Shown here in pieces: positions 1 to 64,000 of a stretch of DNA of 64,000 nucleotides (position 1 is the first letter of the stretch; every line of letters starts with the position of its first letter). Under the pieces are notes generated by a model that saw only the letters and a list, made by a program, of their open reading frames with translations, was not told the origin of the DNA and ran no database searches. The DNA comes from Chlamydoabsidia padenii (lineage: Eukaryota; Mucoromycota; Mucoromycetes; Mucorales; Cunninghamellaceae). The translations under genes and the position numbers were made by a program. Where the stretch lies: contig JAIWND010000012.1 of the NCBI GenBank assembly GCA_025330725.1, positions 620,001 to 684,000 on the forward strand, given 5' to 3'.

Positions 1-869
1 TTCCAATTTCTTGATCTTCTCTCTTCTACCAAAGGATCTGTCAAGTCATGCAAGCACAATTCCAGGACATGAGCAGGAGAGACAGTTTTACCCGAGCCGC
101 GTTTAAACACCACCTTTGATAATGCAGCACATGCCACCACTTGGGTTTCAAATCCACCAGTAAAAGTAGTATACACGAATCGATGTTCCAAAAAGAGCCA
201 TTTATCAGACCAAGTATAGATGCGGGATTGCATGGTGTATTTCTGGAAGGGAGGAATTTCTTTCTTGAATAGAGTGATCACTCCGCCATTGTGAGCATAG
301 ACACCGTGATTCGGTTCCATCATCACCCGTGCAAAGATCGTATAAAGGACTTGGATTCGGCTAAAGTCGAGCATCTTGTTATAAGAACTATCAAATAAGT
401 TTAGTACTTTTATTTCCATATTCATCCTTTTGTTCTATCATATACATTTTACCTATTGTTCTTTTGGTGGCAAGAAGAGGAAGGAAGGGAAAAAAAAAAA
501 AAAAAAAAAAAGGTTTATATGGAGTTAGTCATTGTATTTCCTATAAATGTGCCCGTGTCTTTTTATTTATTTATTCATAGCTTACCATGTGTTGGTTGTA
601 ATCCATATCATCAAAGAGACAACGATGATCTTGGGATAAAACACTAAAAAGAGCTAAACAAAACCAAAAGTTAGTATCAATATCTATCATCAAGTTTACC
701 ACTTACGTTCAGGGCGAAGTTCATTCTGTTGAGCACGTTTGATAAGAGAGCGTAATAAAAGCCAAGACCGAAGAGTGTATCCAAAAGGTAAAGATTTAGC
801 ATGAGACGCCCATAGTAACAATGGAGGTAAGCCAAGGATCAATGTGCCAACTGGTATAGACGGCACCAT
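1..869 (-). CDS. THEM6-like acyl thioesterase (4HBT/hot-dog fold), 3' end beyond window
   Basis: Minus-strand gene truncated by the left edge. Exons are 869-707, 629-586, 460-453 (8 nt) and 387-<1. All phases agree (1, 0, 2). The start at 869 is the first in-frame ATG and is followed by an N-terminal hydrophobic segment (LILGLPPLLLWA), a likely membrane anchor. Next comes a hot-dog thioesterase signature, DDMDYNQHMNNSSYNKMLDF, which is continuous only when the 8-nt exon is included, then a block with VYAHNGG and SDKWLFLEHRF. The family comprises THEM6-like thioesterases, probably ER or membrane associated; the substrate is unknown. A promoter box TTCAAATCCCGC lies at 946-957, about 80 bp upstream, shared with the divergent ribonuclease kappa gene. 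The family call is from motif recognition. Confidence 0.75.
453..460 (-). other. 8-nt micro-exon of the thioesterase gene
   Basis: The minus strand reads ...ccaaaag, AACAATAG, gtaaaatg. With this octamer the junction of exon 629-586 (ends CAC ATG) and exon 387-1 (begins T TCT TAT) reads H-M-N-N-S-S-Y, as expected for the family. Without it the join is out of frame and meets TAA. A long polypyrimidine tract (complement of the A-run at 490-511) precedes the acceptor. Confidence 0.75.
490..511. repeat. (A)22 tract
   Basis: Homopolymer of 22 A on the plus strand. On the minus strand it forms the poly-T stretch upstream of the micro-exon acceptor at 460. Confidence 0.9.
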
Positions 870-945
870 GAGGTTAGAATTATTAAAAGGAAGAAAGAGA
901 ACGAAAATTAGAATGTTGGGCGAAGCATTATACAAAAATGAGATA

Positions 946-957
946 TTCAAATCCCGC
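946..957. promoter_or_regulatory. TTCAAATCCCGC box in a divergent promoter
   Basis: Exact copy of the recurrent box. It lies between the thioesterase ATG (869, minus) and the ribonuclease kappa ATG (1093, plus), 77 and 135 bp away. The role is inferred from recurrence upstream of many genes in the window. Confidence 0.5.
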
Positions 958-1092
958 AAGGTAGGAAAAGGGATCAATTTTAATTGGCTATAAAGGGCTC
1001 CATGTTTTTTTTTGGACCTCCCTCAATAGTTTCGTCTCTTTTTGACCCCTTCTTCTTTGCTCTTCTCTCCACACAAAAACACATCCTTCACC

Positions 1093-1454
1093 ATGAAGAC
1101 ATTTGTTAGCCCGGGAAATGCTACATGTTGTAGCATCCTTTCTGTCTTTGGTATTATATTCCTGGTAAGTAAAGAGTAAAACATCTATAATGAATAATGA
1201 CGGGCGGGCGAGCGGGAAACATGGATTCACTACATCTCAATACTAATGTTTATAATAATCAATAGGTATCCCTTGGTTTAGCCTTTGACGCTCGAGTAGA
1301 AGTATTGACGGAATTCGTCACTGATCCTGATGACCCTGGTGCGACTGCCAAGGCTTGCTTCTCGGCTGCTATTGTATATGCTTGCTTCTTGGCCTTTTGC
1401 TCTTGCCAAAGCTTGGTCCATCGTTACAACTCTCGCAACCAAATTCAACTATAA
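1093..1454 (+). CDS. RNASEK: Ribonuclease kappa (RNASEK, V-ATPase associated), copy 1
   Basis: Two exons, 1093-1164 and 1266-1454, phase-0 intron of 101 nt; 86 residues. The protein begins MKTFVSPGNATCC and has two hydrophobic segments (ILSVFGIIFLVSLGLAF and AIVYACFLAFCSC) around a short luminal loop. This matches the size and two-membrane-segment layout of RNASEK, which in animals associates with the V-ATPase and endosome acidification; nuclease activity is disputed. The window carries a second gene at 48557-48196 encoding exactly the same protein. The two coding sequences differ only at synonymous sites: 9 of 72 nt in exon 1 and 5 of 189 nt in exon 2. The introns do not align. Confidence 0.85.
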
Positions 1455-1991
1455 TGAAGAAATTACTTTGGATTCTGGTTGTCTTATCCCTCTTCCAAAT
1501 ACCTTTTTTGTTTTTATACTAGTTGTCATTCTGTTATCTCTCTTTACCCCTTCACACCACACACACTTTGTCTTCTTTTTTTTTATTTGCTAACATGATT
1601 ATATTCTGTCAATAAAAATCTACTTTGTGATACTATGATATTAGGTCTGATGATGATACTATAGGTTTGGGTCTTCAAAGGGGCACCCAATTTCGGGTAT
1701 TGTGGTGAAATCATTAATGAGATAAGGGACTTTTCCAATACATTGATCCAGGTCATCCATTCACATCAAGGAAAAGAAAAAATAAAGTCGTAAAGTAACT
1801 GTTTTATTTGGTTCATGTTGGTTACCATGCTCGTCAAGTACATTATCCTTAGTTGAACTATGCGCAAGTTCGATGAAATTCAAATCCCGCCTTTTTCAAA
1901 TCCCGCCTTTTAAAAATAAAATCTTCTGGGCTCCTCTATGATTTTTCTTTCATCTCTTCTTGCTTGGCAATTTGACATTACCCATTTCGAC
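1455..1991. other. Intergenic, RNASEK copy 1 to ARPC2
   Basis: No ORF of note. It holds the RNASEK 3' flank, with an AATAAA-like motif near 1612, and the ARPC2 promoter with two tandem TTCAAATCCCGC boxes. Confidence 0.6.
1879..1906. promoter_or_regulatory. Two tandem TTCAAATCCCGC boxes upstream of ARPC2
   Basis: Identical 12-mers at 1879-1890 and 1895-1906, with starts 16 bp apart, each followed by CTTTT. They sit about 85-100 bp upstream of the ARPC2 ATG. This is the only tandem perfect pair seen in the window. Confidence 0.55.
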
Positions 1992-3318
1992 ATGATATTA
2001 CTCGACTATAACAATGCTATTATTCAAGACATTATCAAAACTAGATTAAGCGGGTAAAAGACTGCTGGATTATACTTTATTACCTTGTCCATAATACTCA
2101 TCTTTTTACTTTTATCCCGTTATAATTTATAGTGAAAAGAACGACGTTTTGGATATGACGGTAGTGGACTTTGATGGTGTTGTTTATGAAATCAAGACAC
2201 CTAATAAAAGGACAGAACTTTATATCTCTCTTCGCTGGATGTGCTACGACGAATTGGTGTCTTTTGGTGCTCAAAACATTCTACAACGTGTTTATGGGGA
2301 ATATCTTGCTGCCACTCCTGAACCCAACTACAACGTTACTCTGATAATTGACTTGGATACTGTACCAGCTGATGAAGGTAAGACTCAGGATGTAGAAATG
2401 GGGTGAAAGGTCAACTAGACTAATGGAATTGGGGGACGGGGGGATTTTTTTTTTTTTTTTTTTTTTTTCACTATAGAAATCCGTGCTGCGTTAGTTCAAA
2501 AAGTGTCCTTACTGAAACGTAACTTACTGGCTGCACCATTCGAAAAAGCATTTGCGGAACAAGAACAATATGAAGATGCCGATAAACCCAACCCTACTTC
2601 TGAACTTATGGCGGTACATTATCGTGAAGAAGAAGCCATCTATGTCCAATCTAGCGCTGATCGTGTTACTGTCCTCTTTAGCACCAAATTCAAGGATGAA
2701 ACTGACAAGATCTTTGGCAAAGTCTTCTTACAGGTAAATGTATAACTAATGATGATATAGTCAAAGGATGGTGGTTTATACTGACTGTTTTTTTTTTCTT
2801 TCTTCCTTTGGTCTTTTTGTAGGAATTCGTTGATGCTAGACGTCGTCGGGCATTCTCAGCACCTCAAGTATTGTATACAACTCGTGAACCTCCTCGGGAA
2901 CTTGCTCACTTGAATCTTGGGGATAGCGATGATGCAAGCTATGTCACATTTGGTAAGTGGTATGGATGAAGTATATGTAGATCAATGATGACCAATTCTT
3001 TTGTTTGTTTATAATATTATATAGTACTCTTCCCTCAACATTTCGAGCGTGGTGATGCTCGCGAAGAAACTATCTCTCGTATCCAAATCTTCCGCGACTA
3101 TCTCCATTATCACATCAAGTGCTCCAAGGCCTATATGCACACTCGTATGCGTGCTCGGGTACGGGACTTTTTAAAGGTGTTGAATCGTGCTAAACCTGAA
3201 GTCATCACTGAAAAGAAAACCATCACGTAAGTAAAAGAATATGTAATCCATCATTATTTGAAAACCAGCTTACTTACCAATTAATTATTCTAGTGGCAAG
3301 ACATTTGTCAGATCTTGA
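1992..3318 (+). CDS. ARPC2: Arp2/3 complex 34-kDa subunit (ARPC2)
   Basis: Six exons: 1992-2053, 2133-2377, 2477-2733, 2823-2952, 3025-3226, 3294-3318. They join in frame to 306 residues, the usual size for ARPC2/Arc35. ARPC2 and ARPC4 form the core that docks the Arp2/3 complex on the mother actin filament and supports branched nucleation in the cortex. The translation starts [19 protein letters not shown], contains the typical block [17 protein letters not shown], and ends with a basic helix ([21 protein letters not shown]). The first ATG after the promoter boxes is used. The last exon encodes only eight residues (completing T, then GKTFVRS) plus the stop. Confidence 0.95.
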
Positions 3319-3694
3319 TAACTATAAAATTCCTCCTTCTTTTATATGTACTTGTTACCCTTACACTTTTTTATAGTATATATCTTTGCTTTATCTACTT
3401 TTTAATCCTATATATTGACAAATAAAGTTGGACAATCTTGTTACTGTGTATCATGTTTATGAAAATTTGGGTTGATTGACATGTTACACCACCTTTACCA
3501 CTATGTCGGGAATTCAATTATCATTAATGGAATCTTTTTTTTTAATTTTGAGTCTCCCCTCCTTTCCTTTTTCCCTTCCTTTTTTACAACATACCATCCA
3601 TCATTCACATTAAATCATATAGATCATACCACACATTCCTAACATAAAACCTCACTTGCACTTTTATACCTATATATACAACATAATACAAACA
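3319..3694. other. Intergenic, ARPC2 to STK32-like kinase
   Basis: AATAAA at 3420 is a probable ARPC2 polyadenylation signal. A variant box CGGGAATTCAA occurs at 3507-3517, then CT-rich DNA leading to the kinase ATG. No ORF. Confidence 0.5.
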
Positions 3695-5521
3695 ATGGGC
3701 GCCGTTTGCTGTACACCTGAAGAAATTGACTTTGGAAGAGAAGGTAAGAAATGACTGACAATTGATAAACAAATGACTAATCCAGTTTTCTTTTTTTGAA
3801 TCTACTCAAGTCGAACTATCACACTTTTATTTATTACGAGTGATTGGTAAAGGGGCGTTTGGGAAAGTACGGATAATACAACATCGATTAACGGGACGGG
3901 AATATGCACTTAAATATATCAACAAAACACGGTGTATCGAACAAAACGCAACACACAACATTTTGGCGGAACGAAGACTATTGGAAAAGATTGAACACCC
4001 TCTAATAGTAAACATGCGATATGCGTTCCAAGATGAAGAACACTTGTTTATTGCGCTGGATTTGAAGATGGGCGGATCAATGCAATTCTTACTGGATCGG
4101 TTTACAACACTCAAGGAAATGCAGGTGCGGTTTTACGTGGCTGATCTTCTTTGTGCTTTGGAATATCTACATGGACAAAGGATTGCTCATAGGTAATGGG
4201 GGAAAAAAAAAAGAGGTAGTATGATGATCATGTACCAGGAAATAAAGGAGGAGGAGGAAGGGGAAATCATGTCACTAACCAAACCCATTCATTACCTATA
4301 CTATAGGGACATCAAACCTGATAACATTCTACTGGATGATAATGGTCATGCTCATATATCAGACTTTAACATTGCGACTCAATTCTATCCTCACAAACCA
4401 CAACGCTTCTCACGGGCTGGATCATTGGCTTATATGTCTCCAGAAATTGTTGGTAAACAGGGTTATTCTACCTCTGTCGATCTATGGTCTCTTGGTATTA
4501 CTTCTTTTGAACTACTATTTGGAAAAGTAAGTATGGAAATATCGTTACTTTTGCACATGTTATTATTATTTTTTTTTAATCACTCATCTCTCCCTTTTAT
4601 TGTTATTTTATATAATAGCGTCCTTTCACGGGGAAGTCCAATGAAGAAATCACTCAAGCTATACTACAAGATGAAGTTGTATTCCCCGACAATGCTTTGG
4701 AACTCATCAGTCAAGATTGTATGGATGTGCTACGAGGTGTAAGTAAAACTTGCGGATATTGAAAATCGCCTAACTTTTCCCTTTTTGACAGCTACTTATT
4801 AAATCCCCTTCCGATCGATATGGTTGTGGAAAAGATGGAATACCAAGATTGAAGAAACATCCTTGGTTTCGTGGTATAGACTGGCAAGCCATGGTACATA
4901 AGACAGCCATTCCACCATTTAAACCCAATGTAATTATAACGATGAATGACTTTATATATATAAACAACCAACTAACTTCTTTTACTTATATAGAAAGATG
5001 AATCCAACTTTGATGCGGTACATGAACTGGAGGAACTATTACTGGAAGAAGTACCATTACGACCACATAAACGAATCGCCAAAACAAGTATGGAACTCTC
5101 TCAGCCTGAAACGGAAGATAGTAGACATCGACAATGGATGGATGAAAAGTTTTTACCGTTTGATTATACCCTAACCAATAAATCGGATCAGCAACAACAA
5201 CATCATGAAACAAAAAGATCAGCGCAATCCTCATCATCTTCAGTACCTGATTTGATGATCAATTCGACATCTCATACAACCAATGAAATAATCTTATCAA
5301 CAAGAACAACAACGATCGACAGCAATACTTCTTTAGGGGGAACTGGTATAGGTATGACTGGAAATCGACTACTTCGACGGGTTGGAAGTGCTCTTGATCA
5401 TTATGAACAAGTTAAATACAAGGCTAAAGGTTATGTATTGACTCCCAATAATGATGATGATGATGATAATGATAATAATCATATACTCTCTACTCTCCCT
5501 CAAGCTGGAAAACATGTATAA
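3695..5521 (+). CDS. STK32/YANK-type serine/threonine protein kinase
   Basis: Six exons: 3695-3743, 3811-4192, 4307-4526, 4619-4738, 4792-4929, 4994-5521; 478 residues. The N-terminus MGAVCC offers a myristoylation glycine at position 2 and adjacent cysteines for palmitoylation, suggesting membrane association. The kinase domain covers roughly residues 20-280: glycine loop IGKGAFGKV, VAIK-type lysine in YALKYI, HRDIKPDN catalytic loop (Arg codon split by an intron), DFN in place of DFG, and a MSPE activation-loop end. DFN is normal for the STK32 (YANK) branch of the AGC group, so the kinase is probably active. The C-terminal 150 residues are low complexity and end in an Asp/Asn run. Substrates are unknown. 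Confidence 0.88.
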
Positions 5522-5959
5522 TCATTTAATTGAATAGGTCATTATTATTATTACATAGACTAAAATACTTTGTTTTAAATAAATAAATAAAGATCATTTG
5601 TTATACATCAATTTAATATATACTACCCTTTTATTGGATCATATCTAATGTATCTGTTTTGTTTAGTAAATATGTATACAACTCTCATAACTTGATTTAT
5701 TGTAGTGGTTTATGTAGTAGTGTTAGAATTATCCTTTTTGGGGTTGCTTTTATGCAGGAATAGAATGACAGCTTTGAAAAGGGGGTGACTCGGGCGAGTG
5801 GAAGTAGAAAAGAACAAAGGACGTCGTTTACCTCCTTCATTATATATGTACACACTCCTCAGAAGACCTGCTGTTAGTAAAGATCATCCTGATTTTCCAT
5901 ATTGCACAAAGAACACACATTTTTTGTTCGATTCCCCCTTGATCTATCCCAATCCTTCT

Positions 5960-5994
<35 letters not shown>

Positions 5995-6210
5995 CACCGC
6001 TCATCACCCCTAAGGTAATGCACACGGGTAGTACAATTCAAAGGATAGATATGTATAGGGCCTGGATTTTTCTATACCCTTTTTTAGACATACCGTCTTT
6101 TTTTAATGCCCCTTTTTCTTCTTCTTCCCATATATAAAAGCCGATTGGGCCTAGCTCCACTTAAAAAATTTAAAAAAAAAAAAATCAACCCCAGATTCTT
6201 TACTTTTATC
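5522..6210. other. Intergenic with (T)33 tract and globin promoter
   Basis: AAATAAATAAATAAA near 5577-5591 is a probable kinase polyadenylation signal. T-run at 5962-5994. TATATAAAAG at 6131-6140, about 75 bp before the globin ATG. The ORF through 5798-6013 is simple-sequence driven. Confidence 0.6.
6131..6140 (+). promoter_or_regulatory. TATA box of the globin gene
   Basis: TATATAAAAG sits 71 bp before the ATG at 6211. This argues against the in-frame ATG at 6106, which lies upstream of the TATA box. Confidence 0.55.
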
Positions 6211-7419
6211 ATGCCTCAACCATTCTCACAATTGTCATCCGTCTTTGCCAATCACAGCATAAAACATACCTACAGTCTAAAAAACAGAAACCAGAACAAT
6301 AATCAACAACAATTGACCAATCAATCCCGACGATCCTCGTCATCCTCTGAGTCGTTGTCCTCACTGTCCTTGGCCAGTACTGCCACCTCGGTCAGTTCTC
6401 ACCAGGAAACCATGATGCAAATAATGTCCACACCTACCCGCCAACAAATTGATCAAGTGAGACAAGTCTGGGAAAGAGTATGTGAACGCCGCCATCGCAA
6501 AGACCACCCAAGTGTATCTTCTGCTCATGCTTTTGGTCTGGTGTTTTACAAGGTGCTGTTTGAAATGGATCCGTCCCTGAAATTCAAACTTGGAAATGTC
6601 ATTCGTCAAGCCCGAATGCTCGCCGAGATCATGTCGTACCTTACTCGCTCACCTTCCATCAAAGGGGAGACTGGCTCATTGAAGGATTTGAATGCGGTCC
6701 ATCGATCCAACAGCAAGAAGAAAGAACCTATTCATGCACATTCAAACCCCGATAATCATGCAGATCTTCCCCATTTATGCGCCGTTCATGCCGCAATGCT
6801 CGAGTCTCAAAGATTTCCTAATTCGGACTACCCTGCTTCTCCACCTACACCCACGTCCCCCATTTATTCAAACCAATTTGATGATGATGTATGTCCATTC
6901 CGTCAACAAGAACAAGAAGAGAAATACCAGCAACAACTTTTATTACAACAACAACAACAAGAGGAACAAGAGAAACAGCGACACTCCATTCAACAAGATC
7001 TTCAGGAACAATTGGAACGCAAGCTCATTGTCCAACAACAGGAAGAAAACAAGTGGTTTGCATACAAGTTGAGAGAAGTGGGAATCCAACATGTCGAGGA
7101 ATATGATTTGGTGCCTGAAAATCTCGAAGTGTTTACACCCTCGTTAATCGCCGCTTTAAAATCAAGATTGCAGGACGAGTTTAGTCCCGAAATGGAGCAA
7201 GCCTGGGTCAAGGTAAGTGATATGATACAAAGTTGTATCTTGAACTGAACCCATCCATTTTTTTTTTTCTGTTGCTAGGTTTGTACATTTACTTTTTACC
7301 ATATGAAGATGGGGATGAATGCTCATGTGGCATACCATCGTCGGGCAAGGCGACTTTCTTCAGGTTCCTACTGCTCGATTGAAGCCGGGGAGACAGAAGG
7401 TGTATGTATTATTCAATAA
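6211..7419 (+). CDS. Globin-domain protein with large Gln-rich insertion
   Basis: Two exons, 6211-7212 and 7279-7419; 380 residues. Residues 1-80 are Ser/Asn/Gln rich. A globin-like A-E region starts near residue 82 (VRQVWERVCERR ... FGLVFYKVLFEMDPSLKFKLG ... LAEIMSYLTRS). The F-H region follows near residue 282 (KLREVGIQHVEEYDLVPENLE ... EMEQAWVKVCTFTFYHMKMGM). The histidine in IQHVEEY sits where the proximal haem ligand (F8) is expected. About 140 residues of low-complexity sequence, with long Gln/Glu runs, separate the E- and F-like helices. A typical globin is about 150 residues with no such insert. Haem binding is likely but unproven; the role could be gas or redox sensing. A (CA)n microsatellite follows the stop. 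Confidence 0.7.
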
Positions 7420-7426
7420 CCAACTG

Positions 7427-7449
7427 ACACACACACACACACACACATA
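7427..7449. repeat. (CA)n microsatellite
   Basis: Run of about 11 CA units just downstream of the globin stop codon. Confidence 0.8.
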
Positions 7450-7789
7450 CAGACACATGCAGACAAAATAAGTTTTGATAGCTTTTTTTACCGTCCAGCA
7501 ACAACATGATCATTTATTTCTTTATTAATCTATTTTAAAACATCTAAAAACTAATAAACCGAATTGTAGTTAACTATATTTATAAAAGAAGTGGAGTGAT
7601 TGCCCAAGGGAAGGGGACCTAATCTATTTCTGTGTTGGTCGAGGAAGCATATCCATTGCCGTTTAAAACCTAAATCAGTAAAAGAAGATGTCTTGGTTTT
7701 TCGTTATCCCTTATTCTAACTTACACAAGCAGCACCAATCAATTGGACTTTTTTTTAATATGCGTATACTACATACACTGCGTATACTA

Positions 7790-9641
7790 CATACACTAAA
7801 GCATGATCCAATACAATGGCTCCAGCTATTATGTTGACCACCTTGTTAGTATCAAGTCCCAGGATCTATAATAAGAAGGAAGAGAGAATAAAAAAGAAGG
7901 GGTAAAGATTAGCGTTTTCAAATCAGATTTTCTTGTTCTTCTTGGTCGCTTATATCGCCACCAAACTTCTTCTATTTGTACTTGTTCTCTCCCCCTTCTT
8001 CATAGTCTTTTTTGATTTTTACCTTTTCGTTGACCCGATCCACCACACCGGATGCTTCATTCAGTTCGATTCAACTAGTATTACCATTGGACAAACCAGA
8101 CTTTTTGTTGGAGAGGCAAGAATTTACTAGGCACCATAGTAAAAGTAAAAGCCAGTAGGAGCAGCACCGCTTCAAGATATTCCTACAAACCAAATAACAA
8201 ATAATGAGTAAGTGATATTCCCCTTGGCTAACTCCTCAATCTCCTTTTCTCCTTCTATCATTGCCAACATTCTTTTTTTTTTTTTTTTGGGGGGGGGGAG
8301 GGAGGAGGTAAAATACTTACAGACAATACAAGTTAAAAGATTTACACCGAGTTCTTGAGCGTTTTAAGGAAGTATTACCACCGATTCTTGATGTACCATC
8401 ATTTAAAGTATTGTGATTGACAGTGACAGCAGGTTTTTGTTTTGGTTGTCCATCTTGAATACGGGTAGAGTGCCAGACGCCTTTTCAAACTTGACCATTC
8501 TTGAATTCTGGACTGATCTTGACAGTAGAGTCTCCTTGACGGGATTCGAAAGGGCACCTTCGTTGTCAGATACGCCGACCTGCATAAAACAATCAAGTTT
8601 CAATCAAGTTGTTCCATGCCATCTTCTTCTTTTAATTTAAGGGTTTTACTTACCTCCCGAGCATTGACAGTCCGAGCATAGAATTCGATGGCATGAGCAC
8701 CTTCATTTTCACAAGGGACACACTAGTTGATAGAGTTGTCTTCCAGCTGAGATTCCTATTCATTTAAAAGAAGAAGAAAAAAAGCCGCAAGAGGGAGAGA
8801 TGTGAATAAAAATAGACGTCTTTCATTCCCGGTTTTTCTTTACCCAAGTTGACTTACTGTAGTTGTTTTTAATTATTCTTGATAGCAGAATCCAATTTTT
8901 GTATATGGTTAGAGGCAGTAAGTAATACAAGGAGCATGAAATCTGTAGATGATGTAGGGGAGATATATCGATTTGCCTGTGTGTTAGTTTCAAACGCCGC
9001 TTTTTTTTTTTTTTTTGACATACAACTTACATAACATTAGACAGTATCATACGTGCTGTTCAAGATGCTTGCCATCACCGTATCACAATCACCAAAACAT
9101 AAAAGGCCAAGCGAGCACCATACCAAAAATCAAGTACAGTCTTTGTTGATAGCCGTGGCTTCAACGGATGAGAGGCGGCCAGCGGGCCAAGATAGCTTGA
9201 CGACAATGGAGCAAATGACCAAGATTGAGCTCAAGGGAATCACCAATGTATGACGATTTGTTCAATAGAGACGTGTATAACACCATGTTGAGTAATAACG
9301 TGAGCCGTAACGCTACCTAGGTGCGAGTTACCATAACGGCGAATAAAAGATATGGTCCGCCACTGTAATCCAAACGTCCTACAGAGAATAGTCAATTGAG
9401 TGGCGTTATAGGTCAGTAGAGTATTTACCCTTTTCCAACCTCTCCCCCCTCCCTATATCCTACTTACCTTTAGATCAAATCTTGAGTAGACAAGGCAAAG
9501 ATTTAGCATCTAATCTATACTCTCCAATGAAGAGGGACATGGGTTAGTACGTCTTGTTCTTGAATGCTTGTTCTTTTTTGGTCCTCTTTAAAGTACTTAC
9601 CAATACAATAAAACGTTTAACAGCCAAACGTGAGTTATCAT
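7790..9641 (-). pseudogene. Decayed multi-exon gene, family not recognised
   Basis: The minus strand has many donor-like GTAAGT sites (complements at 8314-8319, 8650-8655, 8854-8859, 9464-9469, 9595-9600) separating short coding-like pieces. ATG at 9641 opens MITHVWLLNVLLYW, a plausible signal or membrane segment, 79 bp downstream of a CGGGATTTAAAA box (9720-9731). Downstream pieces include ENEGAHAIEFYARTVNARE (around 8660-8720), VGVSDNEGALSNP (around 8590-8550), KFEKASGTLPVFKMDNQNKN (around 8495-8435), and LDTNKVVNIIAGAIVLDHA (7801-7857). The first piece is preceded by an in-frame TAG; the KFEKASG piece needs a frameshift to join the next open stretch. I could not build a full intact reading frame. 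It could also be a real gene with introns I misplaced. Confidence 0.35.
8273..8289. repeat. (T)n followed by a G-run
   Basis: About 17 T followed by a G-rich run (to about 8305) in the non-coding part of the decayed gene region. Confidence 0.7.
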
Positions 9642-9719
9642 TCAAGAAAAAAAGGAAAAGGAAGAAAGAAAAAAAAAATAAAAGGAAAGAGTCCCACGAC
9701 GTTTTTATTCGCGATCTAT

Positions 9720-9731
9720 CGGGATTTAAAA
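9720..9731. promoter_or_regulatory. CGGGATTTAAAA box
   Basis: Variant of the recurrent promoter box, 79 bp upstream of the minus-strand ATG at 9641. It supports the idea that a gene was once transcribed leftwards from here. Confidence 0.4.
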
Positions 9732-10047
9732 TAGCAGTAGACTAGCATAAGTGATTTGAACAAAGTTAGTTTTTTATTTCATCAAGAAATTTAAGATTCT
9801 GGGGTTAAAAAAGAAAAAGAAGAGTACAACTAAGTAAAAGTCAAAGAGTGTGTGTGTGTGGGGGGGGGTGATATGTACTATAAGATGGAGTAGGGTAGAG
9901 TGTGGGCTGTGTATGGAAGTATGTATGTATGTAAGAATGTGTATATATGTAAGTGAGGCTAATTATGAATGTGTGTAATTATAACAAGGGTAAAACTATT
10001 ATAAATGTGATGTACCAAGTGTTATGAGAGGTGGTGATGTAAAAAGT

Positions 10048-13000
10048 TCAAGATAAAGGGACGCCTTCCCCTTCAAAGAGTAATTTTTCAATCCAATAGA
10101 GCAAGATTTCCAATAATTTGCTTTTCCCGCCATCCTGTTGCCCAGCAGCTACCATAAGAGCTTGTTCCCAGCTTCCAGGTGGTCCGTTGTCGATCAAAAA
10201 GGTAGACGTCACTATGCCAAAGATATAGACGAGTAGGGTATAGATTGCAAACGTCGCCGTGCTGGTAATCAATTTGTCATTTTGTTGTCGATTCATACTT
10301 GTCGCTTTGACATTAATCGATGATACTGAAGATTGTGACATGTAATGGCGTTGATGATGAAGCGTTGCTGTTGCTGTTGAAGATGCCTACAAATCAAATT
10401 TGAAAGAGGGAAGGAATTAATCAACTAGCTAAAGTGCTTTTTCTTCTTATTACATTGTGTAGGTCGAATATTTCTATATGATTCAATAATAAAAGTTTAA
10501 GGTTAGCCTGTCTTCTGATTATAATAATATATACTTTTGCTCTTACCTCGTTGTTTGCCAAATTCCAACTTTTTTCCACGTATTCGTGATTGAGACCAAA
10601 TATCAGTTGGTTGTTGTGAGAATCGTACTGATGGATCATTAGTAGTTGAAGATGTCGATGAGTAGGTTGTGGATGTAGATGACGACGGTGTACTGTTAAT
10701 GGTGGTGGTGGGTATTACTGTGGTACTATTTCCATCGAGTCCTGTGATAGTACTGGCGTTCATTGTAAAAGCGGTGATGTAAGGTCCAATGGATGTACCT
10801 ATATCGAGTTGAGCATAATCGTTATCTGTCATAGATAAAGATCGTCTTGATGCCTTTGCAGTCGTTTTCTTTGTCTTTTTCGTTCCTTTTGATGTATCCT
10901 TGGTGCTTTGCGTTTGTAGATCTTCCAATTCCGTTACCAATAATCGATTTTCCGAATCCAACACCTTTTTCAAGTGCAAAAGTTCATCTTTGACTATATA
11001 GTTTAATCAAAACCAAAAAGAGTTAGTATTTATCCTCTCAGGTTTTATGCTGTTGTATTGATAATTTACCTCGATCAAGATCCTCCATCGCTTCTGAGGC
11101 TCGTGATTTGTAATAGTTCTTTTCGTTTTCTGCACATTTCAGTCGTTCCTCCGTTTGTTGCATCTCTTGGATCTAAGATTATTTTTTTTTTAAAAAAAAA
11201 ATACAGTAATGTTAGTTAGGATGTGGATAATTTACGGTGATATTACCTTTTCCAATACCCTGGCATCTTCAGTTTCCTTCAATTGTAATTGGCCTTCCAT
11301 TTCCGCTTCTAAAGTCTAGAAAAGAAAAGAAAGAGATGATGAGTTAGCTTTTCTTTTCCATATCAAACACAATCCCTCATTTTCGTTTACCTCGATCAAG
11401 CTAGATGTATTTGTTTGACCAGTCGACAGTTGTTCATGGCGCGCTTGATATAAATCACATTTGAGAATGTCGATCACTTGTTTGAGTCGTTCATTTTCCG
11501 ATCGTTGTTCAGCCAGCTGTGTGTGAGTGTGATGTGAAGTAACCAATTCCTTTTCCAGATCCTGCTGCAATAATTTCAGTCGATTTCGTTCTTCGGTCAG
11601 TTGCATGAATTCGTGATGGAAGCTGCATAAAAAGGCCTCCGCTTTTTGAAGATCCGCTTCTTTTTGTTTGAGCAGTTCTTGAAGTTTCTGAGTTTCCCCT
11701 AATAACCATAAAACCCGTCCCCCCAAGAAAAAGATGTTAACACAGTGTATACATATCAATGATCATTTTCTTTGTTTCCCTACCACATTTTTCATCAAAG
11801 AGGGTTTTTATTGACAAATAGACTTGTTTTTGGTCAGTTTCAGATCGTTGGATGGTGTCGATATGAGCTTCCAGCTATTACAACAAAGTGTGTATAATGA
11901 GAGAGTATCCTTTTAGATTGCATTATTTCTCTTACCATGCTAATCTGTTCCAAGCTATTGGCTTCCTTTGTTTTGTATTCCAATAGTTCCCGCTTTTGCT
12001 TGTTTACTTGGTTGGTCATGTCGTCCACCCTATTCTGTAGCACCACAATCCGATCTTCATTGTCACGTGTCATAGATGCCAGGCTTCTTTCACTAAGCTT
12101 TAGTCGTTGAGTTAAAGCAAGTGAGCGTCGATAATATTGGGCGAATTCATCATCGCTAGGTACCTAGGTAAACCAAAAGCAGAGTATAAGTTTACCTAGT
12201 TTGTTCATTGTTATTATCATACCTCGTTCGATTTTGAGATTAGATGCGGATCCGAGTTTTCCTCGTGTGTTATACCGGGAGACAATGACACGGGTTCATC
12301 ATCCTCTTGATCAAATTCCTATTGAAGAGAATAATAAATATGAGTCAAATTACATAACATTATATTCTTTTTTTCAAATTAAGGGGATAAAAGGGATTGG
12401 GAGAGAGTTTAAAAGGATGTGATAGTTCAAGTAGGAGCTAAAAGGGAAGAAGAAGGGGAAGGAAGATTGGGTGATTGGTTTACTTACAGAAGCAGTAGCA
12501 GGAATAACATTAGTAGTGGAATGCATACTAGCAGTACTGAGCCTTCGTTTCCAAGTAGTTGAGCTGTTTGGTTTAAGTGGTGCCGAGGTACGTGGAAGTG
12601 TTGACAGTTTGGAAGTTGGTGCCGATAATGAAGATATAGGTGAAGGAGGGGTAAAAACCAGTTTGAGTAAATTGAGAATATCATCCAGCGTCATCTCCAA
12701 GTCTGGTGCAGTCAAAGTATATGGATGGATTGCTTTCTTCTGGTTTGGTGTCAAAAGTACAACGTTGTGTTCGCGTTCATAAGCATCTATAACGGTGAGT
12801 AGGTCTTTTGTTGCAATGACGCCAGGCCCTGACGGTTGGTTAATACGTTGTCGATGTTGGTCACAAAGTCGTTTGAATTGTACCTTCAATACTGCAAACG
12901 GCACTGGACGAGAGGCATGGGTTGATAAAGAGCGAGAAGGAGATGGCGTTTCCTATCAGTAAAATAGCCATTGTTTCCAAAAGAGAGAGAGAGAGAGAGA

Positions 13001-13109
13001 GGTTTTAAGTGAAGGTTCTCACAAGTTGTCGTCAAGACAACAATAAATATTCTTGGTTTATTTTACTTACCTCGACCGATTCAGAGACGCCCACATCCAT
13101 TATATTCAT
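10048..13109 (-). CDS. Tail-anchored coiled-coil protein (possible KASH/nuclear-envelope type)
   Basis: Eleven exons: 13109-13071, 12952-12488, 12318-12223, 12163-11936, 11874-11784, 11698-11391, 11315-11247, 11172-11070, 10993-10547, 10473-10454 (20 nt), 10386-10048; 734 residues with all phases consistent. Residues 25-120 form a helical N-terminal region (FAVLKVQFKRLCDQHRQRI ... LEMTLDDILNLLKLVF). Residues 200-500 are dense in heptad-like E/K/L/Q, a long coiled coil. A Ser/Thr-rich linker follows. Near the C-terminus is one hydrophobic segment (TATFAIYTLLVYIFGIVTST) and a tail of about 60 residues. This order (N-terminal helical domain, coiled coil, C-terminal anchor) resembles KASH-type or Kms-like linkers at the nuclear envelope, but the tail lacks a terminal PPPX. 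Identity is inferred from architecture only. Confidence 0.7.
10454..10473 (-). other. 20-nt micro-exon of the coiled-coil gene
   Basis: On the minus strand the exon is flanked by catatag before and gtaata after. It converts the phase-1 end of exon 10993-10547 into phase 0, letting exon 10386-10048 be read in its long open frame (R-E-I-F-D-L-H-N-A-S-S). Direct joining of the flanking exons gives a short frame that terminates. Confidence 0.65.
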
Positions 13110-13581
13110 AGCTATATATATATATATATGAAAGAGAAGTGAGAAAAAAAAAAATCGGCAATCTTTTGAGCCATTCCCTTACTTCCAACTCCGACTCCTC
13201 ACGTTCATTCACGCCCCAAATGGAAAAATACTTTACTTTTTTCAGAAAAGAACCATTGAGTATTTCATTCAATCATATCATTTATGATAACTCTTTTAAT
13301 GTGTGTGTGAGAGAGAGAGTATTTGGTTTCATAGTTGGGCTGGATCCTACCATTATTGTTTAAAGTTACAGTTAAAATTCGAGGTGGTGTACAATGATCA
13401 AGATTGCATCAATGCGGGGATTCAAATCCGGGTAATAGAAAAATGTTTTTTTTTTCTTTTGCCGGATCTCTTTCCTTTTCTTTCTTGAAACAGATACTCC
13501 CTCTTTCTTCACATTTCTTTTTACTCAATACTCCTACCTTTATTCTCCCAAGCTTTATAACTAACATCTTACATATATATC
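13110..13581. other. Divergent promoter region, coiled-coil gene and YAP1-type bZIP
   Basis: Contains an (AT)n run near 13113-13128, a CT/T-rich stretch and a box at 13414-13432. Small ORFs here are simple-sequence shadows. Confidence 0.5.
13414..13432. promoter_or_regulatory. Promoter box GCGGGGATTCAAATCCGGG
   Basis: Near-palindromic version of the recurrent element, about 150 bp upstream of the bZIP ATG at 13582. Confidence 0.45.
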
Positions 13582-14861
13582 ATGACACAACCAACGATGA
13601 ACCATCCTCAAGTGTGGCTAGACACTTTAACCAGTGGTACTGAAGCCGATAAACGTAAATGGAGTGCCTTGGGGGATCTTTCCCAACCTTTTGTCAAACA
13701 CTTTAGTAAGTCAAATCTACATACAATGTTATAGTTTGGTATGTTAACATGATGCTTTTAACAAACTGGTTATAGATAACGGTGGTGATACAGGTAACTA
13801 GTCATATTCTCCTTGGTCATCTATGTTTATTTAATACTTGTCATCTAACATTTTATTTAGATCTGATAACACATCTTGCCAAGCCAAATAACGATGGCCT
13901 TGACCCTAATGTAAGTACAAGTCTGATACACCCAACAAGGATAAAGAAAGAAGATTCTCTTAACATTTACTCACTCCACCTTGAATAGTTATCACCTAGT
14001 GAACTACGGCAAAAGCGAAAAGAACAAAACCGGGTGGCTCAACGTGCCTTCCGTGAACGAAAAGAACGATATGTCAAGGAACTAGAAGACAAGGTCAGTC
14101 AACTGGAGGAAGCCCGACTCAACGAAACCAAGCATCTTCACGAGGAAAACCAAGCCTTGCGACTCCAGGTGAAACAAATGGAAACAGAAATATACACTCT
14201 CAAAGGAGCAGAACAAGCATTCAAACTATCGATTCAAAAATTGCGGGAAGCCGGGATCCAAATACCAGCCGATACCTCAGCAACAGCCTCATCAGATCAA
14301 TACTCAGTAACGACCACACCCTCTTCATCCACAATGGCGACAACTCCTAATCATAACAGCAACTTGTGGCATACACCACCTTATATCAACTCATCACCTT
14401 ACTCTTCTTCATCCAACTCTATGACTGCATCCTCATCATCACCACCATTAGATCAATCTATTGATCGACCTGTGTTTGATGATTCTGAACATTCTGTTGT
14501 TTTATTACCTTCAATTAAGGAAATCGGTGGTCAACATCGGCTGGATCACCCACCATTATCTTCTGGTAACACAGTCGATCAAGGTACTTCCGATGACTCT
14601 ATACCAGAACAAGAAGCTATTGGATTTGCTGCCAGTGAAACGGATCGATTCAATCATCAACCTGATCCTCTTATCAACAATGGGGCCAAGACTATTCCGT
14701 ATACTCAAATCTGGGAAAGGGTACAAGAACATCCGAAATACGAACTGTTTGATATGGACCAGCTATGTGTCGATCTCAAGAAAAAGGCAAGGTGCTCTGG
14801 ACATGGTGCTGTTATATTGGAAGAAGACTTTATTAAACTACTGGAAAAATATGATGTTTAG
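13582..14861 (+). CDS. YAP1/Pap1-type bZIP transcription factor
   Basis: Four exons: 13582-13705, 13776-13793 (18 nt), 13861-13910, 13989-14861; 354 residues. The basic region RKEQNRVAQRAFRERKERYVKELE (about residues 70-93) carries the N-x-x-A-Q-x-x-F-R signature of the YAP/Pap1 class, followed by a leucine zipper. The middle is Ser/Thr/Pro rich. The last 50 residues (IWERVQEHPKYELFDMDQLC ... KKARCSGHGAVI) match the C-terminal cysteine-rich domain that in Yap1/Pap1 senses peroxides and masks the export signal; two cysteines are visible. Expected role: redox-regulated nuclear activator of antioxidant and efflux genes. Another YAP-class bZIP lies at 61189-58571. Confidence 0.9.
13776..13793 (+). 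other. 18-nt micro-exon of the YAP1-type gene
   Basis: Sequence between ...ggttatag and gtaacta. It encodes the residues completing N-N-G-G-D-T. Being 3n it keeps phase whether included or skipped, so it could be alternatively spliced. Confidence 0.6.
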
Positions 14862-15447
14862 TTATAGTGAATAGTATATTTTACTTTATTTGATTAACTT
14901 GATAATAAATAAATAAATGATTCCTCACTTCTCTTTGTGAATCGGTACATAAATCATGATTGTCTCTTGTCTTTATAAACTTTTATCCAGTGACTTTATA
15001 CATAATACCCCTTTTCTCCGATTTATTCCGTACCTGGATTCTCTGTTTTAGTCGATCATGATACAAGAACAGAGTAATCCGTCAAGACAATGCTTCAGGG
15101 GTAAAATGCGGGTACAGGTGCCGTTTTACTATTGGAGCGCGCAAATACGAATAATTTATCTCCCGACCCGACATAAACTGTCATACATTTGCATAATGTT
15201 GAGTTTCTAATTATGTGTCTCCACTAAACTGGATCACTTTGACAACAAAAGATAAAGATAATAAATGAAATGGTTTTATTGATGTGTTTATGTATAAACA
15301 AAGTAGTTACTTTTGTAAAGTTTAATGATAGGATTGTAAATAATAATGACATGTAACTATACTATGGGGTGATATTAATGAGTGCAGGTATGCCAAATAG
15401 ATAGTAATGCAAATGTTCGGTGATCCGACTTCTAAGCCCGCGGTAGT
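14862..15447. other. Intergenic between convergent genes
   Basis: AATAAATAAATAAA near 14904 on plus is the bZIP 3' signal, and an A/T-rich region near 15260-15340 serves the minus gene. No ORF and no promoter box. Confidence 0.6.
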
Positions 15448-17108
15448 TTAAAGGTCCTTGATATTCTCCAAGTCTTGTACAGCTTGATTTGCCAATATGG
15501 TGTCTTGTTGTTGAGATTCAGGCAGCATGTAGAATTCCCAACACTTGTCAAATTGTCGCCCATTACCCTATACAAAGATATATCCAAAGATATCAGTATG
15601 TGTGTGTGGATATGCGTGTCAGTCTACAAATCAGTTACTTACGCGAGGAGAAATAGGAATAGGATAAAAGAGTGTATACCATGGGCTATAGTCAAACAGT
15701 TGTTATGATTACTTTTATCTTACTACAAATTTCTATATGTTTTTGTTTGTTTGTTTTGTTTTACTTACTACTTTTCTCCTATATTGAAGAATCGTCGGAT
15801 GTTCTCCATATATCCAAAGTCGTACATATTGACAAATACCTAAAGACAAGCCATCGATTTTAGTACAGATTACCTTTTTTTCCTTTATTTGATCATGATC
15901 CTACCTCTCCTTGACTTTTTGCCACCCCTTTTTCATAGTAGTTGCTATAAAATTCCACCGTGGTTTGACCTGTCAGTACCTGATCAAAAACATCTGTTAT
16001 TAAGTATTATTGTTTACATAATCCTAGTTGTTGATCCACTTACCAAATAATAATGCCAAGCACACAGCCCACCTAAAAAGACATTTGCCCCAAGAGTGAA
16101 TTTAGATTCATTCTAATGGAGCATCACCAAGTTTCTTCTTCTTCCCCCCCCCCTTACCTAGAGCCAGACCCATGCAGACAGATAAAAGATAGGCAAATGC
16201 CATCAAAGGTTGAGGAAAGTGGTATGTCCACTTTTGATCACAATTGGAAGCAGTGAAGTATCAACAGGTTAGTTTCTAATGTAAAATCATTTGGGGCACT
16301 TACCTCCGGGTTCAAGATATCCAGTGAGAGAAGAAAGGGTTTCCATCCAAACCCAGCAAAATAGATTGCTGACAACACCGTGTAAGTCATGAATAATACA
16401 AAATACCGATAGTTAAAGTGACCTACACAATTGTGAATCCAGGGACCTAAAGATACAGAGCTTGTTAGTCAATGCCCCTTTCCATATCTTTTTATTTTTC
16501 TTTTCTTTTCATACATACAATGGTGATCAAATCGTAATACACAAGCATTGCACACGCTACAATGATGAGCTCGTTCGGGTTTCGGTAAATGACCTACGTT
16601 CATTCAATAAAAAAAGTTATTTAAGTAATGTTACTTGACACACACCCTACCATCTTTATGTTTTACATTTCTTGCATGTCTTTGGATATCGGCCAGACTC
16701 TTCATGTTGTAGTAAGGCCTGCTGGACTGTCGTTGTTGTAACCTAAATATAAAGCCAAGTTAAGTTTCATCAGCCACATTCTACAAAGCATGCTTCTATT
16801 TATATTTTACACATTACCTCTTCAGTAGACCCAGTTTCAGGAAGGTCCATATTATTCGTACCACCAGGAGGAGTCATAATAGACATGTAGTAATGGAAGT
16901 GAATACAATAGATCATATATAGAGTGAAGATAATAGTGCAGACCAAGTTGAGTTTGCCAAGCACCGATTCTTGGACAAAAGGTACACTATGATTATACGG
17001 GAATACAACCAAATAATAAGCCAATACACACATATCAATGAGTCCAGCAGCTATCAGGATGAATACGGGACCAACGCCCCATAGAGCACGATCAGCTATC
17101 TTGACCAT
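15448..17108 (-). CDS. DHHC-type protein S-palmitoyltransferase
   Basis: Ten exons: 17108-16818, 16742-16667, 16593-16519, 16446-16304, 16230-16158, 16072-16044 (29 nt), 15979-15905, 15839-15769, 15685-15643, 15567-15448; 331 residues. Two N-terminal membrane segments ([21 protein letters not shown] and [17 protein letters not shown]) are followed by the cysteine-rich domain [11 protein letters not shown] ... [15 protein letters not shown] with an intact DHHC catalytic tetrad, two more membrane segments, and the conserved TTVEFY (TTxE) motif. The enzyme transfers palmitate to cysteines of membrane-associated proteins. An in-frame ATG at 17171 overlaps a TATA-like sequence, so 17108 is preferred. 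The order of segments is typical of ZDHHC16/Pfa4-like enzymes. Confidence 0.9.
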
Positions 17109-17157
17109 TGGGAGAGGAGAAAAGAGAGCGAAAGAAAGAAGAAAATTGAATCTCAAC

Positions 17158-17191
17158 TTTATATATCCCATCACATCAGGCGGGATTTGAA
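17158..17191 (-). promoter_or_regulatory. TATA box plus TTCAAATCCCGC box of the DHHC gene
   Basis: The minus strand reads TTCAAATCCCGC (17191-17180), then a TATATAAAG-type TATA element (about 17166-17158), then the ATG at 17108. The box therefore lies directly upstream of the TATA element here. Confidence 0.55.
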
Positions 17192-17758
17192 AATATCTTT
17201 TCGACCCATTTTATAAGGATTAAAGAGATCACTGTTTAACGAATTTACATCCACAATCCACTTTGTATTGGAAATCAAATACCGATACTGGTGTAGTTTA
17301 TTAAGTGAATTCTCATCTTTTGATTAAGAAGGGAAAGACAATGTTTTCAAATTCCGCATGTTCCCAAATCAAATACCACAACTCATATATATCAACCACT
17401 GTTAATGGATAAAGTGTCATGTTGGCATTTCGGTCATTAACATTGGCTAACTATCGAGTGATTAATAGTTTTCATCAATATGACAGAGGCAAAAGCATAA
17501 ACCAAGTCTCGGTTGTGAGCGGGGTTTATAATTCACAAGAATTATGCATAGACAACACCTGTGACAAACATTAAAGTTAATACCATTATTTTTTATTTTA
17601 TTTGTTCAACAACTATTTTCAGATAACTATTCCTATACAAGTATTTGTACAATGATAATAAAGCAAGGGATTGAATGCGGAAGGGGGTAAGGTACATGTA
17701 TAAACAATGGAGTAGTTGTTATTGGTTTTTTAATAATGTCGTACAAAGTGGCAGATGG
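17192..17758. other. Intergenic, DHHC promoter to PNUTS-like 3' end
   Basis: No ORF of note. A variant TTCAAATTCCGC occurs at 17346-17357. Confidence 0.5.
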
Positions 17759-19095
17759 CTATGGATAGGCAGTAAGAGGATGAGCTTGAATAAAGTGTGT
17801 AGTAGGTCCCGCCTGATGGTAAGAAGATGAGAAGGATCCAGACAGAAGAGATACAGGATTGTCGATCCCAGTGGAATGTTCAATACATGGTTCGTCTTCG
17901 TCGGAAATGTCCATTTCATACAAAGGGATGATTTTGGTATGTGTGACCATTAAAGATCCCCCATCATCAAAGCTGGTAGGTGTAGTTGGTGTGTTGCACT
18001 GCGAGTCAAATTCGACCTGTTGACGAGGTTGGTTGACAAGAGGACGTCGACAAATATCAGGAACTTGGATTAATCGTGGTCGATACCAAGTGTTTTGTTT
18101 TTCTTCAAATGGTGATTGTTTACATATATCCATTGCCTTGAAAGAGCACATGATTTGATCCTAAATAAAGTATGTAAAAATAAACAAAACAAACAAAAGC
18201 AATCAATTAGATTCATGGTTAGTTTAGTTTTGTACACCTATCATGCACTTTAATCAATTATCGTCTTACCGAGTTCCGAATAGGTGTTTCGTGTTTGTAT
18301 TCATGAATAGTAGACAATTGGTGATCTGGTTTAAATCGGACGCGTTTGTTTGATGCTTTTGGACAAGTGGTTGATACAATGATGTCTTTTGAGGTACTGT
18401 TGATAGATGGCTGCTTTTTTTTCATCTTGTCGAGAAGTACTTCAAATGTTGTGATTGATTTGTGAGAGGAAGCATGAGTATATGTCAGTCGTTGTTTGCC
18501 ACCCGCAGCATTTCCACTTGATTTGATTGTTGGTTTATCATTTATACCCATATGTGGTGATACTGATGGTGATTTTATTGTTATCGTAGGGTATGGGCCA
18601 TTACATTGTTGTTTCGTCTCTATCAGTTATGGGATAGAGAAGGTATATGAATATATAAAGACGAGTTGATTCAGTGTACAATTATATATATATATATATA
18701 TATAAATCCTTGATTTTTATATGATTACCTTTTGGTATAAGATGCCGCCATTTTTCAATAAGGTTACTTGATTGCTCTACTATGGCTTGGTCAGCTATCC
18801 GAAAGAAAGAAAAAAAAAAGTTAGTAAAAGTTCCACCTTTTGTTTGTTGTATTTAGTACTTGCCTAGTTTCACAGACTTGATTTGAATTTTCTTGACAAG
18901 ACGACCCAGTTTGTAATGAGCTACAGTTGACAAGTGTATATCATGAAGAATGAGGGTGTGCAATACTTCGGCGATACAAATAGGATCCCAGGCAGTTTCA
19001 AGATTGGCTTTTAATCGTACTGCTGCCATTTGAGATATTTGCCTATTGTCATTAGCACCAATGAAGGGAAAGTGGTTTGATTCCGACATTGGCAT
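17759..19095 (-). CDS. PNUTS-like protein: TFIIS-N (LW) domain plus RVxF PP1-docking motif
   Basis: Four exons: 19095-18864, 18794-18729, 18619-18270, 18160-17759; 349 residues. The first intron has a GC donor. Residues 15-100 (RLKANLETAWDPICIAEVLHTL ... VKKIQIKSVKLADQAIVEQSS ... IEKWRHLIP) form a helical TFIIS N-terminal domain ending with the usual Trp. Around residue 192 lies NKRVRFKPDHQLSTIHEY, an RVxF protein phosphatase 1 docking site followed by the D..L..I.EY spacing seen after the PP1 motif of PNUTS. The C-terminal half is low complexity with an acidic patch (DISDEDEP). In PNUTS these parts join PP1 to the RNA polymerase II termination machinery. The C-terminal CCCH finger of animal PNUTS is absent. 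Function inferred from the two motifs. Confidence 0.7.
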
Positions 19096-19621
19096 CAAGT
19101 GCGAAATAGTAGAGAAAGAGAAAGAAGGAGAGAGAAAGAAAAAAAAAAGGAGGAAGGGGATGAAACGTTTGAAGTAATTTTCAACCCCGCTTCAGCAGCA
19201 ACCTTATAATTTGAAACGCCGATTGCAGCTACAGCATGAACGCCTCTTTCATGAGTTCTATTGCCTTTGATAGAGCCTTTGTATGAAGTATTTTTACTAG
19301 ACTGATTGTAAAATATATAAATGATGTTACCCTGTCAAAATTGATTCAAGGTTGTGACCCTGTACACACTTTACTTTATCCCGTGGGTACAGTAATTTGT
19401 AGTTTGTTACTTGGTTGACTCTGATCGACCATATCATCTCAATAGGATCATTCTTTAATACTTATTGGCTGTTCGTAGAGTAAGTATGAGTGTCTTTTTG
19501 ATGACTTTACCTTTGAGAACTTCTAGCAGCAGATCAAAGCATGACGTTGTGCACGGGGAGAGGTGAGGAAGATAAAAATCGATTTTTAAAAGGCCGCTCT
19601 AGATACTCATTTAAATCATGC

Positions 19622-19671
<50 letters not shown>

Positions 19672-19718
19672 CTTTTCTCCTTCTTCTTTCTAATTCCAAC
19701 ATTATACTACAGATAACC
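19096..19718. other. Divergent intergenic region with (T)44 tract
   Basis: Contains box variants TTTCAACCCCGC (19179-19190) and TTTGAAACGCCG (about 19210-19221), probably the PNUTS-like promoter, and a 44-nt T-run (19628-19671) directly upstream of the next plus-strand gene. No ORF. Confidence 0.55.
19628..19671. repeat. (T)44 tract
   Basis: Uninterrupted T-run about 50 bp upstream of the ATG at 19719. Such poly(dA:dT) tracts typically exclude nucleosomes in fungal promoters. Confidence 0.9.
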
Positions 19719-20588
19719 ATGAATGTACATTGTGAATCCAGTAGAATTGAATTCCACTCTATAAACCTCGCACACGACCAACCATCATCAACAGCACCTC
19801 GTCGACAATCAGGAGGAGCACCAATACCACGTACCCAAGACACCCTGGCTTCACTTTACAAACGACATTCCACCTTGACTCAGCAAATCCACTCTACTCG
19901 ACTTTTACTAGAACAACAACAGACTGAAAACCAACAAACTCTGTCTCTGGCCACTGCAAGGGATCGAGCTAATGGCAAACTCGAACGGAAACTCGATCGA
20001 CTCAAGACCACCTTACCACCTGACTCAACCCAGCCACTTGCAACCTTATTATCAACAACCACTCCATCTCAAACCCAACGACAAAAACAGCAATACTCTT
20101 TACTTTTAGAGGACTACCAACATTGGCAACAAAGAGTAAATCAACACCAGGCACAACTGGAAGTAGCAAAAGAAAAAAACCTCCAGGCACAACAACAGCT
20201 TGCTTGTCTTTTAAATTCAAATCAAACGATCAACAAGAAGAGCAAAAGGTATAGTAAAAAGAGCTTTGGTGTTGGTATTCTAAAGGAGGGGATCAGTATT
20301 AACGGATTTTGCAATAGGTACCAATATTTGGAAATGTGTCATGCCTTACTGAAAACGATACTTCTTGTAAAGGATCTTTACGTGGATTGGATGGACGATA
20401 TGATGACTCGATGGTATTGGCTCCTTGATGACAATGATTTAGTGCATGGTTTACCATCAACGGTCTTTGCAACTAAACTTGGCACCTTGAAAGAAGATTT
20501 ACAGCATCATTTGGATCAAGATCGCACATTTTACTCGGACCTACATTTCTACCTTACACATTTGGCAACACTCCAGAACGCAGTATGA
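19719..20588 (+). CDS. Coiled-coil protein of unknown function
   Basis: One uninterrupted frame of 289 residues. The N-terminal 170 residues are Gln/Leu/Lys/Glu rich with coiled-coil character (LYKRHSTLTQQIHSTRLLLEQ ... HQAQLEVAKEKNLQAQQQL). The C-terminal 90 residues are more globular and rich in W, Y and D (YVDWMDDMMTRWYWLLDD). Positions 20249-20317 have a GT...AG pair with a TATTAAC branch-like site and are exactly 69 nt without a stop, so this is probably an intron and the mature protein 266 residues. I do not recognise the family. A 44-nt T-run lies just upstream. Confidence 0.6.
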   Translation: MNVHCESSRIEFHSINLAHDQPSSTAPRRQSGGAPIPRTQDTLASLYKRHSTLTQQIHSTRLLLEQQQTENQQTLSLATARDRANGKLERKLDRLKTTLPPDSTQPLATLLSTTTPSQTQRQKQQYSLLLEDYQHWQQRVNQHQAQLEVAKEKNLQAQQQLACLLNSNQTINKKSKRYSKKSFGVGILKEGISINGFCNRYQYLEMCHALLKTILLVKDLYVDWMDDMMTRWYWLLDDNDLVHGLPSTVFATKLGTLKEDLQHHLDQDRTFYSDLHFYLTHLATLQNAV

Positions 20589-20874
20589 ATCCCGTCTCGA
20601 TAAAATGACAAACAACTGGTGTGTCTGGATAGATCGTTTAATATAGATACATAGCTTAATTATTATATAGTATAGTTGACTTCTTTTTCATTAAATAAAT
20701 AATAAATGAGGGTGATAATAAAACAAGCATTGTAATAAATATATAAAGTTTATTATGATATAGATCAATATGCATGACAAAAGGGGTATGGTATATGTAT
20801 ATGTATAATACTAGGGTAACAAGTAAGAGAAGGGTGAAGATATCTAGTGTATGTCAAATAAGGATAAATCTAGT
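20589..20874. other. Convergent intergenic region
   Basis: A/T-rich with AAATAAATAATAAA near 20693-20706; no ORF. Confidence 0.5.
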
Positions 20875-22522
20875 CTAAAATTCCCATTTGTGCAAGTTTT
20901 CATCCATAAAAAAGTCCACCATCGATTTAACCCGAGACCCAGCAGGATTTTTCGGTTTGAGATCCTTGATACAATAGGCGATCTCCGGTGTGAACGACGA
21001 ATTGCGTTTGATGAGTGCTACGTTTGTTCGTGGTGTGAATGTGGTTAAGGATTGTGTTTTAGCAAGGTATTCAAAGCGCTGTTTTAGATTGCCCACTTGA
21101 GGTGACTTTGAACGTGTCATGGTAGATGAATCCATGGGATCAAGTGAAGAGTCGAATTGTGTTGCGCTGCTGTTGGAAGGTACTGCTGTCGCTGCCACCT
21201 CTTTATCGTAATCGCTTTCTCTTGTATGTTGAGAGGAAGAAGAAGAGGAGAGAGTATCGATTGATTCCGTTGCCTGAGGTGTAATAATGTCATTGTCATT
21301 AGCCAAAGTGGTGGGCATTGTTTGTTGAGTAGGATGATTCATGTTACCCTCGATTGTTGGTTCTACCTTTATATCTTTTTCATCAATGATCTGTGAGTCA
21401 TCAATAGAGCTGGAAGAGGTCGCTGCGCCCTTTTGTTTATACGATCCATCGACTGTAGTGTTGCTGCTGCCCATGTGAGATAAACGTTTTCTGTTGAGAG
21501 GCACTGCGCCAGGATATCGAGACACTACCCGCTTGCTAGTAAGACCAAAGGATTCTATTCGTTTTGCATTACTGTTTTTCACTTGCGTCTACCCCACCAA
21601 ATAATATAAAGTTAGTAAACATTGATTATGATTCAAGACCAGTTTACCTTTGATGTTGATCGCAAAGAGGAGGTCTCGGTGGAATCAGTTGATTGGTTGG
21701 ATTTAGTTGCTGGAGATACTGCACCAAGAGATGACCTTGGATGACGCTTAGTCATGGGTTGCTTGGTCAAGGGGGTTGTTTTCCTCGTTTCAGACACAGG
21801 GGCAGAGCGGGAATTCGGCGATTGGTGCTTCCTTGTTGTTGCTGCTACGCCAACTGGTTTGATATATTTAGATTGCTTGCTGGATGTGGGCTTTTGAGAG
21901 GCAGAGTTGAGTAAAGATCCAGGACCGGTAGTATCCAATAAAATTGACAGATTTTGTAACCAAAGAAAATCATGCTGAGCTTCCTTTTCAGACCCGCTTG
22001 CATGACATACATTGCGAACCAGATCCAATCCATAAGTGGCACGCAAACTACAATAAAGAAGAAGAAGAAGAGTGTCTTTATTATTAATAACACATGTTGC
22101 ATTGCTCATATAAGCCTGTTAATGTTTTAATACCTTTGTGGAGAGACTTTTTTTGCTTGTTCAGGATTTGGAGGGCCTACATAGTTTAACCACCGTTTGA
22201 TCACGTTTGTTCCTTCCAAGATAAAGATGTAGATAGGACGACTAAGAAAAAGCATGACAAAAAGTCAGTTAAAGGATATATATATATAGTGTGTGTGTGT
22301 GTGTGTGTGTGCGTACTCTTACCTGCTTATCCAAGCGGCATCTTCTGCATTGTTACTATATAAAAGTATGGCTTGATCCAAAGTGATTTTGAGTTCCAGT
22401 TCGAATGTCACCTTCCAATACTTGTTCGATTTGATGAGTGCCATTAGTTCAGTTGATCGGTCAACACCATCAGGTTTCAAGAAGCCCACCGTTTTCTGTT
22501 GCGATTGAGGTAAGTATACCAT
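20875..22522 (-). CDS. Nucleoside diphosphate kinase-domain protein with long Ser/Thr-rich tail
   Basis: Exons 22522-22323, 22241-22134, 22047-21648, 21588-20875 give 473 residues from the ATG at 22522. Residues 8-135 form an NDK domain: TVGFLKPDGV (nucleotide-binding Lys), RPIYIFILEG, GPPNPEQA, LRATYGLDLVRNVCHAS with the catalytic-type His, and SEKEAQHDF. The rest is low complexity, rich in S, T, K and P, and ends in a short conserved-looking stretch (PEIAYCIKDLKPKNP ... VDFFMDENLHKWEF). Classic NDKs are about 150 residues, so this resembles the divergent NME5/8-type group. The frame is open upstream of 22522 through EDDPWDN, and acceptor-like AG precedes it; a short 5' exon (for example 22818-22781, MEDVHFQSPMPS) may exist but could not be joined in frame. 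Confidence 0.7.
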
Positions 22523-23186
22523 ATTGTCCCAAGGATCGTCTTCTAACGCGTTTCAAATGGAAGAAAGGAGATCTAGTAATGACATGAGATTAGGAATTAG
22601 TATCACAAAAGATTCATGGTTTGCCAATCGAGTTGTGTACTATACTTGTGCAAATACTTTTAACGTTTATTACCTTTAAATAAGAGAAAGAGGAGAGTTT
22701 ATTAATATTTAAAGAAAAGAGAAGAGAAAGAGAGAAAGAACGAAAAAAGAAAAAGGGGAAGAAATTTTTAATTTTATAACCTGGAGGGCATCGGCGATTG
22801 AAAATGGACATCCTCCATGAAACGCCTGGCTGCAGTCTATTCAAAGGAGACACACATGAGGGATAAAAAGTATCAAGTTTATTCACAGATCTCTTTATGT
22901 ATCAGAACTAAAAATGATTCATTTCATTATGTTATGTATGACATTGTATTCGTGAAATGAAAAAAGAGATCCCGTTTGATTTATTAAACACCAGTCGACT
23001 GAGTCTGGCATTGTATTCTACTTTCTCTCTTTTCAACACAAATCAAATTGATTTAGCTTGATACGGTAAAGGATCTTGTTTATGTAAGAGTCTTTATGAT
23101 TTCGATACTCATCAGCTTTCTTCTTAAGGAATATTGTTGCAAATAACATTCTATCTACTCTATGATTTGTAATACTTTTCTCATTG

Positions 23187-23235
<49 letters not shown>

Positions 23236-23863
23236 TCTCCTTGGCTGAACAACCTGTTTTTGGTGATATTGTCAAACCTGTGCAAGTGCATACTATATCC
23301 AAAACATCTAAAAGTATGCATATATTAACACTTGATTGATGTTGTCCATCTCAAAAGGACTTTTTGTTATCAGGGGCAGGACTATGGATTGTCACTTTGC
23401 ATTATCTGTCATATGTAAAGAAGAATATAAACCCAGATTACATAGACACTCTACCTGAATCACCATAGTCTGATTATTACAAAATTCAATCTCTTCTCTT
23501 TGTATTATCAACCATTCATTATATTACTACCACTTTATGCAATAAAACATTATCAACCAATGATAGGCCAGGTTCATTGGCCAATCACAATCGCAGGATT
23601 TTTTATTTTTTATTTTGTTGGATTCCGTCCCCTCATTTTTCATTTTTCACTCTCTCTCTCTCTCTCTCTCTCTTTTAACACATTCAACAAACCCAGTTGC
23701 TCTTTACTTTTATTTACGCCCTCTCTTCTATATCCCTAATATTCCTCTCTTTATCCATACCCTCTTTTGACCTTTTACAATTAACGGTCTTCCTTGACTC
23801 CATTCTTATCTTTTACTTTCCCCTGTCTTTATTGTTTTATCCTTTTTATTGTATCCAGCTACC
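22523..23863. other. Intergenic with (A)47 tract and simple repeats
   Basis: Holds possible 5' exons of the NDK-domain gene (22600-22820), a (GA)n-rich stretch (22680-22770), a 47-nt A-run, a short open piece after it (frame reading SLAEQPVFGDIVKPVQVHT, about 23236-23295) that I cannot assign, and a (CT)n repeat at about 23650-23671. Confidence 0.4.
23187..23233. repeat. (A)47 tract
   Basis: Longest homopolymer in the window. It could be the relic of a retroposed poly(A) tail, but no retroelement sequence or target duplication was recognised beside it. Confidence 0.9.
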
Positions 23864-24610
23864 ATGACGTCTTACTCAACCCGCCATTTTACCTCTGCTC
23901 ACTACACTGCTCATCATACAACATGGACGAGACCTCAATCTTTAAACGGACGGGAAACACTTGTCGAATCTTCTTATGACTTTTACGATACTATCATCAC
24001 CACACAGTCAGTCGACCACACTTCCACTTCTTCACTCTCCTCCATGACTTGTATGTTTCCCAACACTATGGAAGCAGAAACTGACGTTACGAATTCCATC
24101 CAGCAACCACAAATCGAATCAACAAAGCACCAACGCTCCTTACATGTGCCCTTGTTTGAAAATACTAGTGATTGGGATACACCTGTAACGAAACAAATAC
24201 CAGTACTAACACCGGCTCCAAGACCATGTCACTGGCCAGGTAAGAACGACAAAAATAAATAAAAGGGGATGGGTGGTGGGAGGGGGGAGGGGAACAACGA
24301 TAATAAAGTAGGATGGCAATATGACCGAATATGACCTCACTCATCATGTATTCTTCTTGATATTGTTAGGTGGTATTCGTTTGATGATGAAGATCATACT
24401 TTGGTTCTCACTCATTAGCTGGGTTTATAAAGTATACTCTTGTGTCGACTTGAAACAAATGCCTACCGAACGACTTTATGCGGTGGATCCAGGTGCCCCT
24501 ATCAATGTATGGATACCTGTAAGTGTTACAGCCAAACATGAAAACAAAAACAAAAAAAGGTCATATCTCACATTGCTTACTCTTCTCTCTCTCTCTCTCT
24601 CTCTATCTAT

Positions 24611-24649
<39 letters not shown>

Positions 24650-24768
24650 CATAGGTATTTCAATGGACTTGCTGGAAACAAGGGTGGTTTGGAAACTATC
24701 CAACATCAACATTATGGATAATTGGTACCACGATCGGTCTTTACTGGTTGCATTGGAAAAGGCATTGA
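23864..24768 (+). CDS. Small predicted membrane protein, unknown function
   Basis: Three exons: 23864-24239, 24370-24518, 24655-24768; 212 residues with consistent phases (1, 0). Residues 1-125 are hydrophilic, Ser/Thr rich. Two C-terminal hydrophobic segments follow: LMMKIILWFSLISWVYKVY and STLWIIGTTIGLYWLHW, separated by about 45 residues with CVDLKQMPTERLYAVDPG and an aromatic stretch WTCWKQGWFGNYP. The last residues are WKRH. The family is not recognised. The second intron contains CT and ATCT microsatellites. Start chosen as the ATG after the CT-rich leader. Confidence 0.65.
24590..24649. repeat. (CT)n and (ATCT)n microsatellite inside an intron
   Basis: CT dinucleotide run followed by about nine ATCT/ATTT units, lying wholly in the last intron of the small membrane-protein gene, close to the acceptor. 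Confidence 0.85.
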
Positions 24769-25521
24769 TCCTTTTCCCCCTCTTGCTGACTTTAAAAATC
24801 ACAATGGTCAAGGTATACATATACACAAATATCTCCAGGATGGAACCGGGCTGAATACCATGTCATGCCGCTTGGATCATGTTACCAATGAAGTGGGTAA
24901 GTGATCCCATTACCTTCTTCTCCTTTAACTTGTACTTCTTCTTTTTTTTACTATTTAGTAGGCATCGATCCCCTATAGCGTGGTATTCCTTCTGACATGT
25001 AGGCCTTCGCAACACTTATTATAGTCATATATAGTTTAGATCTTTTACTATAGCAGTTTTTGTATATTTGAATCCTTTTCATAAATAAAATAAAATCATC
25101 ATCGACCCCTTTTTTTATGCTTTATGCTGTATCATGTAGTCATTTTAGTTTATTACCTTTGGTTAGTCAGCGTCGGGCGGTAATTAGAAACCATCGGTGA
25201 TTCAAATATTTCTTCCAATGAAAAGCGGGTAAAGGGTTATGTATACATTTGGATATAAAAAAGTTTTTTTTTTTTTTTTTTTTTTTGTTTCCCTTTTCTT
25301 CTTTATCTCTCTCTTTTTACACAAAGAAAAGAATTACTGTAGCATCCGGGTCACTGGCCACCAATCAACATATTACGAAAAGCGCTCTACTTATTTGATC
25401 ACTTACCACCTACACTTACCTTCTATTCTATTCTTAACATATCTTCCCTCTTCTTATTCTCCACCACCCTTATTCTATTGACCCATATTACTCTTATTCA
25501 ATCATCTCTTCTTTTTAAACA
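24769..25521. other. Intergenic, membrane-protein gene to CYS3-type bZIP
   Basis: AATAAAATAAAATC near 25084 is a probable polyadenylation signal. A T-run at about 25265-25286 precedes the bZIP gene. Pyrimidine-rich leader. No independent ORF supported. Confidence 0.5.
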
Positions 25522-25777
25522 ATGACTGACTACTTTTATAATTCCTATCTCTCTCCTTTGGATGCCTTGGCTTTTGATATTGCTCAAACTCCCTCTGAAA
25601 CTGATCAAGAAACTGCTGCTGCTGAACTTGCTCTTTGGGTAAGTTTGATCCCAACTTATATATATATATATATACTAACCTTCTTCTTTTCTGTCATAAT
25701 AGAGCAATGCCCAATTCACCTTTGATGTTAAACCTGGTCAAGGTATTGAAGACGATGAAAAGATCTCTGGAACTACT

Positions 25778-25809
<32 letters not shown>

Positions 25810-26457
25810 GGCGGAAGCACAAGATAACGACCCTATCACTTATGAAAAACTAGTGAATTATCTTGATTATGAACTTCCTCAGCAACAGCAACAAAAGCAA
25901 CAACAAATCAAGTCGGATCGTTTGATGCCTCGACCTTTGCAGCAGCAACATCCATTGACTGTCCCACCAACCCCTTCCTTCATTCCCATGACCGGTCGTC
26001 AACTCTTGCCCAAGCCAACCATGATGGATCCTCTTCAATTGGCTTCCTTGTTGACTACTCCTCTGAACTTGATCAATCCTACGGTGACTCCCAAGAAACA
26101 ACGCAAGAAATCTACTGGGGCTGTGAAACGTGAACGGGACGAAGATGTCAATGATGAACTCTCTTTGGCTGAAGAAGACAAGGTAGGATGATCTTTTATG
26201 TTGATACTCCATGTATACTAACTCTCCCTCTCCCTCTCTTTCTTTCTTTCTATTTATAGCGTAAACGCAATACGGCTGCTTCTGCTCGATTCCGTATCAA
26301 GAAGAAGCTGCGGGAACAAGCTATGGAACAAACGGTGCGCGATATGACCAAGAAATCCGACTTTTTGCAAGGCCGTGTCAATGATCTGGAATTGGAAGTC
26401 AAGTGGTTACGTAGTTTATTGACTGAAAAGGACCTGACTGTCAAGAACAACGCATAG
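25522..26457 (+). CDS. CYS3/MetR-type bZIP transcription factor
   Basis: Three exons: 25522-25638, 25703-26182, 26260-26457; 264 residues. The last exon encodes the whole bZIP: KRNTAASARFRIKKKLREQA then a zipper (LQGRVNDLELEVKWLRSLL). N-T-A-A-S-A-R-F-R with K-W-L-R in the zipper is characteristic of Neurospora CYS-3/Aspergillus MetR and the wider Gcn4-like set, which activate sulfur-acquisition genes. The N-terminal part is acidic and Gln rich with runs of Thr/Asn and Gln, plausibly an activation domain. The whole DNA-binding domain is bounded by an intron, as in many fungal bZIPs. Confidence 0.88.
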
Positions 26458-26886
26458 AATCAAGAAAATGAAGAAATCTGGGTGGAGAAGGGGATCTCAT
26501 TATACTTAGTATAGAATAGAAGGTTTGGATGGGTTGGTATAGTTGATCAGTCTCCCATTCTATATATTATATATAATCTCTCTCTCTGTCTTCTTCTCTT
26601 TGTACTTTATACTAGTTTTATTAATTAAATAAAAGCAACAATAAAATATACGATGTTTAAAAGTGGTTGAAAGAAATGATCAAAAGCAATCATACATCAA
26701 AAAGTCAGTGCTGGGGAGATCGTACGATTTTTAGGATTATGTCTAGATGTAGTCAATCAAATCAATAAAAAATAAATGATACGAAAAGATGGGGTCTTTA
26801 TTAAACGTCAAATGGTTATGGTATTTAGGTTAAAAGCCAAGCACCAAGTCCCTTGTGTCAATCTGTCCGAACTTGCGACTACGCCT

Positions 26887-27110
26887 AACTGGCCGTAGAA
26901 TACAGGCCAACTATCTGCTTAACTTTCTCCTGCCCAACTGGCCGTGGAATTCAGGCCAACTTTTCGCCCAACTTTCTCCTGCCCAACTGGCCTGTGCCGC
27001 CCGCAATTCGCCCGTGAAAAAATAACCCCCCCCCCCAATTTTTTCACCCAAGTTGGTCTGAATTCTACGCCCAACTTTCTGCCCAGCATTTTTCCTGCCC
27101 AGTTCCCACT
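26887..27110. repeat. 49-bp tandem repeat with degenerate flanking units
   Basis: Two near-identical units (26887-26935 and 26936-26984) beginning AACTGGCCGTRGAAT and ending CTTTCTCCTGCCC. More diverged units follow to about 27110 (AAGTTGGTCTGAATTCTACG ... CCTGCCCAG). Locally GC-richer than the surroundings. Confidence 0.75.
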
Positions 27111-27115
27111 TCGTG

Positions 27116-27565
27116 TTCAAATCCCGCTTTACCTTGATTCCTTACTAAGATTTTGGATGGGCTCTCCTCGCTCCCTTGTTAAAGGATGGTAAAGATTAAA
27201 ATGGTGATGTGAATACTATAACCCATTTCCAATATATTTTACCACAAAAGTCAAGCACCAGGACCCTTGTGCTAGTCAGTTCAAGCTTGCAATGAGTTTT
27301 ACCTGTCTTTTGCAAGAAAAAAGGACGAAGACTATTTTTTTTACAGACAGAAGCAAAAATCATTTTCAAATCCCGTCAGTTCCTAGTCAGAGTTGGAAGG
27401 AACTTCGCCGATCCGTTGTCAACGGATGCTAATGATTAAAGTGGCCATGTGGATACTATGACCCATTTCCAACATACTTTACCGCAAGTTCAAGTAACAA
27501 GACCCTTTTGTTGGTATGTTTAGGCTTGCAATGACTTTTACCTTTCCTTTATGATAGACGAAAGA
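27116..27565. repeat. Tandem duplication of a ~245-bp non-coding unit
   Basis: Unit A (27116 on) and unit B (27365 on) each start with TTCAAATCCCG, then about 65 bp later share GGATG-TAA-GATTAAA-TGG--ATGTG-ATACTAT (27184 and 27424, offset 240), CCCATTTCCAA-ATA and AA-ACCCTT. A partial third copy of the last segment (CCAAGCACCAAGTCCCTTGTG) lies near 26837, and a box-like TTTTCAAACGCCG follows at about 27573. Confidence 0.65.
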
Positions 27566-28225
27566 AAACTTCATTTTCAAACGCCGAACACCAAAATTCA
27601 ATACGCCTAGCAATTCCCGATTTGGGGGCATGATCATGGAGGGGAAGCGTTGTCAGTCGAGATTTCGATACTCGTTGTAGAGCCCAAGTTTACAGTATAT
27701 ATGCAGTCTCTCTCCACCCAGCTTCTCTCATGCCCCCTCTTTGCGAGGGCACTCCATTCCATTTCTATTACTATCAACACATTGTTGCGCAAAAAGCGGG
27801 ATTTCGAAATTTTATGATGTCCGTATGATTTGGCGTTTTTAAAAAACAACAGCAGGATTTTAATTATATAGAAAAAGTGTTTTGTTGTACTGTATCTGCA
27901 CTACTGTTACATTTTAACTATTAGTTTAAATCAATAGCTATGACAAAAAGATTCTTTAAAAAGACTGGGATTAAAACGGGGATTAAAAGACGTTGAGTTC
28001 AAGATATAATAGTTCTATCATTTTTTATAAGAGAGGATCTTTATCTTTGTCTTTGTTTAGTTATTTTGTCATTCTCTTGTTTAAACATTGGTTATATTCA
28101 ACATAAAAGAACGCTATTAATAAAATACCATTTCAACAATGCCCAATTGTTATGTCTCTTTTTTTTATATATCTTTGATGGTTCTAGTAGGGGTAAAGTG
28201 TTTTGTCAGCTTTTACCCTGGAATA

Positions 28226-28235
28226 TTCAAATCCC
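28226..28235. promoter_or_regulatory. TTCAAATCCC box upstream of PEX10
   Basis: Ten-base match to the recurrent box, 85 bp before the ATG at 28320. Confidence 0.4.
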
Positions 28236-28319
28236 TACATACCCCACATACAAAATCTGGATTTTTTTTTTTTTCATGTGGGTGGCTCTTTTTTACTTTG
28301 TAAAAAAAAAAAAAAAAAC

Positions 28320-29877
28320 ATGTCGTCTTCCAATCCTTCTGCAACACCATTGGTCTCTGATTCTCGATCACCACCTGCTCCACCACCTCTCTCACTCTCC
28401 TTCCCTTTTGGCGCACAACCCGATATTAGTAAGTCGATTATGATAACCTTTGTAAACTACATCCACTTGTCTGCTAACCACTCTGTTTCATATTATCTTG
28501 TAGTTCGAGCCAATCAAAAGGATGTTTACTACCAATCAATTCTACAAGAACAAGTATCTCGTGTTTGCCAACAGTTTTTAGGTAAGTAAAGATTGTTAAC
28601 GATGACATCCTTTGACCAATTCTCCTTTTATATTAGGTGCTCGAAGACAACATCTTTGGCAGAAGGAAATCAATGTACTTTCTGACTTTTGCTACTATGG
28701 TCTGACAACGCTATTAGGTAAGGACTTTGACAATAAAACTTGATGGAACCTGCTAAGGAACTTTTTTTTTTTGTTTTTATTATACATGTTAGGAACACAA
28801 ACGTTGGGTGAAGAATACTGTGACCTGGTACAAATTAACCAATATGCCGAAACATACCCAGGTGTTATAGTAAGTCCTAAAGAAGAGTTAGAAGGAAGGT
28901 TGGAAGGAGGTCAGAAGGAAACTAACTTCATTGTATGGTTGAAATAGCGTCGATTCACCTTGGTTTTTGTGCAAACACTTTTACCTTACATCTACACTAA
29001 AGGAGTAGCTGAAATCAAGAAACAAGGTCAACGGAATAGACGAGGTGGACGACAACAGGATACCGTGGAACTGGGAACTATATCTATGAAAGATCGAATT
29101 CGACTATTTGTACAAAACACTTTGCCGACTTTACAAGAATTTGTAGTCAAGAACATTCGCCCTGTCCATTTGGCGATCTTTTACTTCTTTGGTGCTTACT
29201 ACAACTTTTCGAAAAGATTGACAGGGATCCGATATGTAAGTTGTAAAAGGGGTGGGGAATTTTAACTAGGATATTAATTGATTAATTCTTTTTTTTCTTC
29301 TAGCTATTTACACGACAACTAGGACCAAATGAACAACGTGCAGGATATGAAGTATTGGGTGTACTGATTGTGGTGCAACTAATGATTCAAGCTGGACTGG
29401 AATTACGGAAACGATGGATACAATACCGAGAAACAACAACGCCTGTTGCTACTTTGATGGAGCAAGAAAAGATCTCAACACAACAAGATGATATGACTAG
29501 TACTGAAAACGAAAACACAACATTGCCTTCTACAGAGGATGATGATGATTTTGATTTTATGAACGCCTTTGACGCCAATAGCGGAGAACACGAATCGACG
29601 GATCCGGAACAAGAACTCTCTTATGAAGCCATGCAAAGACTGAAATGTGCACTATGCTTGGAACCAAGAAAAACGACAACAACTACTCCTTGTGGTCACT
29701 TGTTTTGTTGGAACTGTATTGTTGAATGGTGCCAGAACAAGGTAATGCAACATATTTTATAGTTTGATCTTATCCAATTGTGTACTAACTAATCTTATAT
29801 CCATCATATAGCCTGAATGCCCTCTTTGTCGAAGCCATGTTAACACATCTCACTTGATTCCTTTGAATAACTTTTAG
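28320..29877 (+). CDS. PEX10: Peroxin-10, peroxisomal RING ubiquitin ligase
   Basis: Seven exons: 28320-28428, 28504-28581, 28637-28717, 28793-28869, 28948-29235, 29304-29741, 29812-29877; 378 residues. The N-terminal PEX2/10/12 domain begins [27 protein letters not shown] and includes the typical [23 protein letters not shown]. The C-terminus is a C3HC4 RING ([11 protein letters not shown] ... [13 protein letters not shown] ... CPLCR) with all zinc ligands, split by the last intron. With PEX2 and PEX12 it forms the retrotranslocation channel and ligase that ubiquitinates the import receptor PEX5. The acidic insert DDDDDFDF before the RING is a lineage feature. Length matches fungal Pex10. 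Confidence 0.96.
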
Positions 29878-31601
29878 GTCAACAGAAGATCGCCCTTCAA
29901 TCCCCTTTATATAGTAGATTAGATTGTGTAGTGTTATATATCATTTATGAAATAAACTTGTCCTTTGTATTGCGACTGCAGTATTCGCCTTTTGTCCATG
30001 ATGTATCTTACCGGTGGACTGGACTGGGTTTGTTTTAGGTCCATGGTGTGAATGGGATCACTTTTGTAGAGGGGCTACTTACTCTTCCTATAGCATGAGA
30101 TCCTGCAGCTGGGAGCGAATTGAAATCAAGATGAATCTCTTTTTTCTCTTCATCATTATGGCATATAATATTTGACTCTTGTCATCCTTTGGACATGAGC
30201 TTGTACTGAACTGAATCCTCTGTAGAATGGATACATTATTATCTAGTTGTTTGTTTGATATGATAATAAAAGTCTAAATCTGATATATCTTACTATTGGT
30301 CTATATATTGGCAGGGTTCTACTGTATGTATGTTTGGTATGCTTCACGTCTGTTGTTACTATAATGGATCTATATGATGGCGTCGTCCTGGTCATGAGCA
30401 GAATACTATGTGATAATGAAATTCGGGGGTCGCTCCCTCGAGCGGCATTTGAACTGGAATCTTCGCATGAATAAAAGGAATCGTGAATAATTGAGCCTGC
30501 GTCTACAAAGTATTCAATCAAACGTCGTCAGATACACAAATGACATTACATTGTATGTCTTTAGTATGGATAGCATTGAACCCAGTTTTATTTTGGGTAT
30601 TTTAGTATCTTGTGTATTCACAACAGTCTGGATTTCAAATCCCGCCTAGAGAGAGAGAGAGAGTAACCAGAAAGTATATCCTCTTCACATAGAAATAGTA
30701 ATCATAACTTGATACTGTTCCAACATTAACAGAATATAAATCAAAAGGGTTTGCAAGTTGCCTGAATCATCCAACAGAACCCTGCGTAGTGTAAGGGTTT
30801 ACTTCGGGTAAAAGCCTACCCTTTTATTTCAAATTCCGCAAAAAGGGTCTGCCATTCAAATTAACTTTTTTGATTGGTCATCTGTACATCCATAAAAGAG
30901 ATGTAATTTATTGCGGAGCACTCTAACCATGTTTTAGTAAAGGTAGATTGATAATAAAGAGTACTGGATCCAGTTAGATCCTGTGGGATTTGAATTTTTT
31001 ACCCACACTCTCGATTTGATTGAATGATTTCATGACAGGATCAGCTATAAAAAAAAAGGAACGAATAGTAGTAAACTTTATATTTTCTTGGGGTCATCAA
31101 TTCATACTCCGAACCGAGGAACCAAAAGGAAGAACCCTGACCTACTGTAGTTATAAAACTTTTTTTCATCGACCGATTGCCTTTCCCTAAAGCGTATACC
31201 AAGGTTATACTTGAATCTCAGCTGGGAATAACTTGGAAAGCGGAGGTTGATGATTCCCCACCCCCGCCCCCACTCTCCAAGTAGTACCTACTAGATCAAA
31301 CCCCAACTTTTTCTCTCTTTCCCCTCTTTGTGTAGCTACAAGTATATATGCTTATAATCATAATACATTGTTTTGCATGTACCACCAATATTCAAATCAT
31401 TGGGTTGTTTGGTACAGCAAAGAAAATATAAAGTTTTTGATTTCGGGCTTTACAGTAAAATCCGGGGAAACGGACATTGAATGTTGTTGTCGGGTTGTCA
31501 AAATATGAGTACAAAAACTAGGGAAACAAAGCGGCCGACTTTTTTTTTTTTTTTTTTTTTTTCTGATTCCACTCTTTTTCTTCCCTCCCTCTTTTACATA
31601 A
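29878..31601. other. 1.7-kb intergenic region
   Basis: No gene recognised on either strand. PEX10 3' signal AAATAAA near 29950; a box TTCAAATCCCGCC at 30634-30645; variant TTCAAATTCCGC at about 30828-30839; a GA repeat at about 30651-30663; T-run at about 31541-31562 upstream of the MFS gene. The minus frame 30521-30243 shows no family features. Confidence 0.5.
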
Positions 31602-33341
31602 ATGTCTACCTATCAAGAAAAAAAAGATAGAAACTCACAGGTATCTGTCAACTCTTTTGCTGATGATTACAATGATCTTCCTCAACCAATGAGCAAAGAA
31701 GACCTGGAGAACGAAAAGGCGATTGAAAAGAAACTCGTACGTACTCTGGACTACCGATTACTTGTATGGGCTTTCTTTGGATACTTTGCCAATGGTCTTG
31801 ATCGTAACAACATGCCTAATGCTTATACCAGTGGAATGCCTGAAGACTTAAATTTGGTGGAAGAACAATATAACTGGGCGGTCACTCTTTTCTTTATTGG
31901 TTATGTCATGTAAGTCTGACAAAAAAAAAATATATATATACTACACTGAACTAACTCTTTTTATTTTTAATAGACTTCAAATTCCTTGTAATGCTATTAT
32001 CACTCGTGTCCGTCCTAGTATCATGTTGCCAATGATCATGTTTATCTGGGGTGCTATTGTATGCTTCATGGCGTTGGTCAAAGACTATAAAGGTTTATAT
32101 GGTCTGCGGGTGTGCCTTGGATTCAGCGAAGCGGTAAGTCAAATTGATTGGTCAGGAAAATATTGAAATCAAAATTGAAACTGACAGAAATTTTAGGCTT
32201 TTTACCCTGGTATTGTCTACTTACTGGGTTCCTGGTATACTAAACGAGAACTCGGTGCTCGAACTTGTGTCTTTGTAGCTGGTAAGTTGTTTGCCCCCCC
32301 CCCTCTCCTTCCCACCCTTTCTAACTTTCTTTTACTTGTAGGTTCTCAAATCTCTGGTGCTTTCAGTGGTATCATCTCTGCAGCTATCGCTACTACTTTG
32401 GATGGCAAAAATGGAATGCGTGGGTAAATTAAATAGATATATGTAACAAAGTTTAAATTGATCATCCTTTTACTCACCCCCCTTTTTTTTCTTCATTCTT
32501 TTATAGTTGGAAATGGCTGTTTATCATCGAAGGTATCATTGCCATCTTTATCTCCCTCTTTGGTTTCTTCCTTCTTCCTGATTTACCCAACAACACCAAA
32601 TTTATTAATGGTGAACTTCGCCAAGTGGCCTTGAAAAGATTACATCGTGAAGGCAGAAAGACAACAGTAACTGGCTTAAACTGGGTGACATTCCGAAACT
32701 TGCTTGGATCTCCTTATATTCTGGTCTACATCATCCTCTTCTCCATCATGCAACTTGGTATGGGTATTCTCCAACAATTCCCCATCATTCTCAAGAAAAT
32801 GGGTTACGAAACTCAATTTGCCAACTATATGCAGGCTCCTGTTTGGGTATTTGCTGGTGTGGTGATTATTGCTCAAGGTTATCTCTCTGATTACAAAGGT
32901 GCTCGTGTGTGGCATATTGTGGCTGGTGGTGCTTGGACTCTTGTCTGGTACATTGTCTTGGTCGCCGTCAACAATGGTAATGTGTCTACTCCTCTATTGT
33001 TTGTGTGTGTGTTTATGAGCACACCGATTCTGGGTATCTCTCCTATCATGATGACTTGGGTGAACGAGTTTTATGCTGCCGATGTCGAAACCCGTGCGTT
33101 GGCTATTGCTATGGTGAACTCTATTGGTAATCTTGCTCCTAATTTTGCCAATGTGAAAGTATGGTATGTCCAAGACGCCCCTGCTTTCCGTAATGGTAAA
33201 GTGATCACGATGGCCCTTATTGCTGCTATGATTGTCCTTGCCGTCGCTATGTATGCTGCTCAAAGGATGGACTGGCTCACTCCCAAACCTGCTCACAAAA
33301 TCGAAACTGAAAGCACGGAATCGGAAAAGAATGAAGTTTAA
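31602..33341 (+). CDS. MFS transporter, allantoate permease (Dal5/anion:cation symporter) family
   Basis: Five exons: 31602-31909, 31974-32133, 32197-32281, 32342-32423, 32507-33341; 489 residues. Twelve-segment MFS organisation: cytosolic N-terminus with KKLVRTLDYRLLVWAFFGYFANGLDRNNMPNAY (Dal5-family start), GLRVCLGFSEAAFYPGIVYLLGSWYTKRELGAR (MFS signature between segments 4 and 5), central loop, and a second half with QAPVWVFAGVVIIAQGYLSDYKGAR. Family members import allantoate, nicotinate, pantothenate, biotin precursors or similar organic anions at the plasma membrane; the substrate cannot be read from sequence. Codon use is smooth and the genomic context gives no operon-like clue. Confidence 0.9.
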
Positions 33342-34062
33342 TGCCTTTATTATATCACCCCTATTATCTCACATATTACACTTCCCATCTATATCATTGT
33401 AATCTCGTTATTTGTATTTATGTATATGTATATTATCTGTTTTTATTTATCTATTTGTATTGTCTGTGCCAATAAACTTTTTTGTTCTTGTCAAAATGCT
33501 TTTAAAATGTCTTGTTATGTAATGCCTCCTAATTTGTTTGCTCTCTTTGAATAGATGAATGGTTATAAACGAAGGTTGTTTGGAATGCATTTGCATGAAT
33601 GTCGGGATTTAAAATCTTTTTTGTGTGCTCTAGTATATAAACCAGCAAATGTCCATTCATGTAAAGCACCATAGTTGTTATATTATGCGCAAAACTTGTA
33701 TCATGCAATATACAATATCAAAAGAAAGAATTCGTAATGAGAATCATCATATTCTATCATACGCTGGTCATGTGCACTCTATCATATTTTTTGGTTAACT
33801 AATTAACCTTAATATCTAAAGTGATAAAAAATGGTTTCGTCTAGACTGCAGACAACATCCTCCAACAACATGCAAAAAAAAATGTTTAATTAATAAAACA
33901 AACCGGACTATTACCAAACCAAGAAGTAAAATATGATTTTATTGGCAAGAAGAGTAATAACAATGATAATTAACTATGTACATGAGTAAAAATAAGAGGG
34001 AGGACTAGGCTAAAAATAAAAAGGTATCCAGTGAGGTCACACTTTTGTCAAAACAGATCCCA
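33342..34062. other. Convergent intergenic region
   Basis: AATAAA at 33470 (MFS gene). CGGGATTTAAAA at 33603-33614 has no gene start close by. A/T-rich; no ORF. Confidence 0.5.
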
Positions 34063-36242
34063 TTACTGTGGACTAGTTCCAGAATCCAGTCTATCATCGG
34101 GGCTAGGGAAACTACCTTGCCGCCTGATTTTTTCCATAAAGCCCATAACCCTAGCCAGATCCAGATCAGGCGGATCACTTGCGATGGCCAACGTCAAAGG
34201 TTCCACCAATTCGTCCACTTTGCCCAACGCCAATCCACAGCACGCAGCAATCAGACGTTTGCATTGCATTTCCTTTTCCACCGTTTCCGCCCGGAGACCC
34301 GCCACACAACTCATCAGAGCCGCATTGTTCCGCTCATAAGCATTCACCCGAGCCTTGAGAGTCGCCGATGGGTTCACCAAACTGTCAATGTTTTGATCAA
34401 ATCGGAGCACCTCCGCCCGGTCCACCACTTTGTTTTCTTTTTGCAAGAGTGATTCCAAATCGGACCACCCAGTCTCCAACGCCTGTTTGAGATTCCGTAC
34501 TTTTTGTTGTCCTTCGGCATATACTTGGGATTCTTCTTGTCGTTTTTCAAGTTCCTGTCGTGCTTGTTGGAGTGCGAGAGTTGTGCTTTTGAGTCGTCCT
34601 TCGACCTGTTTTAGTTGTGCTTCACGTGTTGATGCCTGGTCCCCGTATTCATCGTCCAATGCATCCACAATCTTTTTAATAGCTAGAGCAAAGTAAGATT
34701 GTATGTTAGTACTTGTCTTGTAAGAATGATATATCTTCAAGGAGGGGGGGAGCAGTACTTACTAGACATGATTTCTTTATTTCGTTCACTGGGCCCGGTC
34801 TGTCGCCTATTATAAGAAGTAGCAAGAGGAGGTGATTGGATAGTTTGTTGTGTGGTATCAGCTTCATGGGATTCCTACAGATATCCAAAAAGAAAGTGGA
34901 GGAAGATCAGTAAAGGTAATTTATATTCAAAAAGAAGAGATGAGACTTACATTGCCATAGTCATTAGGAGTCAATCCAATATTGTTTACAAAAGATGAAT
35001 CAGCCCCTGCATCGATCAGTAATTGAATCATTCGAGGACATTCCAACCGAGTGGCAATACTAATCGCTGTGTCACCTTGATCATCTTGTTTATTCAGGAA
35101 TTTTGTCTTGACATGATTTGAGTTGGAAGGAGTCAATTTATCCAAAGAGTGTAATAAATGATGCATATAATATAACGCAGCATTCGTCCTTCCTTCGGTC
35201 GCAGTAATCAGGGCGATATGATGTAATACTGTACGCTGTTTGTGGTCAGACACATAAAGAGAGCCTTCCAAAAACTTTAGTAATTTACGGAAACAATCAC
35301 AATCAAAGCTGTTGGTAGCCGCCACGCATCGCATCAAAGGAGTTTCGCCTATATGGTTCTGTCGATTAATGTCCGCCCCTCGTGCCGTCAATTGTTCCAC
35401 CGTGTTGATTCGTGCTAAGGATGATGCCCAGTGTAGTGCTGTGTTACCTTGTTCGTCCAGTGCAAGATTGAGATCGATGGCATCGCATGTTTTCAGGAGC
35501 TCGGATACATTCGTGGTGTCGTCTGAGAGGAAGATGGACATGAGGATGGTGCGGTGTTTTGCATCGATTGATTGATCACTGAATGAAGGTTCGATGGTGG
35601 GTAGGTCGACGGTAGATGTGGTGCGAGCCTTTTTCTGTGTATGTGTGTCACTGTTACTCGTCGTTTGTGTTGGTGGTGGTGGTGAGGAATAGGAGGAAGA
35701 AGTCATTGTTGTAGATAATAGAGACTGATCCCTTTTCTTTTGAGCCAGCTGTAAAGTTCGTTCGTGGTGAATGGGTGGAGAGTGACCTTTGGTGATGGGC
35801 AAGTGTCCCTTTTCTTCAAGATCGCCAGCTGTTGTCGGATCAAATTCAAGCATGGTTTGAAGTAGGTCGTAAACTTGATAACGACGGGCCAGTTCTATAC
35901 TTATTTGCAAAGGAATCCTATTTTCGTACATAAAAGAGTAGATCAGTTAATGTTAAAAGTCTCTAATAATAATAATAAAAAAAAAAGAAGGAATCTTTTT
36001 TTGAATTACCATGTACCCTGGAATTTTCCATAGCCACCTTGTACTTTTTCACCTTGGCTAGGATCGATTTCCCGTTCCAGTATCTTTGTCCGTCTTCCCT
36101 TTTCGAGACCAGCCACCTTGAGGATTTGTGTAGCGTTCATATAGGAATCATTGCGCCGTCGCATAATGGCAACATCTTTAACCACCATTTCGAAGACTGG
36201 GACACCAGAATAAACAGCAGTGTATATACGTGGAGAAGCCAT
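34063..36242 (-). CDS. MBP1: APSES-domain transcription factor, MBP1/Res-like (MBF DNA-binding subunit)
   Basis: Coding exons 36242-36010, 35917-34951, 34874-34763, 34682-34063; 643 residues. The KilA-N/APSES DNA-binding domain occupies residues 1-95 (YTAVYSGVPVFEMV, RRRNDSYMNATQILKVAGL, GGYGKFQGTWIPLQISIELARRY). Ankyrin repeats follow at about residues 230-400 (GNTALHWASSLARINTVEQL, GADINRQNHIGETPLM, GDTAISIATRLECPRMIQLL), then a coiled coil and a C-terminal helical heterodimerisation region. Mbp1/Res2 pair with Swi6/Res1/Cdc10-type partners to drive G1/S transcription through MCB sites. A 73-nt intron (36252-36324) interrupts the 5' UTR nine bases upstream of the ATG. The symbol denotes family, not strict orthology. 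Confidence 0.93.
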
Positions 36243-36251
36243 GGCTGGTGC

Positions 36252-36324
36252 CTACAAGAAAAAAGAAAAAAAGACAACATTGGTAAGGGCTTGAATAAAA
36301 ATCTTCTTATTCTTCAGTACTTAC
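36252..36324 (-). other. 5' UTR intron of the MBP1-like gene
   Basis: Minus strand GTAAGTACTG ... TTCTTGTAG ends nine bases before the ATG. The upstream exon contains no in-frame ATG, so it appears to be an untranslated first exon. Confidence 0.55.
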
Positions 36325-36700
36325 GATTGTTTCCAAAGGATAAGTTTTGTTATACAATGAGGAAAGATAAAGTATAATGAGCAGGAAGAAGAGCGGCGTA
36401 TGGAAGAAATGAAAAGCAAAAATTTATTCATAGGCGGACATACATCGAGTAGAATTTAAAGTGCCGCTTATGCCTCCCCCCCCCACACACACACATACAT
36501 ACACGACCTTCTTTTTTCAATAAATAAACATCATTCATGTATAAAAATCCTGCCTAGTCTTTGACATGTTGATACCCAATTACAAATTATGTTTTATTAT
36601 GATATTCATTTCAATTACTATACTAAACAATGGGATACTATTACTACTGGGGATAAAACTATAGGGAGTTATGGCAAAAAACCAGAGGGAATAACTTTAG
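36325..36700. other. MBP1-like promoter and 3' flank of the CM1 gene
   Basis: Contains a C-run and (CA)n stretch near 36477-36493 and AATAAATAAA at about 36519. A plus-strand frame (36589-36798) overlaps the CM1-gene 3' end and shows no family features. Confidence 0.45.
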
Positions 36701-37837
36701 CTATTGGTGATGATTGGAGTAAGAGTCTATTGGAGTTGTATATTCCAGAGGAGAATGGAAAGAGGAAGTGGAAGGTACAGAAGTTGGTGATAAAGTGAGT
36801 TGATCAGGTACCACAGGAGGAAAGATGATTCGTTCAAGCCAGCCTGACACCCTGCCATGGTGATCATGATTGGGACTTGGTTGCTTGTATTGTCGTGACC
36901 TTGGAGAGTGTAGCTTGACATTTTGGAATTGATCGACTATATTAGCAATTTCAACCTTGTTATGTGAAGGATGATTCTGCCTGGCTAAAGAAGAGGAGGA
37001 GGATGTCAAACCAAATGATGCCGGATCAGATGGGAAATACGAGTTGCTGTTTGAAGTAGTAGGTGATAAGGAAGAGGAGGATAGAGAAGATGATGATGTC
37101 AACGTGATAGGTTCCGCTGGCGTGGTAATACGTAATTTATGTGTCATCGATTTGGTAGTTGTCATGTCGTTTTTGCTGCTAGTGGTCTGTGTGCTTGCAT
37201 CGCATGATTGTGTTTGATGATGATGGTTTTCCAATATAACTTGTTCCAAATATTCCATTCTTTCCTTTTGTAGTTCCAATTCCATTCGTAATCGATCATT
37301 TTCTTCTTCCAACCGGCATTTGTCTTTATCCTTTTCTAATTGTTGTTCTGTATGATAAAGTCGTAGTTTGAGATCAAAGTTTTCCTTCTTTAGATCGGTA
37401 ACCAACTGAGTTGCAAATAAATAGAATACGTCAGTCAGTTGATCAAAAAGTTTTCCATGGTCACTTACCTTTTGTATTTCCTTGACTGGGATGGTTTTAG
37501 CAGAGGAAGCCAAGGGGAATGACGAAGACGCAATAGGTGCAGGTGTTGCCACCGGGGTTGTTGTCTGGACATTATGTTGACCAGGGGGCCGACCCAAAGA
37601 TGAAGAGTAGTAATGTCGAGAAGAGCGTGGTTTATCAGTAGAACGCCTTGTCGAAAAGGAGCTGAGTGATAAACTTGGTGAGGTGGTCAAAGCATCAGGT
37701 GGAGGTGGTGGTGGTGGTACATAACTGGCGGTGTCCGAGAAACTTGATCTCGAAAGAGAGTATTCGGTAGTACGACCATGGCGAGATCGGTATGGTGATT
37801 GTTCCGCTATATTGATTGGATGCTTCTTTGTCGACAT
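36701..37837 (-). CDS. CM1-motif protein (centrosomin/Mto1-like gamma-tubulin complex recruiter)
   Basis: The frame is open from 37837 to 36701 (378 residues), but 37468-37406 has GTAAGT...CAG limits, is 63 nt and stop-free, and is very probably an intron; the spliced protein is 357 residues. Splicing creates the continuous block VKEIQKLVTDLKKENFDLKLRLYHTEQQLEK, a clear centrosomin motif 1 (core LKKENF-LKLR), directly followed by a coiled coil to about residue 190. CM1 proteins (Spc110, Pcp1, Mto1, CDK5RAP2, Cnn) bind and activate gamma-tubulin complexes at spindle poles or cytoplasmic organising sites. This one is much shorter than Mto1 or Pcp1. Flanks are Ser/Pro rich with a PPPPPPP run at about residue 41. 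Confidence 0.75.
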   Translation of the reverse strand: MSTKKHPINIAEQSPYRSRHGRTTEYSLSRSSFSDTASYVPPPPPPPDALTTSPSLSLSSFSTRRSTDKPRSSRHYYSSSLGRPPGQHNVQTTTPVATPAPIASSSFPLASSAKTIPVKEIQKVSDHGKLFDQLTDVFYLFATQLVTDLKKENFDLKLRLYHTEQQLEKDKDKCRLEEENDRLRMELELQKERMEYLEQVILENHHHQTQSCDASTQTTSSKNDMTTTKSMTHKLRITTPAEPITLTSSSSLSSSSLSPTTSNSNSYFPSDPASFGLTSSSSSLARQNHPSHNKVEIANIVDQFQNVKLHSPRSRQYKQPSPNHDHHGRVSGWLERIIFPPVVPDQLTLSPTSVPSTSSFHSPLEYTTPIDSYSNHHQ

Positions 37838-38346
37838 TTAGTGAATTGGTATAAAAAGGTAAAATAACAGAAGAAGAAAAAAAAAAGAAGAGCCGAAAGA
37901 GAAAGAAAATAATAGAATGGACCCAATTTTCCGACTTGTTTGAAGGCCAGTTGTCGGGGTGTAAATAAGTAGGGAACTCGTTTCTTGATGATCGCTATGC
38001 TAACAACAAGTAACAAGCCAATATAAAATATATAATGGGCAATCAAGTTTCATATAAAAAAGGGTTATTGTATCAGATACAGTACCATGTTTATCGACTG
38101 GAGAGGATATATGTAATGGTAAGAGGAGTAGACATAATGAATAGTCAATGCATTATTTATGTAGGATAAAACAGACAGCTGATGTCAATGAGTATAATAT
38201 AAAAATAAAAAAAAAGGAGTCTTTATTGATCGAATCTTCAAACATCAACTAAAAACAAACCAATAGAATATACATCCCTACACACATACAAACAAAAAGC
38301 ATTCTAATACTACTACTAACTATACTAGTTCCACCTAGGGTCCCCA
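37838..38346. other. Intergenic, CM1-gene promoter and YPK1-like 3' flank
   Basis: No ORF supported; A-rich strings near 37875 and 38200. No clear box; CCGACTTGTTTGAAGG near 37931 is a weak resemblance. Confidence 0.4.
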
Positions 38347-40528
38347 TTACCATTTTTGAGCACTACCAGAGACTGATCCAGTGTAACTTTCACTCATAAC
38401 CCCATCATTGGCGGGGTTATAAGTAAACCCAGCAAATTGTTCCTGCATCGTTTTTGAGATATGAGATTCGTCGACCATGGATTCCAAAGGCGCCTCCGAA
38501 GTGAATTCATCGTCAAAGTTGGTGGTATCATAGACATTTTCCACTTCAGGCTTAAATGGAGGTTGGACCTTTTTCTGCATCAGTTTTCGCCAATCAATGC
38601 TAGCAAAGAAGGGGTGATTCTTGATCATTTCTGGTCCATCATGTCCCAATCGTTCATTAGGCTTTCGTGTCAAAAGCTAATATCATATAAAAGAAGAGAG
38701 AAGAGGTGAATTTCCTATACTGTATATATATATATATATATATATATCTGTTTGACTATATACACTTACGCCTGTTAGTAAATGTTGAGCATTCGGTGAT
38801 ACATCTTCAGGGAATCGAAGTTCGTCCTGCAAGATCTTTCGATACATTTCATTGGTATTTTCATCATAAAAAGGAGGTAGACCAGTCAACATTTCATACA
38901 AGAGTACACCAAGAGTCCACCAATCCACAGTCTTTGTATATCCTTGTGCAAGTAATAATTCCGGTGCCAGGTATTCCGGAGTCCCACAAAAGGTATTGGT
39001 GCGTTCGTCTTCAGTCATGTTTTGTTTACAAAGCCCAAAGTCGCATAAAGCAATATGACCATTGTAATCAATCAAGATGTTTTCAGGTTTAAGATCCCTA
39101 TCAAATGTTTAAAGTATTCAAGTAAGTACACCATTCTCTTTTTTTCCCTTTATTTCCACCCCCCCTCACCCCTATTTTTTTTTTTCTATTCTTTACCTGT
39201 AAACCACATCATGGCTATGTAAGCATTCCAGTGCACACAATAATTCGGCAGTATAAAATCTTGATCGTTCTTCGTTAAATCGTCCTTCTAATTGTAAATG
39301 ATGGAATAGTTCACCGCCATTGATAAAAGCCAATACCAGATATAACTTGTCGGGACTTTGGAAGGCGAATTTCAGGGGCACAATAAATGGATTACGCAGC
39401 TCGGCCACCTGGGCTAACACCGTTTTTTCAGCCATTGTATGAGTGACTTCAGATCGAGAGATGATACGAGATTTGCGCAAGACCTTCATAGCATAGATTC
39501 GATTGGTGTCCTTCTTTCGCACTACATAAACCTTTTTTATAATTATAAAACGTGTTAGTCCATGTGGTCATAGATGGGATTCCCCCCCCCTCCTCTTCTC
39601 TTTTACACCCCTTAATATTACTTACTTTTCCAAAGCTGCCCCGGCCAATAACACGTAAAAGATCAAATGAGTCGAATGCGATAGGTTGACTTTGCTATAT
39701 ATGTTATATAAAGTTGGTTAATACATTTTATTTGAATACGATTTTTTTTTTCTTACCTGAGGTTTATAACACAATTGAAGATGCATGGCACCTGTTCCAC
39801 CAGTGATATTCAAAACTTGATCATCCAGTTTATTCGAATCAAAGTTAGGTTGGACCTTCACAGCACCCAAAAAGTGATCATTGTTGGTTTTGGCAGGTAC
39901 GGGACCTTGTGTAGTAGGTGGTGGGCGTAAATAGATAGAAATGGATACTTCCGAATTTCGAGACACATCACTAAATATTGATTATAAGGAGAATAAAGAA
40001 GAAGAAGGAGGAGGTTGACATGAAATAAAGTTGGAGGTTAGTGAGAGTCAAATAATAAATGCGGGTGAATCAACTTACAAGTTGGCACGGTATTGGTAAA
40101 TAGGATTATTAGTATCACCACCAAGAGCATCAATAAGGATTTCATTCTTGTCAAATTCCAATACAACATAAGGTAGCCACCAGTTTTGTTTGCGGTTGAA
40201 GGAATCACGATTGCTACGAGGTTGGACAGGTTGAAGATGACTAGGGGGTGGTGTCACTCCAGCCGGTAGACTGATCCCACGGGCTTCACATACACGAATA
40301 AGAAGAACACCAGACTTTGGTTCAAGTTGTGGTGAGGTGGATGATGGCAGTCGAGTGGTGGTAATAGACGTCGAGTTCTGGGGGGACGGATTAGGTACGT
40401 CCTTATTCTCTAAAGAGTAAGAAGAAGGGAGTTAGCATCAATCATACCTCTTCTTTCAAGTAGCTTTTTTTTTTTATATCTTTATTTTATGTATACTTAC
40501 TTTTTCCTGTGAGTTTCCAAGAGTTCAT
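38347..40528 (-). CDS. YPK1: AGC kinase, YPK1/Gad8 (SGK-like)
   Basis: Seven exons: 40528-40501, 40409-40079, 39970-39757, 39694-39626, 39531-39197, 39097-38770, 38676-38347; 544 residues. The N-terminal 190 residues include a C2-like region (SGVLLIRVCEARGISLPAG ... WWLPYVVLEFDKNEILIDA). The kinase domain starts near residue 200: IGRGSFGKV, AMKVL, YRDLKPEN, DFGLC, TFCGTPEYLAPE activation loop with the PDK1-site Thr. The AGC tail has the turn region and a hydrophobic motif EQFAGFTYN. This domain order is that of fungal Ypk1/Ypk2 and Gad8, effectors of TORC2 that control sphingolipid synthesis, actin and stress. A TTCAAATCCCG box lies 121 bp upstream. Confidence 0.94.
38725..38747. repeat. (TA)n run in an intron
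   Basis: About eleven TA units inside the last intron of the YPK1-like gene. Confidence 0.7.
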
Positions 40529-40926
40529 TGTAAGGTGAAGGAGATTTGGCAATAGTAAAACAAAAAACAAAAAATAAAAAAAAATAAAAAAAGGAGAAAG
40601 AAGAGAGGATTAATGTCTTGAGTTGGACAGAAATTGGTTATATGTTTTTTCAAATCCCGAATTACTAGTACTACCAACCACATCAACCTATTTTTATCAA
40701 TGGAAGGATTGGATCAAGTCAAATTACCCAAAATGGCTGTATTCATTACCATACCACTTGAGAGAAAACATCAATAAACTATTGCATACACACACATGAT
40801 CATTTAATAAAACCACATACATTACAGATAAAAATACAACAAAGTTCTTTATTTGACAAAATATCACTAACCCTACAGCCAGCCAGCCACCAACAAAAAA
40901 TATATACTACTATTTTATTACTCTAG
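40529..40926. other. Intergenic, YPK1-like promoter and URM1 3' flank
   Basis: Holds box TTCAAATCCCG (40649-40659) and A-rich DNA; no ORF. Confidence 0.5.
40649..40659. promoter_or_regulatory. TTCAAATCCCG box upstream of the YPK1-like gene
   Basis: Exact 11-base match, 121 bp before the minus-strand ATG at 40528. Confidence 0.5.
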
Positions 40927-41388
40927 TTATCCACCATGAAGAGTACTAATAAAGACCACCTCGTCCTTATCTTCCAATTGATATTCCAATTCGTCACATA
41001 GTTCCCAGTCAACGTCATTGATCAGTACAAGGATTCCAGGGCGTCTACAGAAACAGCAATAAAAAATTAAAGATGAGTTTGGCATTCAAGTAGACAATAT
41101 GATTATAGTCAACTTACACAGTATCCTTATCCACAAATAGATCCTTCTTTTCCGTCATCATGTTATCACGAATATAAAAGATCAAGTCTTGTAAAGTCGC
41201 TGGATCATTAGGGTTTTGTTGTGATTGAGAGGAAAGAGTGATTTGGTGTTTGCGTTCATTATTGAAGAGCAGTTCCATGCCACCACTATAGTAATATACA
41301 AAATGATAAGATAAATTCATCATTTAACAACTGTCCATTTGATCGCTTTTACTTACCTGAACTCGACCTTGATGTTTAAAACTGACAT
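40927..41388 (-). CDS. URM1: Ubiquitin-related modifier URM1
   Basis: Three exons: 41388-41357, 41285-41118, 41044-40927; 105 residues. Beta-grasp fold with [20 protein letters not shown] at the start and [15 protein letters not shown] ... [16 protein letters not shown] at the end. The C-terminal GG is activated as a thiocarboxylate by Uba4; it donates sulfur for 2-thiouridine in tRNA wobble positions and modifies proteins under oxidative stress. Length and the terminal HGG match the family exactly. A box variant CGGGATTTCAAA lies at 41484-41495, about 95 bp upstream. Confidence 0.96.
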
Positions 41389-41934
41389 TTGGTATGTTTA
41401 ATATGGGAAGAGAAGGGAAAAGCATCCAAGGGAAAAAAAAACTTTTGAAGACCCTAAGCGGTATTTCAAATTGTGGACTGAGTCGGGATTTCAAATGCAT
41501 ACTTTACAGGATGAGAAGTTGGTGTGAGGAAAAGAGCTTGTATGATACCACGTCTTTATCCTTTGAGACCAAGTACCAGCGATCCAAGGGGTATCTTTAA
41601 CAATGAAGGGATGTTAAATGAGCGTCAAAGAATTTATGCCTTGGGTCGGGTAAACTCTCGGGGCGGGTGATAATGATGGGTAGAAGAGAATCAAAGCACA
41701 GTAGGAGGAAGGTGCCATAGTCTACTCTCTTTTAAACGGAAAAGGAGTCATGGACTTGCAAACAAGGTGATTGTGGAAATCCGTACAATGGATGAGTATG
41801 GTAACGTCTTATCTAGTCAAGTAAAAAGGGCGAGACACAAAAATATAAATTCATTCTCAGCCGACGTTTTTTTTTTTTTTCCTTTTTCCTTTTTATTCTT
41901 CTTCTACTTTTTCGTCGATTGACCTTGTTGAATA
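41389..41934. other. Divergent promoter region, URM1 and HMT1-type gene 1
   Basis: Box variant CGGGATTTCAAA at 41484-41495; T-run near 41868-41880 before the ABC gene. No ORF. Confidence 0.5.
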
Positions 41935-44900
41935 ATGTCGTTTGAACTGGTATCTGACCAGTATCATGGAAATACCATGAATTCAATCTTTCCTCCCTTT
42001 TATTCTTCTGACACCTTCTCATTATCTTCACCATGGTTTATCGCTCCTACTGTATTAATCGGCTATACAATACTTTGCGGTGGCACTCGTTACTTGCAGA
42101 TACGCCACAGTCCATTTTTCAACAGCAACAGTAACAGCAACAATAACTCAACAATGTCTCTTTTATCACCATTAGGCAAACTAGTGGCATTATTATCGAT
42201 CATTGTTACATTCAGTTTTGTTATCGATGCGGCGGTTATTGTCCTCAGAGTCTTCATTGATAACACCTGGACTTCGGCTACTCTCTCTTATTATGTTGTC
42301 ACCTCTTATTTGGCTTGGACTCTTAGTCTCATTCTTCTAACTCAGGAATTTCAAACTTTTGGTCAATGGTATTGGATACAGTATACTTATTGGATCTTGG
42401 CTATGTTTATGGACGGCAGTGTCGGTTGGTTATGGGCTATGGGACTAAAATACTCCCGAGGAGAACAAGGTAAGCAATAGCCTCATCTCTCTCTCTCTCT
42501 CTCTCTTTTACTATTCCATGTTACTTACTTTTTATGTGTGTATAGGTACGGTGTTTGGCATTTATGACAAGATCTGGCTTGCTATCTTTATTGGTCGATT
42601 TACAGTAGAATCTATTCTGGTCATTGTCTCTCTGATTCATATGTTTACACGTGAACCTGTCTCTGAAGAAGGTGATGCTTTACTGGCTTCTTCAAGAAGA
42701 CCTCAACCTGGCTATGGATCTGTCCCTACTTGTACCCCTGGTACTTCAGGTACGGCTCCCTCTGAACCATCTGGTCTCAAAAACTTTATTGGTGAATTCA
42801 AAAAGATCTTCCCCTATATTTGGCCTTATGGTAATAGACACTTGCAATTCCTTATCTTTGTATGCTTCTCATTGATGATTCTGGGCTTGGTAATTAACGT
42901 CTTTACCCCTGTTCAAATTGGTCGTGTTGTGGATGAAATCAGTGATGGGCGTGGTAAATTTGCTTGGGCTGCCGTCTCATTGTATGTTGGATTCCGATTC
43001 CTTCAAGGAGGGGTAAGTAAATAAATGATGATAAAAGAAAGAAAACTAACTGATCTAATTTTTTGTTGCTATAGTCTGGATTAATTCAAGCATGTCAAAA
43101 CTGGATCTGGATTCCTGTACAACAATATACCACACGGGAAATATCCATCAAGATGTTTGAACACCTTCATTCCTTGTCACTGGCCTTCCACATCAATCGC
43201 AAGACAGGTGAAGTCCTTCGGGTGATGGATCGTGGTACTAGCAGTGTGGTACAACTCTTACAACAAGTCGTCTTCCAAGTCTTCCCTGCCATTGCCAATA
43301 TCATTGTCGCCGTCTTTTTCTTTGCCTTTAGATTCTCCTTACCATTTGGTTTAATTGTCTTTGTTACCATGGCACTCTATCTCTTTGTGACAATCCGCAT
43401 GACTCAATGGCGTACCAAGTTCCGTCGGGAAATGAATCAACTGGACAATTTGGCACGAACAAAGGCGGTGGATTCTTTACTCAACTTTGAAACAGTGAAA
43501 TATTATGGTGCGGAATCATTTGAAGTGGATCGGTACAAGACAGCCATTGTGGATTATCAAAAGGCCGACTGGAAATCGTCCATCTCACTGAATGTGCTCA
43601 ATCTGACTCAAAATGCGGTGATCACTCTGGGACTCTTGATCGGAAGTTTGCTGTTTGCTTGGGAAGTCTCGAATGGAAAATTGACAGCTGGTGATTATGT
43701 TATCTTTAATATGTATATGATGCAGCTTTATTCTCCCGTAAGTATCTCTTGTGGTCACTGTTTGTATTTGATCTACTAACTTGGCACTTTTATTTTTTAT
43801 TTTTTTTTTACCTTTTATTCATTGATTAGCTTCACTTCTTTGGCACTTACTATAGAATGATTCAACAAAACTTTATTGATATGGAAAAAATGTTGGAACT
43901 ATTCGAGGTGGATCAGTCAGTCAAGGATATTCCAGATGCAAAGGAATTGGTGGTCAAATCTGGAAATGTGGTATTTGGTAAGGAAACAAAGACTATATTG
44001 ATGTGACTCTAGAAATACTAACAATAATAATATGGGTGATTTAGATAATGTGATATTCAATTACGATCCTCGACAAACGGCATTGAACGGTATCTCCTTC
44101 TCGGCACCTGCTGGCTCTACGGTTGCACTAGTCGGTCCATCTGGTAGTGGGAAAAGTACGATTTTGCGTCTCTTGTTTCGATTCTACGATCCAACATCTG
44201 GAAGCATTCTCATCGATGGACAAAACATTCGACATGTACAACAAAATTCATTACGGCAAAACATTGGCGTGGTGCCTCAAGATACTGTCCTCTTTAACGA
44301 TACCATCGAATACAACATTAGGTATGGCGATGTCAATGCTTCTCATGAAACTGTAGTGAATGCAGCCAAAGCAGCTCAAATCCATGATAGTATCATGAAT
44401 TTCCCTGATGGTTATCAAACAGTGGTGGGTGAACGAGGGTAAGTAAGCTATGGAAATCAGTGTAAACTACTAATCAATGATTTCTATGTATTACTTTTTA
44501 GGCTACGTCTTTCTGGTGGTGAAAAGCAACGAATGGCAATTGCAAGAACCATAGTCAAGAACCCACCTATTATTTTATTGGATGAAGCAACCAGTGCTCT
44601 AGATACGTAAGTTGAAAAAGAATACAATGATCAAGCGGGTGGGGATTATACTAACTTATTGATATACATGATTAGAACAACGGAACGATATATTCAACAA
44701 GCTTTATCGAATGTCACCAAGGATCGAACAACATTTGTGATTGCACATAGATTATCCACCATCATCAATGCTGACCTCATTCTTGTGTAAGTAGTATGAT
44801 TTTATGGGAGGAAGATGATCTTTTACTAATAACTATTGTATTCAGTATTAAAGACGGCCGTGTAGCTGAATCTGGAACGCATGATGAACTACTGAAACAA

Positions 44901-45062
44901 GGCGCTTATGATCAAGGCATCTATTGGGAAATGTGGCAGAAACAGCTACGTGAAGACAATGACACCGACTCCACATCTACTCTTGGTGAATCAAAACTCA
45001 ATGACAATAAGCCAGATAGCACGAAGGATGATAATAATGGAAACTCGGTCACTGGGAAGTAA
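41935..45062 (+). CDS. HMT1/ABCB6-type vacuolar ABC half-transporter, paralog 1
   Basis: Eight exons: 41935-42469, 42546-43012, 43075-43737, 43830-43977, 44045-44438, 44502-44606, 44676-44786, 44846-45062; 879 residues. An N-terminal extra membrane domain (about residues 30-230) precedes the core ABC membrane domain (about 280-570; [42 protein letters not shown]). The nucleotide-binding domain has Walker [10 protein letters not shown], signature LSGGEKQR, Walker [10 protein letters not shown] and H-loop AHRLST. This layout is that of S. pombe Hmt1 and ABCB6, which move phytochelatin-metal, glutathione conjugates or porphyrins across vacuolar or mitochondrial membranes. A close paralog, same strand, begins 7.8 kb downstream. 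Confidence 0.92.
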
Positions 45063-45118
45063 ACCAATTCTTAACTACAACTACTAGACTTGTCAATTAA
45101 TCATCTTCAAATAAAATG

Positions 45119-45131
45119 CGGAATTTGAATT
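45119..45131. promoter_or_regulatory. GCGGAATTTGAAT box upstream of WDR83
   Basis: One-mismatch version of the recurrent box, 101 bp before the ATG at 45232. Confidence 0.4.
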
Positions 45132-45231
45132 TGTTGGTTTACATGTATCACTTTTTTTTTTTTTTTTTTTTGAACTATCCTGTCTTCTTTTACACTTTTT
45201 TGGTTTTTTTTTTTGTTTTATTTACTTTATA

Positions 45232-46309
45232 ATGTCCTATCCAACCCTTTGCACACAACGAATTAATGGTCATCAGGGACCGATTACGGCGATATGTTAC
45301 AACACAACCGGTCAATACTGTATAACTGGTGGTAAAGATCGTAGTGTTCGACTTTGGAATCCGACCACTGGCTTACGCTTACACTCGTTTGAAAACCATG
45401 GACGCGAAGTACTTGATGTATCTGTGTAAGTCCATATTGTTATCATTTTTTGTTTGACTCACTTTTTATATATATAGATCTAACGATAATTCCAGAATAG
45501 CAAGTTGTGGTGCGGATAAGGCGGTAATACTCTGGGATGTGGGCACTGGTAGCATTTTGCGCAAATTCACAAGTCATTGGGAACGTGTGAATGCTGTGGA
45601 TTTTAACGATGATGGATCAGTTATTGCAAGTGGTAAGTAGTGATTCACTTTAACCTATCTATGATAACTAACCAATCTTTGTATTATATTGTATTGTACT
45701 AGGATCTTTTGATGCTACTATACGGATATGGGACTGTCGCTCATCGAATCTACAAGCTATTCAAGTGCTTGAAGGATGTAAAGATAGTGTAATGTCAATT
45801 GAAATCAAGGATAAAGAAATCATTGCAGGTTGTGCTGATGGACGACTACGGACATTTGATATACGACAAGGACAAGTATATGAAGATTATATTGGATGTA
45901 AGTTATAAAGGAAACAAACCAAAACTACATGGTTGATTAACCCTATATTTTGTTTTACTCTATAGCACCGATCACATCTGCCAAACTATCAAAAGACAAT
46001 AATTGTATCTTGGTGAACACGATGGATAGTACGATTCGATTGATGGATAAGACCAATGGCAAACTACTTAATTCATTCCTCGGGCATAAACAAGAAAAAT
46101 ACAAGATTGATTCCGCTCTCTCCTATGATGATGTATATGTGCTTAGTGGATCTGAAGATGGACAAGTTTATATCTGGAATGTATTGGAAGGAACTCTGGT
46201 ACGGACTTTGGAATCACACTCGGGGGTTATCTCCACAGTGGATTGTCATCCTTCTCAAGCCTCGATGGTCACTGGAGGTGATGATGGGGTAATTAGGGTA
46301 TGGGACTAG
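45232..46309 (+). CDS. WDR83: WDR83/MORG1-like WD40-repeat protein
   Basis: Four exons: 45232-45425, 45478-45632, 45703-45897, 45966-46309; 295 residues forming a seven-bladed propeller (for example GHQGPITAICYNTTGQYCITGGKDRSVRLWNP, ADKAVILWDV, GSFDATIRIWD, GSEDGQVYIWN, GGDDGVIRVWD). The propeller fills the whole protein with no other domain, and the start TQRINGHQGPI fits WDR83. In animals WDR83 is a scaffold for MAPK signalling and a spliceosome component; in fungi a splicing link is plausible. It lies 170 bp downstream of the ABC gene with its own poly-T promoter. Confidence 0.85.
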
Positions 46310-46698
46310 GAAACTGACATACAGTTATCCTTCTCTCTCTCTCTCTCTGTATTTGTAGAATTTATATTTATGATTGTAATAAAGATGTTGATAGTGTGCA
46401 TTTGTCTTTTAGTACTCTAATGGTTTATACATGTCATATATAGTAGATCATCATTGCTTTGTATGCGTTCATGCAAAGTGCAGTTTATAGGTATCCATGT
46501 TAAAAATGTCGATCACGTGGGATGCCCCAATTCCTGGAGTAAGTCGTTTTGAGGCACAGGAGCAACGGGGTTTAAATAGTCTAATTCACATGGTTGGGTT
46601 CCTCCTGATTTTTGATTTATATTCCCAACACCTCTTTCTTTTACTTCTCCGTCCCTTTTTATTCTTATTGCCTTCAATCCTCTTCTTCAGAACACGAC
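46310..46698. other. Intergenic, WDR83 to AGPAT
   Basis: AATAAA near 46378. Box-like CGGGGTTTAAAT at about 46566-46577, 122 bp before the AGPAT ATG. No ORF. Confidence 0.5.
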
Positions 46699-47305
46699 AT
46701 GCCTGCTATTTTGTCACGACCAAGTAAGTGTATTACCACCCTTTACTCACTTGATAGCTGTAATAATGGGGAAAAAAAAAAAAAGACAAAAGATGATTAT
46801 TTGACAGATCTGCGACTAATCCTTCCGTCTTTCTTCTTGTCACGACCAGTGAACAAAGCCACTTGGATGCTATTATCTTTGGTGCCAATACTTTTGACTA
46901 TTCTGATGCGCAAGAAGGGGGGCTTTTACTATCGTAGTCTGGTGTCCACTCTTAGTGTGGGTGCCACAGCAGCATACGGTATGGTGGCGTCGTTAACTTT
47001 ACCCCTGGTTGGCAAAACAGGATTGATCAACTGGTCTGTTGGTAGGATTTATTATTATGTCTGTGGACTTTTACTTGGTATCTCTACTACGATTGAAGGA
47101 AAAGAATATCTTGATCCAGCTCTTGGTCCTGCTGTCTATGTTTGCAATCATCAATCGAATATGGACGTTTTTTTTATGGCCAGTGTCTTTCCCAAGAACA
47201 CATCGGTGGTTGCCAAAAAGGCACTCAAGTATTATCCCATCTTGGGCTGGTTTAGTAAGTACTTGATGGAAACACATGCACACGATCTAATTATTGATAT
47301 TGATT

Positions 47306-47340
<35 letters not shown>

Positions 47341-47900
47341 CACTCAGTAAAGCTATCTTCTTGGATCGTAAAAACAGGGAAAGTGCTGTTAAAGAGGCTC
47401 GCCAGGCTGCTGAAGATATACACAAGAAAAAAGTAAGTTACCCATTAACCAAATACACCCTATGATTAACCTGGATTCTAATTGTACTTATTTATAGACC
47501 AGTGTATGGTTATATCCTGAAGGTACTCGTGGATGTGCTTTGGATATTGATATGCTACCATTCAAGAAAGGTGCTTTTTACATGGCAGTACAAGCACGTG
47601 TCCCTATTATCCCTATTGTCATCGCCAATTATCAAAATGTATACAACTCTGAAGCCCGACATTTTACTACAGGAGATGTCAGAATTAAAGGTAAAAGTAT
47701 AATAATATATAATATGAAAGAAGTACAGATGGTTTAATTATGTACTTGTTTTTGAATGTAATACTATAGTGCTTCCACCTATCTCCACCGACGATATCCT
47801 CGAAGACTCGGCCTCTATTGATATTTTGTCCAACAACGTCAGGAATCAAATGTTGGCAACCCTTCGTGAAATATCACCACAACCACGTCTTCACAACTAG
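46699..47900 (+). CDS. SLC1: 1-acyl-sn-glycerol-3-phosphate acyltransferase (AGPAT/SLC1)
   Basis: Five exons: 46699-46723, 46850-47254, 47338-47432, 47498-47690, 47770-47900; 282 residues. Two membrane segments (ATWMLLSLVPILLTIL and the region near YYYVCGLLLGI). The acyltransferase motifs are CNHQSNMDVFF (HX4D catalytic motif) and LYPEGTRG (phosphate-binding motif II), with VPIIPIVIAN as motif III. The enzyme makes phosphatidic acid from lysophosphatidic acid at the ER or lipid droplets. Intron 1 is unusual: it is bounded by a 12-bp direct repeat. Length matches fungal Slc1 (about 300). Confidence 0.93.
46711..46848. repeat. 12-bp direct repeat bounding AGPAT intron 1
   Basis: TTGTCACGACCA occurs at 46711-46722, ending one base before the donor, and again at 46837-46848, ending just before the AG acceptor at 46849. 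The repeat spacing (126) equals the intron length (46724-46849). Confidence 0.8.
47310..47336. repeat. (TA)n run at an intron 3' end
   Basis: About 13 TA units directly before the TAG acceptor of AGPAT intron 2. Confidence 0.8.
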
Positions 47901-48195
47901 ATTAGATTAACCCTACTATTTTCCCTTTTTATCATAATCATTGTATACTAATAATCACCAACCCTAAACCGTTTTTAAAACATAAAGTTAATAAAATAAC
48001 ACCACATAGTTTATTATTTATTGTTGGATATCACTTTTACACACACAAAAAAAGGGGGGGTGGACTATAACTAAAGATGGAGGGGTAACAGGGTAATAAA
48101 AATAAAAATAAAAGTGCCACGCCAGAGGAATCAGTAGATAGGACTAGAGGGGTGAATAATGTTGAGCCACAAACCTACAATGTTTCACCTATAGT

Positions 48196-48557
48196 TTACA
48201 GTTGAATTTGGTTGCGAGAGTTGTAACGATGGACCAAGCTTTGGCAAGAGCAAAAGGCCAAGAAGCAAGCATAGACAATGGCAGCTGAGAAGCAAGCCTT
48301 GGCAGTCGCACCGGGGTCATCAGGATCAGTGACGAATTCCGTCAATACTTCTACTCGAGCGTCAAAGGCTAAACCAAGGGATACCTATTGTGTGATCAAG
48401 ATGAGAGAAGGGTTATCAACGTGATAAAATTAGTCCACCATTGTCCAAATAGGTAAGAGTGTAGATATCAATATCATCAACTTACCAAGAATATAATACC
48501 AAAGACGGAGAGGATGCTACAACAAGTGGCATTTCCTGGACTAACAAAGGTTTTCAT
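48196..48557 (-). CDS. RNASEK: Ribonuclease kappa (RNASEK), copy 2
   Basis: Two exons, 48557-48486 and 48384-48196, with the intron (101 nt) at the same codon as in copy 1 (1093-1454). The 86-residue protein is identical to copy 1. All 14 nucleotide differences in the coding sequence are synonymous, with 9 in the 72-nt exon 1 and 5 in the 189-nt exon 2, while the two introns cannot be aligned. The gene lies on the opposite strand, between the AGPAT and the Gemin8-like gene. A TTCACATCCCGC box lies 112 bp upstream. The role (two-pass membrane protein linked to V-ATPase function) is inferred from the family. Confidence 0.85.
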
Positions 48558-48668
48558 GTTTGTTGATTTAAAAAGTTGGAAAGAGAAGAAAGAGAGAGCG
48601 CGCTGGAGCTGAAACTTTCGAGGGAAATAACCCTGACTGACCAAAATCAGCCAACCAAAGTACGTTAT

Positions 48669-48680
48669 TTCACATCCCGC
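48669..48680. promoter_or_regulatory. TTCACATCCCGC box upstream of RNASEK copy 2
   Basis: One mismatch to TTCAAATCCCGC, at a distance (112 bp) like that at copy 1 (135 bp). Confidence 0.45.
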
Positions 48681-48865
48681 TTCCCTTGAAACAAAGTAGA
48701 ACATGGTACCATTCATTACCATCATACAATCAATAGGTAGCATATCAGATACTTTTATTTGACTATATGAATGTGTTTTTTTTTTTTTGTCGATGATTAC
48801 AATATACTGGTGGTAGCTACCTGTTTCTTTTTGTCCAATAGATGAGCAACCATTCCAGACCATAG

Positions 48866-48877
48866 TTTGAATTCCCG
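48866..48877. promoter_or_regulatory. TTTGAATTCCCG box upstream of the Gemin8-like gene
   Basis: Box variant 69 bp before the ATG at 48946. Confidence 0.4.
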
Positions 48878-48945
48878 ACCTTGCTTTAAATTTGATTTCC
48901 AGTTTTGCATTCCCCCTTCTTTACTTCTTTTATTCTCTATCAACA

Positions 48946-49589
48946 ATGAACAGATTATCCTTTGGATCCTTTCACGCGGCTCATTTTAGCCCACAACATA
49001 CACAGCAATGGCAGTCCTATTTACAGCAACTTCATTCACATACTTATGAACACTATTACCCACCACAAGAACCAGGACACTATACCCATGAAGAATTAAG
49101 GCGGACTGATCAAGATCTTGACAACAACAGCGGCGATGACGACGACGACGATCTACCTTTATCCAAAGAAGCTATTGAAATATTCGAATTCTCGGAAGCA
49201 TTCTCCAAAGAACGTAGGTATCATAAAATGACATGGGTGGGTTTTACCAATCTGTTTTTTATTTTTATTTTTACTAATCTCACATAGAGCAACAAGATAC
49301 CGACAGTGATGGGGAAAAGGACCAACATGATATAAACACGATAATGAACGTGGCTACAGAACTCTACTATGATGGTATTGAAGCTCCAGTCACTTCGCTT
49401 GTCCTGTTATCGTCGTCTCCCTTGACAGTAAAATCAACATCAACACCACCGGATTCTTCCTCCGACACATCAAGTCGTATCCTTACCCAACAACATTTAC
49501 TCAATTCGGCTTACTTGTCATCCTGTGATCTACATTATCAAGAACAAGTCCCTTTGGTGATGTGGCCTGTCCTTCCTTTTAGATTATAA
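48946..49589 (+). CDS. Gemin8-like protein (SMN complex component)
   Basis: Two exons, 48946-49213 and 49288-49589 (phase 1); 189 residues. Residues 15-45 (FSPQHTQQWQSYLQQLHSH) are rich in W, Y, H and Q. An acidic run (GDDDDDD) precedes LPLSKEAIEIFEFSEAFSKE, and the C-terminus ends VPLVMWPVLPFRL. The order and the terminal W-P-V-[IL]-P-[LF]-[KR]-[FL] tail match Gemin8, which bridges SMN to Gemin6/7 in snRNP assembly. Similarity is short, so this is a motif-based proposal; without it the gene would be a hypothetical acidic protein. The alternative donor at 49217 would cause an early stop, so GTAGGT at 49214 is used. Confidence 0.5.
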
Positions 49590-49629
49590 TCAATTAATTA
49601 CATTTGACCTTATCTACTGCCGACATAAA

Positions 49630-49643
49630 GCGGGGATTTAAAT
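49630..49643. promoter_or_regulatory. GCGGGGATTTAAAT box upstream of HMT1-type gene 2
   Basis: Variant of the recurrent element 80 bp before the ATG at 49723. Confidence 0.45.
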
Positions 49644-49722
49644 ATAATTGTTTGCTCATTCTAATAAAAATCGCTCTATTCCCAAAAATCTTTTTGGTCT
49701 TTACTCTTCTTCCTTCTTCGCA

Positions 49723-52700
49723 ATGACAAAACATCACTTGCCACTGTCTTCTTCTGATCATATGGAAGTTTTCAGTCCTTTATTTATGTCCCCAGTGTTA
49801 CTACTGTCCTTTATCACTTTATTCTCCTTGGGTCGATGGATTCATACTCGTGCTTCTCCTTGGTTGGACTTTAATGAACAGGCAAGATCAAGATCCTGGA
49901 CTGCCTTGACGAAACTACTTGTAACACTTTGTATTGTTGTACTATTGACATTGTTTGTTGATTGTGGTGTCATTACTGCAAGAGCTCTGGTTGACTCGGT
50001 GTGGACTTCGACCTTGCTGACCTTTTATGAATCACTCTCCTTTTTGGCATGGTTAATATGTCTATGGACCTTGATGGATGAACTACACAAGTTTGGTCAC
50101 GTTTATTGGATACAATATTGCTTTTGGATTATATCTGTTTTGGCGGAAACTTGCGTTGGTTGGTTATGGGCTCTTACTGTCAAGCGCCCTGAATCAGGTA
50201 AGGAGGGGGGGGAAGGTGAAACAAACGAGGTGATTTGACTTTGACTAATGGGTTTGACTATTTCTTTTAGGTACTTCTTGGACAATTTATGAAAAGGTGC
50301 TTCTAGGTGCCTTTATTACACGTTATATACTGCAATGGCTGTTGGTTATCTTGTCCGTGGTGCATATATTCTCCCGATCCACATCAGTTGAATCAACTCC
50401 TCTATTGAATGCAAACCACTCGACACGAAACGGTGACTATGGTGCTACTCCTATGGTAACAACATCAGCAACGGGTGAACCAAAAAGTGCCTTCTCCGAC
50501 TTGTTCACTAAAATGGGTGAACTACTACCTTTTATATGGCCTCACAATAATCGACGATTACAATCTTTAGTAGTACTCAGTTTTGCTTTAATGGTACTAG
50601 GTCTGGTTATAAATGCTTGTACTCCATACCAAATTGGCTACGTTGTGGATCACATCGGCAAAGGTAATCAATCATTTCTTTAACAATGGTAATACTAATT
50701 CTTCTCTCTTTCATCCATCAGGTAAATTTGCATGGGCTGCTGTTTTGGTTTACATGGGATTCAAGTTTTTACAAGGTGGATCGGGTTTGATCCAATGTGT
50801 GCAAAACTTCCTTTGGGTTCCTGTCAATCAATATACTACTCGCGAAGTCTCCATCAAGCTATTCGAACATCTCCACCTATTGTCACTCGGTTTCCATCTC
50901 AACCGGAAAACTGGAGAAGTACTTCGTGTAATGGATCGGGGTACAAACAGTGTTGTGCAACTCTTGTCTCAAATTCTCTTCCAAATCTTCCCTGCCATTG
51001 CCAATATTCTGATTGCCGTCTTCCTCTTTGCCATCACCTTCTCTCCTGCTTATGGTGGTATTGTCTTTGTGACCATGGCGCTTTACTTGTATGTGACCAT
51101 CACCATGACCGAATGGCGAACCAAATTTCGCCGTGATATGATTGATCTGGATAACTCTGCTCGGGCCAAGGCGGTGGATTCGTTGCTCAACTTTGAAACA
51201 GTCAAATATTATGGAAACTCGGATTATGAAGTCAACCGTTATCGTGATGCTATTGCTGAATACCAAAAGGCCGACTGGAAATCATCTGCTTCTTTGAACG
51301 TGTTGAACTTGGCTCAAAATTCTGTTATCTCTTTGGGGCTCTTTGTTGGGTGCTTGCTCTTTGCTTATGAAGTATCACTGGATCGTTTTACTGCAGGTGA
51401 CTTTGTGATCTTCAATGTCTATATGATACAATTGTACTCACCGGTAAGATATCGAGACAACTTGAATACATTGATATTGACACTAACCTTTATATATATA
51501 TATATATTCTTTTTACAGCTACACTGGTTTGGAACCTATTACCGTATGATTCAAACTAACTTTATTGATATGGAAAAGATGCTCGACTTATTTAAAGAAG
51601 AACTGACAGTGAAGGATATACCTGGTGCACCTGATCTTCTTGTCAAAGAAGGGGCTATCGTATTTGGTAAGGCAGAAAAAACAAAGTTTGAAACAAAGGT
51701 AAACTGATGGACTTTTTTTTTGTGATACACACTTAGACAACGTGACATTTACGTATGACAATCGCCAAACTGCGTTAAACGGTGTTTCTTTCACTGTACC
51801 TGCTGGTAAAAAAGTGGCCTTGGTGGGGCCCTCTGGATCTGGGTAAGACATTCACGTCAAATTGATCAATGTACATGAATACTGATTAATGTTTTTATCT
51901 CCGCCTTTTTACTCTACTCTAGTAAATCTACTATTATCCGGCTACTCTTCCGATTTTACGACCCAACGACAGGCTCCATCTCTATCGACGGTCAAAACAT
52001 CAGAAATGTCAAACAGACGTCTCTTCGGCACAACATTGGCGTGGTCCCTCAAGATTGTGTACTCTTCAACGATACCATTATGTATAACCTCCAATATGGT
52101 AATATCCATGCTTCCAAAGAAGAAGTCTATCAAGCAGCCAAGGCAGCACAGATCCATGACAAGATCATATCATTCCCTGATGGTAAGGATAAACAAACAT
52201 AAAGAAAAAGAGGGGTCAACTGAACATTATTATTTTTTGGGGGTGGAGTTAGGCTATGAAACAAAAGTGGGTGAGCGTGGTCTTCGACTCAGTACAGGTG
52301 AAAAGCAACGTGTGGCCATTGGACGTACTATTCTCAAGAATCCTCCCATCATTTTATTGGATGAAGCCACAAGTTCTTTGGATACGTAAGTAGTTACCTA
52401 CTCATCTCCGGATCTTAACATGATGAACATCATACTAAAACTTGCTTTACTTTTTGTAGATTGACTGAAAGACATATCCAACAAGCCTTGTCAAATGTCA
52501 CCACTGATCGAACAACCGTCATTATTGCTCACAGATTATCAACCATTGTCAATGCTGATCTCATTCTTGTGTAAGTACTCTGGTTGGGAAAGAAATGGAT
52601 GACGAACCGAACATGGCTAACTGATGTCTTTTTTTTTTTTTTTTGGTGTGCGTTTTAGTATCAAAGACGGTCGGGTGGCAGAATCTGGAACACATGAAGA

Positions 52701-53499
52701 ACTACTGAAACAAGGTGCCTACTCGAACTCTACTGATCAAGGTATCTATTGGGAAATGTGGCAAAAACAGCTTCGTGAAGACAATGACACCGAATCTACC
52801 TCTACTCTTGGTGAAATGAAAATCAAGAACATGGATTTGGATGGTGGAAAGGATGTGGCTACTGACCTTGACGCACCAAACGACATTAACAACAAACTTA
52901 CTACCGAAACGCATAATCAACAACAAATGCAAAATGTCGATAATAGCTGCACGAATCAGGTCAAACAAATAGATCACCCAACAACAATACCACGACTTGA
53001 TATCCCGCCTCATGATCCCGAGTTACCATCCACTCATGAACAAGTACTTGTATCTTCACCAGTCGAAGCACCCAACTCTCAAGGCAACAATGATGAAGAA
53101 GCGGTTGTATCGTCTCCAATTGAAGCACCCAACTCGCAAGGCAACAATGATGAAGAAGCAGTTGTATCGTCTCCAATTGAAGCATCCAACTCGCAAGGCA
53201 ACAATGATGAAGAAGCAGTTGTATCGTCTCCAATTGAAGCATCCAACTCGCAAGGCAACAATGATGAAGAAGCAGTTGTATCGTCTCCAATTGAAGCATC
53301 CAACTCGCAAGGCAACAATGATGAAGAAGCACCTGGGACGCCTAGCTCACCCATTCCTATTGGCAGCACATCAAACGATCAACAACACGAGCGGCAACAA
53401 CCCAGCGACAAGGACAATAAAAGCAAATCAAAAGCTAAATCCAAAAACAAGAAGAATAGGAAAAGAAAAAGTACTCGTAACAGCACCACCTTTAGATAG
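49723..53499 (+). CDS. HMT1/ABCB6-type ABC half-transporter, paralog 2, with repetitive C-tail
   Basis: Nine exons: 49723-50197, 50271-50663, 50722-51443, 51519-51666, 51737-51842, 51923-52182, 52253-52385, 52460-52570, 52659-53499; 1062 residues. Same order as paralog 1: extra N-terminal membrane domain, ABC membrane domain ([23 protein letters not shown]), then NBD with Walker [10 protein letters not shown] (split by an intron), Walker [10 protein letters not shown] and AHRLST. The ABC signature reads LSTGEKQR instead of LSGGEKQR. The C-terminal extension of about 230 residues carries four perfect 19-residue repeats and ends in a Lys-rich tail ([15 protein letters not shown]). Extra introns relative to paralog 1 fall at 50664-50721, 51843-51922 and 52183-52252, while one (43013-43074) is unique to paralog 1. 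Likely vacuolar; substrate unknown. Confidence 0.92.
53092..53319 (+). repeat. 57-bp coding minisatellite, four units
   Basis: Units at 53092, 53149, 53206 and 53263, nearly identical, each encoding [12 protein letters not shown][PS]-N-S-Q-G-N-N. A degenerate unit precedes from about 53044 and a broken one follows. It produces long antisense frames that are artefacts. Confidence 0.9.
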
Positions 53500-53537
53500 A
53501 CACTCATAACTAGGCATAATCACTTTATTTAATAAAT

Positions 53538-53549
53538 CGGGATTTGAAT
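53538..53549. promoter_or_regulatory. CGGGATTTGAAT box
   Basis: Exact core match 124 bp upstream of the ATG at 53673; the main support, with poly-T runs, that a plus-strand gene starts here. Confidence 0.45.
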
Positions 53550-53672
53550 ATGAATTGGCTGGATTTTTTGTGGAGATGTCTCTTCTCCACTTTTTTTTTT
53601 TGTGGGGATCTCTCTTCTTCGCTTACTTTTTTTTTATGATTCATATCTATTGACGACTACACCACTATACTC

Positions 53673-54171
53673 ATGCCACTATTCTCAACACACTGCAACT
53701 GTTATACAAGTCTTGGGGTTACCAATGACGGCTTCTTCTTTTTCATGGTGCAATTGATCTTTGGCTACATTGGGTCTACTAAAGAAGCTATTGGAGTAGG
53801 TAATACGTAACTGAGGTTTGTATAGTATTAAACTCTCTATTTGATAGTGATGCGGGGTTATTCGACTATCAACCTTCGAGCACACGACGATACAATCTGG
53901 CAAAATAGGTATATCATTCTTGGGCGATGAATGACGGTGCCATCTTATTACCCCACCTTGGTAACTCTCCACGCTAGGTAAAAAGAAGAGAAATAAAAAA
54001 GTGTAGTATCCTCTCTATAGATTGTGGTTTACTTACGACGACTTTATATTATTATCAGCTAACTGGCAAGTGGTATATTGGATTGGTCTCGACAAAAATC
54101 AAGAATTCCTTTGCCTGGTATTACCTCAACAATGGGCTACACAACAATGGCTGGTCCTTTTTACTTATTAA
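53673..54171 (+). CDS. Small three-exon gene, unknown function
   Basis: Proposed exons 53673-53799, 53848-53908, 54021-54171 give 112 residues with consistent phases (1 and 2). The protein has few charged residues and is aromatic-rich (GVTNDGFFFFMVQLIFGYIG; ANWQVVYWIGLDKNQEFLC). The first intron is only 48 nt. No family recognised. Support: promoter box, T-runs, splice sites that open a frame across all three exons, and a downstream A/T-rich 3' region. A competing 95-codon minus frame (53972-53685) spans the first intron, so this call is tentative. Confidence 0.4.
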
Positions 54172-54562
54172 TTATAGCTGATTGGTTGATTATTTGCTTA
54201 ATTTTATATATATATATATAAAAAACATTTACCTTTTATGTCTTTATAAATGTATCGTCTATCATGATTGATGGATTCATCTGTTTGTTTGTTATTGTTT
54301 GAACTTTGATCAATGTTTGATGTATATCCTTGTCTTCTCTGATTGACCTTAAGGGTATGGTGGAAAAAAAAAAGAAGCGAACATGTTACATGTTTCGAGA
54401 TTTATGCTTTTCTTTATCATCCTTCTTTTAAATTTGTTCAAAACAAGGATGAAAATAAAACACTGTCTCTCTTCTCTTCTATTCATAATCATATTACCTT
54501 TTTGTATATTTATGTACATCTAACTCTCATTACTTTCACTTTTCTTCACTCTCTATTACCAA
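54172..54562. other. Intergenic, small gene to TTP-type gene
   Basis: TA run at about 54207-54221, pyrimidine-rich leader upstream of 54563. No ORF and no clear box. Confidence 0.45.
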
Positions 54563-55204
54563 ATGTACCTTGATTCATTCGATCATTACCCAGCTCAAAG
54601 TAACTCACTCGCTCATCACAGTGATTGCCAACCATCAAAGAAAAAGATCAAAGAGATCATCTTGTACAAGACTGAATACTGTCGCAATTGGTCTGAACTG
54701 GGTCATTGCAGGCAAGTAAAAGGATGATGATTAGTTTACCTTTTTTTTTTTTTTTATTATTATCCTGACACATCTTTCGATAGGTATGGGGAAAAATGCC
54801 GTTACGCCCATGGTAAAAATGAACTCCGCAATGCTCCTCGACATATGCTTTATAAAACTCAAATTTGTCGAGCGTATCACGATCAAGGCGAATGTCCGTA
54901 TGGTATTCGGTGCACTTTTATTCACGGAGAAAGCTTCAATCAGAAACGTTCTTCCTTTTCTCCTTCTTCTTCTTCTTCTCCGGCCTCATTATCCACTTCT
55001 TGTAGTAGCAGCACCAGTGGTTGTGTTGATGACTTTCATGCTGTTCCTAATCGGGATTACAATTCATATCCCGACTTTTTCCCCACAAATCATCATCAAA
55101 ACGGTTTGATGCCTTCACCTTCCTCCTACGTTATAAACTACTATGATAGCAATACTTCTTTTTATAAATACATATACCCTAATTATCCGCTTCACTTTAT
55201 CTAA
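54563..55204 (+). CDS. Tandem CCCH zinc-finger RNA-binding protein (TTP/Zfs1 family)
   Basis: Two exons, 54563-54711 and 54784-55204; 189 residues. The intron has a GC donor (AG then GCAAGT) and interrupts the first finger. Fingers: [25 protein letters not shown] and [25 protein letters not shown], both C-x8-C-x5-C-x3-H with the YKT lead-in, separated by 18 residues as in tristetraprolin. Such proteins bind UAUUUA elements in 3' UTRs and recruit CCR4-NOT to destabilise mRNA; S. pombe Zfs1 is the fungal model. The tail after the second finger is Ser/Tyr/Asn rich without a known motif. Confidence 0.93.
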
Positions 55205-55682
55205 GACAATCACCGAAAAAAAGAAATAAAGGAGATATGCTTTGGAGCGGCGTTCAAATGTGCATGAATTGAGTTAATGGGGGTAATAGTGGTAACTTTT
55301 TTTTTTATATGAACCATCAACTACAATTTATATCACATAGCTAATAAAGATTTATTTGATTAGAATGTATCATGTTAATTCGTTTCTGCCGACATCTGGG
55401 TTTTCCATATGGAACACTAAACCTTTGTCAGCAGTAGCAAAAATTAAAGGGTACTGATGTGAGCGTTACTGAATTTGAATTCCCGCCATTCGTCCTGTTT
55501 TTTCGTGTTGCGGTGTTTTTGAAATACTTTGGTAAGCGCGCCCTTTCTTTTTTTTTTTTTTTTTTTTTTTCTTTCTTTTTTAGTCCTCCTCTCGATTTTA
55601 TGTGGTCTTGAATTCATGTAACTTAGTAGCATAGTCCAAAAGCAACAGCACTGATAAAACACAGATTACAAAAATTACTCTC
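55205..55682. other. Intergenic, TTP-type gene to BRCT gene
   Basis: Contains GCGGCGTTCAAATG near 55248-55261, box TTTGAATTCCCGCC at 55474-55487, and a T-run at about 55550-55570. No ORF supported. Confidence 0.5.
55474..55487. promoter_or_regulatory. TTTGAATTCCCGCC box upstream of the BRCT gene
   Basis: Variant of the recurrent element about 200 bp before the split start codon at 55683. Confidence 0.4.
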
Positions 55683-57877
55683 ATGTAAGTAGAAACAAAA
55701 CATTGGATCATAATTTGAAACTAACTACAAGTGTACTTGCCTCTTTATTGACAGGCATCAATCACCGACACCAACTAACCTATTCGGTTCAAACACATCA
55801 CCAGTATTACCGGCACCGACATTGACATTGGGGGAAACTGTACATAGATCGCCGTTACTTCAAAAAAGTGAAACGACCCATCTCCCACCGACAAACAACA
55901 ACCTATCCATCACCAAATCATCACCAAGCAGTAATGATTCAACAAAGACAGCTCAATCAGATGATGGCGTCTCTGTCTATCCTATACCCAACCTTGAACA
56001 ATTACAAAAACTGGAACCAAAGGAACGATTCTTCGAGGGCAACTTGATATATATACATAACGATGTTGGTCTTCCTCCTGAATTCCGCACTTGCCTCACT
56101 CAACAATTGGAAAAAGCAGGTGCTATAGTGACGAATCGTGAAAAGGACACAACAGGAAAGGACTCGGTTATCTACATCTTTAGGCATCGAGATTCGGAGC
56201 TCTTTATGGAAAAATGCAAGCAGGGGAAAATGGTGGCTAGTCTGGCTTGGTTGACAAATACTTTGCGACGTGGTTATGTAGAATCTCCTTTACGATCCAT
56301 TTGGGACTTTCCTTCACCAAAAGGAGGTATACCAGGCATGGAAAACATGGTAATCACAAACTATTAGAAAAGCAAATATAGAAAAGTACCTATTGTTAAC
56401 ATTGCCTTTTACTTGTATAGGTGGCTACTATTACTGGTTATGAAGGTGAAGCACGGACTTTGGTTTTCCAACTCTGCACTATGATTGGATTGAAGTGGAC
56501 ACCTACTTTAGGAAATGATACAACTCATTTGATATGCTCAAGGTAAGGAATAATGAAATACTTGATGATTGATGAACAAAAATAACACTTAACAATGTTA
56601 GCATTCCTTGGTTTTTTACAAATAGACGTGGAAGCTCCAAATACAAAATCGGTAGACAGAGGGACTGTTACATCATTAATCATCTATGGCTGGAAGAATG
56701 TTATCAACAATGGGAAAATAAACCTTTAGACGACGAACGATACTCTTACTATCCCGAGAACAATGTTATGCAGAAACTGATTGGAAAAACACCTCTTGGG
56801 ACAATGGATTTGGAAAAATGGTATGACAAGGATACACTGCCTAGCGTCACACCTTATATCCCGGCCTATCTACTACGCAAAACTCCCTCTCGAACTGATA
56901 CTCCTCTGGATCTTGAAGGTATACTCTTATCAAAACGCCCACGTCAAGCAGCTCTCGATGCATACTCTCAACTACGAGATAAAGTTATACCAGACATGAA
57001 CTCCTTCCAGCAAGAACAACGATTAAAGGTCAAACATCCCAGCACAATCACAACACCGACTGATTCAGCACCTTTGTCTACTTGCGGGAAACAGCCACGA
57101 TTGCCATTTGTAACAATGTCTTCAAAACGCATAAAAGTTCAAGACAATGGATCAACATCGCCAATAAATGACTCTGCTGGATCTATCAAGAATATTGCCA
57201 CTACTTCCTGCAACTTGACCAAAGAGGAAGAAAAGGTAAGAATCATAATACTTGACTCTATTCTGACCTGTCAAAGCTAACCAACATTCTTTTTATTCTG
57301 ATAGGAAATGCGAAACCTTGGTGGCAAAATCGTCAATGATATTCAAAAAGCTGACGTTCTGGTCGTCCCAAATCGAATGCTACGAACACCCAAGTTTTTA
57401 TGCGCCGTCAATCTTGGTATTACCATCACCACATATCAATGGCTCAAGGACTCGATCGATCATCAATCATGGCGGCCTGCCTCAGCCTACCAGGTGACGG
57501 ATACTGAAATGGAACACAAGCATGGATTCAAACTCGGTGACAGTTTACTGCGTGCCCGGGCGACAATGGATGGTGCTCGTGGAACTTGGCTTCGAGGGTA
57601 TGATGTATACGTACTACAGACTGATCAAGATAATCCTTTGAAAGGTGTGGTGGAATCGGCAGGCGGCAATTTTATTCCGGTCCCGAATAGACGATCTTTT
57701 TCGGAGGAAATGATCAAGGATAATGGAAATACTGTATTGGTGCTGGCAAGCAAGGATAGGAAACGGACTTGGTGGGCCGATCTTAAAGAACGTGGTATTG
57801 GTATTTATGATCAAGATCTGGTTATTGTTGGATCTCTGCGACAACAACTAGCACTAGATGAATTCAAAATAGGCTAA
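55683..57877 (+). CDS. Multi-BRCT protein (Brc1/Rtt107/PTIP-like) with a split initiator codon
   Basis: Exons 55683-55684 (AT), 55755-56349 (starts with G), 56421-56542, 56626-57235, 57305-57877; 633 residues. No ATG exists in frame between an upstream TAG and the first BRCT block, but splicing 55685-55754 forms AT|G. BRCT regions: residues about 75-195 (FEGNLIYIHNDVGLPPEFR ... VASLAWLTNTLRRG), about 200-280 (MVATITGYEGEARTLVFQLC ... THLICS ... IINHLWLEECYQQW), and C-terminal ones from about 445 (LGGKIVNDIQKADVLVV ... YQWLKDSI) to the end (WLRGYDVYVLQTDQ ... DLVIV). Such proteins bind phosphorylated histone H2A and coordinate repair at stalled forks. Orthology to Brc1 or Rtt107 is not certain. 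Confidence 0.82.
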
Positions 57878-58570
57878 AGTAAATGAAACTTGCCACATTG
57901 ATCTCCAACATTGCGTGTGTATGTGTCTTCCCCTGTTGTATCATATCTTATCCATTTAATCAGTTTAGCTTTAAAAAGATGTACATAAATAAATAAAAAT
58001 AAAAACTTGTTACAAGTCCTCTAAATCCTTTTCTTTTAATGATTATAATGATGTGATGGATGGTAAATAGTCGTATGGAATTGGGAACAGTGTCTTTTTA
58101 TACGACCATAGGCCATCAGGGACATGCAACCTGTTCCCGGAACTGGCTGTGTCAGAGCGGGGATTGAATCATACAACCGGCATGAATGATCGTATTAACC
58201 ATCCAAAAAGGACCATGATACATGTAATGTGAAAGGAGACAAGAGTTACTGGTTCTCTATTTTGCAAATACCCTGTTCGCCACGTGGGAGTCAGTTTTCA
58301 ATCATTACTTTGCCCTGATGTCCTCCTGTTTTTTTTATGATCCAATTCAATATAAGATAACATCCAAGCTTTATTACACAACATATATAAAACGTAAGCA
58401 TACAATAAACCAACATAAAAAGTAAAAAGTAAAAGAGGAGAAAAATGTATACTAAAGGAAGTAAAAGTACAAGGGGGGGAAGGTAATAGTCGGCGGGAAG
58501 ACATAGCGAATAAAAAAGGGGGGATGATGGTATGGGGGATATCTACTGTAATGAGGGTGCCAAAAACAAT
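57878..58570. other. Convergent intergenic region
   Basis: AATAAATAAAAATAAAA near 57989; a box-like GCGGGGATTGAATC at about 58157-58170. No gene supported; the minus frame 58504-58298 has no features. Confidence 0.45.
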
Positions 58571-58827
58571 CTACCGATGTGGGTTATGATCCGAGTTTCC
58601 TTCTGTACTGAGAGAATCCATCAATTTCATCATGGCGCCTACATTATATATGTACAAAGAAAAAAAAAAGAAAGAAAGAGTGAGTAACGCTTTGTATGTT
58701 TGTAGTGGATGTTCTTTTACCTATGCTGGGTGATCGTCGTCCCATCCGCTCCTCTGGTGGAGTTCCCATGAGTTGCGCATAGAATGGATGTGAACCTTGA
58801 CTGATGGATGTAGGAATACTGTTACAA

Positions 58828-58859
<32 letters not shown>

Positions 58860-61189
58860 GAGTAACTGTTGTTCTTGTTGTTGTTGTTGTTGTTGTTGTT
58901 GTTGAAGTAATTGTTGCTCCTGCTGTTGCTGCTGTTGCTGTAAAAGTTGCAATAACTGATGATGGTGTGATTGAGGGTACTGATTCAAAGAGGCTGCGTC
59001 GATATTATTGCTGTTCATTGTAAAAGGATAATTGTTGTTGATGACAGGTTGTAGTGGAGGCATACTTTCAACCATCTGCCGGAATACTTCATCAGTCCAT
59101 GCTGAAGAAGGAGATAAAGCATCGTCGTCCACAAAAGGCGGTAGTGATTCTTCTCGAGTATTGTCAAAGAAGGGATGTTGATTCTGAAAGTTGGAAAGCC
59201 ATCGTTCATCACCAGTGTTTGGACCAGAAGGTATTTCGGGTAATCCTTTCAATCGTCGCCATTTATTTGTCTTGTGTACATCATATCCCAACATCAGATA
59301 CCTAAGTAAAAGTAAAGAGTAAAGAGTAAGGACAGTCAGAATGAATGATGATAATCTTCTTTCATCTTTTTTTTTTTTTTTTCGTTTTACCAGTATTCTT
59401 GTATGAATGATGGATCCATCTACAAAAACAACAGTAAAAAATGGTTAATACAGATATTCATACATGATAGAGTGAGGGGGTGTTATTTTTATATACTTAC
59501 TTCCCAGTTATCTGATTCAGTTGGATCGCCACCATGGTACCTTGTTCCATTAAGTAAAAGATCGAAACATTCATCATAATTGATTTGATCCCTAAAAATA
59601 ATCATACGATCACGCATATGTGGAGTCGGAATCAAATCAATTCGAGGGTCATGAGGTATAGCCAGTTGAAGGATGGTAGGTTGAAGTCGTTCCGAGTTTT
59701 TGTTGTTTGATGACAATGCTGATTGAATACGAAGTTGTAGACGAATACGCTGGATAGCCGAGAGATTATGTATTTGATCCTTATCGTTTTGACCATCTGT
59801 CCCATTATCATTATTAGTGTTTTGCTGTGGATTAGATTTTGACGTTCCTGATGATGGTCCTCCGGTTGATGGATCATTACCACCACCTGTCGTCATTTGA
59901 CCAATTTGTTGTTGAGTGATGCCTTGTTGTTGCAACCATTGTGCCATACTAATATCTTCATCGGGTCGTTCCTTCTTCACTCTGTTATATAAGTCTGATC
60001 CAGTATCCATATCCATATCCATATCAACATCAACTTGATGATCAACACCCTGCTGATTAGTATTATTACCACCATTGTTGTTGTTACTACTGATGGAAGA
60101 TCTTTGCCAAGAAGTTGAATCCACTGATGATGAATGTCGCCCTGCTGCTGCTGCTGCCGCTGCTTGTGTCATTGCTTGATAAGATGAAGGTGTATTAATG
60201 GTATCCTCTCCAACATAAAGTGCCGAAGTATCATTTTGCTGAGGTTGCAAGTGTTGCTGCTGTTGTTGATGATGTTGTTGCAGCGTTTCCAAAAGTTCCG
60301 TCTTTCGATTGTAATTTGCCGATCGGTCGTATAAAAGATCATCCGTGTTGTTGATATCGTGCCTTGTATTTGAGATATGTGAGGCCATGGTCGGTTTCAG
60401 GTTGACGTTGTTTCTTGTATAAGCATTCACATAAGCTTCAATAGCATGAGGAGCCGTCTTTGCCATTTCCGCCAGAGTTTCTTCTGTCAAGTAAGGTGAG
60501 TGAGTTGGAATGTGGATATTGTTGTGCAAACAAACAAATTGTAGAGTCAAGACCACCCCTTTAAGGTACCATGTTTCCGCCTTGAATGCATCCATCTTGC
60601 TTTTTACCCCATGAAGTTCCTTGACTGCATTGTTCCGTTGGTCCCGAAGTGAGCGAATCGTGAGTTCCAAATCCCGTAAATGACGTTCTTTTCGTTCCCG
60701 AAAGGCACGTTGAGCTGCGCGGTTCTGGGCCTTTCGTAATGCTGGTGATGCTGGATTGGGTTTTCTACCTGGCTTTTTGCGTATCTTGATAGGATTTCCT
60801 TGTTCGTCTACAGTTGGAGGAGAATTGGAAGAGGTACCTTCGTTTTCCACAGTACCACTGCCACCACCAAATTCATCTTCGTCAAGGTCTTCGTCTAGTT
60901 GGGTATTGTTGTTGCTGTCTTCCCCAGGATTTTCAGTGTCATGATTGGTAGAAGGTGAAGAAGTCGAGGGTCCATTACCAACATAAATAGCTTGAGGTGG
61001 ATTGGTGAATCGATTATTGCCATTAGAAGATTCTGTTGGTGAAGGTGAGTTGATATAATTGCTGTTCAAGTAGGGTGAGAAGGGTGAGAATTGACTGGAT
61101 GGTGTTTTTGGAGAGTGTTGCTTTGTTGACCATGATTCGTTTTGCCCAGTGTCTTGAAGGAAGTTATCCATGTCTTCAGAACGTTCCAT
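58571..61189 (-). CDS. bZIP transcription factor with DUF3425-like domain and polyQ tail
   Basis: Five exons: 61189-59501, 59419-59391 (29 nt), 59301-58721, 58638-58571; listed as four segments because no fifth was found; 788 residues. The basic region RKAQNRAAQRAFRERKERHLRDLE (about residues 150-173) has the YAP-class NxxAQxxFR signature and is preceded by GRKPNP. After a long Asn/Gln/Ser-rich middle comes IPHDPRIDLIPTPHMRDRMIIFRDQINYDECFDLLL ... YHGGDPTESDNWEMDPSFIQEYWYLM, typical of the DUF3425 region of fungal bZIPs. This block is completed only by the 29-nt exon. The C-terminus has two long Gln runs. Likely a nuclear regulator of stress or nitrogen metabolism. Confidence 0.9.
58840..58940 (-). 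repeat. CAG/CAA repeat encoding polyglutamine
   Basis: Three Gln runs of about 7-10 residues, separated by EQQLL, in exon 59301-58721 of the bZIP gene. Confidence 0.85.
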
Positions 61190-63754
61190 TAAGGAAAAGG
61201 TGTAAATGTATATAAAAAATAAAAAATAAAAATGGAGTAAGGGTAAAAAAATAAAAAAGTGAAAAAGAAAAAATCCAAAGCGATAAAAAACCGAGGCACG
61301 TGAAATACTTTTAAGCTATTACACATACATTAACCATTACTGCCTTGATTTTCATTTGCTCCCCATTTATCTTGTCCATATTATATCCTCTTCTATTCAA
61401 CTCAATAACTCACTAATGATATTGATTCAATCACTCTTCCTCTTACACTCATTCTCACGCTTACACCTGGTTACTTCTAATATGGAATCCTCTGGGGAGA
61501 GTGGGGATTTAAATCCCGACTACAGGCGGGAGTTCAAATTCGAAACCTGAGTCAAGCCAGTTTAGTGTACCTGAACAAAGATAAAAGGTAGCAAGGCCAA
61601 TGTTTAAGATTTCTACCAGTATCATACAATAAATATACTAAAATTTATAAAAAATAAAGGTGGTACTATTAAACCTAATCGATCATGGGACAACGACTTG
61701 CCATGGAACCCAAAAGTGCTTCATTGTCGGAAGTTCAACTAACAATTCTTTCATGTAAGCGCAAAGGCACTGGGAAAATTTGAACCGTTGAAATGTTCCA
61801 GTCGGAGGCGATGCAAAATGTTATTGTCCCCGGCTTTTCAAAAAAAAGAAAAATAGAAAAGAAAAGAAAAAAAAAAAAGCATGACTGGGGAGGAATAGGT
61901 TGAAAATCCAATTGGAGAAACAAAGTTGGTGTGGAGAAGTGGATTGCGTCGTTGTGTACCTCTTGGCGGAGAGAATATAAAAGACGAACTTTTTTCACGT
62001 GAATGATGAACAATGTATTAGGATTCCATTATCACTAATACATGATGACATGTTATTTTGTATGAAACTCTTACTCACAAGTCATCCAAAAGTACAGTTG
62101 CTGTCAAAGATGAGTTGAAGTGGTGCATTTCCATACCTGCGGCGTTTGAAAATGTTCCTTGAAAGTTGACCCCAACCTATTTTTTTTTATTTCCTCTCTT
62201 CTTCTTTCCCCGTTATTCAAAACCTGTCATCATCACTAGACGTATTCTTCGAACACCACTATCTTTACTTTGGATTAGGTTTCTTGAACAAGATGGATCC
62301 CGTTCGACTTGGACTCATAAGATCATCTAAAGTAACAATGGCGGAAACCACATCCCCCTCTGTCTCTCACTTTTTGACCATGCCATCAAAACAATTCTTA
62401 TAACAGTGGATTCTCGCCAATACGACCATTAATGAAGATATGTTTCCCATCCTCGAATCAAAAAATAGCTTCACCACCACGACATGCTCACCAGTTGTAA
62501 AATTCAACAACAACCGGCTGATTTAAAGAGAAACAGTGGTAATTCTGTCAAGATTGACTGCAGTGGGCAAATGGATTGAAGTCAGGAAACACAATGGATG
62601 GAAATGAAGATAAACAGGTTACTGGAGCTTGTTTGATCCTGTCGGCAGATCAACTATTATAATACCAAGTAAGGTTACAAAAGAAAAACAACCAGGATGG
62701 ATATAAAAACTAACTAACATTATTATGATGATCGGATCGATTATGTAACTGACGCAATATTGCCTGATTCTCTTCCGATGATGTCTTCCGGGTGGTCTTC
62801 CTCGTCTTTTTCGACACGGGCAACATATTTTGGATAGGGGACCCTTTGATGATCATCTTTACATCTGACATACCATTGTATTAATGACAATCACATTATA
62901 ATCACCACCACCAGCAGCACAGCACTAACATCGGCAGCAACAATAACATTGTGATCAAGGATAATAGAATACCCGGGACAGGATGACTTTTTGGTGCATT
63001 CTTTGGCTGCAATCAATCATCAGGTAAGTCAAGGAACATTGTTTTTTTTTTGTTACTATTTTATGCTAACTTATCTTTTGTTATCCTCTAGATGCTATCA
63101 TCATGCTTTTAATAGACTACAACAACTTGTTTACTGGACCTACTCTTATTATATTAGTTAGTGATTCCCTTGATTTTATTCACTAATACTTGATAGTATT
63201 ACTTCCTCTAGCCCCCCCCCCACAATTTACATCTATTGCATTACACATTACATAATATTTTTATATTATATCTATTGACAATAAAAAACGACTTTATATT
63301 AAACTGCATTGACTTTCCAGGGTTAAATACATCGAGGTTGCAATTGTTTGATATACATTGGCTTAATGTGTCGGGATTTGAATCTGACAATGCGCATTAA
63401 TTGACAGGCTGTATGTCATAAAGAAAGGTAGTAAAAGACGCATGGATAAAAAAAGAAAAACTGCGATATCTTAATTTGTAATATGCATGGCATCTAGGGG
63501 TACTAATGCACAATCATTATACGCCCGGCACACAAAAGGCAATACCATCATGAGACGAATAGGATAAGTAAAAAAAGTCTAGGTGTCACATAATCGAATC
63601 TTTATTTAGATAATAAAAAACCATATAACTATACTAAAAGGATATATATATATATATAAAAACATAACAGCCATATAAAAAGGAGAAGGAGAGTCATAAA
63701 GGGGGAAGTATACCTATTAATATCTAACTAATTAGGATCCATGGAAATGATGAA
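61190..63754. other. 2.5-kb gene-poor region
   Basis: No intact gene recognised. Contains CACGTG at about 61297, a palindromic box at 61503-61518, GGCGTTTGAAAATG near 62151, a short frame from ATG 62292 (MDPVRLGLIRSS, ends after about 36 codons), a consensus donor at 63024 (CAG|GTAAGT) with a CTAG acceptor near 63091, a C-run at about 63213-63221, and AATAAAAAA near 63280. This pattern could be a spliced non-coding transcript or a decayed gene. Confidence 0.4.
61503..61518. promoter_or_regulatory. Palindromic GGGGATTTAAATCCCG box
   Basis: Two box cores fused head to head around TTTAAA; another degenerate copy (GGCGGGAGTTCAAATTCG) follows at 61525-61542. It lies 314 bp upstream of the bZIP ATG at 61189. 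Confidence 0.45.
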
Positions 63755-64000
63755 TCAAGGCGAATGTTGTTGGTGATGATGTTGTCGATCAGATTGATAA
63801 TCCATAATATGATTGGATGTTATGCGACAGGGTTTGTTGTAAATAATTGGTGGTTGTCGACAGTCATTTTTTCTTGCCATTCCATATCCATTTGCTGATG
63901 ATAACAATGACATTGATTTTGGCGGAGAAGACGATCCAAATAAGGGCATAGAGTAACGATTGTAAGGTTTTGTAGAAGTATCTGGGTGATTGATTAGCAT
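63755..64000 (-). CDS. C-terminal end of an unknown gene, 5' part beyond window
   Basis: Minus-strand frame open at the right edge and ending with TGA at 63755. The visible 81 residues are low complexity and basic (STKPYNRYSMPLFGSSSPPK ... YQSDRQHHHQQHSP), with a His/Gln-rich end. No domain is visible. The apparent Met at the edge is probably internal. An A/T-rich 3' flank (63600-63720) supports a real gene end. Confidence 0.5.
   Translation of the reverse strand: MLINHPDTSTKPYNRYSMPLFGSSSPPKSMSLLSSANGYGMARKNDCRQPPIIYNKPCRITSNHIMDYQSDRQHHHQQHSP

Follow-up and report, generated by a model that had tools for sequence, protein, structure and literature searches.

The closest described systems are the general regulatory factor (GRF) sites of yeast, the CT-rich initiator regions of filamentous fungi and the E2F- and LIN54-bound elements of animal cell-cycle promoters. 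The yeast factor Reb1 blocks read-through polymerase at gene ends. The human CDE/CHR element has a 4 bp spacer between a GGCGG-type CDE and the CHR. The accessible portion of PMC2897762 reports that GRF identity shifts between yeast lineages, from Cbf1 to Reb1, and that some words show nucleosome depletion only in Yarrowia; a hybrid E2F/LIN-54 motif is known in C. elegans, as outlined in PMC3093354. Within the open-licence literature, neither general promoter elements in the Mucoromycota nor a GRF in this phylum, to which Chlamydoabsidia padenii belongs, were found in print, and a literature search under the exact words of the motif considered here yielded no fungal-promoter paper by title.

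The window analysed herein, a stretch of 64,000 nt from the Mucorales fungus C. padenii, harbours 10 exact copies of CGGGATTTGAA and 27 places within one mismatch of it, compared to an expectation of 1.48 (maximum 6) from 100 dinucleotide shuffles. A sequence-only reading of the window had proposed that a recurrent word of this kind is a general promoter element shared by unrelated genes; the recurrence is real, and its scale is larger than had been stated. Genome-wide, in this single genome of 34.2 Mb, there are 3,811 exact copies of CGGGATTTGAA against 2 of the word written backwards, and 10,824 matches to KCGGGATTTGAA at up to one mismatch against 80 for its control. The consensus is [AG][GT]CGG[GAC][AG]TTT[GAC]AA[AT][AT], with the CGG being nearly invariant amongst sites. 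From the 20 copies originally listed, 17 fall within one mismatch of CGGGATTTGAA, the more distant being those at 48866, 49630 and 55474, and all 20 overlap a match of at least 11 bits to the refined matrix, the training sequence of which includes the window. The suspicion that a second form, GGCGTTTGAA, is related proved correct, as it is one variant of the motif, carrying CG at positions 4-5, and is seen in 17 of 166 non-repeat matches in 264 kb, coding ones counted. A 6mA methylation motif was considered and rejected, since the part of PMC11258239 that is accessible gives VATB and AAAACA rather than the word found here.

With regard to placement, gene-model analyses covered 264 kb of the 34.2 Mb, with gene starts being the predicted ATGs of our own HMM models rather than transcript-mapped starts; 97 of the 107 predicted genes were counted, with those shorter than 80 codons or lacking a predicted ATG left out. 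At a matrix (PWM) threshold of 11 bits, and with the reversed matrix as control, 64 of the 97 possess a site within 300 bp upstream of the ATG, compared to 3 for the control. Distances peak at 80-140 bp upstream of the predicted ATG in either orientation, and site density reaches 4-6 per kb at 50-150 bp, as opposed to 1-2.6 per kb at greater distances. Sequence upstream of genes does show positional enrichment, and the preference suggested earlier, for about 60-180 bp in either orientation, is borne out by 55 of 72 gene-site pairs, split 28:27 between same and opposite strand (pairs being matches no further than 300 bp from the predicted ATG of a gene, with a divergent-gap site counted once per gene). 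The type of intergenic gap matters as well: for gaps of 100-500 bp, a site is present in 8/8 divergent, 12/19 tandem and 0/10 convergent examples (Fisher p = 5.6e-5), with convergent gaps of 100-800 bp having one in 4/17. The plain 11-mer at up to one mismatch displays a weaker short-gap contrast (p = 0.036 at 500 bp and 0.076 at 800 bp). Outside of repeats, densities per kb at 11 bits or more are 0.11 in coding sequence (14 matches, versus 1 for the control), 0.21 in introns, 0.79 in convergent gaps, 1.98 in tandem gaps and 2.00 in divergent gaps. For the 33 genes without a site within 300 bp, lower thresholds gain no more than the control, and a 7-mer search of their promoters for an alternative element gave no clear candidate. 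The TATA element noted beside one copy is not a general companion, as 10 of 63 motif promoters and 6 of 33 motif-less ones contain TATA-like words. In sum, between roughly one half and two thirds of the genes studied, as judged from predicted models, have the motif at a fixed distance before their presumed start zone.

Within the window, where genes are again predicted models and the roles of elements are read from motif score and distance, most of the copies listed earlier do lie near a predicted start; exceptions are those at 27116 and 27365, which belong to a dispersed repeat, and those at 30634, 33603, 53538, 61503 and 63372, for which the gene models place the next ATG over 300 bp away. 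The first putative promoter element (944..958, - strand, exact, PWM 20.4) occupies the divergent gap between 1-869(-) and 1093-1454(+), at 81 bp from the ATG of the former and 142 bp from that of the latter. Gene 1992-3230(+) is preceded by a pair of exact candidate elements 16 bp apart, at 1877..1891 (-, 108 bp upstream, PWM 22.4) and 1893..1907 (-, 92 bp, PWM 23.3). Further predicted promoter elements are located at 3505..3519 (+), 183 bp upstream of 3695-5521(+) (PWM 17.4), and at 13413..13427 (+), 162 bp upstream of the bZIP/PAP1-type gene 13582-14861(+) (PF08601/PF00170; PWM 17.3). Gene 16702-17108(-) has a probable element at 17179..17193 (+, 77 bp, exact, PWM 23.3) and a second candidate at 17344..17358 (-, 242 bp, 1 mismatch, PWM 18.6). 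Similarly, two putative elements precede 18853-19095(-), at 19177..19191 (-, 88 bp, PWM 15.2) and, in the CGGCGTTTCAA form, at 19209..19223 (-, 120 bp, PWM 17.4). A candidate at 22790..22804 (+, PWM 16.1) is 274 bp upstream of 20875-22522(-).

Further along, a likely promoter element at 28224..28238 (-, 1 mismatch, PWM 14.5) sits 89 bp upstream of a RING-finger gene, 28320-29762(+) (Pfam), and another at 31489..31503 (+, PWM 14.5) is 106 bp upstream of an MFS-transporter gene, 31602-33341(+) (PF07690). The ankyrin-repeat gene 34063-36242(-) (Pfam) has a weak candidate 218 bp upstream, at 36454..36468 (-, PWM 11.4). Putative promoter elements follow at 37953..37967 (+, 122 bp upstream of 36701-37837(-), PWM 15.4) and 40647..40661 (-, 125 bp upstream of 38347-40528(-), exact, PWM 20.6), with two more ahead of 40927-41323(-), at 41457..41471 (+, 140 bp, PWM 17.6) and 41482..41496 (+, 165 bp, 1 mismatch, PWM 21.1). 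Gene 45232-46309(+) has one 108 bp upstream, at 45117..45131 (+, 1 mismatch, PWM 17.8), and the candidate at 46564..46578 (+, PWM 14.6) is both 261 bp past the stop of this gene and 296 bp upstream of 46867-47900(+). The remaining predicted elements are at 48865..48879 (-, 74 bp upstream of 48946-49589(+), PWM 16.6), at 49629..49643 (+, 150 bp upstream of the ABC-transporter gene 49786-53499(+), PF00664 in ORF 50613-51707, PWM 15.6) and, as a candidate, at 55473..55487 (-, 203 bp upstream of the BRCT-domain gene 55683-57877(+), Pfam in ORF 57308-57877, PWM 19.5).

A new observation is that the site keeps a distance, tighter than chance, to a coding-strand tract rich in pyrimidines that precedes the ATG; this tract starts some 40 bp further downstream and is densest at 50-60 bp. 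Across 53 promoters, the C+T fraction at +50..+59 is 0.883, compared to 0.692 with permuted site positions (0/1,000), and the step statistic of the tract is 0.31 against 0.095 (sd 0.028; 0/10,000 permutations), with profiles alike for both motif orientations. As the correlation of 0.84 between motif-ATG and tract-ATG distances is partly built in, the tract having been sought between motif and ATG, it is these permutation tests that are relied upon. With held-out matrices the profile is reproduced; of the 28 promoters in the window, 15 are recovered at 50-200 bp by the matrix derived from C1 (control 0), and that from the window recovers 33 of 68 C1 promoters (control 1). The four divergent gaps of up to 300 bp contain one site apiece, and on 8 of 8 sides C+T at 40-70 bp (0.60-0.93) exceeds that at 10-35 bp (0.20-0.68), although two of these sides reach just 0.60 and 0.63. 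A strong tract is found on a side of 73 % of 51 proximal sites and 21 % of 78 distal ones (non-repeat, with the next ATG over 350 bp downstream), with a background of 6 %.

Taken together, these properties make it probable that the motif acts as a promoter element of general, core-proximal type that works in either orientation and is bound by a GRF-type protein comparable to Reb1, Abf1 or Rsc3 of yeasts, and the earlier suggestion of such an element can be extended from the window to the genome. As with GRF sites, it is carried by a sizeable proportion of promoters across unrelated genes, is restricted in position whilst occurring in either orientation (with the predicted ATG, rather than the transcription start, as reference) and is associated with a T-rich tract. 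The genes concerned include those for a TrkH transporter, a transketolase, a syntaxin-18 type protein, an MFS transporter, bZIP and RING proteins, an FMN oxidoreductase and a PHP protein; Pfam assignments came from one exon each, picked by length, for 30 of the 64 motif genes (12 with no family assigned) and 20 of the 33 others. Mechanistically, a single sequence-specific protein would bind the asymmetric site, contacting CGG and TTTVAA, and together with the T-rich tract might open chromatin, which in turn could set the start of RNA polymerase II in one or both directions. A Zn2Cys6 monomer is our first guess for the reader, owing to the nearly invariant CGG and the 46 matches to this domain genome-wide; a variant of E2F/DP or a Myb-type factor would come next.

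The 3′ flanks of genes complicate this picture, as a second, weaker peak of sites occurs 200-300 bp past stop codons. Removal of the sites in the 250 bp preceding each ATG leaves 16 in 6.3 kb for this zone, whereas 300-800 bp has 18 in 17.5 kb (p = 0.011, post hoc), with same and opposite strands at 12:4, and 7 of the 13 convergent-gap sites belong to it. Examples in the window are at 17518..17532 (+, 233 bp past the stop of 17759-18551(-), PWM 15.1) and, in convergent gaps, at 33601..33615 (+, 266 bp past the stop of the MFS gene, 1 mismatch, PWM 20.6) and 58156..58170 (+, 285 bp past the stop of 55683-57877(+), PWM 17.0). The peak suggests, without proving, that gene ends are also marked by the same protein, perhaps as Reb1 does. 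It could also reflect a chromatin or gene-boundary element (a nucleosome-free anchor, insulator or 3′ roadblock) over untranscribed DNA, for which promoters are just one location. In keeping with this, distal intergenic DNA carries about 1-2.6 sites per kb, most of them lacking a pyrimidine tract, and the post-stop peak and its strand bias survive removal of promoter-proximal sites. A boundary element nonetheless appears unlikely: density is maximal just upstream of ATGs, short convergent gaps are devoid of sites, spacing to the tract is fixed and the 3′ peak could also represent unannotated antisense promoters.

A site for a regulon-specific transcription factor, for instance of growth or ribosome genes, would account for the third or so of genes that lack the motif, yet is a highly improbable explanation when 64 of 97 genes carry it and the Pfam sample spans unrelated functions. 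No more tenable is that the motif simply accompanies a family of dispersed repeats. There is indeed a dispersed repeat, with tandem units of about 240 bp and one motif variant per monomer, and a related element identified by self-BLAST at 27105..27917 contains the two exact window copies at 27116 and 27365 (about 249 bp apart), which were excluded from the promoter evidence. However, the 38 exact copies in 264 kb comprise 29 unique non-coding, 6 repeat and 3 coding examples (with repeats defined within the 264 kb only, so that 6 is a lower bound), and repetition, as so defined, does not explain the matches. The flanks of 29 exact sites share little sequence, with at most 0.39 bit per position and mostly less than 0.15, and there are constraints on position, on gap type and on spacing to the tract.

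Resemblance to a fused CDE/CHR, in which E2F/DP would bind GCGGGA and LIN54 of MuvB TTTGAA as in animal cell-cycle promoters, was raised in the sequence-only reading as a link not yet established, and now carries very little probability. In its favour, TTTGAA and TTTAAA, present in most sites, fit the LIN54 consensus TTYRAA (PMC4974476, as far as its accessible text goes), E2F/DP domains occur at 6 places in the genome, and there is the C. elegans precedent (PMC3093354, likewise in outline). The genome, however, has no match to the LIN54 CXC domain (PF03638) or to a plant CXC query, a negative that falls short of proof in a comparison with no known-positive genome, and none up to E = 10 to the LIN9 DIRP domain (PF06584), for which the same limit applies, as it also has none in 14 control genomes; the GATA domain, a sensitivity control of similar length (36 positions), gives 63. 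Spacing is likewise at odds with it, with CGG-N2-TTTVAAW occurring 85 times in 264 kb and CGG-N4 once, and CGGGAAATTTGAA being found once genome-wide against the 3,811 copies of CGGGATTTGAA. E2F requires a G at the place equivalent to motif position 0, where G and T occur in 77 and 64 of 148 sites. C is accepted at position 9 in 28 of these 148, and there is no preference for the A at position 12 that rescue by a shifted LIN54 frame would need (A:T of 21:11 with C at position 9, and 79:41 with G or A). The sampled motif genes are also not cell-cycle genes as a class. Overall, a CDE/CHR-MuvB identity is close to refuted. A canonical E2F site, the core of which is of the GCGSSAAA type, was rejected separately on counts of 2 each for GCGGGAAA and GCGCGAAA versus 32 for GCGGGATT and 23 for TCGGGATT. 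On E2F in basal fungi, neither Rhizopus nor Mucor is matched in the accessible part of PMC4862756. The other link left unestablished, an extra TFIIIC site (a tRNA B box without its tRNA gene), has next to no probability: TTCAAATCC on one strand fits the T-loop part of the B box, but the full box, GGTTCRANTCC, requires a G before TTC, hence C at motif position 12, a base present there in 4 of 148 sites, compared to A or T in 143 of them, the nearly invariant CGG falls outside of it, and ARAGORN finds no tRNA genes, intron-containing ones not being sought, in the window or C1:1-200000.

Returning to the general promoter element, it may be, though we advance this tentatively and from sequence patterns, that the Mucorales, or at least this family, rely on a lineage-specific GRF that binds KCGG-N2-TTTVAA some 40-60 bp from the tract. 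This signal, rather than TATA or GRFs of the yeast type, would then chiefly define promoters, acting bidirectionally from one asymmetric site and perhaps marking gene ends. If true, one word would mark most promoters of an early-diverging fungus, providing a direct handle for promoter prediction and expression vectors in such fungi, and turnover of GRFs would reach beyond the Ascomycota.

Amongst known systems, the TFIIIC B box and extra TFIIIC sites share TTCAAATCC on one strand, yet the motif mostly lacks the G before TTC. The CDE/CHR and C. elegans E2F/LIN-54 hybrid of DREAM/MuvB are alike in placing a GC-rich half beside TTTGAA or TTTAAA; in contrast, the spacer here is two bases rather than the four of human elements, T is tolerated where E2F needs G, and motif genes in the sample extend beyond the cell cycle. 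CT-rich initiators of filamentous fungi similarly place a coding-strand pyrimidine tract just before the ATG, although here the start of the tract is tied to an upstream sequence-specific site. Yeast GRF sites (Reb1, Abf1, Cbf1, Rsc3/30) with poly(dA:dT) are likewise abundant, function-independent promoter words beside T-rich tracts. They differ in sequence and phylum, and tract spacing appears stricter in C. padenii. Reb1 also works at gene ends, and it is this role that the 3′ peak may match.

The word CGGGATTTGAA is found at 27 places in the window when a single mismatch is permitted (10 being exact), against 1.48 expected. The window is C4:620001-684000 of a 34.2-Mb assembly, and one of its proteins, of bZIP/DUF3425 type, shows 100 % identity across 565 queried residues with a Chlamydoabsidia padenii protein (Mucorales, Cunninghamellaceae). 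Across this assembly the word has 1,902 + 1,909 exact copies, compared to 1 + 1 for the same word read backwards, and for KCGGGATTTGAA at no more than one mismatch the genome-wide figures are 10,824 against 80. A refined matrix derived from 148 non-coding, non-repeat sites in 264 kb (the window plus C1:1-200000, a second stretch of the same assembly) yields the consensus [AG][GT]CGG[GAC][AG]TTT[GAC]AA[AT][AT]. Its near-invariant parts are the CG of positions 1-2 and the AA of positions 10-11 (145-147 of 148 sites each), and G at position 3 occurs in all 148. The two halves have a preferred spacing, with CGG and TTTVAAW separated by 2 bases in 85 sites of the 264 kb, and by any other spacer from 0 to 8 in at most 8. 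The sequence-only reading had listed 20 places and suggested a general promoter element; 17 of these match at up to one mismatch, and all 20 overlap a refined-matrix match of at least 11 bits, this matrix having been trained on a sample that takes in the window itself. Its suspected second form, GGCGTTTGAA, proves to be the same motif, a variant with CG at positions 4-5.

Gene models were generated with a small codon/splice HMM trained on long ORFs, giving 107 genes and 365 introns (median 74 bp) in the 264 kb. The commonest donor is GTAAGT (169/365 introns) and the commonest acceptor TAG (328/365). The intron and splice statistics of these models appear sound, with gene starts being predictions. 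Relative to these models, motif density in non-repeat DNA at 11 bits is 0.11 per kb in coding sequence, 0.21 in introns, and 2.00, 1.98 and 0.79 in divergent, tandem and convergent gaps, respectively. At least one site is present in 8/8 divergent, 12/19 tandem and 0/10 convergent gaps of 100-500 bp (p = 5.6e-5), and in 11/11, 21/30 and 4/17 of those of 100-800 bp (p = 2e-4); the contrast is weaker with the plain 11-mer (p = 0.036 and 0.076, respectively). Placement upstream of start codons in either orientation, as had been proposed, is borne out by a maximum 80-140 bp before the predicted ATG and the lack of any strand bias. Sites lie within 300 bp upstream of the ATG in 64 of 97 predicted genes (3 for the reversed matrix), and held-out matrices, each trained on C1 or the window and scored on the other, place a site at 50-200 bp in 15/28 (control 0) and 33/68 (control 1) promoters. 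In the third of genes with no motif within 300 bp, no substitute element was found in the promoter. With regard to neighbouring non-repeat sites of the proximal and distal sets that are less than 400 bp apart, 17 of 37 pairs are spaced by 150-250 bp, and none by 50-100 or 250-300 bp, which may reflect either nucleosome-size spacing or an old repeat.

The site is also held at a set distance from a pyrimidine tract. When 53 promoters are aligned on the site, the C+T fraction climbs from ~0.5 and stands at 0.88 between +50 and +59 bp towards the gene; if the site positions are permuted among the promoters the value is 0.69, with 0.88 reached in 0/1,000 trials and the step statistic for tract spacing exceeded in 0/10,000 permutations. 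The profile is alike in both orientations and in both held-out halves, and the median distance between the centre of the site and the beginning of the tract is 40 bp (interquartile 30-48). Four divergent gaps are no longer than 300 bp and have a single site each; on 8/8 of their sides the 40-70 bp interval exceeds the 10-35 bp interval in C+T, the lowest values at 40-70 bp being 0.60 and 0.63. From this spacing we infer that the initiation zone may be fixed by the motif site. Distal sites occur commonly as well. A strong tract on one side accompanies 73 % of 51 proximal sites and 21 % of 78 distal sites (>350 bp upstream of the next ATG), versus 6 % of background, and thus some distal sites may mark unannotated promoters.

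A second, weaker place of occurrence lies downstream of genes, where sites in the 264 kb are scarce at 0-200 bp after stop codons and commoner at 200-300 bp. After removal of sites that lie 250 bp or less upstream of an ATG, the 200-300 bp interval retains 16 sites in 6.3 kb and the 300-800 bp interval has 18 sites in 17.5 kb (p = 0.011), a post hoc test run after the pattern was noticed in site lists, and for which independent data are therefore needed. Sites in this peak are on the same strand as the upstream gene in 12 cases and the opposite in 4, and 7 of 13 convergent-gap sites fall 200-300 bp after a stop. The peak is compatible with a factor that marks the ends of genes too, a role played by Reb1, or with unannotated antisense promoters.

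Pfam was applied to 30 of the 64 genes that bear the motif and turned up transporters, oxidoreductases, a transketolase, RING and PHP proteins, a bZIP factor and a protein of syntaxin-18 type, with 12 of the 30 having no family; a scanned set of 20 from the 33 genes lacking it proved just as mixed in function (7 without a family). The motif genes sampled therefore do not make up a cell-cycle regulon. Two ABC-transporter duplicates (window 41935-45062 and 49786-53499) have blocks 70-80 % alike, and of the two only the copy at 49786-53499 shows a motif site no more than 300 bp before its ATG; the coding sequence predicted for that copy also contains a 57-bp tandem repeat (53031-53388). Repeated stretches of 363 bp at 1093-1454 and 48196-48558, which are probably copies of one another, lie over small predicted genes of ~90 codons. 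The gene at C1:33275-36841 encodes 12 HAMP-domain stretches in one exon, a feature characteristic of group III histidine kinases in fungi, and has no motif within 300 bp upstream.

Dispersal of the motif as a repeat by-product has some basis, in that each monomer of a ~240-bp head-to-tail dispersed intergenic repeat (C1:62760-63693) carries the motif variant CGGGTTTTGAA once, and a related repeat at window 27105-27917 contains two exact motifs ~249 bp apart; 6 of 38 exact copies, however, sit in DNA that recurs within the 264 kb. Binding by E2F is disfavoured by the lack of enrichment of canonical E2F words, although 6 E2F and DP domains are present in the genome. As to the proposed link to MuvB, a genome search returned 0 matches to LIN54 CXC or LIN9 DIRP domains and 63 for an equally short GATA control, a zero that says little without a genome known to be positive, and both proteins are likely absent. 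TTYRAA is described in PMC4974476 as the LIN54 preference, and the motif has C at position 9 without the compensation which that rule demands. The likeness to a TFIIIC B box fails at the base preceding TTC, which is wrong in the motif.

As a probable general promoter element, the motif is abundant, function-independent, position-bound and coupled to T-rich DNA, which is the trace that would be expected of a putative general regulatory factor (GRF). For 12 yeasts, PMC2897762 describes GRFs and their words as differing between lineages. The likeness to yeast GRFs lies in abundant, function-independent words tied to T-rich DNA. Matches to the Zn2Cys6 domain number 46 in the genome, and the near-invariant CGG of the motif is reminiscent of such proteins. 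Our guess is that the factor could be a Zn2Cys6 protein, which would read this CGG. Yeast Rsc3/30, which belong to the Zn2Cys6 family, provide a precedent for this family in a GRF role.
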